Assembly: GCF_013112485.1 (NCBI RefSeq) | Contig: NZ_JABFHG010000002.1 | Span: 434,001 to 498,000, forward strand | Direction of reading: 5' to 3' | DNA from: Roseicella sp. DB1501 | GTDB lineage: Bacteria > Pseudomonadota > Alphaproteobacteria > Acetobacterales > Acetobacteraceae | Length of the DNA stretch: 64,000 nucleotides | Shown here: positions 1 through 64,000 of the stretch, one piece after another | Numbering within the stretch: the first letter of the stretch is position 1 | How the letters are laid out: each line of letters begins with the position of its first letter | Made by a program: the position numbers and the translations under genes | Notes under the pieces: model-generated | Told to the model about the DNA's origin: nothing | What the model saw: only the letters and a program-made list of their open reading frames with translations | Database searches by the model: none

Positions 1-2
1 AG

Positions 3-125
3 GTAGGAGACGCCAAGCTCGACATGATCGGACTGCACCCGGCCCTACTCTGCCCGCGCTGCCAAGTGGCCGCATCTCGGGCCTGGATCACCTACGCCTG
101 GAAGCGGCGGTATGAGACCGAGTGA
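3..125 (+). CDS. 3' end of an unidentified phage gene
   Basis: An open frame enters from the left edge and ends at the TGA at 123-125. The 40 visible residues contain a CPRC pair (Leu-Cys-Pro-Arg-Cys) of the kind that often binds zinc, followed by a basic and aromatic tail ending RRYETE. The start lies outside the window. I do not recognise the family, and with only 40 residues the call rests on the open frame, the cysteine pair and its place in the prophage. Confidence 0.4.
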   Translation, partial: VGDAKLDMIGLHPALLCPRCQVAASRAWITYAWKRRYETE

Positions 126-176
126 CAGCAGACAGAGGAGTTCCCGGCACTATGGAAGCCGAGCATTCCCTACGCC

Positions 177-1232
177 TTGTGGCTGACTGCGGGGTTGAGT
201 AGGCGAACCAAATCGAAGAGGGCGAGGAGGCGATTTTTGGAAGCGCAAGACTCACTTGATGACGGAAAGTTCTTTCGTGACCAGGAGTTTAACAACGAAA
301 ATCTGCCAAAGCTTTACGGTACAAGGTTCGATAATTGCACTTTCAAGAATACCTCGTTACCGATAATAGATGACGTAATATTCGGCGATTGCACTTTTCA
401 AATAGTCATGTTCGGGCCGACTTTGAACGAAAGTTCGATAATCTCGAACGTCAAGTTTCATTCCTGCAAATTCAAAACATCATTTTTCGCGGTTACATCC
501 ATCCAAAATTGTAATTTTCATGATTGCAGTTTTGATGATCTCACGATCGGGCAAAGCGTCGTTTTAGATCGAAGCTTTTTTATGTTTAGCAAAAACTTTC
601 ATGAAATTAAGGGTTTAGAGCGGTTAGAATTTCACGACAACATCATATACATCAGGAATTTCGACTCTACGCTAGTTAAGCGCACTAATCCTTTGCCGCT
701 TATACTCCGATTTGGCTCCTGGGCTCGCGTGAGATCGATAGGTGCACTGCCACTTTTCGGTATATCATTTAGTGCCTTGGTGGCCATTCCAGCAGTGATG
801 TCGATGATAGCATTATATAATTCGCAAGTTCACCGGTTCACCGAATGGTCGAAGAGCCATGCGTTAAGCAATCAGCCTGATGCCGCCGAAGCACTGCAAG
901 AAATTATCGCGCGCCTTCATCCGCTTCCGATACCGAGCCTAACACTATGGTTGGGCATTTCGACCATTATGCTCGGTGCCGCTTCGCTCAGCTACAACTT
1001 GTTTTGCCCTGATAGAATTAAACAGTTTACTGAGGAGCAATGGAGCAATGAGGTACGCCGACCCCTCCTCCAATACTTACCGTTCTCGTGGCGGAAGCCT
1101 TATCTAAGCGCTGCTACCCTCTTTCTGTATGTCGTAGGTGGAGGCTTAAGCCTTATTATACTACTCATCAAAATGGCGCATTCGTTAGCGTTTATTTGGC
1201 TGAATAGCCACCTGGCATGGTATGCGCTTTAG
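177..1232 (+). CDS. Pentapeptide-like membrane protein, unknown function
   Basis: Residues about 45-165 carry degenerate five-residue periods with central Phe (CTF, CKF, CNF, CSF), which resembles a pentapeptide-repeat solenoid. The second half has three hydrophobic stretches: around ALPLFGISFSALVAIPAV, LTLWLGISTIMLGAAS and FLYVVGGGLSLIILL. A cytoplasmic solenoid anchored by a C-terminal membrane domain is the likely layout. Codon use is AT-rich, with many ATA, TTT and AAT codons, unlike the GC-rich structural genes that follow. It looks like recently acquired cargo. No in-frame ATG occurs near the 5' end, so the TTG start is uncertain. A role in superinfection exclusion or defence is possible but nothing in the sequence demonstrates it. 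Confidence 0.6.
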   Translation: MWLTAGLSRRTKSKRARRRFLEAQDSLDDGKFFRDQEFNNENLPKLYGTRFDNCTFKNTSLPIIDDVIFGDCTFQIVMFGPTLNESSIISNVKFHSCKFKTSFFAVTSIQNCNFHDCSFDDLTIGQSVVLDRSFFMFSKNFHEIKGLERLEFHDNIIYIRNFDSTLVKRTNPLPLILRFGSWARVRSIGALPLFGISFSALVAIPAVMSMIALYNSQVHRFTEWSKSHALSNQPDAAEALQEIIARLHPLPIPSLTLWLGISTIMLGAASLSYNLFCPDRIKQFTEEQWSNEVRRPLLQYLPFSWRKPYLSAATLFLYVVGGGLSLIILLIKMAHSLAFIWLNSHLAWYAL

Positions 1233-1276
1233 AACGATCCACTGACGTTGAGGGGCAGCCAGTGCGGCAACACCTA

Positions 1277-1585
1277 CTATCGGCACCAAGTCAGGCGGAA
1301 CAGCGCTGCATCGGCTTCGCGGGTGAAGCGGACGCCTTTTAGCCCATTCCGCGCCCAAGCGCCGCCGATCGTCTCTCGAAGCCACTTACGGGCTTGGCTG
1401 TCGACCTCGATCTTTCCAAAGCGACCAGGGAAGGTCAGCAGGTGCCCGCACTCGACCACATGGGGGTACCGCTTCTCAAACGCTTCACGCTTGGCGACCA
1501 TCTCCGGCGTGTCGGAACAGAGGCATAGCTGGAAGGCGATCGGCACCCTCAACACAGGGTCCGTTACGGAGGGGAAGAAGATCAT
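1277..1585 (-). CDS. Hypothetical prophage protein, last gene of a reverse trio
   Basis: This 102-residue frame overlaps the stop of its upstream neighbour by four bases (ATGA at 1585-1582), which implies translational coupling. The sequence is soluble, with several Cys residues near the N-terminus (LCLCSD) and a central FPGRFGKIEVDSQARKWL stretch. I do not recognise the family. It is the third and last gene of a reverse-strand unit that begins at 1996 and diverges from the terminase side of the prophage. The coupling and the coding-like composition make it more credible than the plus-strand frame opposite it. Confidence 0.6.
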   Translation of the reverse strand: MIFFPSVTDPVLRVPIAFQLCLCSDTPEMVAKREAFEKRYPHVVECGHLLTFPGRFGKIEVDSQARKWLRETIGGAWARNGLKGVRFTREADAALFRLTWCR

Positions 1586-1779
1586 GCCGGTTCGATATCC
1601 TCGCGCCGCACTAGAGCGAGACCTGGTACTGGCCCGCCGAAAGCCACGTCGAAAACGAGACCGTCGCCGTATATGCCCATCACGCTGCCCTCACGGCCGG
1701 GCGGGATAGGTCCTTCGAGAGTTGCGGCAGGGTTGACTAGGCGAACGGAATCGAAGACCGCGATAGCTTCAGCGGCCAT
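1582..1779 (-). CDS. Small hypothetical protein, beta-rich (65 aa)
   Basis: The frame runs MAAEAIAVFDSVRLVNP... and has short beta-like strands with a GREGSVMGIYGDG turn followed by VFDVAFGG. This pattern recalls small SH3-like domains such as DUF4926, but the match is by eye only. The longer frame starting at 1959 was not used because its first 60 residues are shadow sequence of the overlapping upstream gene. It overlaps that gene by 11 bases (1769-1779) and overlaps the next gene by four bases, so the three reverse genes form one tightly packed transcription unit. Confidence 0.5.
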   Translation of the reverse strand: MAAEAIAVFDSVRLVNPAATLEGPIPPGREGSVMGIYGDGLVFDVAFGGPVPGLALVRREDIEPA

Positions 1780-1996
1780 ACCGCGAAGCCTCGTAAATGT
1801 CCGTTGCGATGATGCGTGATGCGCATGTGGCCTGAACTTCGAACTCATTGCCCGTCTTCGCGTCCAGCAGGGTGACGGTGCAGCATCCCGCCTCATCCGG
1901 CGTATCCATAACGGCCATGATAGAAGCGGCATCAACTGGAAGGAAGCCGCGGACCCCATCGGGGCGACGGACTGGAATGACGATTTTCGGGTTCAT
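1769..1996 (-). CDS. Hypothetical prophage protein, first gene of a reverse trio
   Basis: The 75-residue product starts MNPKIVIPVRRPDGVRG and has a strand-rich middle (CCTVTLLDAKTGNEFEVQ). The ATG at 1996 was chosen over the upstream alternative at 2026 because a TAAATAG element plus GGAT lies immediately before it, as at many plus-strand starts in this prophage. It leads a three-gene reverse operon and is divergent from the endonuclease gene at 2042. The function is unknown. Small regulatory or host-interaction proteins are common at this position, but nothing here shows that. Confidence 0.55.
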   Translation of the reverse strand: MNPKIVIPVRRPDGVRGFLPVDAASIMAVMDTPDEAGCCTVTLLDAKTGNEFEVQATCASRIIATDIYEASRYGR

Positions 1997-2001
1997 ATCC
2001 C

Positions 2002-2007
2002 TATTTA
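2002..2007 (-). promoter_or_regulatory. TAAAT start-site element before gene 1769-1996
   Basis: TAAATA is read on the minus strand. Its first T lies 11 bases before the ATG at 1996. It forms a divergent pair with the element at 2032. Confidence 0.6.
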
Positions 2008-2031
2008 CGCTGGATATAACTCGCACCCGGC

Positions 2032-2037
2032 TAAATC
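2032..2037 (+). promoter_or_regulatory. TAAAT start-site element before the endonuclease gene
   Basis: TAAATC is followed by AGAG and the GTG start at 2042, with the first T 10 bases upstream of that start. It does not overlap a stop codon. Confidence 0.6.
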
Positions 2038-2041
2038 AGAG

Positions 2042-2383
2042 GTGCGCAACAAATTCGAAAAGCTGGTCGCCAAGGCCCTGCCCGCCGACTACAGGTACGA
2101 AGCCGCACGGCTGACGTATCAGATCCCCGCTTCGACCTATACGCCGGATTGGATATCGCCAGATGGCCGGACAATAATTGAGTCGAAAGGGCGCTTCAGC
2201 GAGGAGGATCGTCGGAAAATGCGGCTCATCCGTCAGCAGTTCCCGCACCTCCGCATCATCATGATTTTTCAGAACCCTAGGACGCGGATCAGCAAGCGCA
2301 GCAAGACGACATACGAGGAGTACGCCAGGAAGATCGGCATCGAGGTCATGACGCTCGGAGAGGTCGCCATACTGCTCGGCTAA
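2042..2383 (+). CDS. T7 endonuclease I-like Holliday junction resolvase
   Basis: The product is a 113-residue nuclease of the phage T7 endonuclease I (gp3) family, which cleaves branched DNA such as replication and recombination intermediates before packaging. The residues expected for the PD-(D/E)xK active site are in register: Glu6 in the N-terminal helix, Asp36 in YTPDW, and Glu47 and Lys49 in IIESKG. The spacings (30, 11 and 2 residues) match the T7 enzyme closely. The downstream DRRKMRLIRQQFP and TTYEEYARKIGI segments also follow the family. The start is GTG. Its place directly before the terminase genes suits debranching of concatemers for packaging. The family assignment is firm; the role here is inferred. 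Confidence 0.9.
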   Translation: MRNKFEKLVAKALPADYRYEAARLTYQIPASTYTPDWISPDGRTIIESKGRFSEEDRRKMRLIRQQFPHLRIIMIFQNPRTRISKRSKTTYEEYARKIGIEVMTLGEVAILLG

Positions 2384-2386
2384 ATT
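2381..2386 (+). promoter_or_regulatory. TAAAT start-site element before terminase small subunit
   Basis: TAAATT contains the TAA stop of the endonuclease gene. Its first T lies 9 bases before the GTG at 2390. Confidence 0.5.
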
Positions 2387-2389
2387 ATC

Positions 2390-2908
2390 GTGGCCGGGCA
2401 ATACTGCCGACACAGGCCGCAATCATGCGGCGCCCGGCCTTCCATCATCTGGCCGAGACCTATGCCCTACCCCCGCAAACCCACTGCACTGAAGAAGCTG
2501 GAAGGCACCGCGCGCAAGGACAGGGTCCTTCCGAACGAGCCGATGCCCGACCGCCTGGTCGCTGACGCTCCGCGCCACCTCAGCAAGCGCGCCAAGCGGG
2601 TCTGGCCCGACTTCGTCACCCTGCTGAACGGGATGGGTGTGCTGACGGTCGCTGACGCCTATGCGCTCGAAGCGGTGGTGGAGTGCTACGCGGAACTCGC
2701 TGATGCCCGTGCGGCGCTGCGGAAGCGCGGATCGACCACCTATGAAGCGAACGGCTTGTGGAAGAGCTACCCAGAAGTTCAAATCGTGGCCGACGCTGAC
2801 AGGCGTTTGAAAGCGTGGCTGACGGAGTTCGGCTGCACGCCCGCGGCGCGGACGAAAGTCTCTGCATCGACGGAGAAGGACGACAAAAACCCCTTCGAGG
2901 AGCTATAA
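2390..2908 (+). CDS. Phage terminase small subunit, P27 family
   Basis: The protein recognises the packaging site and loads the large subunit. From residue 25 it reads MPYPRKPTALKKLEGT, the typical opening of P27-type small terminases. A helical core follows (LSKRAKRVWPDFVTLLNGMGVLTVADAYALEA), then RLKAWLTEFGCTPAARTKV, the family's usual C-terminal helix and loop. Two starts compete. The ATG at 2462 gives the family-like N-terminus but has no clear ribosome binding site. The GTG at 2390 sits the standard distance after a TAAAT element and adds 24 residues. It lies directly upstream of the large-subunit region, as in HK97-type phages. Confidence 0.9.
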   Translation: MAGQYCRHRPQSCGARPSIIWPRPMPYPRKPTALKKLEGTARKDRVLPNEPMPDRLVADAPRHLSKRAKRVWPDFVTLLNGMGVLTVADAYALEAVVECYAELADARAALRKRGSTTYEANGLWKSYPEVQIVADADRRLKAWLTEFGCTPAARTKVSASTEKDDKNPFEEL

Positions 2909-2914
2909 TCGGGG

Positions 2915-3169
2915 ATGAAATCATCCATGTTCGACGCGGCCGTCATGGCCTTGCCACCGCTTCGCCTACCATGTGCAGCCCGCCACGCATCCCGTCCCCC
3001 TGCCCTTCTGCTGGTGCGGCACTGGCTAGGCCAGAATGCCACCGGGGCCTGGTCTATCATCTACGATGCGCCCGGCCGCGCGGTGACGAAGGTCATGTTC
3101 GAGCTAGCGGAGGACCGGGTCCGGTATAGCGCGAGGTGGGGGGCCAAGGCATCGCCGCCCGGCGACTAA
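2915..3169 (+). CDS. Small hypothetical protein between terminase genes
   Basis: This 84-residue frame fills the gap between the small and large terminase genes. Its C-terminal half (GAWSIIYDAPGRAVTKVMF, then ELAEDRVRYSARW) looks like genuine folded protein, and its TAA stop at 3167 is part of the TAAAT element that precedes the large subunit, as for other real genes here. The N-terminal half is Pro, Ala and Arg rich and less convincing. HNH nucleases often occupy this position in HK97-like phages, but no HNH motif is present. The function is unknown. Confidence 0.5.
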   Translation: MKSSMFDAAVMALPPLRLPCAARHASRPPALLLVRHWLGQNATGAWSIIYDAPGRAVTKVMFELAEDRVRYSARWGAKASPPGD

Positions 3170-3172
3170 ATT
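3167..3172 (+). promoter_or_regulatory. TAAAT start-site element before terminase large subunit
   Basis: TAAATT contains the preceding TAA stop. Its first T lies 10 bases before the GTG at 3177. Confidence 0.55.
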
Positions 3173-3176
3173 ATGG

Positions 3177-4871
3177 GTGTTCACTGATTTCCCGCATGTC
3201 GCAGAGGGCGTCGGCTATGCCCGAGACGTGGTCGCTGATGCGATCCCCGCCCCCAAATACGTCAAGCTCGCGTGCCAGCGTTTCCTCGATGACCTGACGG
3301 CCGCGGAAGATCCCGCCTCACCGTGGCAGTTCCGACCCGATCTGGCCGAGAAGCCGATGCGCTTCGCCAGCCTGCTCGAAAATATTAAAGGCCCGCAGGC
3401 GGGGAAGCCGCTCTCCCTCCTCCCCTGGCAGAAGTTCGTCTTCGCCAACATCTTTGGATGGGTCGAGCGCGGCACGGAGACGCGCCGCTTTCGATCAGCG
3501 ACCGTCTGGGTACCTAGGGGCAACGGTAAGACGACCGTCGCCGCACCTATCGCGCTCTATCTCACATTCGTGGAAGGTGAAGGCGGCGCTGAAGGCTATG
3601 CAGCGGCGGTCACCCGCGACCAGGCGAAAATCCTGTTCGATACCGCGAAAAACATGGTCAGCAGGTCGACCAAATTCCGCGCCGCTTACGGCGTTGAGGT
3701 CGGCGCGCATGCCATTTACCAGACCCGAAGCGCCAGCAAGCTCCTGGCGGTCTCCTCTGATGCGAAGGCGCTCGATGGCTTGAACGTGCAGGTCGCCATC
3801 CTGGACGAGATCGGCAGCCATAAGACCCCAGAGGTCTACGACGTCATGCTGACGGCCACAGGCAAGCGGCGCCATCCCCTTCTGCTGTCGATCAGCACCG
3901 CCACAGGGAACCTCGCGGGTATTGGGAAGTCCCTGCACGACTATGCGGCTCGTGTCCTTGAAGGAAAGCAGGCCGATGAGCGCCTATTCGCGGTTATCTG
4001 GGCCGCTGACGCCGAAGATGACATCTGGAACCCGGCGACATGGCGGAAGGTGAATCCATCCTGGGGTTTGGCGGTGCAGCCGGACGCCATCGAGGGCATC
4101 GCAAAGCAAGCCAGGAACAACCCCAGCCAAGAATCCGCCTTCAAAACGAGGCATTTGAACATCTGGGTAGGCGCCGACGATGCCCTCTTCAGCACCTCCG
4201 CCTTCAACGCATGCGCGCGCAAGATAACAATCTCCGACTTTGAGGGCAGAGAGGCGCATATCGGCTGCGATCTATCGAGCAAGATCGATTTGACGGCCAT
4301 CTCCCTCTGCATCCCGGAGCGGCAGCCGGACGGATCTCTGCACTACACTGTGTTTTGCCGCTCATACAACAATCGAGCGTCGGTAGACGAGGCTCGGAAT
4401 GCCGCCTACCCGAACTGGGAGGCTGAGAAGCGTCTGATCGTCACTGACGGGAATACAACGGATTTCGGCACCATTGAGGCCGACATCCTGGATCTCTGCC
4501 GCAGGTTCAAAGTCCTTTCGGTCGCCTACGATCCCTGGAACGCGACGCAGCTAGCACAGCGCCTTGCCGCGGAGGGTGTGCCGGTGGTCGAATATCGGCA
4601 GAACACCGGTACACTGTCGGAACCCACCAAAGAGTTCGATGCCGCGATGCGGAGTGGCCGCCTGCACCACGATGGAGATCCCATCCTCGGCTGGTGCATC
4701 AGTAACGTGGTCGGGCAATACGACGCCCGCGCCAATGTCTACCCAAAGAAGCCACGGAATGAGCAGAAGATCGACACCGCGCTAGCGACCATCATGTCGG
4801 TAGGACGCGCGATGCTGGCCGAACCGGAGGAAGAGTCGCCGTACGAGCACCGCGGTCTCGTGCTTCTCTGA
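3177..4871 (+). CDS. Phage terminase large subunit (HK97-like packaging ATPase-nuclease)
   Basis: The motor packages DNA into the prohead and cuts concatemers. The ATPase half has a Walker A loop VPRGNGKTT at residues 112-120 and a Walker B segment VAILDEI around 206-212, followed by the coupling region VMLTATGKRRHPLLLSIST. The C-terminal RNase H-like nuclease begins near IGCDLSSKIDLTAIS with its first Asp, and later has VAYDPWNATQLA with a second Asp. The length of 564 residues is normal for the Terminase_1 group. The GTG start at 3177 follows a TAAAT element. Small terminase lies upstream and portal downstream. Confidence 0.97.
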   Translation: MFTDFPHVAEGVGYARDVVADAIPAPKYVKLACQRFLDDLTAAEDPASPWQFRPDLAEKPMRFASLLENIKGPQAGKPLSLLPWQKFVFANIFGWVERGTETRRFRSATVWVPRGNGKTTVAAPIALYLTFVEGEGGAEGYAAAVTRDQAKILFDTAKNMVSRSTKFRAAYGVEVGAHAIYQTRSASKLLAVSSDAKALDGLNVQVAILDEIGSHKTPEVYDVMLTATGKRRHPLLLSISTATGNLAGIGKSLHDYAARVLEGKQADERLFAVIWAADAEDDIWNPATWRKVNPSWGLAVQPDAIEGIAKQARNNPSQESAFKTRHLNIWVGADDALFSTSAFNACARKITISDFEGREAHIGCDLSSKIDLTAISLCIPERQPDGSLHYTVFCRSYNNRASVDEARNAAYPNWEAEKRLIVTDGNTTDFGTIEADILDLCRRFKVLSVAYDPWNATQLAQRLAAEGVPVVEYRQNTGTLSEPTKEFDAAMRSGRLHHDGDPILGWCISNVVGQYDARANVYPKKPRNEQKIDTALATIMSVGRAMLAEPEEESPYEHRGLVLL

Positions 4872-4877
4872 CGTAGC

Positions 4878-4883
4878 TAAATA
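4878..4883 (+). promoter_or_regulatory. TAAAT start-site element before portal gene
   Basis: TAAATA lies seven bases after the large-terminase stop. Its first T is 14 bases before the ATG at 4892, the widest spacing of the set. Confidence 0.5.
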
Positions 4884-4891
4884 ACGTCGAA

Positions 4892-6178
4892 ATGTCGAAG
4901 AAGAAGCGGTCGAAATCCGCCTCCCCTGCTGACGTCGGCTTTGCCAGCGATGCCGGAACCCTGCGGTTTCTCGGCGGCCTCGGCATCGATGGAGGCTATA
5001 GCAACACAGGCATCCCGGTCACGCCGCGTTCCGCGCTGACGGCTGCGCCTGTGATGCTCGCCGTGCGGGCGCTATCCGACGATATCGGGAAAATGCCGCT
5101 CCTGGTTGAGCGGCGCCAAGCCAAGGGCGGCTGGGTCACGGATGCCGATCATCCGCTGAATGCCGTCCTGGCGCGGCCTAATCGTTGGCACACCGAGTTC
5201 AGTTTCAAAGCCTACGCGGTCACCAGCTACGCCATGCGGGGCAACAGCTTCACCGTCGTCCTCAGAGACGGCCGCGGCCGGGTCCGTGCCCTGGTGCCGG
5301 TCTCCCCTGACCAAGTGCAGGTGCAGGTAAGCCAGCGCGGGGTGATCGTCTATCAGATCACCCATCCGTTGATCATGAAGGGTGAAAGCATCTGGGTCGA
5401 AGCCTCAGACGTCATGCACACCTTCGGCGTCTCGCTCAATGGCTACACGGGCGTCTCGCCCATCAGCGTCGCTGCCGAGAGCATCGGCGTCACCCTGGCG
5501 ACGCAGCAGCACGGTGCCCGTCTGTTCTCGCAGGGCGCACGGCCGGGTGGCATTCTGTCGACTGACCAGAAGCTATCCGACATCGCTATCACGAATATCA
5601 GCAAGTCGTGGAAAGAGGCGCAGGGCGGGTTGAATGGTGCGCATCGCACCGCCGTCCTTGAAGCCGGGATGAAATATCAGCCCGTCTCCATGAGCAACGA
5701 CGACGCGCAGTTCCTAGAGACCAGGCAGTTCCAGATTCCCGAGATCGCGCGCTGGTTCCGCGTGCCGCCGAGCAAGCTTTTCGACTTCTCTGAGGGGCAC
5801 TACGACAATGTCGAGAGCCAGGAGCGCGCGTACATCAACGACGCCCTGATGCCGATCACGACCAGATTCGAGCAGGAATGGGCTGCGAAGCTCCTATCCC
5901 CGGCCGAGCAGGGCCAGGTCCGCATCCGCTTCGACTACGACGCGCTCGTGCGGGCCAACCAGGTCGATCGGTACAATGCGTACCAGGTCGGCCTGAACAA
6001 CGGCATCTTGAACCGCAACGAAGTTCGTGCGGCCGAGGGCATGACGCCCGTGCCGGGCGGTGACGAGTACCGGGTGAGCGTGCAGAGCCTCCCGCTCGAC
6101 GCAAATGGCCAGCTTCAACAGCCGAATCCGTCGTCCAGCAATCCCGCCGCCGACGCCGCGGAGGACGACGCAGCATGA
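4892..6178 (+). CDS. Phage portal protein, HK97 family
   Basis: The product forms the dodecameric ring at the capsid vertex through which DNA passes. The 428-residue sequence has the family's landmarks: an N-terminal region with VMLAVRALSDDIGKMPLLV, the segment HPLNAVLARPNRWHTEFSF, and RQFQIPEIARWFRVPPSKL near residue 285, followed by ERAYINDALMPITTRFEQEWAAKL. The C-terminus ends in the usual flexible Pro, Ser and Asp stretch. Its stop overlaps the protease start by four bases (6175-6178), giving coupled expression. Confidence 0.97.
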   Translation: MSKKKRSKSASPADVGFASDAGTLRFLGGLGIDGGYSNTGIPVTPRSALTAAPVMLAVRALSDDIGKMPLLVERRQAKGGWVTDADHPLNAVLARPNRWHTEFSFKAYAVTSYAMRGNSFTVVLRDGRGRVRALVPVSPDQVQVQVSQRGVIVYQITHPLIMKGESIWVEASDVMHTFGVSLNGYTGVSPISVAAESIGVTLATQQHGARLFSQGARPGGILSTDQKLSDIAITNISKSWKEAQGGLNGAHRTAVLEAGMKYQPVSMSNDDAQFLETRQFQIPEIARWFRVPPSKLFDFSEGHYDNVESQERAYINDALMPITTRFEQEWAAKLLSPAEQGQVRIRFDYDALVRANQVDRYNAYQVGLNNGILNRNEVRAAEGMTPVPGGDEYRVSVQSLPLDANGQLQQPNPSSSNPAADAAEDDAA

Positions 6179-6840
6179 ACATCGACATCACCCACTTCAA
6201 GGCTCTGGCGGCAGACGGCCGCTCCATGACTGACATCGTGGTCCGTAGCGGTCCTCTCCCCTCCCCTGCCGAAGTGCTGGGTGATCGCACCGCGCGCTTC
6301 ACCATCTCGACCGAACGGGAAGACCGTGATGGCGATACCATCTCGGTCAAGGGGTGGCAGACACAGGACTTCGAGCGCAACCCGGTCGTCCTTTGGGGCC
6401 ATGACCAGGGCAGCCTGCCGATTGGCCGGGTCACGCAGATCGGCGTTGAAGGCCGATCGCTGAAGGCCACGGTGGAGTTCGTCCCCGCAGACGTGCCGAT
6501 TGCAGGCCAGATGGCCGAAGCGGTCTTCCGCATGGTGCAGAGCGGCTTCCTGCACGCGACAAGCGTGGGCTTCAAGCCGCGCGAGTGGGATCTGTCGGAT
6601 CGCAAGGGCGGCAGCGTCGATTTCAAGCGCCAGGAATTGCTTGAACTCTCGATCGTATCCGTCCCTTCGAATGCCGATTGCATTGCTGAACCGGCGCGCA
6701 AGTCGGTCGAAGCGATCGAAGATAAATCAGATTCGAATGCCGTGACCTCTCCGGAGGCCGCGGAAGGCCAAGTGGCGAAAGCCGCTGCGGCCAAAGCCCG
6801 CCGCGCCCGCGCGCTGCGGCTGATCATGCTGGGGAATTAG
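6175..6840 (+). CDS. HK97-family prohead protease (peptidase S78)
   Basis: This serine protease removes the scaffold-like N-terminus of the capsid protein during prohead maturation. The catalytic His76 is in VLWGHDQG and Ser130 in HATSVGF, the hallmark pair of the herpesvirus-protease fold. The segment REDRDGDTISVKGW is also typical of the family. The last 50 residues are Ala and Lys rich and probably disordered. It is translationally coupled to portal and followed after 68 bases by the capsid gene. The normal cassette order of portal, protease and capsid supports the call. Confidence 0.97.
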   Translation: MNIDITHFKALAADGRSMTDIVVRSGPLPSPAEVLGDRTARFTISTEREDRDGDTISVKGWQTQDFERNPVVLWGHDQGSLPIGRVTQIGVEGRSLKATVEFVPADVPIAGQMAEAVFRMVQSGFLHATSVGFKPREWDLSDRKGGSVDFKRQELLELSIVSVPSNADCIAEPARKSVEAIEDKSDSNAVTSPEAAEGQVAKAAAAKARRARALRLIMLGN

Positions 6841-6908
6841 CCCCGGCACACCACCGCAACGCGCGTCAGCGATGCCGCGCGCAATAACAATAAGAAACAG
6901 GTAACCCG

Positions 6909-8255
6909 ATGAACATTGAAGACCTGAAGATTAAGCGCAAGGCGTACGCTGCGGAGATGGCGGCGCTGGTCGCCAAGGAGAACGCCCTCCCCGATGGTGA
7001 GGTGCTGGACGAGGCCGATGCGGCCGAGTTCGAGGTCACCGCGAAGAAGATCGACGCCCTAGAGGCCCGCATTAAGCGTGCCGAGGCCGCTGCCCGCGCC
7101 GACATCGTCGCTGCGGCGGAGAAGGCCGCGACGGTCGATGCGTTCGACGCCGACGAGGAAGACTTCGCTCCCCGGACGGCCATGAAGGCCATGACCTCCA
7201 CCATCTATGCCTCCGACCCGGCCGAGAAGATCGAGAAGGGCTTGCAGGCGGCTCGCTTCGTCATTGGTGCCGCTATTGCGCGGAAGTCCGGTCCCCGTGC
7301 CGCCGCTCAGTTCGTGTCGCAGACCTGGCGTGATGAGACCGTTGCCAAGGCACTGTCCCAGACGGGCGGTTCTTCGGTCGGTGGCGTCCTCATCCCGGTG
7401 AAGTTTCAGCCGGACCTTATCGAACTGCTGCGCGCTCGTGTCGCCGTTCGTGCCTCGAACCCGATGTCGATCGACATGCCCGAGGGCAACCTGACGCTGC
7501 CGCGTCTCGCTGGTGCGGCGACGGCTGGCTGGGGTACTGAAGTCGCGTCGATCAGCACCTCGAACCCGACCTTCAACAGCGTGGTTCTGTCGGCTAAGAA
7601 GCTAACCGCAATGGTGGCGATTTCGAATGACCTGATCCGCCGCAGCCCGGTGAGTGCCGACACCGTGGTGCGTGACGACCTCATCGAGGTGGTTGCGCGC
7701 ACAGAGGATCTGGCGTTCCTGCGTGGCCCTGGTACTGGCAATGCGCCGACCGGCCTGTCCGTGCAGAGCGGGATCAGCACGCTGACGGCTGCTGGCGTGA
7801 CGCTGGCAAACGTCATCGCGTTCCTCAACGGCATGGTGCTGAAGTTGCAGAATGCGAACTCCCGCATGTTGCGTCCGGGCTGGATCATGAATCCGCACGT
7901 CAAGGCGTTTATCGCCAGCCAGCGCGATGGCGTCGGTTCGTTCGTGTTCAAGCAGGAACTCGACGCCGGGACGCTGCTCGGCTTCCCGGTTCGTACCACG
8001 ACCGCGATCCCGAACAACCTGACGAGCGCTGGCGGCACCGCCGGCAGCGAAGTCTACCTCGCCGACTTCGCCGACGTGATCGTAGCCGACGCGATGCAGC
8101 TTTCGATTGAAGCTTCGTCTGAGGCTGTGGTTGATGGCACCAGCCTGTTCCAGACGGATCAGATGGCTATCCGCGCGATCAAGGAGGTCGACATCGCCCT
8201 CCGTCATCCGGAGAGCGTCTGCCTCGGCCTCTGCGACAGCTACAAGCTGTACTGA
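6909..8255 (+). CDS. Major capsid protein, HK97 fold, with delta domain
   Basis: The 448-residue precursor begins with a charged coiled coil (residues 1-75, LKIKRKAYAAEMAALVAKE and onward), the delta domain that acts as internal scaffold and is cleaved by the protease upstream. The mature shell domain follows, with SQTGGSSVGGVLIPVKFQ, VAISNDLIRRS and AFLRGPGTGNAPTGL, all classic for this family. The start has an AAACAGGT ribosome binding region and lacks a TAAAT element, which fits strong independent translation of the most abundant virion protein. Confidence 0.97.
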   Translation: MNIEDLKIKRKAYAAEMAALVAKENALPDGEVLDEADAAEFEVTAKKIDALEARIKRAEAAARADIVAAAEKAATVDAFDADEEDFAPRTAMKAMTSTIYASDPAEKIEKGLQAARFVIGAAIARKSGPRAAAQFVSQTWRDETVAKALSQTGGSSVGGVLIPVKFQPDLIELLRARVAVRASNPMSIDMPEGNLTLPRLAGAATAGWGTEVASISTSNPTFNSVVLSAKKLTAMVAISNDLIRRSPVSADTVVRDDLIEVVARTEDLAFLRGPGTGNAPTGLSVQSGISTLTAAGVTLANVIAFLNGMVLKLQNANSRMLRPGWIMNPHVKAFIASQRDGVGSFVFKQELDAGTLLGFPVRTTTAIPNNLTSAGGTAGSEVYLADFADVIVADAMQLSIEASSEAVVDGTSLFQTDQMAIRAIKEVDIALRHPESVCLGLCDSYKLY

Positions 8256-8260
8256 TCGCC

Positions 8261-8431
8261 GTGATCGTCACCTTCACCAAAGGGTGGCAGTCCTACAACG
8301 CCGGGGAGGATGCCTCCTTCCCGGCGGAAGTCAGCGAACTGCTCGTGCAGACCGGCGTCGCGGTGCTGAAGTACCCGAACGATCCGGCCGTCAAAAAGAC
8401 CAAGCCTGCAAAGGGCACGATCGAGAAGTGA
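8261..8431 (+). CDS. Small head-region protein (56 aa), unknown function
   Basis: A GTG-initiated frame begins MIVTFTKGWQSYNAGEDASF and ends KPAKGTIEK. It starts six bases after the capsid stop and ends five bases before the connector gene, so it fits exactly between two solid genes. Short proteins with this YNAGE...AxFP pattern often sit between capsid and connector genes in HK97-like phages. I cannot assign a role; a head-decoration or connector accessory function is only suggested by position. Confidence 0.75.
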   Translation: MIVTFTKGWQSYNAGEDASFPAEVSELLVQTGVAVLKYPNDPAVKKTKPAKGTIEK

Positions 8432-8435
8432 GCCG

Positions 8436-9083
8436 ATGAGCCTATCCCTCCGCACCGTTACTCCTGCCGCGGCCCTGCCGGTTTCGATCGACACCCTGCG
8501 GGCGCACCTTCGGGTCGACAGCCTAGTGGATGACGACGTCATCGCCATCTACGGCCAAGCTGCGACCGAGTGGGTGGAGAGCATCTGCGGACGGGCGCTC
8601 ATCTCGCAAACCATCTGCGCCACGTTGGCGCCGGACAATCCCCAGACCGTCACACCGATGGTTTGGGGACCGGGTCCCATCCTGCCGCTTTGGTCCCTGC
8701 CCTTGCTGCCATCGCGCTACCTGGAACTCCCGCGTGCACCGCTTCAGAGCGTCTCTGACGTCAGGTATGTGCCGCGTGACGGTACCGAGGTCACCTTGAC
8801 GTCCGGGACCGACTACCTGGTCAGCACAGCGGCGGAACCTGGTCGCGTCATGCTGGCCACCAGCCTGCCGCCGTCGATGCAGAGGTTCTCCATCACCTAC
8901 GTGGCCGGTTACGGCAGTGAGCCGGCAGCAGTGCCGGCGGCGATCCGCAACGCCATCCTACTGCTAACCGCCTTCCTCTATGAGCAGCGCGGGGATGCCG
9001 GAGGGGAGATGCCGCGGGCGGCAGAGATGCTGCTGGCGCCGTTCCGCCTGGTAAGCTTCGGACGTAGCTATGGCGTTTCGTAA
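8436..9083 (+). CDS. Head-tail connector protein (gp6/YqbG-like)
   Basis: The 215-residue product starts with LSLRTVTPAAALPVSIDTLRAHL and has the helical DDDVIAIYGQAATEWVESICGRAL segment typical of phage head-tail connectors of the gp6-like group, which form a ring under the portal. The C-terminal half has VPAAIRNAILLLTAFLYEQRGDAG, also a family hallmark. It overlaps the next gene by 14 bases (9070-9083). Its place between capsid and head-closure genes is as expected. Confidence 0.9.
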   Translation: MSLSLRTVTPAAALPVSIDTLRAHLRVDSLVDDDVIAIYGQAATEWVESICGRALISQTICATLAPDNPQTVTPMVWGPGPILPLWSLPLLPSRYLELPRAPLQSVSDVRYVPRDGTEVTLTSGTDYLVSTAAEPGRVMLATSLPPSMQRFSITYVAGYGSEPAAVPAAIRNAILLLTAFLYEQRGDAGGEMPRAAEMLLAPFRLVSFGRSYGVS

Positions 9084-9447
9084 CCCGAAGATTGGCGACC
9101 TCCGCTGGCAGGTCGACCTTGCGACGCGCCAGCACACGAACGGGTACGATGATAACGGCCTCGATGTCCGGTATCTCGATCGCCGTACCGTCAGAGCCGC
9201 CATCGAGCCTCTCGGCACTGCCGCGTACCTCGCCGGCCAGCAAATCGACCTCGGCCGCATCACCCACCGCGTCACCGTCCGTTGGCAGCCGGACCTCTCC
9301 ATCTACACCTGCATCTTGCGCGAAACGATCCTGCCGGATGGTACCACGCGGGAGGACGTTTACCGTGTCCATCGTGTTGCAGAAGTGGCCGGAAGGACAC
9401 GCTTTGCGGTCCTGGATTGCGAGCTAGAAGCCCGCGACCGCGGCTGA
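9070..9447 (+). CDS. Phage head closure protein (SPP1 gp16-like)
   Basis: This 125-residue protein belongs to the head-tail joining family that plugs the connector after packaging. The pattern IGDLRWQVDLATRQHTNGYDD, then RAAIEPLGTAAYLAGQQIDL, THRVTVRW and YRVHRVAEVAGRTRFAVL is characteristic of the family's small beta-barrel. It begins inside the end of the connector gene. The downstream 57 bases carry no recognisable TAAAT element. Confidence 0.9.
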   Translation: MAFRNPKIGDLRWQVDLATRQHTNGYDDNGLDVRYLDRRTVRAAIEPLGTAAYLAGQQIDLGRITHRVTVRWQPDLSIYTCILRETILPDGTTREDVYRVHRVAEVAGRTRFAVLDCELEARDRG

Positions 9448-9504
9448 TCGCGGGATCGCGATTTTCAGTAGAGTCGTTGCTTAGCTGGCCGCTATGGTCC
9501 ATCC

Positions 9505-9804
9505 ATGCGCCTCACCCCTGCCATCCGCCAGTATCATGATCGCATCGTGGCCCGCCTGAAGGCGGTCGACGCGAAGGAACCCCCTGTCCGCTATGTCGCC
9601 GTCCTCGACATCGCCGTCGAGGAGTTGCAGGCGTTGGAGGAGAGGGAAGCCACAGACGACGATTACACCGACCATAGCGAGATCATCGAGTTCCTGACGG
9701 CGGACCATATCGGTCTGACGGACGATGAGTGGGAGGAACTCTGCTGCACTCCTGACGACCCGGAGCTACGGTCGCAACTGATCGAGAAGTATTGCCCTAA
9801 ATAA
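9505..9804 (+). CDS. Acidic hypothetical protein in the neck module (99 aa)
   Basis: The frame encodes a strongly acidic helical protein with many Asp and Glu residues in its central and C-terminal parts (LEEREATDDDYTDHSEIIEF, LTDDEWEELCCTPDD). I do not recognise the family. It lies between head closure and the gp10-like neck gene and its TAA stop is the end of a TAAATAA sequence. Acidic composition could indicate a tail or neck chaperone, but that is speculation. Confidence 0.75.
   Translation: MRLTPAIRQYHDRIVARLKAVDAKEPPVRYVAVLDIAVEELQALEEREATDDDYTDHSEIIEFLTADHIGLTDDEWEELCCTPDDPELRSQLIEKYCPK
9798..9803 (+). promoter_or_regulatory. TAAAT start-site element before gp10-like gene
   Basis: TAAATA reads into the TAA stop at 9802-9804 and is followed by GGG and the ATG at 9808. 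The first T lies 10 bases upstream of the ATG. Confidence 0.6.
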
Positions 9805-9807
9805 GGG

Positions 9808-10284
9808 ATGCTTCGCCTTCAGCTTTCCGTCTCGTCCTACCAGCTAGCCTACAACAGAAAAAACCTGACGGCGGCTCTCAGGGCCGCCGGACGGATCGTG
9901 GCCGCAAAGGCCCGCAGTTTGATCCTCAGTGCCCCTAAGCCGTCTGTGGCTGGCGGACCCCCGGCGAACCGGACGGGGCTCCTGGCGCGCTCCCTGCTCG
10001 TCCGTGCCCGTGGGTCAACCGCCCGCATCATCGATGCAGCGCAATCGAACGATGCTTTCTACGCGCGATTCCTAGAGACCGGCGCGACCTCTGGCGGCGG
10101 CAGGGGCTTCACCCGCACCCGCGTCGCTGGCCGTGCCAGGCGGAAGGTGACGGGGAAATACACCACCCAGCGCAACATGGCCCCTCGCCCGTTCCTCACC
10201 GCGGCGCTCGAAGCCTCACAGGCCGAGATCGTCCGCCGGGTAGGCGAAGGCGTGGGTGAGGCGATCACCGGGGTCCAGGCATGA
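9808..10284 (+). CDS. HK97 gp10-like neck / tail completion protein
   Basis: The 158-residue basic protein carries the pattern of the gp10-like family: a helical N-terminus with AAGRIVAAKARSLILSAP, then YARFLETGATSGGGRGF, and a C-terminal APRPFLTAALEASQAEIVRRV. Members join tail to head in HK97-like phages. It overlaps the tail terminator gene by four bases (10281-10284), linking the head module directly to the tail module. Confidence 0.88.
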   Translation: MLRLQLSVSSYQLAYNRKNLTAALRAAGRIVAAKARSLILSAPKPSVAGGPPANRTGLLARSLLVRARGSTARIIDAAQSNDAFYARFLETGATSGGGRGFTRTRVAGRARRKVTGKYTTQRNMAPRPFLTAALEASQAEIVRRVGEGVGEAITGVQA

Positions 10285-10802
10285 ACATCCCGGCCATCAT
10301 CCAGCAGCTACGCACATACTGCCCGACGCTGAAGGTCGTTGGCGGCGCAGCCGACTATGAACGCGCTAGCCGCGACACCTTCGGCCAGGTCCCCGCCGCA
10401 TACGTGATCCCTCGCGCTGACGATGCCTCGCCAAATGAGGACCAGACGCAGCTTCAGCAGCGTGTGCTGGAAAGCTTTGGCGTCATCCTTGTGCTCGACA
10501 ATACGCCCGATCGCCGCGGACAGACCTCTACGACATCGGTCGAAAGCATGAAGTACGAGGTGCATGGCGCTTTGCTGAACTGGCGCATGGACCCGACCCG
10601 AACCGCGCGCGGCCTCTGGTATGACGGTGGACACATGGTCGACCTCGATGGCGCGAGATTGTTCTGGGAGATGGTCTACACCTCGGAGATTTTCATCACC
10701 GAGGCGGATGGCTTCCAGCCCGATGGAGATCCGTTGCTGCACATTGAAGGTCATACCCCGGACGACATCTGCAATTTCGATACTGCGCTACCGCAGAGCT
10801 AA
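10281..10802 (+). CDS. Phage tail terminator-like protein
   Basis: The 173-residue product matches by eye the tail-terminator (Mu gp37-like) proteins found just before DUF2635 and sheath genes in Mu-type tails. Features include MNIPAIIQQLRTYCPTLKVV at the N-terminus, GQVPAAYVIPRAD, and RVLESFGVILVLDN. The C-terminal WEMVYTSEIFITEADG segment is typical. It caps the tail and stops sheath and tube polymerisation. It is translationally coupled to the neck gene, so this is the seam where the HK97 head cassette meets the Mu-type tail cassette. Confidence 0.82.
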   Translation: MNIPAIIQQLRTYCPTLKVVGGAADYERASRDTFGQVPAAYVIPRADDASPNEDQTQLQQRVLESFGVILVLDNTPDRRGQTSTTSVESMKYEVHGALLNWRMDPTRTARGLWYDGGHMVDLDGARLFWEMVYTSEIFITEADGFQPDGDPLLHIEGHTPDDICNFDTALPQS

Positions 10803-10815
10803 GGTGGCCTCTCGC

Positions 10816-10821
10816 TAAATA
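10816..10821 (+). promoter_or_regulatory. TAAAT start-site element before DUF2635 gene
   Basis: TAAATA is followed by CGGGC and the ATG at 10827. The first T lies 11 bases upstream and the element lies 14 bases after the terminator-protein stop. Confidence 0.6.
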
Positions 10822-10826
10822 CGGGC

Positions 10827-11009
10827 ATGCAAGTGAAGCCCGCCGCCGGTCTCCTGGTGATTGATCCCGAGACCGGCATGCCTCTGTCCGCGGATGGGGC
10901 AGATGTCGAGATGACAGAATACTGGCAGCGCCGTCTAGCTGACGGCGATGTCGTGACCGCAGTGCCCGAACCCGCGCCTGCCGGCGCCATCAACAAAAAG
11001 ACTTCGTAA
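10827..11009 (+). CDS. DUF2635 family protein (Mu gp38-like)
   Basis: The 60-residue protein reads MQVKPAAGLLVIDPETGMPL, then YWQRRLADGDVVTA, the signature of the small DUF2635 proteins that always precede the sheath gene in Mu-like tails. Its role is not established. It lies 16 bases upstream of the sheath start, whose ribosome binding site (TAAAGGAG) overlaps the end of this gene. Confidence 0.9.
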   Translation: MQVKPAAGLLVIDPETGMPLSADGADVEMTEYWQRRLADGDVVTAVPEPAPAGAINKKTS

Positions 11010-11024
11010 AGGAGCGCGCCGCAA

Positions 11025-12497
11025 ATGGCTGCAATTGGATTCCAGAACTTCCCGATCAACACAAACCTAGCGCCGGGCGTTTACTTTGACGTCGACGCGA
11101 CAAACGCCAACGCTGGAACGGCTCCGCAGCGCACCCTGGTCATTGGCCAGATGCTCGCCAGCGTCACGGCGACGGCTGGTGTCCCGTTCCTGGTGACCAG
11201 CTACGCCGCGGCCCGCACGGCTGGCGGTGCAGGCTCGATGCTTTCGCTGATGCTACAGCAGTATCGCAAGAGCGATCCGACCGGCGAAGTCTGGTGCTTG
11301 CCCGTGAGCGACAACGGCTCCGGCACGAATGCCTCGATCGCGGTGACGATCTCCGGCACGAGCACCGCGGCTGGTACGCTGAACCTCTACGTCTGTGGCA
11401 CGAACGTGCAGGTCGGTGTTGCCTCTGGTGCGACCGCTGCAACTGTCGCCACCGCGACCGCCGCGGCCATCAATGCACTGATCGACCTGCCCGTCACCGC
11501 TGCTGCATCGACTGGCACAGTGACGATTACTGCCCGGCATAAGGGCATTGTTGCGGGTGACATCGATGCGCGCATCAACTTCAGCGGCACTCCGGCGGGC
11601 GAGAGCACACCGGCTGGCCTGACGGTCTCTGTGGGTTCCCTGTCCGCTGGCACGGGTGAGCCGACGCTAAGCTTCGCCAACCTGGGCGATACCGTCTACG
11701 ACTACATCATCACCCCGTACGGCGACAGCACCTCGCTGGCCGCGACCACTGCGCTACTCAACGATGTCTCGGGCCGCTGGTCCTGGCAGACCAAGCTGTA
11801 CGGCCACTGCTTTGGCGCAAAGAAGGGCACGTCTTCGGCACTGACGACCTTCATCGCGTCGTACAATGACCAGCACCTCAGCCTTCTCGGCATCAACGAT
11901 ACGCCCGTCCCGGTCTACCTTGTGGCGGCCGACTACGGCGCGGTTTGCGCGAACTCGCTTCGGGTCGATCCCGCGACCCCGCTTCAGAACGTGGTCATGA
12001 ACATTCCCGCACCGCCGCGTGCCTCTCGATTCCTCCTGAGCGAGCGCAACACGCTGTATGGCGTGGGTATGGGCGCGACGCGGGCGAACGATGCGGGCCA
12101 GGTGATCCTCGATCGCAGCGTCACGACCTACACGACGAACGCCGCGGGCGCGAAGGATACCTCTTACCGCGACACAGAGACGCTGGCCACCTTGCAGTTC
12201 TGCATCCGCAGCCTGGACAGCATGCTCGGCACCAAGTTTGCGCGGAAGAAGTTGCTCGCGGACGGGACGCAGGTCCCCGGCGGCAGCAATTTCGTCACGG
12301 CGCAGTCGGTGAAGGCGGAGATCATCGCCTGGTATCGCGCCCGCGCCCTCGAAGGTGTGGTGCAGAACCCCGACACATTTGCGCGGAACGTACAGGCGCA
12401 GAACATCGGCCAGGGCCGCGTCGCCGTCATGCTGCCCATCGATGTCGCCAACCAACTTCGAGTCCTGGGTATCTCGGTACAGTTCATCAAAAGCTGA
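11025..12497 (+). CDS. Contractile tail sheath protein (Mu gpL-like)
   Basis: The 490-residue protein forms the contractile sheath, which identifies the particle as a myovirus. Landmarks are the N-terminal LAPGVYFDVDATNANAG handshake region, RTLVIGQMLASVTATAG, a middle domain with ITPYGDSTSLAATTALLND, and the conserved C-terminal core with LRVDPATPLQNVVM, EADN-like receptor segments and IDVANQLRVLGISVQF. A strong TAAAGGAG ribosome binding site fits high expression. The central Ala, Gly and Thr rich part is the variable outer domain. Confidence 0.95.
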   Translation: MAAIGFQNFPINTNLAPGVYFDVDATNANAGTAPQRTLVIGQMLASVTATAGVPFLVTSYAAARTAGGAGSMLSLMLQQYRKSDPTGEVWCLPVSDNGSGTNASIAVTISGTSTAAGTLNLYVCGTNVQVGVASGATAATVATATAAAINALIDLPVTAAASTGTVTITARHKGIVAGDIDARINFSGTPAGESTPAGLTVSVGSLSAGTGEPTLSFANLGDTVYDYIITPYGDSTSLAATTALLNDVSGRWSWQTKLYGHCFGAKKGTSSALTTFIASYNDQHLSLLGINDTPVPVYLVAADYGAVCANSLRVDPATPLQNVVMNIPAPPRASRFLLSERNTLYGVGMGATRANDAGQVILDRSVTTYTTNAAGAKDTSYRDTETLATLQFCIRSLDSMLGTKFARKKLLADGTQVPGGSNFVTAQSVKAEIIAWYRARALEGVVQNPDTFARNVQAQNIGQGRVAVMLPIDVANQLRVLGISVQFIKS

Positions 12498-12535
12498 ACG
12501 ACCGCCTAACCGCCAGATAAGAAAGAAAAGCAAGA

Positions 12536-12910
12536 ATGGCAGTGAGCAATACACGGCGCGTCGCAGGCGTTGCCTCTTTCACCATCGACGGCAGCCCATA
12601 CATGCTTGTCGATGGCTTCGTTTGGTCCCCGTCGACGGTCTCGCGGGAGACCAGCCTTGGCCTCGATGGCCTTCATGGCTTCAAGGAGATGCCCGTCGCT
12701 GGCTGGATCGAAGCCAACATCCGCGATTCGGGCGTCCGCGTGGAGGACTTCAACGCGATGACGTCTTCGACGGTGGTCGGCACGATGGCGAATGGTAAGC
12801 AGGTGATCATGAGCCTCGGCTGGTGCACGTCTGCCCTTGAGGTTGACGGCACAGAGGGTACCGTCAAGGTGCGCTTCGAGGGACCGGACGTCACTGAGGT
12901 CTTCTCGTGA
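12536..12910 (+). CDS. Phage tail tube protein (Mu gpM-like)
   Basis: This 124-residue protein forms the inner tube. It has the family pattern of RRVAGVASFTIDGSPYMLVD, GFKEMPVAGWIEANIRDSG and TVKVRFEGPDV, and it directly follows the sheath as in all Mu-type tails. A purine-rich leader (AAGAAAGAAAAGCAAGA) precedes the ATG. Its stop overlaps the chaperone start by four bases. Confidence 0.93.
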   Translation: MAVSNTRRVAGVASFTIDGSPYMLVDGFVWSPSTVSRETSLGLDGLHGFKEMPVAGWIEANIRDSGVRVEDFNAMTSSTVVGTMANGKQVIMSLGWCTSALEVDGTEGTVKVRFEGPDVTEVFS

Positions 12911-13230
12911 GCATTGAGATTGAAGCTCCGGCGGCGGAACCGCTGCCGGAGTTGATCCTCACTCTGGACGAGCCGATCGAGTTTGGTGGTAAGTCCTGGT
13001 CAGAGATTGTCCTCCGTGAGCCGAAGGTGCGCGAGATCGCGGCTGCATTCAAGGTGCTGGGCGGCAACCCGACACCGGAGTCCATGGTGCGGTTTCAGAA
13101 CACGCTGGTGGCGTCGGTCTCTGGTGTTCATGAGCGCGGCATCGAGCAAATGCCGATCAGGCTGTTCCAGCAAGCCGTGGAGTATCTACAGAGTTTTTTG
13201 TCCGGCTCCCTCCTAGGTGGCGGGATCTGA
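12907..13230 (+). CDS. Tail assembly chaperone, zero-frame product (Mu gp41-like)
   Basis: The 107-residue product contains IEFGGKSWSEIVLREPKVREI, the signature of the Mu gp41-type tail assembly proteins that hold the tape measure before tube assembly. It begins within the tube gene stop (ATGA) and lies between tube and tape measure, the standard chaperone position. A T-TTT-TTG heptamer at 13194-13200 near its 3' end allows a -1 slip into a longer product, described separately. The zero-frame protein ends 10 codons after the heptamer. Confidence 0.9.
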   Translation: MSIEIEAPAAEPLPELILTLDEPIEFGGKSWSEIVLREPKVREIAAAFKVLGGNPTPESMVRFQNTLVASVSGVHERGIEQMPIRLFQQAVEYLQSFLSGSLLGGGI

Positions 13231-13367
13231 TTGCGGACTTGACGGTCTTCTACCACTGGCCCGCATCAGGGCCGGGATCAGCCGCGGAACTAACCGGCAG
13301 TGAACTTGCGGAGTGGCGCGACCAAGCGATCCGAATTAATAAAGAGCGCAGCGGCGCCGAGGAGTAA
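13194..13367 (+). CDS. -1 frameshift extension of the tail chaperone (P2 GpE-type)
   Basis: The -1 frame opens at the slippery heptamer and runs without a stop to the TAA at 13365-13367. It encodes VRLPPRWRDLIADLTVFYHW followed by SELAEWRDQAIRINKERSGAEE. The DLTVFYHWP...WRDQA pattern is typical of the P2 GpE family, which in P2-like phages is likewise made by frameshift as an extension of the shorter chaperone. The extension has no start codon with a good ribosome binding site, so a fused product of about 153 residues beginning at 12907 is expected. The fused form would bridge the tape measure and tube subunits. The frame and heptamer are directly visible; use in vivo is inferred. Confidence 0.85.
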   Translation, partial: FFVRLPPRWRDLIADLTVFYHWPASGPGSAAELTGSELAEWRDQAIRINKERSGAEE

Positions 13368-13372
13368 CTGAC

Positions 13373-15277
13373 ATGGCGGCTGCGAAGACAGGCGGATTTG
13401 TTGTACGGATCACCGCGCAGGACAATGCCTCGCGGCAGATCGACCTGATCAACCGCCGCCTAGCTGCCATGCGTGCCCCTGTGGAGCGCCTACAGCGCAG
13501 CCTTGCGACATTCTACAACCTCTCCGGCCTGAACGGCCTCGCGCAGGGCTTCCAGAGGCTTGGCGGCTACATTGCATCCACAGTCGGTGCGCTCAGTCGC
13601 TTCTCCCCTGCCCTCGGTGCCATTCTGGGCGCTGGGACGTTGGCCGGTATGGCCCGGCTGGTGACGCGCTTCTCGGACTTCGGCACCGAACTCGGCAATA
13701 CCTCAGAGAGGCTTGGTACGTCGGCGGAGACGCTGCACGGCTTCCAAAACGCGGCGCGGCTCGCCGGCAGCGATGCGGGATCGCTGACGGCCGGGATGGA
13801 GACGCTTGGCGAGACCATGCAGGACGCGCTAGCGGGTCGCAATCCCGCCGCACTGCGCATGTTCAACGCGCTTGGCATCGGCATCAGGAAATCCGCGTTC
13901 GAAGCCCGCGGCGGTGCAGAGGCGTTTTCGGAGGTGGCCGATAAAGTCGCCAAGCTGAACGGGAACCCGGTCATCCAGGCGCAGTTTGCCCGCACCCTAT
14001 TCGGCGGTGCCGCCGATACCCTCTTGCCGTTCCTCCGGCAGGGCAAGGCCGGGATCGAGGAGTTGCGCAAAGAGGCCGAGCGGTATGGGCTCCTGACGGC
14101 GCAGAACACCAAGGTTGCAGATGAATTCCGCCGCTCGCAGACCCGCGTCGCCATGGCCTTCGAGGGTCTGGGCAATGCCATCTCGAACAGCGTCGCTCCT
14201 GTCCTCGCGCCACTTCTCAATCAATTCGCCGACCTGGTTGCGGAAAATCGCAAGTGGATCGGGCTGAAGACGGCCGAGTACGTCAAAGAGATCGGGGAAT
14301 GGCTGAAGACCATCAAATGGGCCGACGTCGCCGAAGCGGCAAAGGGGTTCTGGGACGGTCTCAAAGGGATGGCGCACAGCCTCGAAACCGTCGTCAAAAC
14401 CACGCAGGAAATCATTCGGCTTTGGACCGGATCGAAGGTTGCGAATGTCATTAGCTCCATTTTCAGCGCTGCTGCGGCGGTCGATGATGCGGTGCTCGGT
14501 ACCCTTGAGAACGCATCCAAGGCCGATAACGGAGAGAGGGAACAGGCCGGTAAGCCACGCCGGACCCTGACGGAATATCTGAGTGAGAAGTTCCCAGGGC
14601 TGTTCCCCGGCCCGGCACCGAGCGGTGACCGGCTGGTCAGGGAGAATGCCATCTACGACGGCCTCAGGAAGCGTGGACTCGGGCCTGAGGAAGCGGCTGG
14701 CGTCACCGCCAACATCATGCGGGAAAGCGGCGGTCGCCCCGATACCGTAAACCGGGAAGGCGGTGGCGTGGGTGCGCACGGGCTGTACCAGGGCCGCGCT
14801 GATCGCGCCTATCTCCCAGATGGCCGCCTCCTCTCGCAAGGAACGACGGACGAGCAGCTAGACGCCTTCATGGCCGATCGGCAGCGTCAGCGCGAGGCGA
14901 TGAACAAGGCAGGAATTGGCGGCTACGGGCCGGGGTCCGCGAATGCCTTCGGCTACCAGTACAGCGCCGGGTTCGAACGCCATGGCAATGCCGCGGAGGA
15001 CGCCGCACGGGCCGCGGAGGCCGCGCGCGTTCTCAGGCGCCAGATGCAACGCGGCCTGGAAGCAAAGCCCGCGACTGCCGCACCAGCCGCGCCTACGATC
15101 TCCCCCGCACCGGCCGCCGGGACACCAGGTCCGCAGAGCAGCAACGTGACAGGATCGGCCACGCTGAATATCCAGTTCGCCAACGCGCCGAAAGGTATGC
15201 AGGTCAGCGGGACATCGTCGGGCTTCCTCTCGGAACTCAACATCGGCTCGGGCCTGCCGGGGTACGCGGCGGCATGA
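13373..15277 (+). CDS. Tape measure protein with C-terminal lysozyme domain
   Basis: The 634-residue protein sets tail length and probably opens the cell wall during entry. Residues 1-120 are helical with hydrophobic LAGM and GAILGAGTLAGMARLV stretches, and 120-330 are alpha-helical tape (GMETLGETMQDALAG, TLFGGAADTLLPFLRQ). A linker is followed from about residue 422 by a phage tail lysozyme domain with GLRKRGLGPEEAAGVTANIM and the likely catalytic Glu451 in MRESGG, then FGYQYSAGFERHG. At roughly 0.15 nm per residue the tape predicts a tail below 100 nm. A GAGGAG ribosome binding site precedes the start. Confidence 0.9.
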   Translation: MAAAKTGGFVVRITAQDNASRQIDLINRRLAAMRAPVERLQRSLATFYNLSGLNGLAQGFQRLGGYIASTVGALSRFSPALGAILGAGTLAGMARLVTRFSDFGTELGNTSERLGTSAETLHGFQNAARLAGSDAGSLTAGMETLGETMQDALAGRNPAALRMFNALGIGIRKSAFEARGGAEAFSEVADKVAKLNGNPVIQAQFARTLFGGAADTLLPFLRQGKAGIEELRKEAERYGLLTAQNTKVADEFRRSQTRVAMAFEGLGNAISNSVAPVLAPLLNQFADLVAENRKWIGLKTAEYVKEIGEWLKTIKWADVAEAAKGFWDGLKGMAHSLETVVKTTQEIIRLWTGSKVANVISSIFSAAAAVDDAVLGTLENASKADNGEREQAGKPRRTLTEYLSEKFPGLFPGPAPSGDRLVRENAIYDGLRKRGLGPEEAAGVTANIMRESGGRPDTVNREGGGVGAHGLYQGRADRAYLPDGRLLSQGTTDEQLDAFMADRQRQREAMNKAGIGGYGPGSANAFGYQYSAGFERHGNAAEDAARAAEAARVLRRQMQRGLEAKPATAAPAAPTISPAPAAGTPGPQSSNVTGSATLNIQFANAPKGMQVSGTSSGFLSELNIGSGLPGYAAA

Positions 15278-15435
15278 AGCAAAGAAATTTGCCTTTCCCC
15301 TAAACACCCGCCGTTCAATCCAATGGCGACCGTAATACAACCTTTGATGTCTAATTCATCATTGTAATTCCCCGACACGAGATGCATTTTTAAGTGCGAC
15401 GCAAATGATGACTTCCTGATTAGGGGAGGCTTTGT

Positions 15436-15564
15436 ATGGAACACCTACATCTCATCATTGCAGAGATCGCCGCAGCCTTAGCTTCATTGGCTAGTTTATT
15501 GCGTGAAATACGGCTGATGCGTTCAACTCGACTGCGAGGTAAGCGATGGTCAACCCCTAAATAG
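15436..15564 (+). CDS. Small amphipathic protein (42 aa) after the tape measure
   Basis: An ATG-initiated frame with a good GGGGAGG ribosome binding site encodes MEHLHLIIAEIAAALASLAS, then a basic tail LLREIRLMRSTRLRGKRWSTPK. The N-terminal half forms an amphipathic or weakly membrane-seeking helix. The upstream 158 bases (15278-15435) are AT-richer than their surroundings and hold no other gene. The TAG stop lies inside the TAAATAG element of the next gene, the same stop-and-element overlap seen for confirmed genes. The function is unknown. Confidence 0.55.
   Translation: MEHLHLIIAEIAAALASLASLLREIRLMRSTRLRGKRWSTPK
15558..15563 (+). promoter_or_regulatory. TAAAT start-site element before DNA-circularization gene
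   Basis: TAAATA merges with the TAG stop of the 42-residue frame and is followed by GGTAT and the ATG at 15569. The first T lies 11 bases upstream of the ATG. Confidence 0.6.
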
Positions 15565-15568
15565 GTAT

Positions 15569-16396
15569 ATGACCTATCGCCCGGCCTGGATGGCCGATCT
15601 TCAGCCCGCGACATGGCGCGGCTTGCCATTCGTTGTCGAAGCGATCCGCAGCACCAGCGGGCGGCAAACCGCGGTGCATTTGTACCCCATGCGCGATCTG
15701 CCATGGGTCGAAGACCTCGGCCTCGGCCCGCAGGAATTCACCGTCTATGGCTATCTGTGGGGCGATGACGTCAGCCAGCAATATGCGGATTTTGGGTACG
15801 CCTGCCATCAGCCCGGCCACGGCGAGTTCGTGCACCCGCGTCTCGGATCGATGACAGTCTCGCTGACGACATCCTCGTTCGTTGAAGCGGTGCGCGAGGG
15901 CGGGAACGTGGTCAAAATGACCCTGGTGTTCCTCGTCACCCAGACGGAAAGCAGCATCACCCTCTGGCCGGTCTCGCAGGTGAATACCGCCTCGGGCATC
16001 GTCAGCGCCGCAGCGGATGGCAGGCTCGCATCAGTGGGGAGTTTCCTCTCGACCGTAGGCGATGCCGTACGGAGCGGGCAGGCAGCGGTGAAGAGCGTGG
16101 CCACGGAGGCCATGGGCTATGTCGGAGACGCGAAAGCGCTGGTGAGCGATGCCAGCCGCGCGGTCAACAGCGTCGCGGGCGTCGGGAAGATGCTCGGCAT
16201 CCCCGGCCTCGATTTCTCCCGCTACCTCTCGCCGTTGAACAAGGTCACGAGCACGCTGACGAGCGTCCAGAGCAGCGTCTCGACCGTCAACCGGGTGAAC
16301 AACGCTTCGATCACGCTCCTGGCGAACGCCGGCAAAGCGCAGGCGAGCGTCGTGTCCGCGGCTGATCGGGTTACCGGATGGGTGAATAAGCTATGA
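15569..16396 (+). CDS. DNA circularization protein, N-terminal half (Mu gpN-like)
   Basis: Residues 1-95 match the DNA_circ_N domain: WRGLPFVVEAIRSTSGRQTA, HLYPMRDLPWVEDLG, and FTVYGYLWGDD. This is the start of the Mu gpN (gp43) baseplate protein. The remaining 180 residues are helical and Ser, Val and Ala rich (LVSDASRAVNSVAGVGKML, VTSTLTSVQSSVSTVN). In Mu and most relatives one protein also contains a C-terminal domain, but here the frame stops at 16396 and that domain is encoded by the next gene, joined by an ATGA overlap. The split is discussed as a finding. Confidence 0.87.
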   Translation: MTYRPAWMADLQPATWRGLPFVVEAIRSTSGRQTAVHLYPMRDLPWVEDLGLGPQEFTVYGYLWGDDVSQQYADFGYACHQPGHGEFVHPRLGSMTVSLTTSSFVEAVREGGNVVKMTLVFLVTQTESSITLWPVSQVNTASGIVSAAADGRLASVGSFLSTVGDAVRSGQAAVKSVATEAMGYVGDAKALVSDASRAVNSVAGVGKMLGIPGLDFSRYLSPLNKVTSTLTSVQSSVSTVNRVNNASITLLANAGKAQASVVSAADRVTGWVNKL

Positions 16397-17688
16397 CGAC
16401 TGCCGATACCCTGAACGGGCTGGCGACCTCGATTACCGACCTGGCAGAGACGCTGCGGCTCGGCACGCCCGATCCCGCGGATCAGATCCGGCTCCTCTCC
16501 GAACTGGCGCGCTATGGCCGATCACCCGACGTCACCACCGATCCTGTAGGGATCATCGGCTATCGCGCCGCGGGGGCTTCGAACGTCTGGGCATCGTGCA
16601 CCAGGTCGACCAGCGGCAGTTTTATCGATGGCGCGGGCGTCTTCCGTCTGCTGCCGGCTAACCGCGTCCGCCCCTTGTACGCCGGTCCCTACTGCATCGG
16701 CTACTTGAACGAGACGGCGTCGAGCAACCTACAGGTCTACTCGACCAGCATCGTCCCTGGCACCGGCTATAGCACTGGCAGCAACACCGTCGATGGCGGC
16801 GCCGTCCTGGCGCCGGACGGTTCCTTGACGGCCCGGCGTATCGTCAGTGGTGCTGGCGGGCCGGGCAACGTCTACCTCTCCCGCGGCAGCCGCGTGACGG
16901 TCTCGCCCTCCACGACCTACACGGTGTCGTGCTACTACCGCGCGGCGGTGGGAACTCCGAACACCGGCCTGACGGTCGATGAGGTGACGGCAGGGAATGT
17001 GACGACCCGTACGGGCACGCGGAACCTTGGCGCCGCCGGGGTGAACCGCAATGGCTGGACGCGGGTCAGCCGAACCTTCACGACCCGCAGCGATACCGCG
17101 CAGTTGCAGGTCTATTACGCCGACAATCATCAGCCTGGGACCGCCGTCGACGTCTGGGGGACGCAGATCGAGCCGGATGGCCTATCGTCCCTCATTCCGA
17201 CAACCTCCGCCACCGTTTCGCGCGCCGCGGACAATGTCTCGCCGTCGGCCGTCTCTGCCCCGCTGCTGGTGAATGCCGCCCAGAGCCGCGCCGCTGACGG
17301 CATGGCCGCATTGTGCCGTAGGGCTGCGCTGTGCAGCCTCGCCCTTGCCTGTGCGGACTACTACCCTCCCTCGGCCACAGAGGCTCAGAGGACGCTTGCA
17401 GCCGTCCTGGCGCTGTACGATGCGGAGATCCTCTCCTCGGCCGATGCCGGGGACGATGCCGCTTATTCAGCGCTGCGGGCGATGCGTACCGCCGTCAGCC
17501 GCGACCTAACCGAACGGGCGATCAATCTCCCGGAAATCGTGCACGTCAGCCGGGCGGTCTCGCAACCGTCTCTCGTGCAGGCGTATCGCATGTACGGCGA
17601 CGCCGGGCGGGAAGCGGAACTGACCCGCCGGGTCGACCCCCCGCACCCTTTATTCTTCCCAAAAGAGTTCGACGCGCTGTCGTCATAA
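16393..17688 (+). CDS. DNA circularization protein, C-terminal half with inserted beta-sandwich domain
   Basis: Residues 1-45 (TDLAETLRLGTPDPADQIRL, then LSELARYG) and 295-431 (GMAALCRRAALCSLALACA, VSRDLTERAINLP, VQAYRMYGDAGREAEL) follow the second half of Mu gpN-type proteins. Between them, residues about 68-283 form a different module: FIDGAGVFRLLPANRVRPLY, IGYLNETASSNLQVYS, APDGSLTARRIV, SPSTTYTVSCYYRAAVG and GWTRVSRTFTTRSD. That module resembles the carbohydrate-binding-like jelly roll found in phage head-spike and fibre proteins. It would project from the baseplate and could bind host surface sugar. The gene begins in an ATGA overlap with the N-terminal half. Confidence 0.75.
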   Translation: MTTADTLNGLATSITDLAETLRLGTPDPADQIRLLSELARYGRSPDVTTDPVGIIGYRAAGASNVWASCTRSTSGSFIDGAGVFRLLPANRVRPLYAGPYCIGYLNETASSNLQVYSTSIVPGTGYSTGSNTVDGGAVLAPDGSLTARRIVSGAGGPGNVYLSRGSRVTVSPSTTYTVSCYYRAAVGTPNTGLTVDEVTAGNVTTRTGTRNLGAAGVNRNGWTRVSRTFTTRSDTAQLQVYYADNHQPGTAVDVWGTQIEPDGLSSLIPTTSATVSRAADNVSPSAVSAPLLVNAAQSRAADGMAALCRRAALCSLALACADYYPPSATEAQRTLAAVLALYDAEILSSADAGDDAAYSALRAMRTAVSRDLTERAINLPEIVHVSRAVSQPSLVQAYRMYGDAGREAELTRRVDPPHPLFFPKEFDALSS

Positions 17689-17691
17689 ATT
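17686..17691 (+). promoter_or_regulatory. TAAAT start-site element before baseplate hub gene
   Basis: TAAATT contains the TAA stop of the preceding gene and is followed by AAAGC and the ATG at 17697. The first T lies 11 bases upstream of the ATG. Confidence 0.6.
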
Positions 17692-17696
17692 AAAGC

Positions 17697-18947
17697 ATGG
17701 CGCTTTCCAAAACCTATCAGCCGATTGCAAACGATGCATCGACCGCGCGTACGCCGGCTAGCGACGAACTCCGGATCATCAATCGGACAGAGAACGCGGT
17801 TCTGACAGGCTGGCAGGCGGTCCGCATCAGCCGCGGCATCGAGCGCATGCCGAGTGATTTCGAGGTCTCGCTGACGCAGAAGGTCCCGGACCGATTCTGG
17901 TGTCCGCTCAAAGCCGGGGACGAGATCCAGGTCTCGATCGGCAGCGACGTCGTCCTGACCGGCTACGTCGACCGGATGTCCGTCAGCCTTTCGTCAGACA
18001 CCCACCAGGTAGCGATCGCGGGACGGTCCAAAACCTGCGACCTCATCGATGCGTCCGCGGAGATCCGGGACTGGCGCGGCTATCGCCAGGGCGACACCCT
18101 GATGAGTCTCGCGGAGGAACTCGCCCGGCCCTACGGGATCGAAGTTCGCAGCAACCTCCCGGCGGGCGCCATGCCGACCTTCCCGACGTTCACCGCAAAT
18201 CTGGGCGAATCCGCCTATGAAATCCTAGAGCGTGTGGCCCGGTACTGCGGCGTCCTGGTGACCGATGATGTCGACGGCGCACTATTGCTAACCCGCATTC
18301 AAGAGGTGACCCTGCCGGATGTCGTCACCATCAACGGCCAGTTGGCAGAGGGCAATCTGAAGTCGGCCGGTATCCGCGTCGGTGTTCAGCAGGGTATCAA
18401 CGTCCAGCGCGCGGTACGGCATGTCTCGGTGAGTAGCCGCTTCAGCCGCTATACGGTCTTCCCCCAGTCGGTGGAGACGCAGCGCGACCAGACCGCCGCA
18501 CTGGGCGTGACGATCCCGGACGCCTTCTGCGAAGACGAGTACCTCGGCCGCAATCGCCAACTCTATATTATTTCAGAGCAGTATGATTTGGGCCAGAGCC
18601 TTGCCCAGCGCCGCGCCATCTGGGAGTGCAATCGCCGCGCTGGTCGCGGGCAAGCAACGCTTGCCACCGTCGATAGCTGGCGGGATCGAGACGGCAAACT
18701 CTGGGAGCCGGGTTCGTTTGTCTACACCTATATCGAGGCCGTCGACCAATCGGGTTACCCTCTGGTCGTGGCCGACGTGACCTTTACCCGCGATGTCGAG
18801 ACAGGCACGACCGCGACGCTGACCCTGATGGAACCCGCGGCCTTCGCCATCGCGCCAATGTCCCTGGCGCCAACGACCTGGGATCAGACCCAGGCGTTGC
18901 AGGAGGCCGGTGCAATTACCCAGCCGGTCGCCGGGGGGCATCACTGA
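17697..18947 (+). CDS. Baseplate hub protein (Mu gpP / gp44-like)
   Basis: The 416-residue protein corresponds to the late-control gpD/Mu gp44 type hub that crowns the tail tube. It contains SRGIERMPSDFEVSLTQK, then GDEIQVSIGSDVVLTGYVDR, a conserved tube-like motif, and VAIAGRSKTCDLIDASAE, also typical. A later segment, GESAYEILERVARYCGVLV, matches the family's second domain. Its stop overlaps the start of the spike gene by one base (18947). Order of hub, spike, gp46, gp47 and gp48 is conserved with Mu. Confidence 0.92.
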   Translation: MALSKTYQPIANDASTARTPASDELRIINRTENAVLTGWQAVRISRGIERMPSDFEVSLTQKVPDRFWCPLKAGDEIQVSIGSDVVLTGYVDRMSVSLSSDTHQVAIAGRSKTCDLIDASAEIRDWRGYRQGDTLMSLAEELARPYGIEVRSNLPAGAMPTFPTFTANLGESAYEILERVARYCGVLVTDDVDGALLLTRIQEVTLPDVVTINGQLAEGNLKSAGIRVGVQQGINVQRAVRHVSVSSRFSRYTVFPQSVETQRDQTAALGVTIPDAFCEDEYLGRNRQLYIISEQYDLGQSLAQRRAIWECNRRAGRGQATLATVDSWRDRDGKLWEPGSFVYTYIEAVDQSGYPLVVADVTFTRDVETGTTATLTLMEPAAFAIAPMSLAPTTWDQTQALQEAGAITQPVAGGHH

Positions 18948-19471
18948 TGTCCTTCGACCTTCAGCGGATCTTCCGCCGCATCCAGCACGTCGTACGCCCT
19001 GCCCGTCTGGCCGCACCATCGCAGGAAGCTGGTGTGATCCAGCGCATCCAGCCGGCCTTCAACAGCATGGAACTGCACGAGACGAACTCGATGCAGCACT
19101 TCGGCTTCGCCTCCGGCCTGCCGGCAGGGACGGATGTCATGATCGTCAACGTCTCCGGAGATAACGCGAACGGCGTGGCGATCGCATCGAACAACCAGAG
19201 CCTACGACCGAAGGGCATCGCTGCCGGCGAGTGCAGGATCTACAATGCCGCGGGCGATTACGTGCATGTTGCGGCCGGCCAGATCACCATCGTGGCCGCT
19301 ACGAAGGTCGTGGTGACCTCCCCAGAGGTGACGATGAGCGGCAAACTTACGGTAACGGGCGACATCACCAGCACGGGCGGCGACGTGGTCGCAGGGACCA
19401 TCAGCTTGAAGACTCATGTGCATCAGCAGGTCACTGTCGGGACCGGGCTTTCGGGCGTGCCGAAGCCATGA
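18947..19471 (+). CDS. Baseplate assembly protein V / tail spike (Mu gp45-like)
   Basis: The 174-residue protein forms the trimeric puncturing spike. It has the N-terminal OB-like region (NSMELHETNSMQHFGFASGL, then GTDVMIVNVSGDNANGVAIA) and the RPKGIAAGECRIYNAAGDYV motif of Mu gp45. The C-terminal strand repeats (QITIVAATKVVVTSPEVTMS, KLTVTGDITSTGGDVVAG) form a beta helix, ending with SLKTHVHQQ, a possible metal-binding HxH tip. It is coupled to the hub gene upstream and to the small gene downstream. Confidence 0.93.
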   Translation: MSFDLQRIFRRIQHVVRPARLAAPSQEAGVIQRIQPAFNSMELHETNSMQHFGFASGLPAGTDVMIVNVSGDNANGVAIASNNQSLRPKGIAAGECRIYNAAGDYVHVAAGQITIVAATKVVVTSPEVTMSGKLTVTGDITSTGGDVVAGTISLKTHVHQQVTVGTGLSGVPKP

Positions 19472-19692
19472 CCGACGTCGAAACTTTCCCCACATTCTTC
19501 ACCCGCCAGGGCTTCGAGCAGTGGGGGTATGCAGGAATGAGGCGTGAGGCCGAACTGGTGATCACACGGTTTCGGCGGGACAACCCAGATGCAGAGATTG
19601 TCGAGATCGATTACGACATGCGCCGGTTTCTCGGCAAGGGCATTGAGGTCTTCGGCGGAGTGATCATCACATACCGGCGGCCCTCTAAATAG
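19468..19692 (+). CDS. Small hypothetical baseplate-region protein (74 aa)
   Basis: The start MTDVETFPTFFTRQGFEQW is fixed by an ATGA overlap with the spike gene stop. The longer upstream frame is shadow sequence of that gene. The product has a helical RREAELVITRFRRDNPDAEI region and ends in strands with GGVIITYRRPSK. I do not recognise it. Its TAG stop lies inside the TAAATAG element of the gp46 gene. The position suggests a baseplate accessory or chaperone. Confidence 0.75.
   Translation: MTDVETFPTFFTRQGFEQWGYAGMRREAELVITRFRRDNPDAEIVEIDYDMRRFLGKGIEVFGGVIITYRRPSK
19686..19691 (+). promoter_or_regulatory. TAAAT start-site element before gp46 gene
   Basis: TAAATA merges with the upstream TAG stop and is followed by GCCG and the ATG at 19696. 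The first T lies 10 bases upstream of the ATG. Confidence 0.6.
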
Positions 19693-19695
19693 CCG

Positions 19696-20139
19696 ATGGA
19701 TATCGGAATCAAGTGGGATGCCGCGACCGGCATGGGAGATTGGGCTGCGACGGTTGGCGACCTCGTCACCGCTTCCTCGATCGAGAGCGCCGTATTCGTC
19801 AGCCTCTTCAGCGATCGGAGGGCACCGGATGACTACCGGCCGAACGATGGCACCAATGACCCACGCGGCTGGTGGGGATCGAGTTTTGCCGATCGCCAGC
19901 TAGGCTCCCGTCTCTGGACGCTCGACAGGGCAAAGAAGGTCGGCCAGACGCCGCTCCTCCTGCAAGCCCGCGACTACTGCAAGGAAGCGCTGGCCTGGAT
20001 GATCGAGGATGGGATCGCAGCAAAAATCGACGTGCGGACCTCCTGGATCAACGCCACGGCGATCGGTATCCGGATCACCATCACAGAACCGACTGGGACG
20101 GTCCTGCATCCCTTCCAGTTCAGTTGGGCTTGGAACTGA
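19696..20139 (+). CDS. Phage GP46 family baseplate wedge protein
   Basis: The 147-residue protein has the family layout: MDIGIKWDAATGMGDWAATV, ESAVFVSLFSDRRAPDD, the highly conserved DPRGWWGSSFADRQLGSRLW, and a long helix DYCKEALAWMIEDGIAAKID. It corresponds to Mu gp46 and P2 gpW/T4 gp25-like wedge components that start sheath assembly. It is followed by a 39-base gap holding a TATAAATA sequence before gp47. Confidence 0.95.
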   Translation: MDIGIKWDAATGMGDWAATVGDLVTASSIESAVFVSLFSDRRAPDDYRPNDGTNDPRGWWGSSFADRQLGSRLWTLDRAKKVGQTPLLLQARDYCKEALAWMIEDGIAAKIDVRTSWINATAIGIRITITEPTGTVLHPFQFSWAWN

Positions 20140-20165
20140 CCGACTGAGGGGGAGCGCGCGGCCTA

Positions 20166-20171
20166 TAAATA
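20166..20171 (+). promoter_or_regulatory. TAAAT start-site element before gp47 gene (TATAAATA)
   Basis: The eight bases TATAAATA at 20164-20171 equal the T4 late-promoter consensus. The first T of TAAAT lies 13 bases before the ATG at 20179. It does not overlap a stop codon. Confidence 0.55.
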
Positions 20172-20178
20172 CACGCGC

Positions 20179-21288
20179 ATGCCGTACGCCCGTTCCTCTC
20201 TCTCCGCGCTTCAAAATCAGGCCGTCACCGACGTCGCAGCAGCGCTCCCGACTGGGATGCCGCTCTTCGGGTCGGTGCTCCGCATCCTCGCAACCGCCAT
20301 GGCGGGCTTGATCCACGGGACCCTGGGGTACCTCGATTGGATCGCCAAGCAGTCGGTGCCATTCACCGCCACGCAAGAGAGTTTGGAAGGTTGGGCCGCG
20401 CTGAAGGGCGTCATTCGCATCCCGGCCACGCAGGCCAGCGGCACTGCCACCTTCACCGGCACACCTGGTTATGCCTTGCCGGCAGGGACCATCCTCGTCC
20501 GTGGCGATAGCGTCCAGTATACGACCGCGGCGGATCTGACCCTGACGGGAACCAGCGGCTCGGTAGCGATCACCGCCTCGGTCGCGGGCGCGGCAGGGAA
20601 TGCCGCGGTCGGTTCTGTCCTGACGCTGCAAAGCGCCGTCGCGGGGATCGTCTCCGCCGGCTCGGTCTCGACGGCGGTGGTCGGTGGTGCGGATGCCGAG
20701 AGCGATACGGCCTTCCGGACCCGCATGCTCCTCGCCTACTCAGCGCCAGCCCAGGGCGGGTCCCAGTCCGACTACGTTAACTGGACCCTGGCGGTACCCG
20801 GCGTCACCAGAGCATGGTGCCTGCCGAATGCCAGCGGCCCCGGTACAGTGACGGTCTGGGCTTGCCTCGATGCCGCCCGCGCCAGCTTCAACGGCCTGCC
20901 GCAGGGTAGCACTGGATCTGCCACGCTAGAGACCCGCAGCGCCAGTGCGACGGGCGACCAGCTTATGATCGCGGATGCCCTCTACCCGCTGCGTCCTGCA
21001 ACGGCGCTCGTCACTGTAGCGGCGCCGGCTACGCAGAACGTCAACGTGACGTTGACCAGCCTCTCACCCTACAGCGCGCAAGTCGTCGCAGACATCACCA
21101 CCGCGCTGAAGCAACTGTTCCTCACGATCGGCTCGCCCCTAGGGACGAAAATCTATCCCTCGGATATCGCTGATGCGATCGAGGGTGTCGTAGGAGGAGG
21201 CGGACACTTCATCCTGTCCCCCACTTCCGCGGTCACCATCGCCACCGGCTCGATTCCGGTCCTCGGCACCCTCACGGCGAGCGCCTGA
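20179..21288 (+). CDS. Baseplate J / gp47 family protein
   Basis: The 369-residue protein is the baseplate wedge component related to Mu gp47 and P2 gpJ. Landmarks include GTLGYLDWIAKQSVPFTATQ, LEGWAALKGVIRIPATQASG and the repeated-turn YALPAGTILVRGDSVQYTT. The middle ADAESDTAFRTRMLLAYS and GGSQSDYVNWTLAVPGVTRA segments are strongly conserved in the family. The C-terminal helix TALKQLFLTIGSPLGTKIYP is also typical. The next gene begins three bases after the stop. Confidence 0.95.
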   Translation: MPYARSSLSALQNQAVTDVAAALPTGMPLFGSVLRILATAMAGLIHGTLGYLDWIAKQSVPFTATQESLEGWAALKGVIRIPATQASGTATFTGTPGYALPAGTILVRGDSVQYTTAADLTLTGTSGSVAITASVAGAAGNAAVGSVLTLQSAVAGIVSAGSVSTAVVGGADAESDTAFRTRMLLAYSAPAQGGSQSDYVNWTLAVPGVTRAWCLPNASGPGTVTVWACLDAARASFNGLPQGSTGSATLETRSASATGDQLMIADALYPLRPATALVTVAAPATQNVNVTLTSLSPYSAQVVADITTALKQLFLTIGSPLGTKIYPSDIADAIEGVVGGGGHFILSPTSAVTIATGSIPVLGTLTASA

Positions 21289-21291
21289 TCG

Positions 21292-21888
21292 ATGCCTATT
21301 CCGTCCTTCTCCGCAGATGACATCCGCGCCGTCTTCCTGAACCTCCTACCGCGTGGCCGGGTATGGCCGCGGGGGACTTCGAGCGTCATCTCGCAAGTCG
21401 CAGGTGCCCTGACGGCAGGCGTCGTCCGGCTGACGGATCGCGCCGGGAACTTGCTGAACGAGACCCGGCCCGACACGACGCTCGAACTCCTACCCGAGTG
21501 GGAGAAGAGCCTCGGCCTGCCCGATCCCTGCTGGGGCACCAGCCCGACCCTCGATGCCCGCCGGTCGCAAGTCCTGGCGCGGTTCTGCGATGGCGGCGGC
21601 CAATCGGTGCCGCGAATCATCGCCTATGCGGCCTCGCTCGGCTATACGGTGACGGTCACGGAGTACACGGCGTCTATCGCCGGGATCGCGCGTGCGGGTG
21701 ATAACCTGATGTCCGCCGCAGCGGCGCACACCTTCACCGTCAATGCGGCGCTGAACACCGTCCGCTATTTCCGCGCGGGCGTGAGCACCGCGGGCGAACC
21801 TCTAAGCAGCTTTGGCAACGACACCATGATCTGCGAGATCAACGCCATGAAGCCCGCTCACACCGTCGCGGTTTTCGCCTATACCTAA
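21292..21888 (+). CDS. Mu gp48-like tail protein (YmfQ / DUF2313 family)
   Basis: The 198-residue protein shows FLNLLPRGRVWPRGTSSVIS, then LLPEWEKSLGLPDPCWG, and a C-terminal part ending EINAMKPAHTVAVFAYT, all diagnostic of the YmfQ/gp48 family that closes the baseplate and receives the tail fibres. It starts three bases after gp47 with no visible element of its own, which implies coupled translation. Fibre genes follow. Confidence 0.93.
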   Translation: MPIPSFSADDIRAVFLNLLPRGRVWPRGTSSVISQVAGALTAGVVRLTDRAGNLLNETRPDTTLELLPEWEKSLGLPDPCWGTSPTLDARRSQVLARFCDGGGQSVPRIIAYAASLGYTVTVTEYTASIAGIARAGDNLMSAAAAHTFTVNAALNTVRYFRAGVSTAGEPLSSFGNDTMICEINAMKPAHTVAVFAYT

Positions 21889-21911
21889 GCCGAGCATTGC
21901 CCGCCGTGTGG

Positions 21912-21917
21912 TAAATA
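21912..21917 (+). promoter_or_regulatory. TAAAT start-site element before first fibre gene
   Basis: TAAATA is followed by GGGC and the ATG at 21922. The first T lies 10 bases upstream of the ATG, and the element is 23 bases after the gp48 stop. Confidence 0.6.
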
Positions 21918-21921
21918 GGGC

Positions 21922-22899
21922 ATGTCTCAGGTAACCACCTTCGTCGATGGCAATCCCGGTACGGGAGTAGTCGGCACTGTCCTCGCTGCTAGCTGGTTGA
22001 ACGGTATCCAGGCCGAGATCAACAATGTCCTGAGTGCGGCGGGCATCACGCCCAGCACCGGCAGCAGCACCCAGCTTCGGGATGCCATCCAGGCCCTTAC
22101 CCGCATCAAACTGCAAGCGAACACGACGCTTTACGTCGCCACCACCGGCAGCGATACGACCGGCACCGGCACAAGCGGAAACCCATTCGCCACGCTGACG
22201 ACGGCCTGGAATTACGCCGTGGGATCGCTGGACCTCAACGGCTACAATCTGACATTCCAGCTAGCCAATGGCACGTATGCGGCGCAGACCGTGACGGGCA
22301 ACCTGCACGGATATACCGGCCAAACCATCACCGTCATCGGCAATACCTCAACGCCCGCTAGCGTCATCATCGCCGGGACGAGCGCGGTTGCCGTCAGCGC
22401 GGTGCGAGCCACGCCCTTCATCATCCGCTCGATGAAGATCACGTCGACCGGCACGGCTGGAACCTTCTCGACCGGCGGCATCGGCATCCTGTCCATGCAG
22501 GGCAGCAACGTCTCATTCGGCAACATCGAGTTCGGCGCGTGCGGTTATGCGCATCTCTATGCCTCCTCGAATGCCTCGATCGGCACCTACGCGACCACCG
22601 CGTCGAGCGTGACCTACACTGTGAGTGGCGACGCCGCCTACCACATGGTCGGCAGCGACGGCGGTGTCTGCTCGAATGCCGGCGCGGCCGTCACCCTCTC
22701 GGGCACGCGCGCCTTCACCGCCTTTGCCCTTGCCAGCTTCGGCGAGGTCTTCTCCTACAGCAATACCTATACGGGCAGCGCCACTGGCAGCCGGTATCTC
22801 GCCACGCTGGGCGGCATCATCTCGACCAATGGCGGCGGTGCATCCGCCCTGCCTGGCAATGCCGCCGGTACGACCTCGAACGGCGGGCAGTACGTCTGA
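21922..22899 (+). CDS. Tail fibre / tailspike protein with right-handed beta-helix
   Basis: Residues 1-60 resemble fibre attachment regions (WLNGIQAEINNVLSAAGITP). From about residue 68 the sequence reads TTLYVATTGSDTTGTGTSG and NPFATLTTAWNYAVGSLDLN, the opening of pectate-lyase-like beta helices in tailspikes. Alternating strands continue to the C-terminus with GTSAVAVSAVRATPFIIRSM and SFGNIEFGACGYAHLY. It probably binds or processes host surface polysaccharide. No catalytic residues could be identified. The stop overlaps the next start. Confidence 0.85.
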   Translation: MSQVTTFVDGNPGTGVVGTVLAASWLNGIQAEINNVLSAAGITPSTGSSTQLRDAIQALTRIKLQANTTLYVATTGSDTTGTGTSGNPFATLTTAWNYAVGSLDLNGYNLTFQLANGTYAAQTVTGNLHGYTGQTITVIGNTSTPASVIIAGTSAVAVSAVRATPFIIRSMKITSTGTAGTFSTGGIGILSMQGSNVSFGNIEFGACGYAHLYASSNASIGTYATTASSVTYTVSGDAAYHMVGSDGGVCSNAGAAVTLSGTRAFTAFALASFGEVFSYSNTYTGSATGSRYLATLGGIISTNGGGASALPGNAAGTTSNGGQYV

Positions 22900-23114
22900 T
22901 GCGGATGATCTATACGCCGCAGGACTGGTATTGGGTCGTCGCCCAGGAGACCAATCGACTCTATAGCAGCCGCGCCATCGGCTACGTTCCCCTCGATGAT
23001 GCCGCCTATTCAGCGTGGCGGGCACGCGGCAATGACGCGACCCACATCGTCTCTGAAGCCGAGTTGCAGGACGTCCTGGCGACGCAGTACCCGGCCGGGT
23101 GGCCCGCGGCATGA
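22899..23114 (+). CDS. Small protein between fibre genes (71 aa)
   Basis: The start at 22899 is fixed by overlap with the TGA of the first fibre gene; the longer frame upstream is its shadow. The product reads MRMIYTPQDWYWVVAQETNR, YVPLDDAAYSAWRARGN and EAELQDVLATQYPAGW. This form, with an N-terminal YWVV...VYSS-like strand pair and a C-terminal Leu-rich helix, is common in small phage proteins beside fibre genes. They may be fibre chaperones or tip domains. It overlaps the following gene by four bases. Confidence 0.75.
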   Translation: MRMIYTPQDWYWVVAQETNRLYSSRAIGYVPLDDAAYSAWRARGNDATHIVSEAELQDVLATQYPAGWPAA

Positions 23115-25168
23115 GCAGTGAGGCATATGACATTGAGGTCTGCCAGGGCGCGACATTCGCACATACCCTGACGCTGGCCGACGTCGATCCCACGACAAAG
23201 ATCGAGACGCCCGTCAACCTGGCAGGCTACACGGCCCGCATGCAGGTCCGGCGGAAGCTGGGTGATGCCACTGCGATCATCACCCTGACGACGGAGAATG
23301 GGCGGATCGTCATCTCGCCCTCCACGGGCGTCATCAGCCTGACGATCTCGGCGACCGACACCGCAGCCCTTCCGATCGGCCAGGCCGTCTACGACCTGGA
23401 AATCGTCAAGGGGGCGGTGGTGACGAGGCTGCTGGCCGGGCGCTGCATCGTCTCCGGGGAGGTCACCCGCGATAGCACGTCTTCCACGACCGGCACGCCT
23501 GCGTACGACAATGGCGACACCTATGCCAATCGTTCGGCCGCGACCTCGGCCATGATCGCGCCGACGAAGACGACCATCACCCTACAGGGCTACTCGGCTC
23601 CTGGTGATGGCGGTGGTGCACGCTACAACCGCGTCTCGACCCAGCCCGCGCACCTGCTCTGCCTTCAGTCCGCCGATGGCGCATGGTGGGAGATGGTGCG
23701 GACGCCGCAGATCGATGCCCGCGTCGCCGGTATCTTCCCGGCCCGCGCCGATGCCTCCGGCTCGTACAGCACCATCACGGGCACGGCGGATTGCGCCACC
23801 GGCCTGAACAACCTGATTGATTACCTGCGGGCGCAGGACCCGTTTGGGTACGACGGCGCGGTCATTTGGTTCTGCGAGGGCGTGTGGAATTTCCGCTCTC
23901 CTGTCACGCCGCATCGCGCCACGGTCTTCCGCGCCGCAGGCAATCGCAACACTTCATGGAGCTATCGGCAGGTCGACGCGACCCTTATGCCGACCTTCAT
24001 GCGCTTCCGCGCTCCCGATCTCCCCAACGGGATCAAAGGCGGCGACGCCTGCATCCTGGAAAACATCCAGTTCGGCTGCCAGGAGATCATCGCGGGTTCC
24101 TCGCCGGTCTTCGTCGTTGACCCTAATGTCGATGTCGTATGCCGCTCGTGCTCGTTCGGCCATGCAAAAGCCGATCTGATGTGGGACGTGCAGGGCAGGC
24201 TTGAACTCATCGATTGCACGGCCGGATGGGGAGCCTTCTACTCCGTCAACAGCAGCGCCGTGGCCTTCTACATCCACAACACGAATGCGCGCCTGCGGGT
24301 CCGGAACTTCATCAACGTCACCGGGTCGGGCACGGCCAACCCCGGCACCCTGTTCAAGGTCACCGCTGCACAAGAGGTTCAGATCGCCAACCTGACGGGC
24401 GGACAGATCGCCACTATGGTCGAGATTGCGCCGACGTCTGGCGAGACCGTCTTCGATGTGGCGATCACTACCCCGATCATCACGGTGACGACCAGCGATG
24501 CCATCCGGCTGAATGCCGCCGGGACGATCCGGCGCGTCTCCATCACCGAGCCGTTCATCTCGACGGCCGGGAACAACAATGTCTCTGACACCACGTCCTG
24601 CGGCATCCTTGCGACTGGCGCCGGGACGATCGCGCATCTAGAGATCAACGGCGGGTCCGTGATCACGAGCCGGGGCCACGGCATCCGGGTCGATCGCGCG
24701 CGGTACTTCCGCTCCTCCGCCTCCGTCTATGACAGCAAGAGCGGCTCGGGCCACTACATCGGCACGCAGGTGGTGTCGTTCGACATCCATGCGAAGTCGG
24801 GCTCGAACTGGTATGGCGGCAATGCCCGCTACGGCGTCGAGATCGCTTCGAACACCACCACGACCGCACTGGCGATCACGGGTGACCTGCGGGGCAATAC
24901 CCTCGGCTCGATCCTCGATGGGGCACAGACGTCGGCCATCCGCCGCATCAATGCCATTCGGGACGATAGTGCGGCGCTGACGGTGGGCAGTGGCGCGACG
25001 CTGGTCGACCTCGCCCAGCCGACCCGCTTCCCCGGCTATGCCTTTTCCGGCGTTCCTGCCGCGGCGAGTAACTCGGGCTGCACGATCCGGATCACCGACC
25101 GGAACCACAAACTCGCCACCTCTGACGGCACCGCCTGGCGCTTCGCGGATGGCACTGTGATCGCCTGA
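23111..25168 (+). CDS. Tailspike: baseplate-attachment domain fused to beta-helix
   Basis: The ATG at 23111 is preferred over the GTG at 23099 because it overlaps the upstream stop. Residues 1-110 (YDIEVCQGATFAHTLTLADV, VNLAGYTARMQVRRKL, ISATDTAALPIGQAVYDLEI) match a small phage module usually made as a separate upper-baseplate protein. Residues about 140-685 form a tailspike-type region beginning TTITLQGYSAPGDGGGARYN and continuing with beta-helix-like repeats such as VRNFINVTGSG and SDAIRLNAAGTIRRVSI. The fused form would dock at the baseplate and act on capsule or lipopolysaccharide. The enzymatic residues are not recognisable. Confidence 0.82.
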   Translation: MSSEAYDIEVCQGATFAHTLTLADVDPTTKIETPVNLAGYTARMQVRRKLGDATAIITLTTENGRIVISPSTGVISLTISATDTAALPIGQAVYDLEIVKGAVVTRLLAGRCIVSGEVTRDSTSSTTGTPAYDNGDTYANRSAATSAMIAPTKTTITLQGYSAPGDGGGARYNRVSTQPAHLLCLQSADGAWWEMVRTPQIDARVAGIFPARADASGSYSTITGTADCATGLNNLIDYLRAQDPFGYDGAVIWFCEGVWNFRSPVTPHRATVFRAAGNRNTSWSYRQVDATLMPTFMRFRAPDLPNGIKGGDACILENIQFGCQEIIAGSSPVFVVDPNVDVVCRSCSFGHAKADLMWDVQGRLELIDCTAGWGAFYSVNSSAVAFYIHNTNARLRVRNFINVTGSGTANPGTLFKVTAAQEVQIANLTGGQIATMVEIAPTSGETVFDVAITTPIITVTTSDAIRLNAAGTIRRVSITEPFISTAGNNNVSDTTSCGILATGAGTIAHLEINGGSVITSRGHGIRVDRARYFRSSASVYDSKSGSGHYIGTQVVSFDIHAKSGSNWYGGNARYGVEIASNTTTTALAITGDLRGNTLGSILDGAQTSAIRRINAIRDDSAALTVGSGATLVDLAQPTRFPGYAFSGVPAAASNSGCTIRITDRNHKLATSDGTAWRFADGTVIA

Positions 25169-25206
25169 CGAGGGCGATCCAATCAACACAATAAAAAGGG
25201 CCTTGA

Positions 25207-27762
25207 ATGCCTACGATCGTCCGCATCAGCGATAGCTCCGCCGTCCAGCGCATTGTTCAGGTTAACTCGCCACCCGTGGTGGTTGCAGGTGGGGGCGTGC
25301 AGAGCGTCGCCGGGCGGACAGGTGCGGTCACCCTCTCGACGTCTGACATTGCGGGCTTCAGCGCCGCTGTGGCTGCGGCCTCGCCGGTCCTCAGCGTGTG
25401 CGGGCGCACCGGGGCCATCACCCTGGCGCCGGCTGACGTGGCGGGCTTCAGCGCCGCTGCTGCCGCAGCCGCGCCTGTGCAGTCGGTGGCCGGGCGGACA
25501 GGCGCGGTGACGCTGACGAACTCCGACATCGGCGGGTTTGCCTCTGCTGCCAGTGCGGCTGCCCCTGTGCAGTCTGTGGCTGGCCGAACGGGGACGGTCA
25601 CCATCGCGGCTGCTGACCTTACCGATAGCACGACAGCCGGCCGGGCAATCCTTACCGCCGCGGATGCCTCGGCCCAAAGGTCTGCCCTCGGCCTCGGCAC
25701 TGCTGCCACCCAGCCAGCCGGCGCCTTCGCTGCCGCGTCCCATACCCACGGGATCGCGGACCTGACGGCAACAGGTACCCGCGATGCCACCACCTATTTG
25801 CGAGGCGATGGCACCTGGGCGACCCCGGCGGGCGGTGGTGGCGGATCTGGGACGGTCACGAGCGTTGCGGTCAGTGGTGGCTCGACCGGCCTAACGGTCT
25901 CCGGCTCCCCGGTGACGAGCAGCGGCACCATCACGCTGGCGGGCACTCTTGCGATCGCTGCCGGCGGCACAGGCGCGACCACCGCTTCAGCGGCGCTGAC
26001 GGCGCTCGGCGGGGTAACCTCCTCGCAGGCGGCGGCAGCCGCGCCCGTTCAGTCGGTCGCCGGCAGGACAGGCGCGGTTACGATCGCGGCTGCCGACGTC
26101 ACCGATGCGACCACGGTCGGAAAAGGGCTTTTGACGGCCGCTGACGCCGCTGCCCAGCGGACGGCTCTCGGGCTAGGCACCGCGGCGACATCGGCTTCCA
26201 GCGCCTTTGCGGCGGCCTCCCACACCCATGCCATCGCTGACCTGACGGCGACGGGCACGCGCGACAGCACGACCTTCCTCCGCGGCGATGGGACCTGGTC
26301 CGTCCCTGCCGGCGGTGGTGGCTCGGGAACTGTGACGAGCGTGGCGCTCTCCGGCGGCACCACGGGCCTCACGGTCTCTGGGTCCCCTGTCACCACGAGC
26401 GGGACCATCACCCTGGCGGGGACGCTCGCCGTCGCCAATGGCGGCACGGGCGCGACATCTGCCTCCGCGGCCCTGACGGCCCTAGGTGCGGCTCCTGCCG
26501 CCAGCCCGACGTTTACGGGCACCCTCTCCCTGCCGAGCGGCTCAGCCGGTGCACCGACGATCATCTTCGGCACTGGCACGACCTCCGGCATCTACAGCGC
26601 CGCCACGAACGAACTGTCGATTTCGGTTAGCGGCACTCGCCGGCACGCGATCTTCAGCAGCGGCAATGCCGGCTTCGGCCTCTCCTCCGGCACGGGCAAC
26701 CAGCCTAGCCTTACCGTTGCGACTAATCCCTCTGCCTCGCTGCTCGGTCTCTCGGTCGTCGGGTCCACGACCGGCCCGACGATCTCGATCGGCGCGGCGT
26801 CTGGCGCACCGACCGATGGTGACATCACGATCACACCGCGTGGCTCCGGGCTGGTGCGCATCACCACGGCCACGACCAGCGACAGCAGCACGGCAGCGGC
26901 CAGCACCGCCTTCGTCAAGGCGCAGGGCTATCTCTCCGGCACCGTTCCAGTAGCGAGCGGCGGAACTGGCGCGACCACCGTTGCCGGCGCGCTATCGAAC
27001 CTTGGCGTGCCGAAGGCGAACAGCGCTGCGACCGTCGACCCGACGACTACCGACGATAGTGGCTCCGGCTATGCGGCCGGTTCGCACTGGCTGAATACCA
27101 GCGGCGGCGAAATCTTCATCGCCCGCACAGCGGTGAGCGGCGCGGCCGAGTGGATGGGCCTCTCGCCCATGGACCATCCAGGCTACGTCAGCGGGTTGTG
27201 GTACGGCACGCAGCCGAATGCGGTGATCACCACGGGTGCCTATCCGACCGGGTCGATGCTGTTCAGCCCCATGACGGTAATGTTCCGTGTGTCTGTCACG
27301 AACATTTCGTTCTACATGGTCACTACCGCAACATCCGGGGGAGCGACAGCCGCGTATGCGAAGGTCGGTCTCTACAGCAACTCCGGCGGACGGCCTGCAA
27401 ACCTGCTGGCAGAGTGCAACGCCGATATCGACCTCACGACGGGCCAGATCAAGACAGCTACATTTGCGTCCGCGGTCACACTGAACCCCGGTGTCTACTG
27501 GGTCGGGATCGTCACGCAAGGGACGAACGCGCCCGTATTCGTATCCTGGTCGAACACGGCGGGTGGTGGTGGATTCGTCAATATCGTTGGCGGCCTCACT
27601 GGCGGCGCCTTTATGGCCGGTGGCCAGCTAATCAACCGGATGGCGCGCAATACCGCACCGACCTACGTTGCAGGCAGTGCGTTCCTGCCGGCGACCGCAG
27701 GCGCGGTGACGATTTCCGGAACATCGCCGGGTAGCATCGTGTTCATGTTCCAGGCGCCGTGA
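25207..27762 (+). CDS. Long tail fibre protein with internal repeats
   Basis: The 851-residue fibre has four 30-residue units from residue 31 with the core VQSVAGRTGAVTL...DI.GF, and then a 160-residue block repeated once. The middle (GTVTSVAVSGGSTGLTVSG, LAIAAGGTGATTASAALTAL) is the typical GGTGATT phage-fibre repeat. Residues about 655-851 form a distinct globular tip starting GYVSGLWYGTQPNAVITTGA and ending in strand-rich sequence, the probable receptor-binding end. A purine-rich AAAAAGGG site precedes the start. It is the third fibre-like gene in the cluster. Confidence 0.9.
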   Translation: MPTIVRISDSSAVQRIVQVNSPPVVVAGGGVQSVAGRTGAVTLSTSDIAGFSAAVAAASPVLSVCGRTGAITLAPADVAGFSAAAAAAAPVQSVAGRTGAVTLTNSDIGGFASAASAAAPVQSVAGRTGTVTIAAADLTDSTTAGRAILTAADASAQRSALGLGTAATQPAGAFAAASHTHGIADLTATGTRDATTYLRGDGTWATPAGGGGGSGTVTSVAVSGGSTGLTVSGSPVTSSGTITLAGTLAIAAGGTGATTASAALTALGGVTSSQAAAAAPVQSVAGRTGAVTIAAADVTDATTVGKGLLTAADAAAQRTALGLGTAATSASSAFAAASHTHAIADLTATGTRDSTTFLRGDGTWSVPAGGGGSGTVTSVALSGGTTGLTVSGSPVTTSGTITLAGTLAVANGGTGATSASAALTALGAAPAASPTFTGTLSLPSGSAGAPTIIFGTGTTSGIYSAATNELSISVSGTRRHAIFSSGNAGFGLSSGTGNQPSLTVATNPSASLLGLSVVGSTTGPTISIGAASGAPTDGDITITPRGSGLVRITTATTSDSSTAAASTAFVKAQGYLSGTVPVASGGTGATTVAGALSNLGVPKANSAATVDPTTTDDSGSGYAAGSHWLNTSGGEIFIARTAVSGAAEWMGLSPMDHPGYVSGLWYGTQPNAVITTGAYPTGSMLFSPMTVMFRVSVTNISFYMVTTATSGGATAAYAKVGLYSNSGGRPANLLAECNADIDLTTGQIKTATFASAVTLNPGVYWVGIVTQGTNAPVFVSWSNTAGGGGFVNIVGGLTGGAFMAGGQLINRMARNTAPTYVAGSAFLPATAGAVTISGTSPGSIVFMFQAP
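25297..26520 (+). repeat. Coding repeats in the long tail fibre gene
   Basis: Ninety-base units begin at 25297, 25387, 25477 and 25567, each encoding V-x-SV-x-GRTGA. The unit at 25567 starts a larger block of 480 bases that is repeated from 26047 to about 26520, including the ADLTATGTRD, FLRGDGTW and GGTGAT segments. The copies are similar but not identical. Confidence 0.9.
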
Positions 27763-28019
27763 CGCAAGACGCCGCGGCCATCGCGGCGCAAGGACTGCTG
27801 GCACAAATGCAAAGCAGTCCTCCGGCGGCCGGGTGGCACGCGGTTATGCGCGATGCAGTGTTGTGGAATGGCTACTTTGTCGAGACGTCGCGCCAGGTCT
27901 TCAGCCGACCGTACGTCAGCATGCTGCTGACCGCACAGGAGCAGGCCGAGGCCATGCGGCTGGCGCACGAGACTGTCGTGCGCGAGTACCGCAGGCAGTT
28001 TGCCGGACGGCTTAGCTAA
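27759..28019 (+). CDS. Hypothetical protein after the long fibre (86 aa)
   Basis: A GTG start overlaps the fibre stop by four bases. The product is helical, with AAQGLLAQMQSSPPAAGWHA, a central VLWNGYFVETSRQVFSRPYV and a final helix LTAQEQAEAMRLAHETVVRE. I do not recognise the family. Coupling to the fibre gene suggests a fibre assembly or tip protein. It is the last plus-strand gene of the prophage. Confidence 0.7.
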   Translation: MTQDAAAIAAQGLLAQMQSSPPAAGWHAVMRDAVLWNGYFVETSRQVFSRPYVSMLLTAQEQAEAMRLAHETVVREYRRQFAGRLS

Positions 28020-28020
28020 C

Positions 28021-28032
28021 GGTTAGCTAACC
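28021..28032. terminator. 12-base perfect palindrome between convergent genes
   Basis: GGTTAGCTAACC is fully self-complementary and is preceded by a second TTAGCTAAC at 28012-28020. It sits exactly between the stops of two convergent genes (28019 and 28033). A bidirectional terminator or a protein-binding site are both possible; there is no T-run. Confidence 0.35.
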
Positions 28033-28167
28033 TCAGATGCCGAGCGGGATGTATCGCCAGAGGCCGTCGTACCAAACCTCGATGGCGGCATTGTCGATGT
28101 TGAAGAATAGCTCGCCATCGGCGGGATTGGCGGGACGCTCGGCAGTGGTGCCACAAGGGATTTGCAT
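28033..28167 (-). CDS. Fibre-tip-like small protein (44 aa)
   Basis: The product begins MQIPCGTTAERPANPADGEL and ends with FFNIDNAAIEVWYDGLWRYI. This RPANP..GELFFN....IEVW..G.W pattern is widespread as a short module inside phage tail fibres, but here it is a free-standing gene on the opposite strand. The ATG at 28167 was chosen because a TAAAT element lies 11 bases before it; the longer frame to 28278 has no such support. It is the last gene of a reverse cluster running from 29379. Confidence 0.65.
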   Translation of the reverse strand: MQIPCGTTAERPANPADGELFFNIDNAAIEVWYDGLWRYIPLGI

Positions 28168-28172
28168 GCAGG

Positions 28173-28178
28173 GATTTA
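28173..28178 (-). promoter_or_regulatory. TAAAT start-site element before gene 28033-28167
   Basis: Read on the minus strand, TAAATC contains the TAA stop of the upstream 70-residue gene and is followed by CCTGC and the ATG at 28167. The first T lies 11 bases upstream of the ATG. Confidence 0.55.
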
Positions 28179-28388
28179 TCCCGCGCCGCCAAACACCGCG
28201 ATCGCCACAGCGAGCGTCACACACCAGAGAAACAAGGCGAGGTATACCTGGCGGACGAACCGCTCCGCGATCTCCCACGGCGTTTCGGGCAGCCGCCAGC
28301 AGCCAGGCTCACGGCAGGCCGGGCCTATCGTTGAGCAGCAGCGATCTCGGTCATGGAGCGTAGGGCACTCCGGAACATTCGTATCCAC
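28176..28388 (-). CDS. Small single-span membrane protein (70 aa)
   Basis: The GTG-started product has a Cys-rich N-terminus (PECPTLHDRDRCCST, PACREPGCW) and one C-terminal hydrophobic segment, VYLALFLWCVTLAVAIAVFG. A single membrane span in a short protein near the tail end of a prophage fits a holin- or spanin-type lysis accessory, but no family is recognised. Its TAA stop is part of the TAAAT element of the next gene, which argues that the frame is real. The start is uncertain. Confidence 0.5.
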   Translation of the reverse strand: MDTNVPECPTLHDRDRCCSTIGPACREPGCWRLPETPWEIAERFVRQVYLALFLWCVTLAVAIAVFGGAG

Positions 28389-28468
28389 ACAGCTATTGAT
28401 CCCGCGGCGAGCGCCAGAGAGTCCGGGCTCTCCGGAGGTTGATCACGGGCACTCACCCAGTGTCGGGC

Positions 28469-28978
28469 TCAATGCCTCCCAGTGGCCCGATCCTCGAAGT
28501 CACCCACCTCCCAGATTGGCGGCTCGTTAGAATTCCGCCAGATCCGCAGGTGCATTAGCGGCTCTCCTCTTGACCAAGCCATGATCCGCTCAATCGCCGG
28601 GTAGTCATCCGTCCAAAAGTACGTATCCACTCTGGGCAGAGGCGTTGAGGTGTTGGCCAACCCGATCTCCACCCAGAGGTACGAAACGTTGGGAATGGTG
28701 CCGAGGAGATTGTGAGTCCAGTCTGCGCTTCCCGTCACCGAGGGCGTGACGATCCTACCACTATAACGCGTTTTCTGGTGACCACGCTCTAGCGCCTCGC
28801 GCCGGGCTTCTTGGAGCACCAAGGTCGACTCCCTCACGGCGGTTTCGATGCTGTCGAAAACCATGAAGGACCACGTATCGACGTCTTCTTCGTCGCCAAG
28901 CGCGATAAGGCGTTTTCCGAACTTATGGCTGTACGGCTCTAAAGTATCGAAGTAGCCGCTTATGAGGCCCTTCTCCAT
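28469..28978 (-). CDS. Hypothetical cargo protein (169 aa)
   Basis: A strong GGAGG ribosome binding site precedes the ATG. The soluble, acidic protein begins MEKGLISGYFDTLEPYSHKF and contains FDSIETAVRESTLVLQEARR and VSYLWVEIGLANTSTPLPR. I do not recognise it and see no enzyme motif. It is less GC-rich than the structural genes. It lies in a reverse cluster of four genes at the right end of the prophage, the usual place for lysogenic-conversion or defence cargo. Confidence 0.7.
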   Translation of the reverse strand: MEKGLISGYFDTLEPYSHKFGKRLIALGDEEDVDTWSFMVFDSIETAVRESTLVLQEARREALERGHQKTRYSGRIVTPSVTGSADWTHNLLGTIPNVSYLWVEIGLANTSTPLPRVDTYFWTDDYPAIERIMAWSRGEPLMHLRIWRNSNEPPIWEVGDFEDRATGRH

Positions 28979-29082
28979 CTGATTAACCTCCCGTGGGACA
29001 ACTCCTACGCGTCGACGTCTCGCGCAGAATGAGGCTAAAGCCTTTCAGCATAGGGGTTCACCCTCCTGCCCGGCCCAACCAG

Positions 29083-29379
29083 TCATTTGATTTTCCACGG
29101 GAGGTCGGACCCGGCTTTTACGAGCGCTTCGCGGACCGCCAGTGTCTCGGTGTGGTATTTCCCTTTCGATCTGAACTCAAAATTATAATGCCACATGACC
29201 TCTCGATCGTCGGCGTCGAGCGATACTCCGCCTCCGTGCATTATAAGCGTACTGCGAAACCCACGAAGTATATCGATCCGTCCTTGCATTAGTAAAATAG
29301 CGGCGGCATCAGCACTGGGGGCTTCGACAAGTTCATACAGCCGCGGATCATCGTTGCCCACATCAATCCAGAACGGCAC
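29083..29379 (-). CDS. Hypothetical cargo protein (98 aa), first of the right reverse cluster
   Basis: The GTG at 29379 is preferred over the TTG at 29385 because the AGGAG site then lies nine bases upstream instead of three. The product reads MPFWIDVGNDDPRLYELVEA, ADAAAILLMQGRIDILRGF and DREVMWHYNFEFRSKGKYHT. The family is not recognised. It is separated by 104 bases from the next reverse gene and preceded by an AT-rich region with a possible promoter. Confidence 0.65.
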   Translation of the reverse strand: MPFWIDVGNDDPRLYELVEAPSADAAAILLMQGRIDILRGFRSTLIMHGGGVSLDADDREVMWHYNFEFRSKGKYHTETLAVREALVKAGSDLPWKIK

Positions 29380-29410
29380 GCGCAAGCACTCCTATGGCTA
29401 AGGAAGCGCT

Positions 29411-29438
29411 AGGATACCGCTTATAACGTAATGATCAA
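29411..29438 (-). promoter_or_regulatory. Candidate promoter for the right reverse cluster
   Basis: On the minus strand TTGATC (29438-29433) and TATCCT (29416-29411) are separated by 16 bases and point toward the gene starting at 29379. The match to sigma-70 consensus is moderate. Confidence 0.3.
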
Positions 29439-29525
29439 AACACGATTTTGCGATTAATAATGATAGATAGAGAAATATGGGCTCAACCTGGTTTCAGCTT
29501 CCTTGATCCTATTTTATCTTCTCTT

Positions 29526-29542
29526 TCATGATTCGATCATGA
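29526..29542. repeat. 17-base inverted repeat TCATGAT-N3-ATCATGA
   Basis: The two seven-base arms are perfect complements around TCG. The size and spacing are typical of a dimeric repressor operator. It lies in the AT-rich end region. Confidence 0.5.
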
Positions 29543-29575
29543 CCCATTTACTAAGGTTCAATACTCGTCAACAGG

Positions 29576-29668
29576 CTATTCCTTACCTTCAGTATTGAGG
29601 TCAACATATCCGAACCGTGTCGTTTCTGGTCGCGGATCATCGGGATTGAATTGCAGAACGGTACCCAT
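29576..29668 (-). CDS. Possible microprotein (30 aa)
   Basis: The frame reads MGTVLQFNPDDPRPETTRF and ends GYVDLNTEGKE. The composition is protein-like, and a TAAAT sequence (29550-29546) follows its stop at the usual distance before an ATG, as at real gene junctions of this prophage. That next ATG opens only four codons, so the downstream gene may have been lost. There is no clear ribosome binding site. Confidence 0.3.
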   Translation of the reverse strand: MGTVLQFNPDDPRPETTRFGYVDLNTEGKE

Positions 29669-29760
29669 CAGGGCGGGGGGATGTACGGCCACGCCGGGTC
29701 TTGGCCGTTGCGAACACGGCCGACCACAGGCAACTCATGCACGGTCATGCTTTCGCACAA

Positions 29761-29777
29761 TCTGATTTCAAATCAGA
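29761..29777. repeat. 17-base inverted repeat TCTGATTT-C-AAATCAGA at the prophage edge
   Basis: Eight-base perfect arms flank a single C, 20 bases before the truncated host gene begins. It is a candidate for part of the attachment site or an integrase or excisionase binding site. Confidence 0.45.
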
Positions 29778-29796
29778 CCGATGGTGCATTAGGCGT

Positions 29797-30087
29797 CTAG
29801 GCGTTGGTGGAGACGGCGAAGAGCAGCGTCGTGCCGTCGGGCCGCGACCGCGCCACGCTGACCGAGCCGACATGCCCGGCCGCGCCGCCGCGGTTGTCGA
29901 CCACCACGGTCTGGCCCAAGGCCGGCCCGAAGCCGAGGGCGAATTCGCGGCCGATGATGTCGGTGCCGCCGCCCGCGGCATAGGGCACGACCAGCGTCAC
30001 CGGCCGCGCGGGCTGGGCGCGCGCCGTAAGCGGCAGCGCCGCGCCGAGACCGGCGAGCGCCGCGCGGCGGGACAGGGGAAACATCAT
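29797..30087 (-). pseudogene. Bug-family solute receptor, truncated at the prophage junction
   Basis: The frame starts with a twin-arginine-like signal (MMFPLSRRAALAGLGAALPL) and continues VTLVVPYAAGGGTDIIGREF, then GQTVVVDNRGGAAGHVGSVS and RPDGTTLLFAVSTNA, all typical of tripartite-tricarboxylate (Bug) periplasmic receptors. Family members have about 320 residues, but here a TAG ends the frame after about 96. The missing two-thirds would normally continue toward the prophage. Insertion of the prophage into this gene, or deletion at its edge, is the simplest explanation. A complete paralogue lies at 56700. Confidence 0.85.
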
Positions 30088-30202
30088 GCGGAACTCACGG
30101 CTGGACAGCACGGCATAGGCCGGAATGCCGCGGACGGGAACCGCCCGCCGCCGATTCGTGCCAATGGCCATGACCGGGTTTCCCGCGACGCCCCGGGGAG
30201 GA

Positions 30203-30934
30203 TCAGAGCGAGGCGCCGCCGTCGACGGAGAGCTCGGCCCCGGTCATGTAGGCGCTCTCCTCCGAGAGCAGGAACAGCACCGCCCGCGCCACGTCCTCCG
30301 CCTGGCCGATGCGCCCGATCGGGATCTGCGCCAGCCGCACCGCCCGCTGCTCATTGGTCCAGACCTTGACCATGTCGGTCTCGATCGGGCCCGGATGCAC
30401 GCTGTTTACCCGGATGCCGCGCGGCGCCAGATCGACCGCCGCCGCCTTGGTCATGCCGCGGAGCGCCCATTTCGTCCCGCAATAGGCCAGCGCGCCGGGC
30501 GAGCCGCGCAACCCGGCGGTCGAGGAGATGTTGACGATCGAACCGCCCCCGGCGCGCTCCATCGCCGGCACCACCGCCTGCATGCCAAGGAAGCAGCCGA
30601 GTTGGTTGACGCGCATATGCCGCTCGAACAGCTCCGCATCGGTCTGCATCAGCGACCGCGGCACGTAGATCCCGGCATTGTTGACCATGCCGGTGAGCGG
30701 GCCGAGCTCCTCGGCGAGTTGCACCGCCGCCGCCCAGTCGGCCTCGCGCGTCACGTCCTGGCGGATGAAGCGCGCCGCCGGGCCGAGCTCCCTGGCCAGC
30801 GCCTCGCCCTGCTCCTCCAGCAGGTCGCCGAGCACGACCTTCGCCCCCTCTGCCACCAGCATGCGCGCCTCGGCCGCGCCCTGGCCGCGGGCGCCGCCCG
30901 AAATCAGCACCACTTTCCCGGTGAATCGCGGCAT
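30203..30934 (-). CDS. SDR family oxidoreductase
   Basis: The 243-residue enzyme is a classical short-chain dehydrogenase. It has the nucleotide-binding SGGARGQG at residues 12-19, NNAG at 85-88, and the catalytic set Ser137 (or Ser138), Tyr151 and Lys155 in YCGTK. Asp37 at the end of the second strand suggests NAD(H) preference. The substrate is unknown; 3-hydroxyacyl or sugar alcohol oxidation are both possible. A GGGGAGG site precedes the ATG. It stands alone on the minus strand next to the truncated receptor gene. Confidence 0.92.
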   Translation of the reverse strand: MPRFTGKVVLISGGARGQGAAEARMLVAEGAKVVLGDLLEEQGEALARELGPAARFIRQDVTREADWAAAVQLAEELGPLTGMVNNAGIYVPRSLMQTDAELFERHMRVNQLGCFLGMQAVVPAMERAGGGSIVNISSTAGLRGSPGALAYCGTKWALRGMTKAAAVDLAPRGIRVNSVHPGPIETDMVKVWTNEQRAVRLAQIPIGRIGQAEDVARAVLFLLSEESAYMTGAELSVDGGASL

Positions 30935-30967
30935 CGGTTCCTCCCCTGCTCTGCCGGGACAAGCCTA

Positions 30968-31043
30968 CAGCGGATTGCGTTCAAGATTGAATGCTGCTCC
31001 GCAGTAGTCTGCTGCTTCCAGAGCAGAGGCACGCCTCCGGGCG
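30968..31043 (+). repeat. 76-base intergenic repeat, copy 1
   Basis: Starts CAGCGGATTGCGTTCAAGAT and contains TTCCAGAGCAG and CGCCTCCGGGCG. By eye about 66 of 76 bases match the copy at 37181. Both copies lie just upstream of a minus-strand SDR gene. Confidence 0.8.
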
Positions 31044-31178
31044 GTCTCGCCCTCCCGCGATCTGCTCCAGGGCGGATCGGGGCGCGGCGGGAATGCCCGG
31101 CCGGGCGGAATCGGCGCGCCTCCGGCGAATGCCGGCGAAGCATCCCCATCTCATCCAGGCCGGGAAGGAGGACATGGC

Positions 31179-31511
31179 ATGCGAACATCGCTGGTTCCGG
31201 CGCTCTGCGCGTTGATCGCGGCCCTGCCCGCGGCGGCGCAGGATGCGGCGCAGCAGGCGCGGCTCGCCGAGGGCCGCAAGGTGGCCGAACTCTGGTGCGC
31301 GAACTGCCATCTCATCGGCCCGCATGCGCGCGGCCCGACCGGCGATGCCGCGCCGCCCTTCGAGGTGATCGCCCGCATGCCGGAGACGAGCGACGCCACG
31401 CTGCGCGCCTTCCTGCGGATGCCGCATGCGAACATGCCCGATCACCGGCTGAGCCGCGCCGAGCTCGACGGCATCACCGCCTGGATCCTGGCGCTGCGGC
31501 CGGGACATTAG
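31179..31511 (+). CDS. Periplasmic mono-haem cytochrome c
   Basis: The 110-residue protein has a signal peptide (about residues 1-20, cleaved after PAAAQ) and a single haem motif Cys40-Ala-Asn-Cys43-His44. A Met near the C-terminus (HANMPDHRL) is the probable sixth ligand. It is a small class I cytochrome likely to carry electrons in the periplasm to or from a dehydrogenase. A GGAGG site lies upstream. No partner enzyme is adjacent, although phaB follows 238 bases downstream. Confidence 0.9.
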   Translation: MRTSLVPALCALIAALPAAAQDAAQQARLAEGRKVAELWCANCHLIGPHARGPTGDAAPPFEVIARMPETSDATLRAFLRMPHANMPDHRLSRAELDGITAWILALRPGH

Positions 31512-31749
31512 GCAGGCCAGCCCGCGCAACGGAACCGCGTCCGCAAAGACAGGACCAGCGAATCTATCAGTTTTCCGCAACGATCGCGGCGGCCGGCGCC
31601 ACCCGGCCGCGCAGAAGGCGGGCAGGACGGCTTTCGCGCTTGATCCGACCAGCCTTCCGGGCTGACCTAGCGTTACGGCACCGCGCATCGCCTCGCCCGG
31701 CGCGGCGCCGATATCGTATCCCGGGCGCAAGCAGTGAGGAGACGGGGAC

Positions 31750-32472
31750 ATGGCACGAGTTGCTTTGGTGACTGGCGGGCAGCGCGGCATCGGTGCGGCG
31801 ATCAGCGAGGCGCTGAAGGCGGCCGGGCGGACGGTGGTGGCCAGCTATGCCGGCAACGACGCGGCGGCGCAGGCCTTCACCGAGCGCACGGGCATTCCGT
31901 GCTACAAGTTCGACGTCGCCGATTACGACCAATGCGCGGCGGCGGTGAAGAAGATCGAGGAGGAAGTCGGCCCGATCGAGATCCTGGTCAACAATGCCGG
32001 CATCACCCGGGACGCCACCATGAAGCGCCTGTCCCGCAAGATGTGGGACGACGTCATCGATACCAATCTCGGCTCCTGCTACAACCTCTGCAAGCTGGTC
32101 TGGGACGGCATGACGGAGCGGAAATTCGGCCGCATCGTCAATATCGGCTCGATCAACGGTCAGGCTGGCCAGTATGGCCAGGTGAACTACGCCGCGGCGA
32201 AATCCGGCATCCACGGCTTCACCAAGGCGCTCGCGCAGGAAGGCGCGCGGATGCACATCACCGTCAACGCCATCGCGCCCGGCTATGTCGATACCGAGAT
32301 GGTGCGCGCCGTGCCGCCCGACGTGCTCGAGAAGATCATCGCGCGCATCCCCCGCGGCCGTCTCGGCAAGGCCGAGGACATCGCCCGCGGCGTGGCGTTC
32401 CTCACCGCCGACGATGCCGATTTCATCACCGGCTCGACGCTCTCCATCAACGGTGGCCAGCACATGTACTAA
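31750..32472 (+). CDS. phaB: Acetoacetyl-CoA reductase (PhaB)
   Basis: This NADPH-dependent reductase converts acetoacetyl-CoA to (R)-3-hydroxybutyryl-CoA for polyhydroxybutyrate synthesis. The 240-residue sequence has VTGGQRGIGAAI at residues 7-18, NNAGITRDATMKRLSRKMWD around 85-104, SINGQAGQYGQVNYAAAK with the catalytic Ser, Tyr and Lys, and ISINGGQHMY at the C-terminus, all closely matching PhaB. GAGGAGACGGGGAC precedes the ATG. The other PHA genes are 13 kb away at 45637-49218. A twin-hairpin repeat follows the stop. Confidence 0.95.
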   Translation: MARVALVTGGQRGIGAAISEALKAAGRTVVASYAGNDAAAQAFTERTGIPCYKFDVADYDQCAAAVKKIEEEVGPIEILVNNAGITRDATMKRLSRKMWDDVIDTNLGSCYNLCKLVWDGMTERKFGRIVNIGSINGQAGQYGQVNYAAAKSGIHGFTKALAQEGARMHITVNAIAPGYVDTEMVRAVPPDVLEKIIARIPRGRLGKAEDIARGVAFLTADDADFITGSTLSINGGQHMY

Positions 32473-32474
32473 CT

Positions 32475-32568
32475 CCCCGCAAAGCCGCTTCGTGGCTTTG
32501 CGGGGACCCCGGTGACTCGCCATTGGCCCTCGGTGCGTCACAGCCTGCCGCGGCGAAGCCGCGGCAGG
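32475..32568 (+). repeat. Twin-hairpin intergenic repeat, copy A (terminator-like)
   Basis: The first hairpin has a perfect 12-base stem (CCCCGCAAAGCC at 32475-32486 with 32494-32505). The second has an 11-base stem CCTGCCGCGGC (32544-32554) closing a GAA loop. It begins three bases after the phaB stop. Confidence 0.8.
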
Positions 32569-32691
32569 ACAACGGATAGCGGCGGTTCTGATGGGCGCCT
32601 TCGATGGGGCTGCCCGCGCTGGTTGTCGGGGCATGGCGGCAGCCGTTCATCCGGGGCATGCTGCGGCGCCAGGAACGGGGGAGACGACGCG

Positions 32692-33339
32692 ATGGGCTAT
32701 GCCGTGCTTGCCTTCGATGGCGAGGATGAGGCTGCGCCGGCACGCCGCATGGCGGCGCGCGACCGGCATATGGAGGTGCTGACGCGCTGGGCGGGCGACG
32801 GCCGCCTCGCCTTCGGCGCGCCGCTGCTGGCCGAGGACGGCCGGGCGATGGGATCGCTGATGATCCTCGCCGTGCCGGACGAGGCCGGGTTGCGCGACTA
32901 CCTTGCCGAGGAGCCCTTCAACCAGTCCGGCGTCTGGGCGCGGCACGAGGTCTTCCCCTTCCGCATCGCGCCCCTGCCCTATCGCCGGCTGCCGCAGCCG
33001 GGCGCGCCGCTGGCGCCGCGCCGCACCCATACCGTCATCCTCGCCCGCGACGGCCGGGATGCCGAGGCGCCGGCGCGGCGGCAGGCGGTGCGCGAGCGGC
33101 ACATCGCGCGCGTCCGGCCGATGGCCGAGGACAGCACGCTCGCCATCGGCGGCGCCATCCTCGACGCCGATGGCGGGATGACCGGCTCCATCGCGGTGGT
33201 CGCCTGCGACAGCGACGCGGCGGCGCGCGCCTGGATGGCCGAGGACCCCTATGTCACCGGCGGCGTCTGGCAGGAGACGGTGCTCCACGGCACCCGCTTC
33301 GCACCGCTGCCCTGGCAGGCGCTGCCGGGGGGCGTGTGA
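32692..33339 (+). CDS. Tandem YCII-domain protein
   Basis: The 215-residue product contains two YCII domains, small ferredoxin-like folds often found in catabolic or regulatory proteins. Domain one is YAVLAFDGEDEAAPARRMAA to HEVFPFRIAPLP; domain two is HTVILARDGRDAEAPARRQA to TVLHGTRFAPLPW. Each has the conserved RxxH and a VxExDPYxxxGVW-type end (EEPFNQSGVW, EDPYVTGGVW). The ATG at 32692 follows GGGGAGAC; the longer frame upstream is repeat sequence. It overlaps the next gene by one base in a TGATG junction. Confidence 0.88.
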   Translation: MGYAVLAFDGEDEAAPARRMAARDRHMEVLTRWAGDGRLAFGAPLLAEDGRAMGSLMILAVPDEAGLRDYLAEEPFNQSGVWARHEVFPFRIAPLPYRRLPQPGAPLAPRRTHTVILARDGRDAEAPARRQAVRERHIARVRPMAEDSTLAIGGAILDADGGMTGSIAVVACDSDAAARAWMAEDPYVTGGVWQETVLHGTRFAPLPWQALPGGV

Positions 33340-33728
33340 TGCCGCGCCTCGTCGACTACGCCGAGGCCGGCCCCGAAGTCCGCGCCGTCTTCGATGCCAT
33401 CAAGGCGGCGCGCGGCGTGCCGGACGTGAACAATTTCTGGAAGGCGCTGGCCGTCGATCCGCCGACGCTGCGGCGCACCTGGGAGAGCCTGTCGCAGGTG
33501 ATGGCGCCCGGCGCGCTGGATGTGCGGACCAAGGAGATGCTCTACCTCGCCGCTTCCATGGCGGTGGGCTGCGCCTATTGCACGGCGAGCCACGGCGCCG
33601 CCGCCCGCCGTGCCGGCATGGACGACGCCATGTTCGGCGAGTTGCTGGCGGTGCTCGGCATGGCCGCCGAGACCAACCGGCTCGCCGAGGCGCTGCGCGT
33701 GCCGATCGACCCCGCCTTCGAGACATGA
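33339..33728 (+). CDS. Carboxymuconolactone decarboxylase (AhpD-like) family protein
   Basis: The 129-residue helical protein carries the AhpD-type redox motif in GCAYCTASHGAAARRAGM (Cys-x-x-Cys with a following His). It also has VRTKEMLYLAASMAV, the helix typical of this family. Members act as peroxidase partners or decarboxylases; the substrate is not known. Translation is coupled to the YCII gene upstream (TGATG) and to the hydrolase downstream (ATGA), so the three form one operon. Confidence 0.9.
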   Translation: MPRLVDYAEAGPEVRAVFDAIKAARGVPDVNNFWKALAVDPPTLRRTWESLSQVMAPGALDVRTKEMLYLAASMAVGCAYCTASHGAAARRAGMDDAMFGELLAVLGMAAETNRLAEALRVPIDPAFET

Positions 33729-34333
33729 TCCACGACCTGCGCATCTGCTTCGTCGGCGACAGCTTCGTCGCCGGCGCCGGGGACGAGACGGCGCTCGGCT
33801 GGGTCGGGCGCGTCACCGCCGCCGCCTGGAACCGCGGTGTGGCGCTCACCGCCTACAATCTCGGCGTGCGGCGCGACACCAGCGCCGATGTGCGGCGGCG
33901 GATGAAGGCGGAGGTCCTGGCGCGGCTGCTGCAGGCCGGTGACGCGCAGGCGATGGTCCTCAGCTTCGGCGTCAATGACTGCACGCATGAGGACGAGATG
34001 CCGCGCGTGCCGCCGGAGGCGACCGAGGAGAATGCCGCGGCGATGCTCGGCTGGGCGGCGGCACGCTGGCCGGTGCTCATGATCGGCCCGCCGCCGGTGC
34101 TGGACGATGCGGCGCATGATGCGCGCGTCGCGGCGCTCTCGGTCCGGCTGGAGGCGCTCTGCGCGACGATGCGCCTGCCCTACCTGCCGGTGCATGCCCC
34201 GCTCGCGGCGAGCAGCGCCTGGCGCAACGCGGTCGGGCGCGGCGACGGCGTGCATCCCGACGGCGCCGGCTATGCCGCCCTCGCCGGTCTGGTCGAGGGC
34301 TGGCAACCCTGGCGGGCGCTGACCACGACCTGA
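33725..34333 (+). CDS. SGNH/GDSL-family hydrolase
   Basis: The 202-residue enzyme has block I FVGDSFVAGAG with the nucleophilic Ser, block III GVNDCTHED, and block V DGVHPDGAGY with the catalytic Asp and His. It lacks a signal peptide and is probably a cytoplasmic esterase or lipase-like hydrolase. It overlaps the preceding gene by four bases and ends the YCII-AhpD-SGNH operon. Confidence 0.92.
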   Translation: MIHDLRICFVGDSFVAGAGDETALGWVGRVTAAAWNRGVALTAYNLGVRRDTSADVRRRMKAEVLARLLQAGDAQAMVLSFGVNDCTHEDEMPRVPPEATEENAAAMLGWAAARWPVLMIGPPPVLDDAAHDARVAALSVRLEALCATMRLPYLPVHAPLAASSAWRNAVGRGDGVHPDGAGYAALAGLVEGWQPWRALTTT

Positions 34334-34413
34334 GCCGCGGGGTATCCTATCAATGGCCCGCAAGCGGGCCCCATTCGGGGTCCCGGACTGGTCGAGCGAC
34401 CGGTCCGCTGGCA

Positions 34414-34761
34414 TCAGCCGACTGGCGGGGCGAAGAGGCGCGTCGCCGCCCAGCTCATGATCGAGACCACGATCGCGCCCCAGAAGGCGGCCCAGAAGCC
34501 GTGCACGCTGAAGCCGGGCAGGAACCAGGAGGTGAGGCCGAGCATGGCGGCATTCACCACTAAGAGGAACAGCCCGAGCGTCAGGATGGTCAGCGGCAGC
34601 GAGAGCAACACGAGGATCGGCCGGACGAAGGCGTTCACCAGGCCGAAGACCAGCGCGGCGAGCAGCAGCCAGCCGAGGCTGCGCACCTCCATGCCGGGGA
34701 CGATCTCCGTCGCTGCCCAGAGGGCGAAGGCGGTGATGAGGGTTTGCGCCAAGAAGCCCAT
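34414..34761 (-). CDS. Phage holin family 4-like (YvlD-type) membrane protein
   Basis: The 115-residue protein has four membrane segments: LITAFALWAATEIVPGM, LGWLLLAALVFGLVNAFV, LVLLSLPLTILTLGLFLLVV, and FWAAFWGAIVVSIMSWAA. The FGLVNAFVRPIL....LP motif is diagnostic of this widespread chromosomal family. Despite the family name it is not linked to the prophage here, lying 4.6 kb outside it. The physiological role is unknown. Confidence 0.9.
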   Translation of the reverse strand: MGFLAQTLITAFALWAATEIVPGMEVRSLGWLLLAALVFGLVNAFVRPILVLLSLPLTILTLGLFLLVVNAAMLGLTSWFLPGFSVHGFWAAFWGAIVVSIMSWAATRLFAPPVG

Positions 34762-34864
34762 GCTGCCGTCGTCTCCGCAAAGCTTGGCCGGCAGGTTAAA
34801 GCGTGATCGCCTGAGGTGGAATCACCGAAGGCGTGAATCACGCGATCCATCAATGACCTAGATC

Positions 34865-35881
34865 ATGGTCCGCGAACCCGAGCGAACGGACCATGGTCCA
34901 GGCTGCGCTGCCGCTTCCCCGAATGGAACCATCGTGACCGCTACCCCGAATAGCGCACCGGACGGCACTACGCCGCTGCACGCCACGCCCTTGCGCGCCA
35001 CCCTGACCGGCTGCGCCGCGCTGCTGCTCTGGGCCTTCCTCGCCCTGCTCGCGCGGCTGGCCCAGCCCCTGCCGCCGCTGCTGCTGACCGGCCTCGCCTT
35101 CGCCATCGGCGGCACGCTCGGCCTCCTCGTCGTGGCGGCGCGCCGGCGGCTTGGCGCGCTGCGCCAGCCGCCGCTGGTCTGGCTGCACGGCGTCGGCGGG
35201 CTGGCGGGCTACCATGCGCTCTACTTCGCCGCCCTCGCCCTGGCGCCGCCGGTCGAGGCGAATCTGTTGAACTACACCTGGCCGCTGCTCATCGTGCTCC
35301 TTGCTGCGCCGCTGCGCGGGCTGCCGCTCGGGCCGCGCCGGCTGGCCGGGGTCGGGCTCGGCGCCACCGGCGCGGTGCTGCTGCTCTCGGGTGCCGAGGC
35401 CGGCGCGGCGCCGGCGACAGCCACGGCGAGCCCGATCGCCGGCTATGCGCTGGCGCTGGCGGCGGGATTGACCTGGGCGCTCTACTCGGTCCTCGCCGGC
35501 ACGCGGCGCCTCGCCGGCGTGCCGACCGAGGCCGTTGCCGGCTTCTGCCTCGCCGCGGCGGCGCTCGCCCTGCTCGGCCATGCCGCCTTCGAACCACCGT
35601 CCTGGCCGGAGGGGCGGCAATGGCCGGCACTGCTGCTGCTCGGCGCCGGGCCGGTCGGCGCCGCCTTCTTCCTCTGGGATGTCGGCATGAAGCGGGGCGA
35701 TCCGCGGCTGCTCGGCACGCTGGCCTATGCGGTGCCGGTCGCCTCGACGCTGCTGCTGGTCGCTTTCGGCGAGGGCCGGCTCGGTCCCGCCACCCTCGCG
35801 GCGGCGGCGCTGGTCGTCGGCGGCGGGGCCCTCGCGGCGACAGCGCGCAGCGACCGGGCTACGAGGCCGGGCGAGCGTTAG
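34865..35881 (+). CDS. EamA/DMT-superfamily exporter
   Basis: The product has ten predicted membrane spans in two EamA repeats, as in drug/metabolite and amino acid exporters such as YddG. Examples are LTGCAALLLWAFLALLARL, YHALYFAALALAPPVEANLL, and GAGPVGAAFFLWDVGMKRGD. The last is the conserved end of repeat two. The start is ambiguous: ATG at 34865 adds a hydrophilic leader, while GTG at 34934 would begin nearer the first span. The substrate is unknown. A twin-hairpin repeat separates it from the convergent SDR gene. Confidence 0.88.
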   Translation: MVREPERTDHGPGCAAASPNGTIVTATPNSAPDGTTPLHATPLRATLTGCAALLLWAFLALLARLAQPLPPLLLTGLAFAIGGTLGLLVVAARRRLGALRQPPLVWLHGVGGLAGYHALYFAALALAPPVEANLLNYTWPLLIVLLAAPLRGLPLGPRRLAGVGLGATGAVLLLSGAEAGAAPATATASPIAGYALALAAGLTWALYSVLAGTRRLAGVPTEAVAGFCLAAAALALLGHAAFEPPSWPEGRQWPALLLLGAGPVGAAFFLWDVGMKRGDPRLLGTLAYAVPVASTLLLVAFGEGRLGPATLAAAALVVGGGALAATARSDRATRPGER

Positions 35882-35887
35882 GCCGCT

Positions 35888-35993
35888 GCCCGCTGCCCTT
35901 CCGGGGCTTTGCCTCGGAAGGCTGTGACGCCCCTCCCCTGGGAGGGACTCACCGGGGTCCCCGCGGCGGCGCGAAGCGACGTCATGGGGAAAA
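35888..35993 (-). repeat. Twin-hairpin intergenic repeat, copy C
   Basis: Reverse orientation relative to copy A. One hairpin is CTTCCGGGGC (35898-35907) paired with 35911-35920 with one mismatch. The core GCGTCACAGCC and ACCCCGGTGAGTCCCTCCC are shared with the other copies. It fills the space between convergent genes. Confidence 0.75.
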
Positions 35994-37103
35994 TCATATA
36001 TCCTTGGCGCTGTCGCCGCCGGTGACCTCATAGGCGGCGCCTGTCACCATCGCCGCCGCCTCGGAGGCGAGGAAGACGGCGGCCGGGGAGATGTCGTCCG
36101 GCTGCAGCCAGCCCACCTTCAGCGGCACGGTCGGCGCGCGGTTGTCCCAGGCCTGCTGCGGCGTCGGATGCTCGGGCGGGGTCACGCCCTGCTCCGCCAT
36201 GCTGTTGCGCAGCCGCGTCTCGTAGCGCGTGAGCGGCGTGTCGACGAGGCCGGGGAGCAGCGCGTTCACCGTGATGCCGTGCTCGCCGAGTTCCATCGCC
36301 GCAGATTTCATCAGCCCGAGGATGCCCCATTTGCTCGCCGAGTAGCTGGCCGCGTTCCGCGTGCCGTGCTTCCCCTGCATGGAGGAGAGCAGGATGATCC
36401 GCCCGCCCTTCTGCCGCACCATGCCGGGGGCGAAGGCGCGCAGCGTGTTGGCGGAGCCGTTGAGGTTGTTGTCGATCACGTCGCGCCAGTCGGCATCCTG
36501 CATCTCGAGCAGCGGCATCCAGCGCTGGATCGCGGCATTGGCCACCAGGATGTCGACGCGCCCATGCTCCTGCTCCAGCCGCTCCACCAGGATGTCGACG
36601 CGCCCATGCTCCTGCTCCAGCCGCTCCGCCAGGCGGCGCAGCGCCGCGATGTCGCGGATATCGGCCTGCACCGCCTCGCCCCGGCGGCCGAAGTCGGCGA
36701 TCTGGCGCACCGTCTCCGCCAGTTCCTCCGGCGTCGCCGGCCGGGCGTTCGAGGCCGGGCTGACCGGACCGCAGATATCGAGCGCAACCACATCGGCACC
36801 GTTCGCCGCGAACTCCACCGCAATCGCCCGACCGATGCCGCGCGCCGCGCCGGTCACCACCGCCAGCTTGCCGGCCAGGGCCGAGCCGCGACCGGGCCGC
36901 GGCGGCCCGGCCGAGCGCTCCGGCGGCGGCTCCGGCATCGGCTGCCCGCCGAGCTCGCGAGGCTCGGTATCGGTGCGGCCGTCGCCCACCGCTGCGCCGG
37001 TTCCGGCCGCCATCGCCGTCCCCGCCGCCGTACCGGCGGCAACGCCGCCGAGCAGCACCTGCCGCCGGCGCGCCGCGCGTCCCGCCGCCTCCGTCTCCAC
37101 CAT
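35994..37103 (-). CDS. SDR family oxidoreductase with Tat-like leader and internal duplication
   Basis: The 369-residue product starts with a basic twin-arginine-like segment (RAARRRQVLLGGVAAGTAAG), then a Pro-rich linker. The dehydrogenase domain has VTGAARGIGRA near residue 85, SSMQGKHGTRNAASYSASK with the catalytic Ser, Tyr and Lys, and a normal PGLVDTPLTRYETRL loop. The segment ERLEQEHGRVDILV occurs twice in a row just before ANAA (the NNAG position), caused by an exact 42-base tandem duplication. This inserts an extra helix and strand into the Rossmann fold and may harm folding. The substrate is unknown. Confidence 0.88.
   Translation of the reverse strand: MVETEAAGRAARRRQVLLGGVAAGTAAGTAMAAGTGAAVGDGRTDTEPRELGGQPMPEPPPERSAGPPRPGRGSALAGKLAVVTGAARGIGRAIAVEFAANGADVVALDICGPVSPASNARPATPEELAETVRQIADFGRRGEAVQADIRDIAALRRLAERLEQEHGRVDILVERLEQEHGRVDILVANAAIQRWMPLLEMQDADWRDVIDNNLNGSANTLRAFAPGMVRQKGGRIILLSSMQGKHGTRNAASYSASKWGILGLMKSAAMELGEHGITVNALLPGLVDTPLTRYETRLRNSMAEQGVTPPEHPTPQQAWDNRAPTVPLKVGWLQPDDISPAAVFLASEAAAMVTGAAYEVTGGDSAKDI
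36542..36627. repeat. 42-base exact tandem duplication inside SDR gene
   Basis: Bases 36542-36585 are repeated at 36584-36627. The offset is 42, so the frame is kept and 14 residues (ERLEQEHGRVDILV) are duplicated. Confidence 0.95.
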
Positions 37104-37180
37104 GGGAATCGCTCCGGGATGAGCAGGCCGAACGAGGCGCGCCGGCCGCGGGTTGCCTGCCGCCGAAGCGGATCGCGCAA

Positions 37181-37256
37181 CAGCGGATTGCGTTCAAGAT
37201 TGCACGCTGCTCCGCTGCAGCCTGTTGTTTCCAGAGCAGGGTCTCGCCTCCGGGCG
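37181..37256 (+). repeat. 76-base intergenic repeat, copy 2
   Basis: Same orientation and position class as copy 1: it lies 77 bases upstream of the start of a minus-strand SDR gene. It shares CAGCGGATTGCGTTCAAGAT and TTTCCAGAGCAGG with that copy. Confidence 0.8.
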
Positions 37257-37279
37257 AGTCCACTCTGCGGCGCTTTGCT

Positions 37280-37717
37280 CTACCCGCCCGGCCGCCAGCC
37301 GGGCGGGGCCATCTCGAAGCCGGCATAGTCGAAGGCCGGGCTGACGGTGCAGCCGAGCAGGCTCCAGCCCCAACCCCCGCCCCGGCTCCCACCCCTGGCC
37401 CCATCTGGCGCCGCCGCCTGCCAGCAACCGGCCGGCACCAGGGCGAAGGGCCGCTCGCCGGCGCCGAGATCGGGGCCGAGCGACAGCGTCTCGACGCGCT
37501 GCCCGTCCAGCGACAGCGAGAGCGTCAGCGGCGCCCCGGCATACCAGTGCCAGGCCTCCGCCGCGTCGACGCGGTGCCAGTGGCTGCGCTCGCCCGCGGC
37601 CAGCAGGTAGTAGATGGCGGTGCCGGCGCCGCGGCCGCCATCCGCCGGGCGGTCGCGCCAGAGCTCGCGGTAATGCCCGCCCTCCGGATGCGGCGCGAGA
37701 CCGAGGGCGGCGATCAC
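37280..37717 (-). CDS. Cupin-5 (DUF985) domain protein
   Basis: The sequence LGLAPHPEGGHYRELWRDRP, GTAIYYLLAAGERSHWHRVD and EAWHWYAGAPLTLSLSLDG is diagnostic of the DUF985 cupin family. His residues in SHWHRVDAAEAWHW and the late GCTVSPAFDYAGFEM complete the barrel. The function of the family is unsettled; sugar epimerase-like activity has been discussed. The start is uncertain: GTG at 37717 is the first acceptable codon, although LDPAR just upstream also looks family-like. It lies 56 bases after gloB on the same strand, probably in one transcript. Confidence 0.85.
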   Translation of the reverse strand: MIAALGLAPHPEGGHYRELWRDRPADGGRGAGTAIYYLLAAGERSHWHRVDAAEAWHWYAGAPLTLSLSLDGQRVETLSLGPDLGAGERPFALVPAGCWQAAAPDGARGGSRGGGWGWSLLGCTVSPAFDYAGFEMAPPGWRPGG

Positions 37718-37773
37718 CCGCGCCGGGTCGAGGCTCTGGTCGCGCAGGTCCGGCAGGGGCGCCGCGCCCGGCC

Positions 37774-38502
37774 TCAGCGGAAGTTGTCCTTCGCGCTGCG
37801 GATGGCGGCGAGGCGCGCCACGTCCGGCGCCCGCAGGAAGGGATTCGTCTCCCGCTCCTGCCCGATGGTGGTCGGCACGGTCGGCCGGCCCTCGGCCCGC
37901 TGCTTCTTGACCTCCTGCGCGCGGGCCTGCAGCGCGGCATTCTCCGGCTCGATCGTGAGGGCGAAGCGGGCGTTGCTCTCGGTGTATTCGTGACCGCAAC
38001 AGACCAGCGTCGGCGCCGGCAGTGCGGCCAGCTTGCGGAGGCTGTCGAACATCTGCGCCGCGCTGCCCTCGAGCAGCCGGCCGCAGCCGAGGGAGAAGAG
38101 CGTGTCGCCGCAGAGCAGCACGTCATCGGCGTCGAAATGGAAGGCGATATGGCCGACAGTGTGGCCCGGCGTGTCGATCACCGCTGCCCGGCTCTCCCCG
38201 AGCGCCACCGTGTCCCCCGGCCGCACGGCCTGATCGAGCTTCGGCAGCCGGTGCGCATCGGCCGCGGCACCGACCACCCGGCCGCCGCAGCGCGCCTGCA
38301 GCTCGGCCGTGCCCGCCACATGGTCGCCGTGGTGATGCGTCAGCAGGATCAGGTCGAGCGGCTTGCCAAGCCGTTCCACAGCGGCAATGGCCGGAGCCGC
38401 CTCGCCGGGATCGCAGACCGCGACGGCGCCGCTCGCCTGATCCTGCAGCAGCCAGATATAGTTGTCGGAAAGACACGGGATGGCGGTGACAGAGAGCGTC
38501 AT
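37774..38502 (-). CDS. gloB: Hydroxyacylglutathione hydrolase (glyoxalase II)
   Basis: The enzyme hydrolyses S-lactoylglutathione in methylglyoxal detoxification. The 242-residue protein has the metallo-beta-lactamase motif THHHGDH, then DTPGHTVGHIAFHF, LLCGDTLFSLGCGRLLEG and VCCGHEYTESNARFAL, all metal ligands of glyoxalase II. The C-terminal helical domain ends TNPFLRAPDV, typical of GloB. The ATG at 38502 follows GGAGGAG; the longer frame upstream is antisense to the neighbouring gene. It is divergent from the methyltransferase gene. Confidence 0.96.
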   Translation of the reverse strand: MTLSVTAIPCLSDNYIWLLQDQASGAVAVCDPGEAAPAIAAVERLGKPLDLILLTHHHGDHVAGTAELQARCGGRVVGAAADAHRLPKLDQAVRPGDTVALGESRAAVIDTPGHTVGHIAFHFDADDVLLCGDTLFSLGCGRLLEGSAAQMFDSLRKLAALPAPTLVCCGHEYTESNARFALTIEPENAALQARAQEVKKQRAEGRPTVPTTIGQERETNPFLRAPDVARLAAIRSAKDNFR

Positions 38503-38559
38503 GCGGGCTCCTCCATGCGCCCCGCTCCAACGGGGCCTCGACTGCCCTATATCGAGGCC

Positions 38560-39339
38560 ATGAGCCACGAGGTCCACGGCCTGGGGAATTTCTACGCCAC
38601 CCCGGCGGGGCTGGTGACCGCAAGGCTGCTGCGCGATGCGCTGCGGCAGCTCTGGCCCAGCCTCCCCGGGCAGGCGGTTCTCGGCCTCGGCTATGCGAGT
38701 CCCTTCCTGCGGCTCTGGCGAGCCGAGGCGGCGCGCTGCATCGCCGCCACCCCCGTGCCGCTGCCCCGCTGGCGCTGGCCGCGCAGCGCCCGAAGCTGCA
38801 CCACGGCGGTGGAGGAGGATGCGCTGCCCTTCCCCGACCTGATGTTCGACCGCATCCTGCTCGTCCACGGGTTGGAGACCGCCGAGAACGGCCGGCGCAT
38901 GCTGCGCGAGGCCTGGCGGGTGCTGAAGGATGACGGACGGCTGATCGTCGTGGTGCCGAACCGCCTCGGCCTCTGGGCGCATCTCGAGCGCACGCCCTTC
39001 GGGCATGGCCAGCCCTATTCGCCGGGCCAGCTCGAGGGATTGCTGCGCCGGCAGATGTTCCAGGTGGAGCAGCGGCAGGGCGCGCTCTTCGTCCCGCCCT
39101 TCCAGAGCCGGTTGCTGCTGCGCGGCGCCGGCGCCTGGGAGCGGCTCGGCGGACCACTCTTCCCCCGCTTCGCCGGGGTCACGCTGATGGAGGCGGTGAA
39201 GGATTTCGCGGCGCTGGTGCCGACCGGGGCGGTGCAGGCGAAGAAGCGGCGGGTGGCGATGGCCGAGGGCGCGTATTTGTCCCCGCGAAGCCGCACCACG
39301 GCGCCGCGGGAGCCGCGCGTGGCAGCTCTCAGGGCCTGA
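38560..39339 (+). CDS. SAM-dependent methyltransferase (class I)
   Basis: The 259-residue protein has a weakly conserved SAM loop (VLGLGYASPFLRLWRAEAA), the DALPFPDLMFDRILLVHGLE segment and REAWRVLKDDGRLIVVVPNR, the classic motif-post-II pattern of class I methyltransferases. The C-terminal part (GLWAHLERTPFGHGQPYSPG) is typical of an alphaproteobacterial group often found beside gloB. The substrate is unknown. The ATG at 38560 is 57 bases from the divergent gloB start; longer upstream frames are antisense shadow. Confidence 0.9.
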   Translation: MSHEVHGLGNFYATPAGLVTARLLRDALRQLWPSLPGQAVLGLGYASPFLRLWRAEAARCIAATPVPLPRWRWPRSARSCTTAVEEDALPFPDLMFDRILLVHGLETAENGRRMLREAWRVLKDDGRLIVVVPNRLGLWAHLERTPFGHGQPYSPGQLEGLLRRQMFQVEQRQGALFVPPFQSRLLLRGAGAWERLGGPLFPRFAGVTLMEAVKDFAALVPTGAVQAKKRRVAMAEGAYLSPRSRTTAPREPRVAALRA

Positions 39340-39430
39340 GCGGCGCCGCGCCGTCCGCGGACGGGCGGCACGGAGAGGGCGGCACGGCGCTTGCGTCTGC
39401 GGTCCCGATCCTGCTGCCGGGAAATGCCGC

Positions 39431-41092
39431 ATGTCCCTCTCCCGCCGTGCCCTGCTGGGCGCCACCGGCCTCGCCGCCATGCCCCCTGGCCTGCCAGGCC
39501 TGCCCCCTGGGTTGCCTGGGCCTTGGGCAGTCCGCCCCGCCGCCGCGCAACAGGCGAAGCAGGGCGAGCGGGTGCTGCGCTATGGCATCTCCATGGCTGA
39601 CATCCCGCAGACCACCGGCCAGCCGGATCGCGGCGCCGGCGCCTACCAGTTCACCGGCCACACGCTCTACGACCCGCTGGTCGCCTGGGAGATGGATGTC
39701 GCCGACCGGCCGGGCCGGCTCGTCCCCGGCCTCGCCACCGCCTGGGAGGCCGACCCCGCCGATCGCCGGCGCTGGATCTTCCGGCTGCGCGAGGGCGTCA
39801 CCTTCCATGACGGCTCGGCCTTCGACGCCGATGCGGTGATCTGGAATTTCGAGAAGGTGCTGAACCCGCAGGCGCCGCATTTCGACAACCGGCAGGCGGC
39901 CCAGGTGCGGCCGCGCCTACCCTCGGTCGCCGCCTGGCGCAAGCTCGACGCGATGACGATCGAGGTCACCACCAAAACCGTCGACAGTATCTTCCCCTAC
40001 CAGATGCTGTGGTTCCTGATCTCCTCGCCGGCGCATTATGAAAAGCTTGGCCGCAGCTGGGAGCGCTTCGCGCAGGAGCCCTCCGGCACCGGCCCCTTCC
40101 GCCTGGCGCGGCTGGTGCCGCGGGAGCGGGCGGAGCTGGTGCGCAACCCCGCCTACTGGAACCCGGCGCGGCTGCCTAAGCTCGACCGGCTGATCCTCGT
40201 CGTCGCGCCGGAGGCGGTGACGCGCACCAACGCGCTGCTCACCGGCCAGCTCGACCTGATCGAGACGCCGGCGCCGGACCTGGTGCCGCGGCTGCAGCAA
40301 TCCGGCATGCGGATCACCGGGAACGTCACGCCGCATGTCTGGAACTACCATCTCTCGCTGCTGGAAGGCTCGCCCTGGCGCGACCTGCGGCTGCGCCGCG
40401 CCGCCAACCTGGCGATCGACCGGGACGAGGTGGTGGCGCTGATGAACGGGCTGGCCAAGCCGGCGGTCGGCGTGGTCGATCCCGCCTCGCCCTGGTTCGG
40501 CCGGCCGGAATTCCAGGTCCGCACCGATATCGACGCGGCGCGCAAGTTGCTGGCCGAGGCCGGCATCTCGCGCGGCTCGCCGCTGCGCACGAAATTCATC
40601 GTCGCCACCGGCGGCAGCGGCCAGATGCTCTCCATGCCGATGAACGAGTACATCCAGTCCGCCTGGCGCGAGGTGGGGATCGAGGTGGAATTCCAGCCGG
40701 TGGAGCTGGAGGTGCTCTACACCTGCTGGCGGCAGGGCGCGGCGGGGGAGATCGCCCGCCAGGGCGGCATCACCGCGAACAACGTCGCCTATGTCACCAG
40801 CGACCCGCTCTATGCGCTGGTCCGCTTCTTCCACTCGAAGCAGGTGGCGCCGACCGGGGTGAACTGGTCGCATTACAGCGACCCGGAGACCGACCGGCTG
40901 ATCGACACCGCCGTCAACACCTTCGATCCCACCGAGGTCGACCGGCTGATGGCGCGGGTGCATGAGCGGGTGGTGGACCAGGCGCTGCTGGTCTTCGTGG
41001 TGCACGACACCAACCCGCACGCGCTCGGCAAGGCGGTGCGCGGCTACACCCAGGCGCAGCACTGGTTCCAGGACCTGACGACGCTCGCCTGA
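39431..41092 (+). CDS. ABC transporter periplasmic binding protein, peptide/nickel type (SBP_bac_5)
   Basis: The 553-residue receptor has a twin-arginine-type signal (SLSRRALLGATGLAAMPPGL) containing a GLPGLPPGLPG repeat. It continues with FTGHTLYDPLVAWEMD, RRWIFRLREGVTFHDGS, FDADAVIWNFEKVLNP and LRRAANLAIDRDEVVALMNG, all hallmarks of oligopeptide-type receptors. No permease or ATPase gene is adjacent, so it is an orphan receptor. A paralogue lies at 50739 on the other strand. Confidence 0.93.
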   Translation: MSLSRRALLGATGLAAMPPGLPGLPPGLPGPWAVRPAAAQQAKQGERVLRYGISMADIPQTTGQPDRGAGAYQFTGHTLYDPLVAWEMDVADRPGRLVPGLATAWEADPADRRRWIFRLREGVTFHDGSAFDADAVIWNFEKVLNPQAPHFDNRQAAQVRPRLPSVAAWRKLDAMTIEVTTKTVDSIFPYQMLWFLISSPAHYEKLGRSWERFAQEPSGTGPFRLARLVPRERAELVRNPAYWNPARLPKLDRLILVVAPEAVTRTNALLTGQLDLIETPAPDLVPRLQQSGMRITGNVTPHVWNYHLSLLEGSPWRDLRLRRAANLAIDRDEVVALMNGLAKPAVGVVDPASPWFGRPEFQVRTDIDAARKLLAEAGISRGSPLRTKFIVATGGSGQMLSMPMNEYIQSAWREVGIEVEFQPVELEVLYTCWRQGAAGEIARQGGITANNVAYVTSDPLYALVRFFHSKQVAPTGVNWSHYSDPETDRLIDTAVNTFDPTEVDRLMARVHERVVDQALLVFVVHDTNPHALGKAVRGYTQAQHWFQDLTTLA

Positions 41093-41144
41093 TACACGGC
41101 GCCGGGCCTCCACGGAGCCGCGACGCGGCTCCGTGGAGGCGCCT

Positions 41145-41453
41145 TCAGCCGATCACCTCGTTGACCTGCACCACCGGCTTGCAGTCGGTGAAATTCGGGA
41201 TGTCGCCGAAGAGCTCCGGCCCATGCGCCTCGGCCGCCTTCTGGAACTCGGCGACGGAGCCGAAGCTGAGCAGCGTGATGACGCGATAGGGCGCCGCGCC
41301 CTCCGGCCCGGGCGTGCCGCGCATCACGCGGCTGTCCTTGAGGCCCAATCCCGACCAACGCTCGCGCACCAGCGGCATGTGCTTCTGCAGGTAGTAGGTC
41401 TCGTCGAATTTCGTCCCGGCCTCGTTCGGGTACATCACGCTGACGGTGATCAT
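41145..41453 (-). CDS. EthD family protein
   Basis: The 102-residue protein begins MITVSVMYPNEAGTKFDETY and YLQKHMPLVRERW, the His-containing signature of the EthD ferredoxin-like family. It ends with FQKAAEAHGPELFGDIPNFT. Members take part in degradation of ethers and other catabolic routes, often as small dimeric accessory proteins. A GGGAGG site precedes the ATG. No linked oxygenase is present. Confidence 0.92.
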   Translation of the reverse strand: MITVSVMYPNEAGTKFDETYYLQKHMPLVRERWSGLGLKDSRVMRGTPGPEGAAPYRVITLLSFGSVAEFQKAAEAHGPELFGDIPNFTDCKPVVQVNEVIG

Positions 41454-41745
41454 GCTGTCCTCCCTCTGCCGGGATGGAAGCGGACCGGCATGCCCATGAT
41501 GCGGCGCTGTCCATCCCGTCTCGACGCACGGCAGTCCCCCGTTCCCGGCCGGAGGCGCGCCGCCGTGCCGGGCAGCCTAGAGCAGATCCCGCCCGGCTGG
41601 ACACAGCCGGCGGCGCAATCCGGCCCGGCCGGCGCGCCGTGGCGCCCCGACCCCGCGCTTGGCGCTTGCCTCGACCGGCCCAGGCCGTGCCACCCTCCCT
41701 ATGGCCGGCGCCGCCGAGGCCGCCGGCCATGGGGAGGAATACAGG

Positions 41746-42855
41746 ATGCAGGACAGACCCGATGGCGTCCCGAACGGGGCGCCCGGCCGCCGCGCCGTGC
41801 TCGGCGGGCTCGCCGCCGCCATGGCGGCCGGCGCGGCGATCCCGGCCCAGGCGCAGCGCGATTTCGGCCGCGGCGCCGCGCCGGCGCGGTATCCGGACGC
41901 GGATATCATCACCCTCGACAAGACGCGCTTCACCGCGCCGCTCGGCAACAGCACCATCAAGCGGCTCTATACCGGCCTCGGCTGGGCGGAGGGGCCGGCC
42001 TGGCATGCGACGGGGCGCTTCTGGGTGTGGTCGGACATCCCGAATGACGAATGCCTGCGCATGAACGAGGAGGATCATTCGGTCCATCGCCGGTTCCGCA
42101 GCCCCTCCGGCTTCTCCAACGGCAACACCTTCGACCGCGAGGGGCGGCAGATCGCCTGCCGGCACTTCCACCGCGACGTGGTGCGCTACGAGCCGGATGG
42201 CCGCCTGACGGTGCTCTGCGCGCGGGCCCCGGACGGTCCGCTGAACGCGCCGAACGACGCCGTGGTGCATCCCGAGGACGGCGCCATCTGGTTCACCGAT
42301 CCCGGCTACGGCGCGCTGATGAACTACGAGGGCCAGCGCCTTCCGGAGGCGGCGAACAGCCCGCGGCCGCTGATCAAGGAGGCGATCTACCGGATCGACG
42401 CGCAGACCGGCCAGGTGGCGAAGGTGGCGGACCAGCCCTTCAAGCCCAACGGGCTTTGCTTCTCGCCGGACTACCGCCGCCTCTATGTCGCCGATAGCGG
42501 CAGCAGCCACTATCCGGAGGCGAAGAACATCGTCTGGGCCTTCGATGTCGACGGGCCACGCCTGAGCAACCCGCGGACCTTCTGCAGCATGGAGTACCAG
42601 GGCAAGTCCGGCTTCGGCGACGGCGTGCGCTGCGACGAATCGGACAATCTCTGGGTCGGCGCCGGCTGGGTGGGCGACGGCTATGACGGCGTGCATGTCT
42701 TCGCCCCGGACGGCGCCCGAATCGGCCTCATCAAGCTGCCGGAGATCTGCGCCAATCTCTGCTTCGGCGGCGTGCGGCGGAACCAGCTGCTGATGACGGC
42801 GAGCCAGTCGATCTACCTGCTGCCGGTGGAGACCCGCGGCGCGCATTTCTGCTGA
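41746..42855 (+). CDS. SMP-30/gluconolactonase-like beta-propeller, exported
   Basis: The 369-residue protein has a twin-arginine signal (GRRAVLGGLAAAMAAGAAIP) and a six-bladed propeller of the SMP-30 family: GLGWAEGPAWHATGRFWVWS, APDGPLNAPNDAVVHPEDG, IWFTDPGYG and KPNGLCFSPDYRRLYVADSG. The Glu, Asn and Asp residues in these stretches are the usual calcium ligands. It probably hydrolyses a sugar lactone in the periplasm. The ATG at 41746 follows GGGGAGGAATACAGG and is preferred over the start at 41659. The 277 bases after it hold no recognisable gene. Confidence 0.93.
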   Translation: MQDRPDGVPNGAPGRRAVLGGLAAAMAAGAAIPAQAQRDFGRGAAPARYPDADIITLDKTRFTAPLGNSTIKRLYTGLGWAEGPAWHATGRFWVWSDIPNDECLRMNEEDHSVHRRFRSPSGFSNGNTFDREGRQIACRHFHRDVVRYEPDGRLTVLCARAPDGPLNAPNDAVVHPEDGAIWFTDPGYGALMNYEGQRLPEAANSPRPLIKEAIYRIDAQTGQVAKVADQPFKPNGLCFSPDYRRLYVADSGSSHYPEAKNIVWAFDVDGPRLSNPRTFCSMEYQGKSGFGDGVRCDESDNLWVGAGWVGDGYDGVHVFAPDGARIGLIKLPEICANLCFGGVRRNQLLMTASQSIYLLPVETRGAHFC

Positions 42856-43132
42856 CCCCGAGGCGGGCCGCCGGATGCCGCGAGGCGCCGGCGGCCATCC
42901 CGGCCAACAACAGTTCATGAACGGTCCGATGCCTCCGTCCCCGGCCGGCGGCGGACATGCTAAGGCTTGGCCTCGGCATCGATCACGCGTGGAGGCGCAC
43001 TCTGCTCGCACCATCCCGGCCTGGCGCAGAAGGCGGTTCCCGGCCCAATACCCGCAGGATCGTGGCCATGGCCGTGGCGGGGTCCGATATCGTGAGAGCA
43101 GGCATCGCAAGGGCAGGCTTTGGGGGGGCACC

Positions 43133-44494
43133 GTGCCGGTTCGCGCGCTAGCCGACCTGTTCCGCCCGCGCGGGGAGGCCCCGGCGCCCGATTTCCGCAC
43201 CGCCGAGGAACCGGAGATCACCATCCCGCCGATGCCGGGGACGGAGCCCGGCGAGGAGGGCTCCCTGACGCGGCCGAGCCTGGACGCGGCACGGCGCCGG
43301 CTGGCCGAGAGCTTCACCCCGACCCGGCCGCTGGTCGGGCGGCGCAAGCGCAAGGATGGCGACCAGAGCAGCAGCATCGGCTTCATCGGCCGCGAGGCGG
43401 AGCGCGAGCGCATCATGCGCGCTGTCGCCGAGGACCGTTCGCATGTCGTCATCTTCGGCGAGCGCGGCCGCGGCAAGACCTCGCTCGCCAACATGGTCAT
43501 GGCCCAGGCCCTGGCCATGGGCTTCGTCGTCGCCCGACATGTCTGCGCCGCCAACAGCGACTTCGACAGCATCATGCGCGGCCTGTTCCGCGACATCCCG
43601 CGCTGGCTGAGCACCCTCGGCCCGGCCGGGCCTGAGGACCCGCCCGGCGCCCTCGGCCTGCTGCCGGACCGGCCGGTGCTGCCGGGCGACGTCATGGTCG
43701 CCTCCAACGCCCTGATCGAGCTGCGCCTGCTGCTCGTGGTGGATGAGTTCGACCGGGTGGTGGACCAGGAGACCCGCACCGCCTTCGCCGATACGCTGAA
43801 GCAGCTTTCCGACCGCGGCGTGCCGCTCTCCTTCGTCATCATCGGCGTCTCGGAGAGCGCCGAGGAGCTGCTGGGCCGGCATCCCTCGATCCAGCGCTGC
43901 GTCACCCGCGTGCCGCTGCCGCTGCTGAGCCATGAGGAGGTGGAGGAGCTGGTGGAGCGCGGCGCCGAGCGGGCCGGGCTCGACTATTCCCCGACCGCGC
44001 GCGCCTGCATCGCCGAGCTGGCCCGCGGCGTGCCCTATATGGGCCAGCTCCTCGCGCTCCGCGCCGGCCAGGCAGCGCTCGACCATGGCCGGACCGCGGT
44101 GCAGGGCAGCGACCTCATCGCCGCCATGCAGGCGGCGGTGGTGGAGGCGGACCCCCGCATCATCGCCATCTACGACAGCGTCACCCGCATGGAGCGCGAC
44201 CCGGCGGCGCTCGGCGCCCTGCGCGCCGCGGCGGCCGGCCGCCAGGATTCGCTCGGCCGCTTCCAGGTCTGGCAGGACGGGCCGCCGGACAAGCCGGTGC
44301 TGCGCGTCGCCGGCATCGCCGCCGATCCCGATGCCTGGCGGCGGGTGCTGCAATCCGGCGCCATCCATCCCTTCCGCGGCGACGGGCCGGGCCTCTACGT
44401 CTTCGGCGAGGCGATGCTGCAGCAGCTCGTGCTGCTGCGGGCCGTGCTGGCCCAGCAGGCGCCGCGCCCGGGCCCCGGCGCCACGCCGGAGTGA
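43133..44494 (+). CDS. AAA-type ATPase of unknown function
   Basis: The 453-residue protein has an acidic, Pro-rich N-terminal 80 residues, then SSIGFIGREAERERIMRAVA and a Walker A loop IFGERGRGKTS near residue 110. The Walker B segment is LLLVVDEFDRVVD, and FVIIGVSESAEELLGRHPSI carries the sensor. This matches the ORC/STAND-like ATPases that bind and signal. The C-terminal part is helical. The GTG at 43133 follows TGGGGGGG; the long upstream frame has no protein-like content. A membrane-protein gene follows after 279 bases. Confidence 0.85.
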   Translation: MPVRALADLFRPRGEAPAPDFRTAEEPEITIPPMPGTEPGEEGSLTRPSLDAARRRLAESFTPTRPLVGRRKRKDGDQSSSIGFIGREAERERIMRAVAEDRSHVVIFGERGRGKTSLANMVMAQALAMGFVVARHVCAANSDFDSIMRGLFRDIPRWLSTLGPAGPEDPPGALGLLPDRPVLPGDVMVASNALIELRLLLVVDEFDRVVDQETRTAFADTLKQLSDRGVPLSFVIIGVSESAEELLGRHPSIQRCVTRVPLPLLSHEEVEELVERGAERAGLDYSPTARACIAELARGVPYMGQLLALRAGQAALDHGRTAVQGSDLIAAMQAAVVEADPRIIAIYDSVTRMERDPAALGALRAAAAGRQDSLGRFQVWQDGPPDKPVLRVAGIAADPDAWRRVLQSGAIHPFRGDGPGLYVFGEAMLQQLVLLRAVLAQQAPRPGPGATPE

Positions 44495-44773
44495 TGCCTG
44501 CCGTCGGGATCGGCGATCCCGACGGATCGGCGGGCCTCTGGGGCGAATGGCGGCACGGCCTCGCACGTCCGCGCCGGATCATTGCGGGATCGGAGCGGGC
44601 GCGTCCGACCATTCGGCGTATGATCTTCATGTGAAAACAACGTGCGGTAGCGTGACGGCCTTCGCCATCCGCCGCGTCCTGCGTTAGCTTTCCCGGAACC
44701 GGACGGGCTTCCCTCCCCCGTCCCGCCTTCCTACCTGCCCCTCCTGTCCGCCCTGCCCGAGGTGCTTCGCCGC

Positions 44774-45550
44774 ATGTCGACCACGCCCACCGCCCAGGCC
44801 GCCATGGCCGCGCCCGGCGCGCCGGATGCCGAGCTGCTCGCCAGCGCGGTCGAGGGGCTCGGTCCCGGCTGGCAGATCCTGGCGCGACCCGGCGGGCCCG
44901 GCGCCCGGCCGATCTGGGAGGCGGGGCAGCGGCCGGTGGTCCTCGCCAATGCGGCCCTCGGCCTGGTGCTGCTCGACATCGCGCCGCGCGCCTCGATCGG
45001 CGCGGCCGAGCATCTCCGCGCCGCGCTCGCGGCGACGGATTTCGCCCAGCGCTTCCCCGGCCAGTTGCCCATCGTGCATCGGATGCTGCCGCGCGAGCAT
45101 ATCGGCCGCCTGCCCGATATTCTCGACTACGCCCTGTCCTGGGAGCCGCCGCTCACCTTGCCGGCCGGCGAGGCCTGGGTGGAAGCGGTCGCGCAGGTGA
45201 TCGAGGGCGGGCCGGCCGCCGCAACCGAAGCCGAGCCGGTGGCGGCGCAGGAGCCGGCCGAGGAACCGCCCCCCGAAGTCCCGGCGGCACGGGAGCCGCA
45301 GCCGAGCTATGCAGCGCCTCTGCTGATCGGCTGGACGCTCATGCTCGCCATCGGGGCGGCCGTCGCCACCTGGCAATCGGCCCCCCCGCCACGGACCGTC
45401 CCGCCCGTCCAGGCGCCGGCGACGGCGGCGCAGGAGCCGGCCCGGACCGGATCGTCGCTCGGGCCCGCCGCTCCACGCGAGGGCGTGGCGCCCGGCCGCT
45501 CCACCGCCCTGCCGCCGCGGCCGAACCCGACCTCCATGGCGGCCCGCTGA
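44774..45550 (+). CDS. Hypothetical single-span membrane protein
   Basis: The product (258 residues) has a soluble N-terminal region with GPGWQILARPGGPGARPIWE and VVLANAALGLVLLDIAPRAS, which resembles a restriction-fold or nuclease-related domain, although no active-site set is clear. Then come an acidic linker rich in Glu, Pro and Ala, one membrane span (PLLIGWTLMLAIGAAVATW) and a Pro, Ala and Arg tail. The ATG at 44774 is chosen over the one at 44762 for its better context, but both are possible. Function unknown. Confidence 0.75.
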   Translation: MSTTPTAQAAMAAPGAPDAELLASAVEGLGPGWQILARPGGPGARPIWEAGQRPVVLANAALGLVLLDIAPRASIGAAEHLRAALAATDFAQRFPGQLPIVHRMLPREHIGRLPDILDYALSWEPPLTLPAGEAWVEAVAQVIEGGPAAATEAEPVAAQEPAEEPPPEVPAAREPQPSYAAPLLIGWTLMLAIGAAVATWQSAPPPRTVPPVQAPATAAQEPARTGSSLGPAAPREGVAPGRSTALPPRPNPTSMAAR

Positions 45551-45636
45551 TCGGACCCCGCCCCGGGCCAGGCCCGCGGCGGGATGGGGGATGGGAGGCG
45601 CGTGCCCGTATCAGGCGCGCCTCGCGACCATTCGCC

Positions 45637-46812
45637 TCAGACGCGCTCCACGCACATGGCGACCCCCATGCCGCCGCCGATGCAGAGCGTGGCAAGGCCG
45701 CGCTTGGCGTTGCGGCGCTGCATCTCGAACAGCAGGGTGTTCAGCACCCGCGCGCCCGAGGCGCCGATCGGATGGCCGAGCGCGATGGCGCCGCCATTGA
45801 CGTTGACCTTGGACGGGTCCCAGCCGAGATCCTTGTTCACCGCGCAGGCCTGCGCCGCGAAGGCCTCGTTCGCCTCGATCAGGTCGAGCGTGTCGATCGA
45901 CCAGCCGGCCTTCTGCAGCGCCTTGCGCGAGGCCGGGATCGGGCCGGTCCCCATGATCGAGGGATCGACGCCGGCCGTCGCCCAGGAGACGATGCGCGCC
46001 AGCGGCGTGACGCCGCGCTTCCTCGCCTCCTCGGCCGACATCACCACCGCGACCGCGGCGCCGTCATTGATGCCGGAGGCGTTGCCGGCGGTGACGGTGC
46101 CGGCCTTGTTGAAGGCGGGGCGCAGCTTCTGCAGCACCTCGAGCGTGGTCTCCGGCTTCGGATACTCGTCGTTCTCGACGACGATATCGCCCTTGCGAGT
46201 CTTCACCGTGACCGGCGCGATCTCGTCCTTGAAGCGGCCAGTCTTCATCGCCTCGCCCGCCTTGCGCTGGCTGGCGGCGGCGAACTCGTCCTGCTGCTCG
46301 CGGGTGATCTGGTACTTCTCGGCGACGTTCTCGGCGGTCGTGCCCATGTGGTAGCCGTGGAAGGCGTCCCAGAGCCCGTCCTTGATCATGGTGTCGACCA
46401 TGGCGAGGTCGCCCATCTTCTGGCCGGCGCGCAGGTTCGCCGCATGCGGCGCCTGGGTCATGCTCTCCTGGCCGCCGGCGACGACGATGGCGGCATCGCC
46501 GGTTGCGATCTGCTGCGCCGCCAGCGCCACGGCGCGTAGGCCGGAGCCGCAGAGCTGGTTGATGCCGAAGGCGGTGCGCTCGACCGGGATGCCGGCGGCG
46601 ACGGAGGCCTGGCGGGCGGGATTCTGGCCGGCGCCCGCCGTCAGGATCTGGCCCATGATCACCTCGTCCACCTCCTCCGGCTTCACGCCGGCGCGCGACA
46701 GCGCCGCCTCGATGGCGACCTTGCCGAGCGTATGGGCCGGCAGGGTGGCGAAGGCACCGTTGAAGCTGCCGACCGGGGTACGGGCGGCCGAGGCGATGAC
46801 GATCTCGGTCAT
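45637..46812 (-). CDS. phaA: Acetyl-CoA C-acetyltransferase (PhaA / thiolase)
   Basis: The enzyme condenses two acetyl-CoA to acetoacetyl-CoA, the first step of PHB synthesis. The 391-residue length is exactly typical. Catalytic residues are Cys88 in [10 protein letters not shown], His347 in [14 protein letters not shown] and Cys377 in LCIGGGMG. The start [17 protein letters not shown] is the family's normal N-terminus. It lies downstream of phaC on the same strand (106-base gap) and acts with PhaB at 31750. Confidence 0.97.
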
Positions 46813-46918
46813 GACTGGAATTCTCCCACCCTGAACTATTGCGCCGCAGTATTGCGCCGGGCCCGGAGGGCTCACAAGCCCGAGGCTCTCATGCCCAACG
46901 CCCTCACGCCCAGCGCCC

Positions 46919-48058
46919 TCACGCCCGGCGCCCTGGCCTCCTCCGGGGCTGCCCTCCCGGCCGGCCGGGCAAGGCCTCAACCCAGGCCAGCAAGGGCCGC
47001 CAGAGCTGGGTCTCCGCCGCCTCCCCGGCGACCATGCCGACATGGCCGGCCGCCGCCCGATGCACAAGGGCCGACGGCATCCGCGCCGCCAGCGCCAGGG
47101 CGGAGGCGGGCGGGACGATGCGGTCGCGGGACGGGATCGCCAGGAAGGCCGGCAGGGCGATCCGCTCCGGCGCGACCGGCTCTCCCGCGACGCGCCAGTC
47201 GCCGCGCGCCGGGCTGTTGCCGCCATACCATCCGCCGAGCGCCTCGCGCGCCACCGGCGCCGCCAGCGCCACGCCATCGTTCAGCCAGTCCTCCAGCGCG
47301 ACGAAGCGCCGGGCCCGCTCCCCGGCCGGATCGAGCCGGCCGAAGAGCCGGTACTTCCCGGCGATGCCGGCCGGGTCCTGCGCCGCGAAGAGCGCCTGCA
47401 GCGCATCGACCGGCAGCGCGCCGGCGGCCTGCAGCAGCGGCTCGAGCACCGGCAGCAGCGCGCCGAGGCCACGCGCCCGGACCGGGTCCTCGGCCCAGAA
47501 ATCCCAGGGCGTCGCCAGCAGGGCGAGGCCGCGCAACCCCTCCGGCCGACGCTGAGCCTGGGCGAGGCCCAGCAACCCGCCCATGCAGTAACCGGCCAGC
47601 AGGAGCGGCTGGCCGGCGAGCCCGACAGCCGCGGCCAAGCCGCGCTCGAGCCGGCCGGCGATATAGTCGGTGAGGGTAAAGCCGCGCTCCAGCGGCCCGG
47701 GCTCGCCCCAGTCGAGCAGCAGCGTCCGCAGCCCCGCCCCGGCCAGGTGGCGCAGCATGGAGCCGCCGGGCAGCAGGTCGAGCACCTGGGCGCGGTTGAC
47801 GAGGGAGGGCACCACCAGCACGGTGCCGAGGCGGCCGTCGCCGCCGTAATCCAGCAGGCGGGAGCCACCCTCCGCCCAGACGGCCGGCGGTGCCGGCAGG
47901 TCGCGCCGGTAGGGATGCTGGCGATAGGCGCGTATGCCGGCGAGCAGCGCCGCGTCGCGGTCGAGCAGCGCGCGCTCGACCGCGGCGGCGAAGGCCTCAG
48001 GCGGGCGGCCGCTTGCGGCGAGGGCGGCGGCGATCCGCCTCACCTCCTGCCGGCCCAC
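46919..48058 (-). CDS. phaC: PHA synthase, class III-like (PhaC)
   Basis: This enzyme polymerises hydroxyacyl-CoA. The alpha/beta-hydrolase core has [40 protein letters not shown], and a lipase-like box GYCMGG with the nucleophilic Cys that distinguishes PHA synthases from Ser lipases. [10 protein letters not shown] and [11 protein letters not shown] supply the Asp and His. The length of about 379 residues and the paired neighbour fit class III synthases rather than the 560-residue class I enzymes. The start is uncertain because the frame overlaps the PhaE-like gene; GTG at 48058 is a guess. Confidence 0.85.
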
Positions 48059-48509
48059 CTTCGAGCGCGGCCAGGCGCCGCTCCAGGGCATCGATCCGGC
48101 GAAGCAGGGCGGCGGCATCCGCGCCGCCCAGCGCGTCGCCAGCGCCAGCGCCAGATGCAGCACCAGCGGCCTTGGGCCGCGGCGCAGCGGCGGCCCGCTC
48201 ATGCCCCGCACGGCCACCGGCCCGGTCCTGCGCCGCGCCAAGCCAGGCGGTGGCGAGGCCGAAGGACTGCCGCCAAGCGGCGGCCACCTCGGCATCGGCC
48301 GCGAGGGCGGCGAGCTCGTTTTGCCAGAGGGTGATCCAGGCCTCCGCCAGACGGTCCAGTTCCGGCTCGCATGCCTCGTCCTTCCGGCCCATCCCCGTAT
48401 CCGCTCCGGCCCCCGCCCGGCCGCGCCGGGGCTCGCCCTGGCCATCCTCCCGGGCATCATCCGTGGGGACACCGGGGCCGGGACCTGTCCCGGCAGCGCC
48501 GTGGTGCAT
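47997..48509 (-). CDS. PhaE-like or phasin-like partner of PhaC
   Basis: This 170-residue product starts with a disordered Gly, Pro and Arg stretch and then has an aromatic helix, LDRLAEAWITLWQNELAAL, continuing AAAWRQSFGLATAWLG. An Ala-rich linker leads to a C-terminal coiled coil ([17 protein letters not shown]). This layout resembles the PhaE subunits of class III synthases and some phasins. The ATG at 48509 has an AGAGGGA site. It overlaps phaC by about 60 bases, supporting a joint PHA function. PhaE identity is inferred from context and layout. Confidence 0.6.
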   Translation of the reverse strand: MHHGAAGTGPGPGVPTDDAREDGQGEPRRGRAGAGADTGMGRKDEACEPELDRLAEAWITLWQNELAALAADAEVAAAWRQSFGLATAWLGAAQDRAGGRAGHERAAAAPRPKAAGAASGAGAGDALGGADAAALLRRIDALERRLAALEGGPAGGEADRRRPRRKRPPA

Positions 48510-48615
48510 TGCGGAATCCCTCTAACGCAAGCGCGGAAACTGCGTGCTATCCTGTGTGGAAATCCGTATCGCAGCGCCGTTCGCCGCAGCGCGGCCAGGA
48601 AGGAACGCAGACGCC

Positions 48616-49218
48616 ATGTCCGAAAACACTGCCCGCGCCGAGCCCGCGACCGAGCCCCCGGCGCAACCGGTAGTGGTTAAAAAATACGCCAACCGTCGCC
48701 TCTACAATACGGAATCCTCCAGCTACGTCACGCTGGAGGATCTTGCCAATATGGTGAGAAAAGGACGCGACTTTATCGTCTTTGACGCAAAATCGGGCGA
48801 GGACATCACCCGCTCGGTTCTCACTCAAATTATCGTCGAGGAGGAGGCCAAGGGCCGCAACCTGCTCCCCGAGAGTTTCCTGCGTCAGCTCATCGGCTTC
48901 TACGGCGACAGCCTGCAGGGCGTGCTGCCGCGCTACCTGGAATTCGCCATGGCCGGCTTCGCCCGGCAGCAGGAGCAGATGCGCCGCTCGGTCGAGCAGG
49001 CGATGGGTGGCTTCAATCCGTTCGGCGCCCTGCCTGGATTCGAGGAGGTCGGGAAGCAGAACATGGCGATGCTGGAACGGGCGATGAGCCTCTTCGCGCC
49101 CTTCCGCCCGACGGACCAGAATCCGACGGTCGAGCAGCTCAAGGCCGAGATTGACTCTCTGCGGCAACAACTTGCGGAGGCGGTACGAACCGGCCGTGGT
49201 TCCTCGCCTGGGACGTGA
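48616..49218 (+). CDS. phaR: PHA synthesis repressor PhaR
   Basis: The 200-residue regulator represses phasin and other PHA genes and is released by binding to PHA granules. The DNA-binding region is VVVKKYANRRLYNTESSSYV and TLEDLANMVRKGRDFIVFDA, unmistakable for PhaR. The accumulation domain includes ILTQIIVEEEAKG-like text followed by LRQLIGFYGDSLQGVLPRYL. The ATG at 48616 follows AGGAAGGAACG. It is divergent from the phaE-like/phaC genes with a 106-base shared upstream region, where it may act. Confidence 0.96.
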   Translation: MSENTARAEPATEPPAQPVVVKKYANRRLYNTESSSYVTLEDLANMVRKGRDFIVFDAKSGEDITRSVLTQIIVEEEAKGRNLLPESFLRQLIGFYGDSLQGVLPRYLEFAMAGFARQQEQMRRSVEQAMGGFNPFGALPGFEEVGKQNMAMLERAMSLFAPFRPTDQNPTVEQLKAEIDSLRQQLAEAVRTGRGSSPGT

Positions 49219-49326
49219 GTTTCGCGGCTCCCGCTTCCATCACGCGTTCGTCACGCCTCGTGGTGGAACGCCCGCAATGCAGCGGCATTCCGTTGGGTGA
49301 GATTCTCAACGGCAAAGGGCACGCCG

Positions 49327-49791
49327 ATGGTGCAGACAACAACCCAGACCGAACCACGGCGTGGTGATGGTGCGAAGCCGGGGCAGCGGGCCAATGCCGC
49401 GGATCGCCATGTCGGTTCCCGCATCCGCGAGCGCCGGGTGATGATGGGCCTGTCGCAGCAGCAGCTCGCCCGCATGATCGGCGTCACCTACCAGCAGGCG
49501 CACAAATATGAGCGCGGGCTCAATCGCATCTCCGCCGGTCGTCTTTTTGAGATTGCGCAGGTGCTCGGCGTCGGCGTCTCCTGGTTCTTCGAGGGTCTCT
49601 CGGCCGAGAGCGAGCAGAACGAGGTCTCGCCGCGGCAGCGCATGTGCCTCGAGCTCGCCCGCAACTTCGCCATGATCGACAACGAGAAGCATCAGGAAGC
49701 GCTGAGCCAGATGGCGCGTGCCCTCGCCGCCCAGAGCCAGGCCGCCCAGGCCAGCCTCGCCAGCGAGAGCGACGCCGGCGACGCCCACTGA
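49327..49791 (+). CDS. XRE-family transcriptional regulator
   Basis: The 154-residue protein has a helix-turn-helix of the XRE type at residues about 30-90: GSRIRERRVMMGLSQQQLAR, MIGVTYQQAHKYERGLNRIS and AGRLFEIAQVLGVGVSWFFE. The C-terminal 60 residues are helical (RQRMCLELARNFAMIDNEKH). Proteins of this exact layout are common single-copy regulators in Alphaproteobacteria. The ATG at 49327 matches the family N-terminus better than the one at 49297. It follows phaR on the same strand. Confidence 0.92.
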   Translation: MVQTTTQTEPRRGDGAKPGQRANAADRHVGSRIRERRVMMGLSQQQLARMIGVTYQQAHKYERGLNRISAGRLFEIAQVLGVGVSWFFEGLSAESEQNEVSPRQRMCLELARNFAMIDNEKHQEALSQMARALAAQSQAAQASLASESDAGDAH

Positions 49792-49843
49792 CCATAACCT
49801 GACACGGCGGCCGGGCTCGACCCGGCCCGCCGGCTGACCTTGC

Positions 49844-50707
49844 GTGCCAACACGTCGTTCCCCCGCCCCGCCCCTGCTGCGCCCGCCGCGCCGCTGGACC
49901 TTGCGTGCCGTCCTCCTGGTGCTGGTGCTGAGCCTGGCAGGCCTGCTCGGCGGCATGGTCATCGGCCTCGCCCTCCGGCCCGCGCCGGAGGCGGTGCCGA
50001 TGAGCGCACCGGCCGACCGGATGGCGCCGCCCCCCTCTCCCGACCGGCCGGATCTCGCCGCCCTTGAGGCGGAGGCGACGCGGCTGCGGCAGGCCGCCGA
50101 TGCGGAGCAGGCGCGGCTCGACCGCGTGACCGGGGCCCGCGCCGCCGCCGAGGCGGAGCAGCAGGCGCGGCTCGATGCGCTGGCCCGCGCCCGGACGGCC
50201 GCCGAGGCCCAGCTCGCCGCGCTGCAACGCGACATCGCCGCGGCGCAGCGCGACTTGGCCGCGCAGCGGGAAGCCGCCGCCAGCGCCCCGCGCCGGGAGG
50301 CTGCGTCACCGCCGCCGCCCAGCGTTGCCCAGCCCCTTCCCAGCCCGGCTTCCCCCCCGCCGGCCCGACCCGCGCCGCCGCCACGGATCGAAGCGCCCCC
50401 TCGGCAGGAGGCGGCGAGCGGCCAGCCGCGGGTGGTCCTGCACTACCGTGCCGGTTCGGGGAACGGCGCCGAGGCGGCGAATACCCTGCTCGGCTCGCTC
50501 CGCGAGGGCGGTTTCGATGCGCAGGAGGCGCGCGCCGCCTCCGCCGTGCCGTCGCAGCGGGTGGTGCGCTACTTCCATGCCGAGGATGCGCCGGCGGCGG
50601 CGCGGCTCGCCGGCCGCCTCGGCCGCGGCTGGGCGATCCAGGATTTCCGCGGCTACGAGCCCTCGCCGTCCAACGGCACGCTCGAGGTCTGGCTCCCCGA
50701 TCGCTGA
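49844..50707 (+). CDS. Membrane-anchored coiled-coil protein with C-terminal LytR_C-like domain
   Basis: The 287-residue protein has one N-terminal membrane span (LRAVLLVLVLSLAGLLGGMV), a long Ala, Glu and Arg coiled coil (residues about 70-150), a Pro-rich linker and a C-terminal domain VVLHYRAGSGNGAEAANTLL to GTLEVWLPDR. That last domain looks like the LytR_C/SPOR-like folds found in envelope proteins. It probably acts in the periplasm at the cell wall. The partner is unknown. Confidence 0.78.
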   Translation: MPTRRSPAPPLLRPPRRWTLRAVLLVLVLSLAGLLGGMVIGLALRPAPEAVPMSAPADRMAPPPSPDRPDLAALEAEATRLRQAADAEQARLDRVTGARAAAEAEQQARLDALARARTAAEAQLAALQRDIAAAQRDLAAQREAAASAPRREAASPPPPSVAQPLPSPASPPPARPAPPPRIEAPPRQEAASGQPRVVLHYRAGSGNGAEAANTLLGSLREGGFDAQEARAASAVPSQRVVRYFHAEDAPAAARLAGRLGRGWAIQDFRGYEPSPSNGTLEVWLPDR

Positions 50708-50738
50708 GCGGCGGGACCATCGGCCCCGCCGGCTGCCC

Positions 50739-52364
50739 TCAGCCGGTAACCCGCACCGGCGTCAGGTCCTGGAACCAGGAGCGCGCCTGCACGAAGCCCT
50801 GCACCTTCTTGTTCATCGCCCGCGGGTTCAGGTCGTGCGCGACGAAGAGGAAGAGTGCGTCGTCGACGATCTTCCCATGCAGCTCGGCGCAGAGCCGGTC
50901 CTGCGCCGCCGGGTCGAATTCCGACAGGATCTTCCCGATCAGCGCGTCGTAATCCGGGCTGCCGAAGCCGCCCCAATTATTGCCCGCGGGCGGCGTCAGG
51001 TCGGAGCGCAGGAAGCGGATCATCGCCGTGAAGGGATCGATGGCGGTGAAGGAGATGTTGATCCCGGTGATGCCGCGGTTCGACGGCGCCTTCCAGCCGT
51101 CGCGCCAGATCGAGAGCAGAGTGTTCCACTCGAACACCTCGAACTCGATCTCGATGCCGACCTCCTTCAGCATCTGCTGCAGCGCCTCGTTCATCGCCAT
51201 GGGCTGCATCTGGCCCGAGCCCGAGGTGGAGATGCCGATCTTGGTCTTCAGCGGCGTCTTCGGGGTGATGCCGGCCTCGGCGAGCTGCTTCTTCGCCGCC
51301 GCCGGGTCATAAGCCCATTTGAAGGTTTTCGCCTCGTTCCAGGGATGCCCCTTCGGCAGCAGCCCCGCGCCCTCATCCATCAGCCCGCCGAGCATCTCCT
51401 TCATCGCCGCGCGGTCGATGGCGAGGTTGGCGCCGCGCCGCACCCGCGCATCGCGCCAGGGCGATCCCTCGGCGACGGCGAGCTGCCAGGTCCAGTTGTG
51501 CGGGTATTGGTTGGTGACGATGGTGAAGCCGGCCTGCTTCAAGCTCGGCACCGCATCCGGCGGCGGCGCCTCGATCCAGTCCACCTGATTCGAGCGCAGC
51601 GCGGCGACGCGGGTATTCGGCTCGGCCAGCGGCAGCAGGACCAGCCTCTCGCATTTCGGCACCCGCGGCGCATCCCAGTAATCGGGGTTGCGCAGCAGCA
51701 CCGCCCGCTCACGGATCGACCAACTCTCGAGCTTCCAGGGGCCGGTGCCGACCGCCTTGGTGTTGTAGGCGTCCCAGTTCTTCCCCGCCGCCTCCCAGGC
51801 GCCCTGATGGACGATGCCGATCCAGCTCACCCCATAGGGCACGGTGCTATCGACGGTGCTGGTCTCGAGCGCGAAGGTCCTCTCGTCCAGCGCCTCCCAG
51901 CGCGCCACGGTCGGGATGCGAACCCGGCCGAAAGCGGCGGCGCGCTGGTCGAAATGCGGCGCGTCCGACTTCAGCACGCGGTCGAAGGAGAAGGCCACGT
52001 CCTGCGCCGTCAGCAGCTTGCCGTCATGGAATTTCACGCCGTCGCGGAGCGTGAAGACCCAGCGCTTGGGATTGGCCGGATCGACCTTCCACTCGCTGGC
52101 CAGGCCGGGCCGCAGCACGGCCGCGGCATCGGCCTTGGAGAGATCCCATTCCACAAGCTGGTCGTAGAGGGTAATGCCCATGAAGCGGTGCCCCTCCGCC
52201 CCCTGATCGGGCACGCCATTGGTCAGCGGCACCGCAGCGGCCGTCATGCCGACGCGCAAGGTGCCTGCGCTTTGGGCAAGCGCCAGATCCCAAGGCAGGG
52301 TGGCGGCGGCCGCGATGCCCCCCAGGCCGCCCAGCAGGCCACGCCGTCCGAAGCCGGTATGCAT
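50739..52364 (-). CDS. ABC transporter periplasmic binding protein, peptide type (SBP_bac_5)
   Basis: The 541-residue receptor has a twin-arginine-type signal (GRRGLLGGLGGIAAAATLPW) and the family segments HRFMGITLYDQLVEWDLS, KRWVFTLRDGVKFHDGK, TAQDVAFSFDRVLKSDAPHF and VRRGANLAIDRAAMKEMLGG. It is clearly related to the receptor at 39431; both share VPLTNGVPDQGAEG or equivalent openings and the late NPRAMNKKVQGF-like end. No membrane components are adjacent. The ATG at 52364 follows GAGGACGATCTT. Confidence 0.93.
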   Translation of the reverse strand: MHTGFGRRGLLGGLGGIAAAATLPWDLALAQSAGTLRVGMTAAAVPLTNGVPDQGAEGHRFMGITLYDQLVEWDLSKADAAAVLRPGLASEWKVDPANPKRWVFTLRDGVKFHDGKLLTAQDVAFSFDRVLKSDAPHFDQRAAAFGRVRIPTVARWEALDERTFALETSTVDSTVPYGVSWIGIVHQGAWEAAGKNWDAYNTKAVGTGPWKLESWSIRERAVLLRNPDYWDAPRVPKCERLVLLPLAEPNTRVAALRSNQVDWIEAPPPDAVPSLKQAGFTIVTNQYPHNWTWQLAVAEGSPWRDARVRRGANLAIDRAAMKEMLGGLMDEGAGLLPKGHPWNEAKTFKWAYDPAAAKKQLAEAGITPKTPLKTKIGISTSGSGQMQPMAMNEALQQMLKEVGIEIEFEVFEWNTLLSIWRDGWKAPSNRGITGINISFTAIDPFTAMIRFLRSDLTPPAGNNWGGFGSPDYDALIGKILSEFDPAAQDRLCAELHGKIVDDALFLFVAHDLNPRAMNKKVQGFVQARSWFQDLTPVRVTG

Positions 52365-52606
52365 AAGATCGTCCTCTGTCCCGGTCTGTGCCGCGGGCTG
52401 CCGCGGCGCGATGCCGGGGGGCCAAGCAAGCCCCGGGCCGCGGCAACCGGCATCGCGCGCCGCCCCCGACCGGACCACGCTCGCCCGACCTAGCCCGTTG
52501 TTTTCAGGGCATCTTCGTCGGTGCGCCGGTTTCCCCTCGGCGGGGATCTGCTGTACCGTCCGCGTCGTAGAGCGGCCATGCAGCGCCGCCACCTGGGAGA
52601 CCGTCC

Positions 52607-53845
52607 ATGAAGCCCACCCGCCGCGCCCTCCTCGGCGCGAGTGCCGCCGCCCTGCCCCTCGCCAGCCTGCCCCGCGCCCGCGCCCAGGCCGACGAGACCA
52701 TCCGCATCGGCGTGCTCACCGACCTCTCCGGCCCCTATCGCGACGTCACCGGCCCGACCTCGGTCGCCTGCGTGCGGCAGGCGGTGGAGGAGTTCACCGC
52801 CGGCAATCCCGGCATCAAGGTCGAGATCATCACCGCCGACCACCAGAACAAGCCGGATGTCGGCATCAACACGGTGCGCCAGTGGCTCGACCAGCGCGGC
52901 GTCGATGTGGTGACGGATGTCGGCAACAGCGCCATCGCCCTCGGCATCAACCCGATCTGCGTCGAGCGCGACCGCATCCACCTCAACGCCTCGGCCGGCA
53001 CTTCGGAGCTGACGGGCAAGGCCTGCACGCCGAACACCATCCACTGGGCCTACGACACCTACTGCCTCTCCAACACCTCCGGCACGGCGCTGACCCGGGC
53101 GGGCGGCAAGAGCTGGTACTTCATCACCGCCGACTACGCCTTTGGCCATGCGATCGAGCGCGACACCACCCGCTTCGTCGAAGCCGCCGGCGGCAAGATG
53201 CTCGGCGCCTCCCGCTACCCCTTCCCGCAGACCACGGATTTCTCCGCCTTCCTGCTGCAGGCCCAGGCCAGCCGGGCGCAGGTGCTCGGCCTCGCCATGG
53301 CCGGCGACGACCTGGTGAACTGCGTGAAGCAGGCGCAGGAATTCGGCCTCGGCCGGTCGGGGATGAAATACGCCGCCATCATCGGCTCGATCACCGGCGT
53401 GCTGGCCGCCGGGCCGCAGACCATGCAGGGCATGTACATCGCCGAGACCTTCTGGTGGGACCTCGACGAGCGGACGCGGGGCTTCACGAAGCGGGTGCAG
53501 CGGAAGCTGCCGGCGGGCGTCTTTCCCAACTACGTCCATGCCGCCAATTACTCGGGCGTGCTGCACTACCTGAAGGCGGTGAAGGAGCTCGGCCCGGCGC
53601 GCGCCAAGCAGAGCGGACGCGAGGTGGTGGCGCTGATGAAGCGCATGCCGACCGATGACGACGCCTTCGGCAAGGGCCGCATCCGCGAGGACGGGCGGAA
53701 GATCCACCCCTCCTACCTGTTGCAGGTGAAGCAGCCCGGCGAGGTTCGCTATCCGGGCGATGTCTACACCCTGACCGAGACGCTGCCCGCCGAGCAGGCC
53801 TTTCGCCCCCTCGGCGAGGGCGGCTGCCCGCTGGTGAAGAGCTGA
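52607..53845 (+). CDS. ABC transporter receptor, branched-chain amino acid type
   Basis: The 412-residue receptor of the periplasmic-binding type 6 fold has a signal (PTRRALLGASAAALPLASLP) and the typical IRIGVLTDLSGPYRDVTGPT, then EIITADHQNKPDVGINTVRQ and WYFITADYAFGHAIERDTTR. The C-terminal part has AETFWWDLDERTRGFTKRVQ. The ligand may be an amino acid or aromatic acid. It is another orphan receptor without a permease nearby. A twin-hairpin repeat follows. Confidence 0.93.
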   Translation: MKPTRRALLGASAAALPLASLPRARAQADETIRIGVLTDLSGPYRDVTGPTSVACVRQAVEEFTAGNPGIKVEIITADHQNKPDVGINTVRQWLDQRGVDVVTDVGNSAIALGINPICVERDRIHLNASAGTSELTGKACTPNTIHWAYDTYCLSNTSGTALTRAGGKSWYFITADYAFGHAIERDTTRFVEAAGGKMLGASRYPFPQTTDFSAFLLQAQASRAQVLGLAMAGDDLVNCVKQAQEFGLGRSGMKYAAIIGSITGVLAAGPQTMQGMYIAETFWWDLDERTRGFTKRVQRKLPAGVFPNYVHAANYSGVLHYLKAVKELGPARAKQSGREVVALMKRMPTDDDAFGKGRIREDGRKIHPSYLLQVKQPGEVRYPGDVYTLTETLPAEQAFRPLGEGGCPLVKS

Positions 53846-53867
53846 ACGGCGCGCACTGCCTTCTCGC

Positions 53868-53958
53868 CCTGTTGCCCTGCCGCGGCAGGCTGTGATGCTC
53901 CTGTGATCAGGAGGGAATCCGGGGCCCCCGCGACGGCGCGGAGCGACGTCGTGGGGAA
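53868..53958 (-). repeat. Twin-hairpin intergenic repeat, copy D
   Basis: Reverse orientation. It has CCTGCCGCGGCAGG near 53876-53889 and a second hairpin CCCCGCGACG (53926-53935) pairing with CGTCGTGGGG with one mismatch. It lies between the convergent receptor and icd genes. Confidence 0.75.
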
Positions 53959-53965
53959 TGACTTA

Positions 53966-55429
53966 TTATGCCTTGCTGAAGGCGTCCGCCCCGTCGAAGC
54001 GCTGCAGCTTCTCGAGATGCATCCAGCGATGCTGCCGGCCGATCCGGTTCAGCAGGTCGGTGATCTCGCTCACCGCATCGCCCTTGGGCGGCTCGCGGAA
54101 CATGAAGCGGGCGCGGAAATGGTCGACCAGGAAGGTATGGCCGCCCATCTCCGGCCAGACCTGGGCGCCGCGCGAGCCGATCATGGTCAGGTCGAAGGCG
54201 CTGCCCTCGGCCGCCGCCTGCAGGGTGATGCTGATCGCCCGCGGATCCCGCTCGCTCTCGACGAAGACATCGACGCCGACCAGCTCGCGCGTCGCCGCCG
54301 CCCGGTACCAGGTGATCTGCGGCCAGCGCCTGAGCGCGATCGGCCGGTATTCCCGCTGCGGCACCAGGGCGCTCTCGCGCCCGAGATTGGCGATGATGCG
54401 TTCGACATAGGCGGCGGTGGGCACCCCCTCGCCGCCGGGGGCGATGTCGCCGGTGAGATCCCGCCCCTCCTCCAGCGTGACGTAGAGCGCATGCTCGATC
54501 CGCCGCGCGGTGGCGAAGTCGCCGATATGGCGCAGCATCATCAGCGCCGAGAGCAGCAGCGCCGTCGGGTTGGCAACGCCCTTGCCGGCGATCTGCGGCG
54601 CCGAGCCGTGCACCGCCTCGAACATCGCCACCTCGTCGCCGAGATTGGCCGAGGGCGCGACGCCGAGCCCGCCGACCAGCCCCGCCGCGAGGTCGGAGAG
54701 GATGTCGCCATTCATGTTGGTCATGACGGTGACGTCGAACTGCTCGGGCCGGATGACCATCTGATGCGCACAGTTGTCGACGATCATGTGCTCGTGCTGC
54801 AATTCGGGATAGTCCCGCAGCACCTGCTCGCCGACCCGCTTCAGCATGCCCTCGGTCAGCTTCATGATGTTGGCCTTGGTGGCGACCGTCACCTTCCGCC
54901 GTCCCTCGGCCAGCGCCACCGCCGCGGCGAGGCGGGTGATGCGCTCGCAGCCAACCTCGGTGATCAGCTTCAGGCACTGCGCGACGCCAGGCGTCTGCAT
55001 GTGCTCGATCCCGGCATAGACATCTTCGACATTCTCGCGGACGACCACGAAGTCGATCCCACGCCCGGAGAAGGGCGTGCGGATGCCCGGCAGCTCGCGC
55101 ACCGGCCGGACATTGCCGTACATCTCGAACACCTTGCGGAGCGTGACATTGGCGGATTTCTCGCCATAGCCCACCGGCGTCTCCAGCGGTCCCTTCAGCG
55201 CCACGCCGTTGCGGGCAATGGAATCGAGCGTCTCCTGCGGCGCGCCGGCGGCGATGCCGCGGCGGAAGGCCCCGGCGCCGGCCAGCGCCTCCTCCCATTC
55301 CAGCTCCGCGCCGGCCGCGGCCAGCACCTGCTGGGTCGCCCGCATCACCTCCGGCCCGATGCCGTCGCCGGGGATGGCGGTGACCTTGGTCCGGCTGCGG
55401 GCGGTGGTGGGCATCGGGGAGGAATCCAT
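53966..55429 (-). CDS. icd: NADP-dependent isocitrate dehydrogenase (alphaproteobacterial form)
   Basis: The enzyme oxidises isocitrate in the citric acid cycle. The start region KVTAIPGDGIGPEVMRATQQ, then ENVEDVYAGIEHMQTPGVAQ, TVATKANIMKLTEGMLKRV and GDILSDLAAGLVGGLGVAPS are the substrate, magnesium and cofactor parts of the isocitrate/isopropylmalate family. The extra C-terminal 150 residues (RWPQITWYRAAATRELVGVD onward) are the extension of the TIGR02924-type alphaproteobacterial enzyme, total about 487 residues. ATG at 55429 or 55438 is preferred over the frame start at 55498. Isopropylmalate dehydrogenase is excluded by the extension. Confidence 0.9.
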   Translation of the reverse strand: MDSSPMPTTARSRTKVTAIPGDGIGPEVMRATQQVLAAAGAELEWEEALAGAGAFRRGIAAGAPQETLDSIARNGVALKGPLETPVGYGEKSANVTLRKVFEMYGNVRPVRELPGIRTPFSGRGIDFVVVRENVEDVYAGIEHMQTPGVAQCLKLITEVGCERITRLAAAVALAEGRRKVTVATKANIMKLTEGMLKRVGEQVLRDYPELQHEHMIVDNCAHQMVIRPEQFDVTVMTNMNGDILSDLAAGLVGGLGVAPSANLGDEVAMFEAVHGSAPQIAGKGVANPTALLLSALMMLRHIGDFATARRIEHALYVTLEEGRDLTGDIAPGGEGVPTAAYVERIIANLGRESALVPQREYRPIALRRWPQITWYRAAATRELVGVDVFVESERDPRAISITLQAAAEGSAFDLTMIGSRGAQVWPEMGGHTFLVDHFRARFMFREPPKGDAVSEITDLLNRIGRQHRWMHLEKLQRFDGADAFSKA

Positions 55430-55561
55430 CGGAATCATCCTGCAAGAGGCGTATTGCGCCGCAGCATAGCGTCGGAATGGCGAGGGCGGTACCGGCATGC
55501 CGGGAGGCCGCGCCGCCGCGCCTTCACCACTCCTTCAGCCGCACCGGCGCAGGCTGCGGCG

Positions 55562-55945
55562 ATGCATCGCCCGATCGCCCTGCTGCTGCCGCTCGCCCTG
55601 GCCAGCCTCCCCGCCTTGGCGGGCGCCCAAGGGCCAGCCGAGCTTCCGCCCGCCTGCAACGCGGCGCGGGAGGGGATGGCCGCCTGCTTCGGCGACAAGC
55701 TCTGCCGCTGCCGCTTCGAGCCCGGCGGCACGCTCACTGGCCGGCCGGCCGGGCATCGCTGGGATTGCGGCGCGCTGCGCCCGGCCTGCGGCGCCGCCCC
55801 GGCCGGCCCGACACCGCCGGAGCTTCCGGGCCTCTCCATCATGCCGATGCTGCAGGGCTCGGCCGCCACCATCGGGACGGGAGAGGAGGCGACCCGCCTT
55901 AATCCGCGAAGCGACGGGGCCGCAGCCCGGCATGGAACCAAGTGA
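55562..55945 (+). CDS. Small secreted Cys-rich protein
   Basis: The 127-residue product has a clear signal peptide (MHRPIALLLPLALASLPALA, cleaved near AGAQ) and then a compact region with several Cys: ACNAAREGMAACFGDKLCRC, then WDCGALRPACG. The tail is Pro and Gly rich. It is probably an exported disulphide-bonded protein of unknown function. Its last 47 bases overlap the convergent racemase-family gene. Longer upstream frames are antisense to icd. Confidence 0.7.
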   Translation: MHRPIALLLPLALASLPALAGAQGPAELPPACNAAREGMAACFGDKLCRCRFEPGGTLTGRPAGHRWDCGALRPACGAAPAGPTPPELPGLSIMPMLQGSAATIGTGEEATRLNPRSDGAAARHGTK

Positions 55946-56645
55946 CCAGCGAGTAGATGTCGTAGACCGGCCGGCCGAGCGCCGCCTGCAGCGCCGCCGC
56001 ATAGGGCGGCATGTTGGTGCATTCGAGCACCACCGCCCCCACCTCGGGATGCGCCGCGACCAGCGCCCGACCGGCCTCGAGGATGTCCTGCTCGGCCAAC
56101 GCCACGTCCATGTCCTCGGATTCGGCGCGGATCAGGACCCGGAAAAACTCCCGCCCGCCCTCGGTGCCGACGACCGGCGTATCGGCCGGAACGCCCGCCG
56201 CCGCCAGATGCGCCGGGGTCAGCGAGCCCTTGCTCACCGTCAGAATGCCGACCCGCCGACCCGGCGGCAGGGTCGCCTGCACCCAGGGCACCTGCAGCAG
56301 GGAGGAGGTGGCGACCGGCACCCCGATCGCTGCCTGCAGATCCTGCTGGAACAGCGAGAGGAAGCCGCAATTGGTGGTAATCGCCTCGGCGCCCTGCGCC
56401 ACCAGCTCCTCGGCCGCGGCGATGAAATCGGGCAGCAGGCCGCGGGCGCCCTGCAGCACCACCCGCTCCGGGCTGGCGCCGCGAACCACGCGGTAGAGCA
56501 CCGGGAAGGGCCAGGTGCCGGCATGGCCCATATCGCCATGGATGCGCGGAAAACGGGCTTCCAGCATCAGGATGCCGAGCGGCGCGCCATAAATCGCCCT
56601 GCCGCCGCGGGCGAGGCGCGAAGGGGCAGCGGTGTGCGGGTTCAT
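55899..56645 (-). CDS. Aspartate/glutamate racemase family protein
   Basis: The 248-residue protein has the two Cys-containing motifs of the racemase superfamily: ITTNCGFLSLFQQDLQAAIG and VVLECTNMPPYAAALQAAL. The N-terminal APLGILMLEARFPRIHGDMG is typical of a subgroup annotated as racemase-like or arylmalonate decarboxylase-like. The substrate is unknown. It is divergent from a Bug receptor gene with only 54 bases between starts, so transport and metabolism of one substrate may be linked. Confidence 0.88.
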   Translation of the reverse strand: MNPHTAAPSRLARGGRAIYGAPLGILMLEARFPRIHGDMGHAGTWPFPVLYRVVRGASPERVVLQGARGLLPDFIAAAEELVAQGAEAITTNCGFLSLFQQDLQAAIGVPVATSSLLQVPWVQATLPPGRRVGILTVSKGSLTPAHLAAAGVPADTPVVGTEGGREFFRVLIRAESEDMDVALAEQDILEAGRALVAAHPEVGAVVLECTNMPPYAAALQAALGRPVYDIYSLVTWFHAGLRPRRFAD

Positions 56646-56699
56646 GCGGTTAGCCTAGACGAGTATACTGCACTGCGAAACGGATAAGGAGAGCCGGGA

Positions 56700-57698
56700 A
56701 TGCTCCGCCGCGCGATGCTGCTGCCCCTCCTGTTGCTACCCTTCCTGATGCTGCCCATCCTACCGGCCCGGGCGGAGGCGCCTTGGCCCGGCGACCGGCC
56801 GATCGTGCTGCTCGGCGGCTTCCCCAACGGCTCGGGCGTCGACATCTACGCCCGCAAGCTGGCCGAGCCGCTCTCGCAGGCCCTCGGCCAGACGGTGGTG
56901 GTGGACAACCGCTCCGGCGCCGGCGGCAACATCGCCAGCGAGGCGGTGGCCCGGGCGAAGCCGGACGGCTACCTGTTCCTGCTCGGCACGGCGGGGACGC
57001 ATGCGATCAACGCCGCCCTCTACCGCCACCTGCCCTTCGATCCGATGCGCGACGTGACGCATGTCGCGTTGCTCGGCGACGTGCCGAACGTGCTGCTGGT
57101 GAATCCGGAGAAGCGACCGCACTACGGGAGCTGCGCCAATCTGCTCGCCGCGGCCAGGGCGCGGCAGGGGGCGCTCAACTACGCCTCCACCGGCAACGGC
57201 GCCTCGACCCATCTGGCGGCTGCGCAATTCGCCGCCGCGGCCGGGATCGAGCTGACGCATGTGCCCTATCGCGGCCAGCCGGGGGCGATGCAGGCGCTGC
57301 TGGCGGGGGATGTCGACCTGTTCTTCAACCAGGTCGGCCCCTCGATCGGGCCGGTGCAGCAAGGCCAGGTGAAGGCGCTCGGCGTCACCGTGCCGAAGCC
57401 GATCGCCGCCCTGCCGGGCGTGCCCACCATCGCCGAGGCCTGCCGCCTGCCGGGCTTCGAGAGCAGCACCTGGTACGGGCTCTTCGGCCCGCCCGGCCTG
57501 CCGGCGGCGATCCAGGCGCGGATGAACGCGGCGGTGGCGAAGATCCTGGCGGCACCGGATTTTCAGGCCTGGCTGGTGAACAGCCAGGGCATCACCCCGC
57601 CTGCCGATACCTCGGTCGAGGCGTTCCGGCGGGTGCACGAGGCCGATCTGCGCCGCTGGGCGGAGATCGTGAAGCGCTCTGGCGCCAGCCTGGACTGA
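56700..57698 (+). CDS. Bug-family tripartite tricarboxylate receptor
   Basis: The 332-residue periplasmic receptor has a signal peptide (LLPLLLLPFLMLPILPARAE), then PIVLLGGFPNGSGVDIYARK, GQTVVVDNRSGAGGNIASEA, and FLLGTAGTHAINAALYRHLP. The later THVPYRGQPGAMQALLAGDV is diagnostic of Bug proteins, which bind dicarboxylates or aromatic acids. AAGGAG precedes the ATG. This intact copy shows what the truncated gene at 29797 lacks. Confidence 0.95.
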   Translation: MLRRAMLLPLLLLPFLMLPILPARAEAPWPGDRPIVLLGGFPNGSGVDIYARKLAEPLSQALGQTVVVDNRSGAGGNIASEAVARAKPDGYLFLLGTAGTHAINAALYRHLPFDPMRDVTHVALLGDVPNVLLVNPEKRPHYGSCANLLAAARARQGALNYASTGNGASTHLAAAQFAAAAGIELTHVPYRGQPGAMQALLAGDVDLFFNQVGPSIGPVQQGQVKALGVTVPKPIAALPGVPTIAEACRLPGFESSTWYGLFGPPGLPAAIQARMNAAVAKILAAPDFQAWLVNSQGITPPADTSVEAFRRVHEADLRRWAEIVKRSGASLD

Positions 57699-57703
57699 GA
57701 ACG

Positions 57704-57815
57704 TCCCGCAGAACCGCTTCGCGGCTTTGCGGCGACCCCCTGGAATCCCTCCTGCCCAAGGGGCGTCACAGCCTGCCGCAGCCAAGCCGCGGCAGGACAA
57801 CGGGCAGCGACGGTT
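57704..57815 (+). repeat. Twin-hairpin intergenic repeat, copy B
   Basis: Same orientation as copy A. The first hairpin (57706-57732) has two mismatches, and the second is CCTGCCGCAGC-CAA-GCCGCGGCAGG at 57772-57796. It shares GGAATCCCTCC and GGGGCGTCACAGCC with copy D. Confidence 0.8.
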
Positions 57816-57887
57816 CCGACAGGCGCTTCGAGGAAAGCCCATGCCGCGACGGCAGGACGCGTCCAGAGGACGCGCCTGGGAACACCG

Positions 57888-58538
57888 TCACATGCGGCGC
57901 AGCAGCGCCGTCACCCCCTTCTCCAGCACCGCCTCGGCCGGCGGGGTGGCGCTGCCGGTGCTCGGCATGCCCGCCCGGTCGAGCATCGCCACCCCATGCG
58001 ACAGCGCCCAGACCTGCAGCGAGACCAGGCGCGGGTTGCTGGCGCCCGCCGGCAGCAGGGCGGCGACGACGCGCGTCAGCTCCTCGAAGGCGCCGCCGCT
58101 GTCCTGTTCCTCGGTTCCCGGGGGCTGACCCAGGGGTTGGCCCGAGGGTTGGCCCAGGGATTGGCCCAGGGGTTGGAAGGTGAACATGGCCGTGTAGTAG
58201 CCGGGCTCTTCCCGGGCGAAGGCGAGATAAGCGCGGCCCATGCGGTACAGTGCCTCGGTGGCGTCGCGGGCCCCGGCACCGGCCTGGCGCAGCCGCTCGG
58301 CGAAGCGCCCGAAGCCGCGGCGGGCGAGCTCGGCCAGGACCTCTTCGCGGTCGCGAAAATGGCGATAGGGCGCGCTGGCGGAGACGCCGGCCCGGCGCGC
58401 GGCCTCCGTCAGCGTGAATCCCTGCGGCCCGCGTTCCGCGACAAGCTGCCGGGCCGCTTCCAGAAGCGCCTCGCGCAGACTGCCGTGATGATAGCCGCGC
58501 TTCGGGGGCAGTTCCGGGATGCGTTGTGCCTGGGCCAT
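57888..58538 (-). CDS. TetR/AcrR-family regulator with a 12-base coding repeat
   Basis: The protein has a TetR helix-turn-helix: GYHHGSLREALLEAARQLVA, RGPQGFTLTEAARRAGVSAS and APYRHFRDREEVLAELARRG. The ligand domain follows, with a WHG-type C-terminal helix (VSLQVWALSHGVAMLDRAG). Between them, residues about 125-140 are a low-complexity QPLGQSLGQPSGQPLGQ run encoded by four 12-base repeats. The ATG at 58538 is preferred; 58547 is also possible. The AT-rich region upstream carries an inverted repeat that could be its operator. Confidence 0.88.
   Translation of the reverse strand: MAQAQRIPELPPKRGYHHGSLREALLEAARQLVAERGPQGFTLTEAARRAGVSASAPYRHFRDREEVLAELARRGFGRFAERLRQAGAGARDATEALYRMGRAYLAFAREEPGYYTAMFTFQPLGQSLGQPSGQPLGQPPGTEEQDSGGAFEELTRVVAALLPAGASNPRLVSLQVWALSHGVAMLDRAGMPSTGSATPPAEAVLEKGVTALLRRM
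58129..58176. repeat. Four-copy 12-base tandem repeat in TetR gene
   Basis: Four units of the form CCCAGGGGTTGG (variants with GAG and GAT) run head to tail. The length is a multiple of three, so copy changes keep the frame. Confidence 0.9.
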
Positions 58539-58651
58539 AGCAGGCAACTTCCAGAGAAGTCCCTGAAATGCAAGAGTTGACCTGCCATTTCAGAACTTGT
58601 ACGAAATTTTCCCACGTCCGGGGTTGCGCCATCGGGCTTCAGCTTGATTCA

Positions 58652-58735
58652 AAATATTGTGTGTCTTGAAGAGCCTATGCGATCTCAACCCAATCGCTCT
58701 TTCTGGCTTCATCGCATTTTTTACACACAATATTT
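58652..58735. repeat. 13-base inverted repeat AAATATTGTGTGT...ACACACAATATTT
   Basis: Perfect 13-base arms at 58652-58664 and 58723-58735 enclose 58 bases that themselves contain GCGAT/ATCGC arms. The stretch is strikingly AT-rich for this genome. It lies upstream of the TetR start and after the stop of the next gene. Confidence 0.75.
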
Positions 58736-58761
58736 AATGCCAGCGCATTTTTAACTTTGCA

Positions 58762-59505
58762 TCATAAGTCGAAGGACAGGATGATCTTTCCCGCCCAGCG
58801 GTCGCTGGCCCGCGTCAGCCCATGGCCGATGCCGAAATGCAGCCCGACCGTCTCGCCGAACCGGACATCCGTGGTGAGGAAAAGCTGGTGCGCCTGTCCG
58901 CGTGGCGCCTCGGGATGGGCGATCCGGCCGAAATCCATGTAGTCCTCGAGGCCCAGCCAAACCCGTTCCGCCACCTGCCGCACGCCACGCACGGCCGGGG
59001 CGAAGACTGGCCCCGACCGCCCGAACGGCACCTCGACCGCCGGGTTCAGGATCAGCTGCCACGGTCCATGGCGCAGGTCGATGATCGGGCGCAGCGTGAC
59101 GCCCCAGTTCGTCGCCGAGAAGCGAATCGGCTGGTACCGCAGTTCGAGGTCGAAGCCGAGGGCAAGCGGCCGGTCGGCCGCGCCGGGCATGACGAAGCTG
59201 TTGCGCAGCTTCACGCCGCCGCCGAAGACGTCGCCCGAGAATTCCTTCGCCACCGGCAGGTAGACCGCCACCTCGTGCCAAGGCGCGGTGACGTAGCCGA
59301 TCTCGGTGGTGAAGAGCGCGCCGTTGCGGGGCGCGCCCTCGCCATCGAGGATGCCGCGCCGCCCTGCATTGAGGTGGAGGTTGAGATCGACCCCGCCCGG
59401 CTCGCCGATGCGGCCGTCGAAGACCTGGAACTCGTCGAACTCGGCACCCCGGGCCAGGGCGGGCAGCAGCAGGGCGAGAGCCAGGGCGAGGCGGCGCATG
59501 GGCAT
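58762..59505 (-). CDS. Probable outer-membrane beta-barrel protein
   Basis: The 247-residue product has a signal peptide (MRRLALALALLLPALARGAE) and then alternating amphipathic strands such as VDLNLHLNAGRRGIL, LFTTEIGYVTAPWHEVAVY, ALGFDLELRYQPIRFSAT and WQLILNPAVEV, and a C-terminal strand ending IILSFDL. This pattern suggests a small outer-membrane barrel of about 8-12 strands. No family is recognised with confidence. It is followed by the AT-rich inverted repeat. Confidence 0.75.
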   Translation of the reverse strand: MPMRRLALALALLLPALARGAEFDEFQVFDGRIGEPGGVDLNLHLNAGRRGILDGEGAPRNGALFTTEIGYVTAPWHEVAVYLPVAKEFSGDVFGGGVKLRNSFVMPGAADRPLALGFDLELRYQPIRFSATNWGVTLRPIIDLRHGPWQLILNPAVEVPFGRSGPVFAPAVRGVRQVAERVWLGLEDYMDFGRIAHPEAPRGQAHQLFLTTDVRFGETVGLHFGIGHGLTRASDRWAGKIILSFDL

Positions 59506-59569
59506 TCTCCCTTCCGCTGCCGCAACGCCGCCCGGCCGCTGCCGTTCCCGCTGCCTCTTCCCCTTGGCC

Positions 59570-60007
59570 TCAGCTGGGGGCGATCACCGCCCAGCTCGTC
59601 GTCACATGGGTCGCCAGCTCCTCCGACCCCTCGGCCCGGATCAGGATCTCGCCGAAGACCATGCGCTTGCCGCGCTTGACGATGCGCGCCTCGGCGAGGA
59701 CCGGGCCGGCGCCGGCCGGGCGCAGGAAGTTCACCGTCATGCTGCTGGTCACGCTCTCGTCGCGCCCGCTGGAGACCGAGAGCAGCGCCGCCCACATCGC
59801 CACATCGGCGAGCCCCATCAGCGCCGGGCCGGAGACGGTGTTGCCCGGCCGCAGCAGCAGCGGCCGGAAGGGCAGCCGCACCAGCGCGGTGCCGGAGGCG
59901 GCGGCGAGCACCTCCACCTCCCATTCGGCAGCCAACGGCACGCCGCGGCGCATGATCGCCTGGATCTCGGCGGGGCTGGGCTCGGGAAGGCTCAAGACCG
60001 TCATCAT
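59570..60007 (-). CDS. PaaI-family thioesterase
   Basis: The 145-residue hotdog-fold protein shows [40 protein letters not shown] and [20 protein letters not shown], the core of PaaI-like acyl-CoA thioesterases. The conserved Asp in GLADVAMW is the likely catalytic position. It starts inside the hutI stop (ATGATGA), so it is translationally coupled to the histidine pathway. The substrate is unknown, and the location may be incidental. Confidence 0.88.
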
Positions 60008-61194
60008 CGTCCTTCGACCACGCGGCCGATGCAGGGATTGCCGCCGATCCAGTAGCAGAGCTCGGCCGGGCGGGCGATGCGGTAGAGGGCGAGGTCGCAG
60101 CGCGCCCCCGCCACCAGCCGCCCGCGATCGGCGAGGCCGAGCGCCGCCGCCGCCTCCACCGTCACGCCGCGCAGCGCCTCGGCGACGGTGAGCCGGAACA
60201 GGGTGCAGCCGAGATTGAGCATCAGGAGCAGCGAGAGGGCGGGCGAGGAGCCGGGATTCATGTCGCTCGCCAGCGCCATGCGCAGCCCGGCGGCGCGCAT
60301 CCTGGCGATGTCCGGCCGGCGCTCCTCGCGGATGAAGTAGCAGGCGCCGGGCAGCAGAACTGCGACGCAGCCCGCTTGCGCCATGGCCGCTATTCCCGCG
60401 GCCGAGGCATATTCCAGATGGTCCGCCGAGAGGGCGCCGTAGCGTGCGGCCAGCGCGGCACCGCCGAAGTCGCAGAGCTGGTCGGCATGCAGCTTCACCG
60501 GCAGGCCGGCGGCACGCGCGGCGTCGAAGACCAGCGCCGTTTCCTCCAGGGTGAAGGCGATGCGCTCGCAGAAGGCGTCCACCGCATCGGCGAGCCCGGC
60601 CTCGGCCGCTGCCGGCAGGATCACTTCGGCGACGTGCCGGGCATAGTCGGTGCGCCGGCCGGCGAATTCCGGCGGCACCGCATGCGCGGCGAGCAGCGTG
60701 GTGACGACCGAGACCGGCTCCGCCTCCCCCAGCCGCCGGGCGGTGCGGAGCTGCCGCAGCTCGGTCTCCAGATCGAGCCCGTAGCCCGACTTGATCTCGA
60801 CCGTCGTCACCCCCTCGGCCATCAGCGCGGCGAGGCGTGGCCGGGCGGCGGCGAGCAGCGCCTCCTCCGAAGCCGCCCGCGTCGCCCGCACCGTCGAGAG
60901 GATGCCGCCCCCGGCCCGGGCGATATCCTCGTAGCTCGCGCCCTCCAGCCGCTGCTCGAACTCCGCCGCCCGGTCGCCGCCGAAGACGAGATGGGTGTGG
61001 CAGTCGATCAGCCCGGGCAGGATCCAGGCGCCGGCGCAATCCACGGTCTCGGCGGCCGGCCCGGGCAGCGCCGCGCGCGGCCCGACCCAGGCGATGCGCC
61101 CGCCCCGCGTCGCGACGGCGCCGTCCTCGACCAGGCCGAGCCCCTCGCCCTGCATGGTCGCCAGATGCGCGTTCAGCCAGACCCGGTCGAACAT
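60004..61194 (-). CDS. hutI: Imidazolonepropionase
   Basis: The enzyme opens the imidazolone ring in histidine degradation. The 396-residue amidohydrolase has [20 protein letters not shown] (metal-binding HTH), [52 protein letters not shown] and [20 protein letters not shown], all strongly diagnostic. The ATG at 61194 overlaps the hutH stop by one base. It is the third gene of the hutU-hutH-hutI unit. Confidence 0.97.
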
Positions 61195-62702
61195 CAGCCG
61201 AGCCCCGCCAGCGATGCGAAGCGGCCACGCTCGACCAGCGCCTTCACCGCGGCGATGTCGGGCGCCATGGCGCGGTCCGCTTCCCAGGCGCCGGCGACGC
61301 CGCGCACCAGCCCATGCGCCTGCTCCAGCACCGCCGAAGATTGCAGCGGGCGGTGGAATTCCAGCCCCTGCGCCGCGGCCAGCAATTCGATGGCGAGGAT
61401 CGCCGCCAGGTTCTCCGCCATGTCGTGCAGCCTGAGCGCCGCACCGGTCGCCATGCTGACATGGTCCTCCTGGTTGGCGCTGGTCGGCAGGCTGTCGGTG
61501 CTGCGCGGCACGGCGAGCGCCCGGTTCTCCGCGACCAGCGCCGCCGCCGTCACCTGCGCCAGCATGAAGCCGGAGTTCAGCCCGCCCTCCCGCACCAGGA
61601 AGGCCGGCAGGCCGGACAGCGCCGGGTCGGTCAGCAGGGCGATGCGCCGCTCGCTGATCGAACCCAGCTCGGCCAGGGCGAGGGCGATGGCATCGGCCGC
61701 GAAGGCCACCGGCTCGGCGTGGAAATTGCCGCCCGAGAGCACCTCGCCCTCCGCCGTGACCAGCGGGTTGTCGGTGACCGCCCGCGCCTCCCGCTCCAGC
61801 ACCCCGGCGGCATGGCCGAGCAGGTCGAGGCAGGCGCCCGCCACCTGCGGCTGGCAGCGCAGCGAATAGGGGTCCTGCACCCGCGGGTCGCCGGTGCGGT
61901 GGCTGTCGCGGATGGCGCTGCCAGCGAGCAGGCCGCGCAGCGCCGCCGCGACGCGGATCTGCCCCGGCTGGCCGCGCAGCGCGTGGATGCGCGGGTCGAA
62001 AGGCGTGTCGCTGCCGCGCGCCGCATCGGTGCTCATCGCCCCGGCGACGAGCGCGGTGCGCAGCAGGTCCTCGGCGGCGAAGAGCGCGGCCAGCGCCAGC
62101 GCCGTGCTCACCTGCGTGCCGTTCAGCAGCGCCAGCCCCTCCTTCGGGCCGAGGGCGAGCGGCGCCAGGCCGGCGCGGGCCAGCGCCGCCGCGCCGGGCA
62201 GCACCTCGCCGCCGAGGAAGGCTTCCCCCTCCCCGATCAGCACCAGGGAGAGATGCGCGAGCGGCGCCAGGTCGCCCGAGGCGCCGACCGAGCCGCGCGC
62301 CGGGATGGCCGGGGTGATGCCCGCCTCGAGCAGCGCCAGCAGCGCCTCCACCACCGCCACCCGCACGCCGGAGGCGCCGCGCGCCAGGGACAGCGCCTTC
62401 AGCGCCAGCACCAGCCGCACCACCGGCGCCGGCAGCAGCGGCCCGGTGCCGGCGGCATGGCTGCGCACCAGGTTGAGCTGGAGCTGCGCCAGCTGCCCGT
62501 CCGGGATGCGTTGGCTGGCCAGCTTGCCGAAGCCGGTATTGACCCCGTAGAGCGGCTCGCCCCCGGCCATGCGCGCGGCCAGCGCCGCCGCCGAGGCCTC
62601 GACCCCGGCGCGCCAGCCCGCGGGCAGGACCAGCGTCTCGCCCTCCATGACCGCCCGCAGCGCGGCGAGGCTGGCGCCGCCCGGCGCGCCCGCCGCCGTC
62701 AT
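61194..62702 (-). CDS. hutH: Histidine ammonia-lyase
   Basis: The enzyme removes ammonia from histidine to give urocanate. The 502-residue protein contains Ala141-Ser142-Gly143 in [20 protein letters not shown], which forms the MIO cofactor. [55 protein letters not shown] and SADSLPTS-like [19 protein letters not shown] are also family hallmarks. The start overlaps the hutU stop by four bases (ATGA at 62702-62699). Confidence 0.98.
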
Positions 62703-64000
62703 GCCGGCCTCGCCGCGCCGGCGAGCATTGGCAGGTCGAGCCCGTGCTCGCGGGCGCAGTCGATGGCGATGTCGTAGCCGGCATCGGCATGGCGCATGAC
62801 GCCCGTGGCGGGGTCGTTCCACAGCACGCGCTTCAGCCGCCGCGCCGCCGCCTCGGTGCCGTCGCAGAGGATGACCATGCCGGCATGCTGCGAGAAGCCC
62901 ATGCCGACGCCGCCGCCATGATGCAGCGAGACCCAGGTGGCGCCCGAGGCGGTGTTCAGCAGCGCGTTCAGCAGCGGCCAGTCGGAGACGGCGTCGGAAC
63001 CGTCCCGCATCGCCTCGGTCTCGCGGTTGGGCGAGGCGACGCTGCCGGAATCGAGATGGTCGCGGCCGATGACGACGGGCCCGATCTCGCCCCGCGCCAC
63101 CATCTCGTTGAAGGCGAGGCCGAGCCGGTCGCGCTGCCCGAGCCCCACCCAGCAGATGCGCGCCGGCAGTCCCTGGAAGGCGATGCGCGCGCGCGCCATG
63201 TCGAGCCACTGATGCAGGTGCGGGTCGTCGGGGATCAGCTCCCGCACCTTGGCGTCCGTCCGGTAGATGTCCTCCGGATCGCCCGAGAGCGCCGCCCAGC
63301 GGAAGGGGCCGATGCCGCGGCAGAACAGGGGGCGGATATAGGCCGGCACGAAGCCCGGGAAATCGAAGGCCCGCGCCAGCCCCTCCTCCTTCGCCATCTG
63401 CCGGATGTTGTTGCCGTAGTCGAGCACCGCGGCGCCGCGCGCCTGGAAGTCCAGCATCGCCTGGACATGCTGCACCATGCTGCGGCGCGCCGCCGCGGCG
63501 ACGGCGACCGGGTCGCTCTCGCGCTTCGCCTCCCACTCGGCCAGCGTCCAGCCGGCCGGCAGGTAGCCGTTGGCCGGGTCATGCGCGCTGGTCTGGTCGG
63601 TGACGATGTCGGGCACCACGCCGCGGCGGACCAGCTCGGGGAAGACCTCGGCGGCATTGCCGAGCAGCCCGACCGAGACCGCCCGCTTCTCGTCGCAGGC
63701 GCGGCGGATCATGGCCAGCGCGGTGTCGAGGTCGTCGGCGCGGTGGTCGAGGTATTTCGTCTCCAGTCGCTTCTCGATCCGGCTCGGCTGGCACTCGACG
63801 CAGAGGATGGAGGCGCCGGCGAAGACGCCCGCCAGCGGCTGCGCCCCACCCATGCCGCCGAGCCCGCCGGTCAGGATCCAGCGCCCGGCCAGCGAGCCGC
63901 CGAAATGCTGCCGCCCGGCCTCGGCGAAGGTCTCGTAGGTGCCCTGCACGATGCCCTGGGAGCCGATATAGATCCAGGAGCCGGCCGTCATCTGGCCGTA
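62699..64000 (-). CDS. hutU: Urocanate hydratase, 5' end outside the window
   Basis: The enzyme adds water to urocanate. The visible 433 residues begin [20 protein letters not shown] and continue [20 protein letters not shown], the conserved NAD-binding Gly-rich loop. The Cys in [20 protein letters not shown] is the conserved active-site region, and [20 protein letters not shown] is near the end. The frame is open to the window edge, and roughly 120 N-terminal residues of a normal HutU are missing. It is the first gene of the visible hut unit. Confidence 0.97.

Follow-up and report, generated by a model that had tools for sequence, protein, structure and literature searches.

Why does one prophage place the same short A/T-rich word directly before so many of its start codons, on both strands? 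The question was raised by a sequence-only reading of the window, by which we mean the whole 64,000-nucleotide stretch of Roseicella sp. DB1501 DNA under analysis (contig NZ_JABFHG010000002.1, positions 434,001 to 498,000; negative coordinates lie upstream of it). Three roles had been offered for the word TAAAT: a near-leaderless promoter, a substitute for the Shine-Dalgarno sequence and a stop-restart junction element. The observation itself is real and strongly non-random. As for the roles, our analysis supports the first and not the other two, since related prophages keep the element at the same gene junctions and change its distance to the start, from 10-14 to 31-43 bases.

The TAAAT sites and the extent of the prophage

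At all thirteen starts listed for the prophage, the first T of a TAAAT word indeed lies 9-14 bases upstream, ten of the distances being exactly 10 or 11. At a distance of 10 we found the words at 2032-2036 before GTG 2042, which opens an endonuclease gene (2042-2383, family match to phrog_945), at 3167-3171 before GTG 3177 of the terminase large subunit gene (3177-4871) and, extended to TAAATA, at 9798-9803 before ATG 9808, 19686-19691 before ATG 19696 and 21912-21917 before ATG 21922. At 11 bases stand the minus-strand words at 2003-2007 and 28174-28178, before ATG 1996(-) and ATG 28167(-), the word at 17686-17690 before ATG 17697 of the baseplate hub gene (17697-18947), and TAAATA at 10816-10821 and 15558-15563 before ATG 10827 and ATG 15569. 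Among the remaining three, TAAATA at 4878-4883 lies 14 bases before the portal gene (4892-6178) and TAAATA at 20166-20171 lies 13 bases before ATG 20179 of a baseplate wedge subunit gene (20179-21288). The third, at 2381-2385 on the stop of gene 2042, is 9 bases from GTG 2390 and 81 from ATG 2462; the distance of 9 stands and the GTG start is doubtful, ATG 2462 being the likelier start of TerS since similarity to the TerS family starts only at residue 25. Directly upstream of 20179 the sequence reads TATAAATA, and the remark that this is the T4 late-promoter consensus holds, as does the description of a further word, TAAATGGGTCATG, at 29550(-), where the ATG frame has four codons. Overlap with the preceding stop codon had been claimed for seven sites: six stand (2390, 3177, 9808, 15569, 17697 and 19696), and the seventh (10827) involves a doubtful 65-aa ORF.

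The prophage had been taken to begin at 2001. In fact, prophage-like genes reach upstream past the window start, as far as the gene of a large serine recombinase near -14159; the prophage thus covers about 43 kb (the 43.1-kb region below) and starts about 14 kb before the window. In this upstream part TAAAT precedes ATG at -2364(-), -2116(+) and -1168(-), at distances of 10, 11 and 10, and TTG at -6642 and -1115, at 13 and 9, the latter case being doubtful. Altogether, the element is found before many small gene groups on both strands. The opposite-strand genes 1996(-), 28167(-), -2364(-) and -1168(-) have a copy each; others, such as 28978(-), -207(-) and -6792(-), have none, and the TAAATA words at -2957(+), -423(+) and -2141(-) have no start 9-14 bases downstream.

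Several features of the region were noted in passing. The products at -2364(-) and -2116(+) look small and membrane-like by eye. About 65 bases after the startless TAAATA at -2957 comes a terminator-like hairpin (-2957 to -2851, L063:17043-17149), an arrangement that could yield a short untranslated RNA. Three TAAAT pairs stand back to back (-2141/-2127, -1158/-1124 and 2007/2032), with their first bases 14, 34 and 25 apart. On the minus strand, L063:10503-12553 (window -9497 to -7447) appears by eye to hold a DNA polymerase A-like gene split into two frames that share 4 bases, one for the polymerase part and one for an exonuclease-like part. A 351-aa ORF with a TTG start (177-1232), in a stretch of 52.7% GC, resembles, by eye, a repeat protein that has membrane helices, and may be a cargo gene. 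The right end of the prophage holds two minus-strand ORFs, 28469-28978, which has no Pfam or PHROG match, and 29083-29385.

Enrichment in the prophage and rarity in the host

The 43.1-kb prophage contains 27 TAAAT words, and 11 of them are followed by ATG at +10 or +11. As a control, each word was moved by 20-300 bases in 20,000 trials, which gave a mean of 0.88 and a maximum of 6; the observed count is above all of these shifted controls. When all 5-mers with at least 5 copies in this region were ranked, independently of gene calls, by the fraction of copies with ATG at 9-11, TAAAT came first (11 of 27, where other offsets would predict about 1.2), and other A/T-rich 5-mers were less enriched, the overlapping AAATA excepted. 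Under a dinucleotide model, TAAATA is found 15 times against 2.4 expected, and TAAAT as a whole 27 times against 18.8. Throughout the 5.99-Mb genome the pattern TAAATAN{4,5}ATG has 9 matches, 8 of them inside the prophage; the reversed control has 1.

Chromosomal genes in the window had been said to lack the element. In 598.8 kb of host DNA there are 16 TAAAT words, only one of them TAAATA, and none of the 16 has ATG at 9-12 bases. A single word with GTG at 10 was seen in a 199.8-kb host subset, and no TANNNT peak is present upstream of host ATGs.

Distribution among phages of the host family

The comparison of the same starts in relatives gave a divided answer: the element is absent from terminase relatives at 58-64% identity (metagenomes and Roseomonas, Pseudoroseomonas and Belnapia genomes), and it is present in two other prophages, G241, from the same genus, and G299, from another genus. 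A candidate word in Belnapia, 40 bases before a GTG, was rejected as the frame there opens only 23 codons. Upstream of the terminase, no TAAAT was found in 11 of the 12 loci inspected, a set in which L009 and L010 start inside the gene; the twelfth locus is the prophage's own copy, L001. TAAATA is likewise never found upstream of called genes in 27 other loci, 25 of them distinct (L092/L100 and L093/L101 are the same contigs). With a looser count based on open frames, two of these 25 had a few sites (L018, 1 near and 1 far of 3; L017, 3 middle and 1 far of 17), and control words behaved alike there. In a second batch of 97 loci, TAAATA was found upstream of called genes in 12: the prophage's own copy L224 (2), the AT-rich L184 (5 against a mean of 3.07), L202 (2 against 0.93) and nine loci with 1. 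We judged that none besides the own copy was clearly above other words. Fourteen genomes chosen as outliers of the family in pattern counts yielded one cluster, that of G299, and contig C101 of G241 was rejected as a signature phage.

The G241 prophage lies on contigs C311 and C121, which, judging from gene order, probably form one element; its terminase and sheath are 35% and 59% identical to those of the Roseicella prophage. That of G299 occupies about 115-153 kb of contig C3, with 14 homologous genes by tblastn (22-38% identity) and 18 homologous structural genes once blastp was added. Upstream of called genes, TAAATA is the most frequent of the 15 A4T2 words in all three prophages, with 8 occurrences against a mean of 0.79 for the other words in our prophage, 12 against 1.36 in G299 and 4 against 0.14 in G241. 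In G299, 22 copies are on the + strand, where most genes are, and 2 on the other, against 6.8 and 5.0 expected.

This distribution bears on the first alternative, namely that the sites are ordinary host sigma-70 promoters with a strong -10 that are leaderless by chance. In its favor, leaderless mRNAs occur in Alphaproteobacteria: the excerpted reports give 375 in Caulobacter, translated as well as other mRNAs (PMC4117421), and 62 (5%) in Gluconobacter, of which 57 start with ATG (PMC5756330). Against it stand the host counts above, with a single TAAATA and no TANNNT peak upstream of ATGs, and the lack of the element in other phages of the same host family. Furthermore, the sites have no conserved -35 column: no upstream column exceeds 0.55 bits in the 15 own sites, and only position -1 does so in the 24 G299 sites. 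The Gluconobacter -10, as given in the same excerpt, also differs, being a lax Tatnnn accompanied by a ttGnnn -35 (PMC5756330). We consequently find this explanation unlikely.

Shine-Dalgarno pairing and the distance to the start

A second alternative is that an AU-rich mRNA word, bound by the ribosome or by S1 about 10 bases upstream, replaces the Shine-Dalgarno sequence. The word does sit in the Shine-Dalgarno position, and the starts that carry it pair poorly: the mean Shine-Dalgarno energy is -1.1 at 15 hand-picked TAAAT starts of the prophage against -6.0 at 29 others (p = 4e-5). TAAAT implanted in random prophage DNA gave a mean of -1.9, and 90% of 300 implanted sets paired at least as strongly as observed; TAAAT starts thus pair with the anti-Shine-Dalgarno no more than chance would have it, and in both the energy test and the implant control they failed to show complementarity to the 16S 3' end. 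Most other prophage starts have a Shine-Dalgarno or overlap the preceding gene; exceptions with neither feature are few and include -4161, 12536 and -14159.

In the relatives, however, the word often lies farther upstream. Counting any ATG or GTG that opens at least 60 codons, the numbers of TAAATA at 9-14, 15-30 and 31-43 bases before the frame are 10, 0 and 0 of 15 in our prophage, 3, 0 and 9 of 24 in G299 and 1, 1 and 3 of 6 in G241. For the control word ATAAAT the same bins hold 2, 0 and 0 of 6, 1, 0 and 4 of 22, and 0, 1 and 1 of 3, respectively. The two-peak pattern depends on the use of open frames, since G299 distances to ATG alone, taken independently of gene calls, are widely spread. 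In G241 and G299 together, ten far sites have a mean pairing energy of -6.9, and four near sites have -3.1, -2.9, 0.6 and 2.3.

Some of the far genes are orthologues of near genes of our prophage. The portal junction has the word at 14 bases in our prophage, at 10 (and 27) in G241 and at 35 in G299. That of gene 10827 has it at 11 and, with a leader, at 36 in G241; that of gene 20179 at 13 and, in G299, at 40; that of gene 21922 at 10 and, in G299, at 37, the match there being 31 residues at the N terminus. At TerS the distance is 9 (GTG 2390) or 81 (ATG 2462) in our prophage, 33 in G241 and 35 in G299. Not every junction is kept: G299 lacks the element at TerL, 9808, 15569, the hub and 19696, all five of which have it in our prophage; in G241 it is missing at TerL and 9808; and, among the junctions compared, those of MCP, TMP and sheath have it in G299 only, the last at 61 bases.

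Two far copies in G299, at 127342 and 134833, come directly after terminator-like stems (L118:2309-2330 and 9798-9826). Together with one at 6065, these stems have the most GC pairs among the terminator-like sites of L118, which as a class hardly exceed the number in shuffled sequence (18 against 17.3).

Ribosomes could hardly use one signal at both 10 and 36 bases, and a translation signal is improbable because the relatives keep the junctions and change the distance. In G241 and G299 the far copies moreover stand before genes with their own Shine-Dalgarno, two of them behind terminator-like stems; in our prophage the word is more enriched than other A/T-rich 5-mers, AAATA excepted, and host genes do not use it. 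We give ribosome contact slightly less credit than host promoters. A role at stop-restart junctions, or an origin as a mere side effect of TAA stops that lie close to the next start in GC-rich DNA, is very improbable: six words of the window do overlap the preceding stop, but in varying registers (TAA at word offset 0, or TAA or TAG at offset 4), 2042, 4892, 20179, 21922 and the opposite-strand sites overlap none, and other A4T2 words are not enriched.

Further details of the relatives were noted. A similar stem before the TAAATA at 132095 in G299 was suspected by eye, but the scan did not find it. At G299:C3:139022 and 149213 (L118 and L119) the leader could, judged by eye, fold into a perfect stem running from TAAATA itself to the Shine-Dalgarno, with TACCTCA...TGAGGTA in one case and TACCTTCGAA...TTCGAAGGTA in the other. 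At L095:4563-4536 (minus strand) the portal gene has two upstream TAAATA words, 17 bases apart, and a two-codon frame, ATGCGGTAA, follows the first of them.

A putative phage-specific promoter

We propose that VTAAATA (V = A, C or G) serves as the -10 of a T4-late-like promoter that is specific to the phage and has no conserved -35, and that nearly all copies next to genes of this prophage are positioned so as to give leaderless transcripts; from the arrangement of the sites, we consider this reading probable. Such promoters would lead numerous short gene groups in either orientation, and would be recognized by a phage factor or by a phage-altered polymerase. At near sites, transcription would begin at the start codon or at most about 3 nt before it, and the genes would then be translated from leaderless mRNAs. 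The near-empty bin at 15-30 bases fits such a promoter, because a transcript would either start at the codon or leave room for a Shine-Dalgarno.

The comparison with T4-type late promoters lends this promoter reading a defined geometry. According to the excerpted report, the T4 late promoter TATAAATA spans -13 to -6 and is read by the phage sigma factor gp55, and the Aeh1 late promoter CTAAATA starts at -12 (PMC1524935). Applying this spacing puts +1 exactly at the start codon for the sites at 11; those at 13-14 would leave 2-3 nt, and those at 10 would require a start one base nearer. The T4-type core VTAAATA is present in 10 of the 15 listed own sites (TAAAT is in all 15 by selection), and the base before the word is never T, neither in the 15 own sites nor in the 24 of G299. 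Against the leaderless reading, two or three genes with the element have GTG as start codon, a choice that is rare among the leaderless mRNAs of Gluconobacter according to the excerpt (PMC5756330).

Search for a reading factor

One would wonder which protein could read such a promoter. The gp55 family, taken as phrog_234 via the T4 record, gave nothing at E<=1 in the Roseicella genome (G000) or in G299. In G241 a single match was found, at E 0.3, and the gene concerned matches sigma-70 region 2 as well; the E limit is lax, as 7 of 14 control genomes also have phrog_234 matches. The host genome has 13 matches to sigma-70 region 2, none of them inside the prophage. Scans of 13 prophage ORFs of no assigned role against Pfam and PHROGs (seven in both) gave no sigma match, and blastp of the own frames against G241 and G299 gave no sigma-like candidate for a common regulator. 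The shared genes are structural genes, an HNH nuclease (both relatives) and a small zinc-ribbon protein at -114..122 (G241 only). The structure predicted for an orphan early protein of 162 aa has a mean pLDDT of 41, too low to be informative. The element would thus work like a T4 late promoter, yet we do not class it as one because no gp55 match and no shared regulator were found.

A more tentative hypothesis, to which we give somewhat less than even chances, is that a lineage of small temperate phages of this bacterial family encodes an unrecognized factor, either sigma-like or modifying the polymerase and unrelated in sequence to gp55, that reads a T4-late-like promoter with a -10 only, and that in one of these phages almost all promoters have gone from leadered to leaderless, bypassing the Shine-Dalgarno for its late genes. 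If the element is a promoter of this type, T4-late-type promoters would extend to small temperate phages with no detected gp55. It would also point to a new transcription factor that the comparison of a few genomes could expose. Finally, orthologous promoters with and without a leader would amount to a natural experiment, showing the move of a phage to leaderless translation.

Comparison with known systems

Searches of the open-licence literature listed no description of a TAAAT element for phages of this host family; parallels can be drawn with other phages. In cluster K mycobacteriophages, the excerpted paper describes a Start-Associated Sequence, the 13-bp GGGATAGGAGCCC, typically 3-7 bp from the start and containing AGGAG, which was proposed to act in translation and occurs only in the non-structural half of the genome (PMC3203893). 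Like the present element, it is a short, directional, phage-specific repeat near many starts, sometimes lying over the previous stop and absent from the host. The TAAAT element is nevertheless not one of these sequences, as both its word and its distance differ.

Another parallel is offered by the Thermus phage phiYS40, most of whose middle and late mRNAs are leaderless, according to the excerpt (PMC3594737). Phage and host are unrelated to ours, and the likeness lies in phage-wide leaderless expression, here a predicted outcome only.

The closest likeness is to the T4-type late promoters. Unlike these, the present element belongs to a small temperate phage with a contractile tail, in which no gp55 homologue was found, and its placement is mostly leaderless. 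The two nonetheless have in common the core word, its distance to the inferred +1, the lack of a -35 and the many copies before gene groups.
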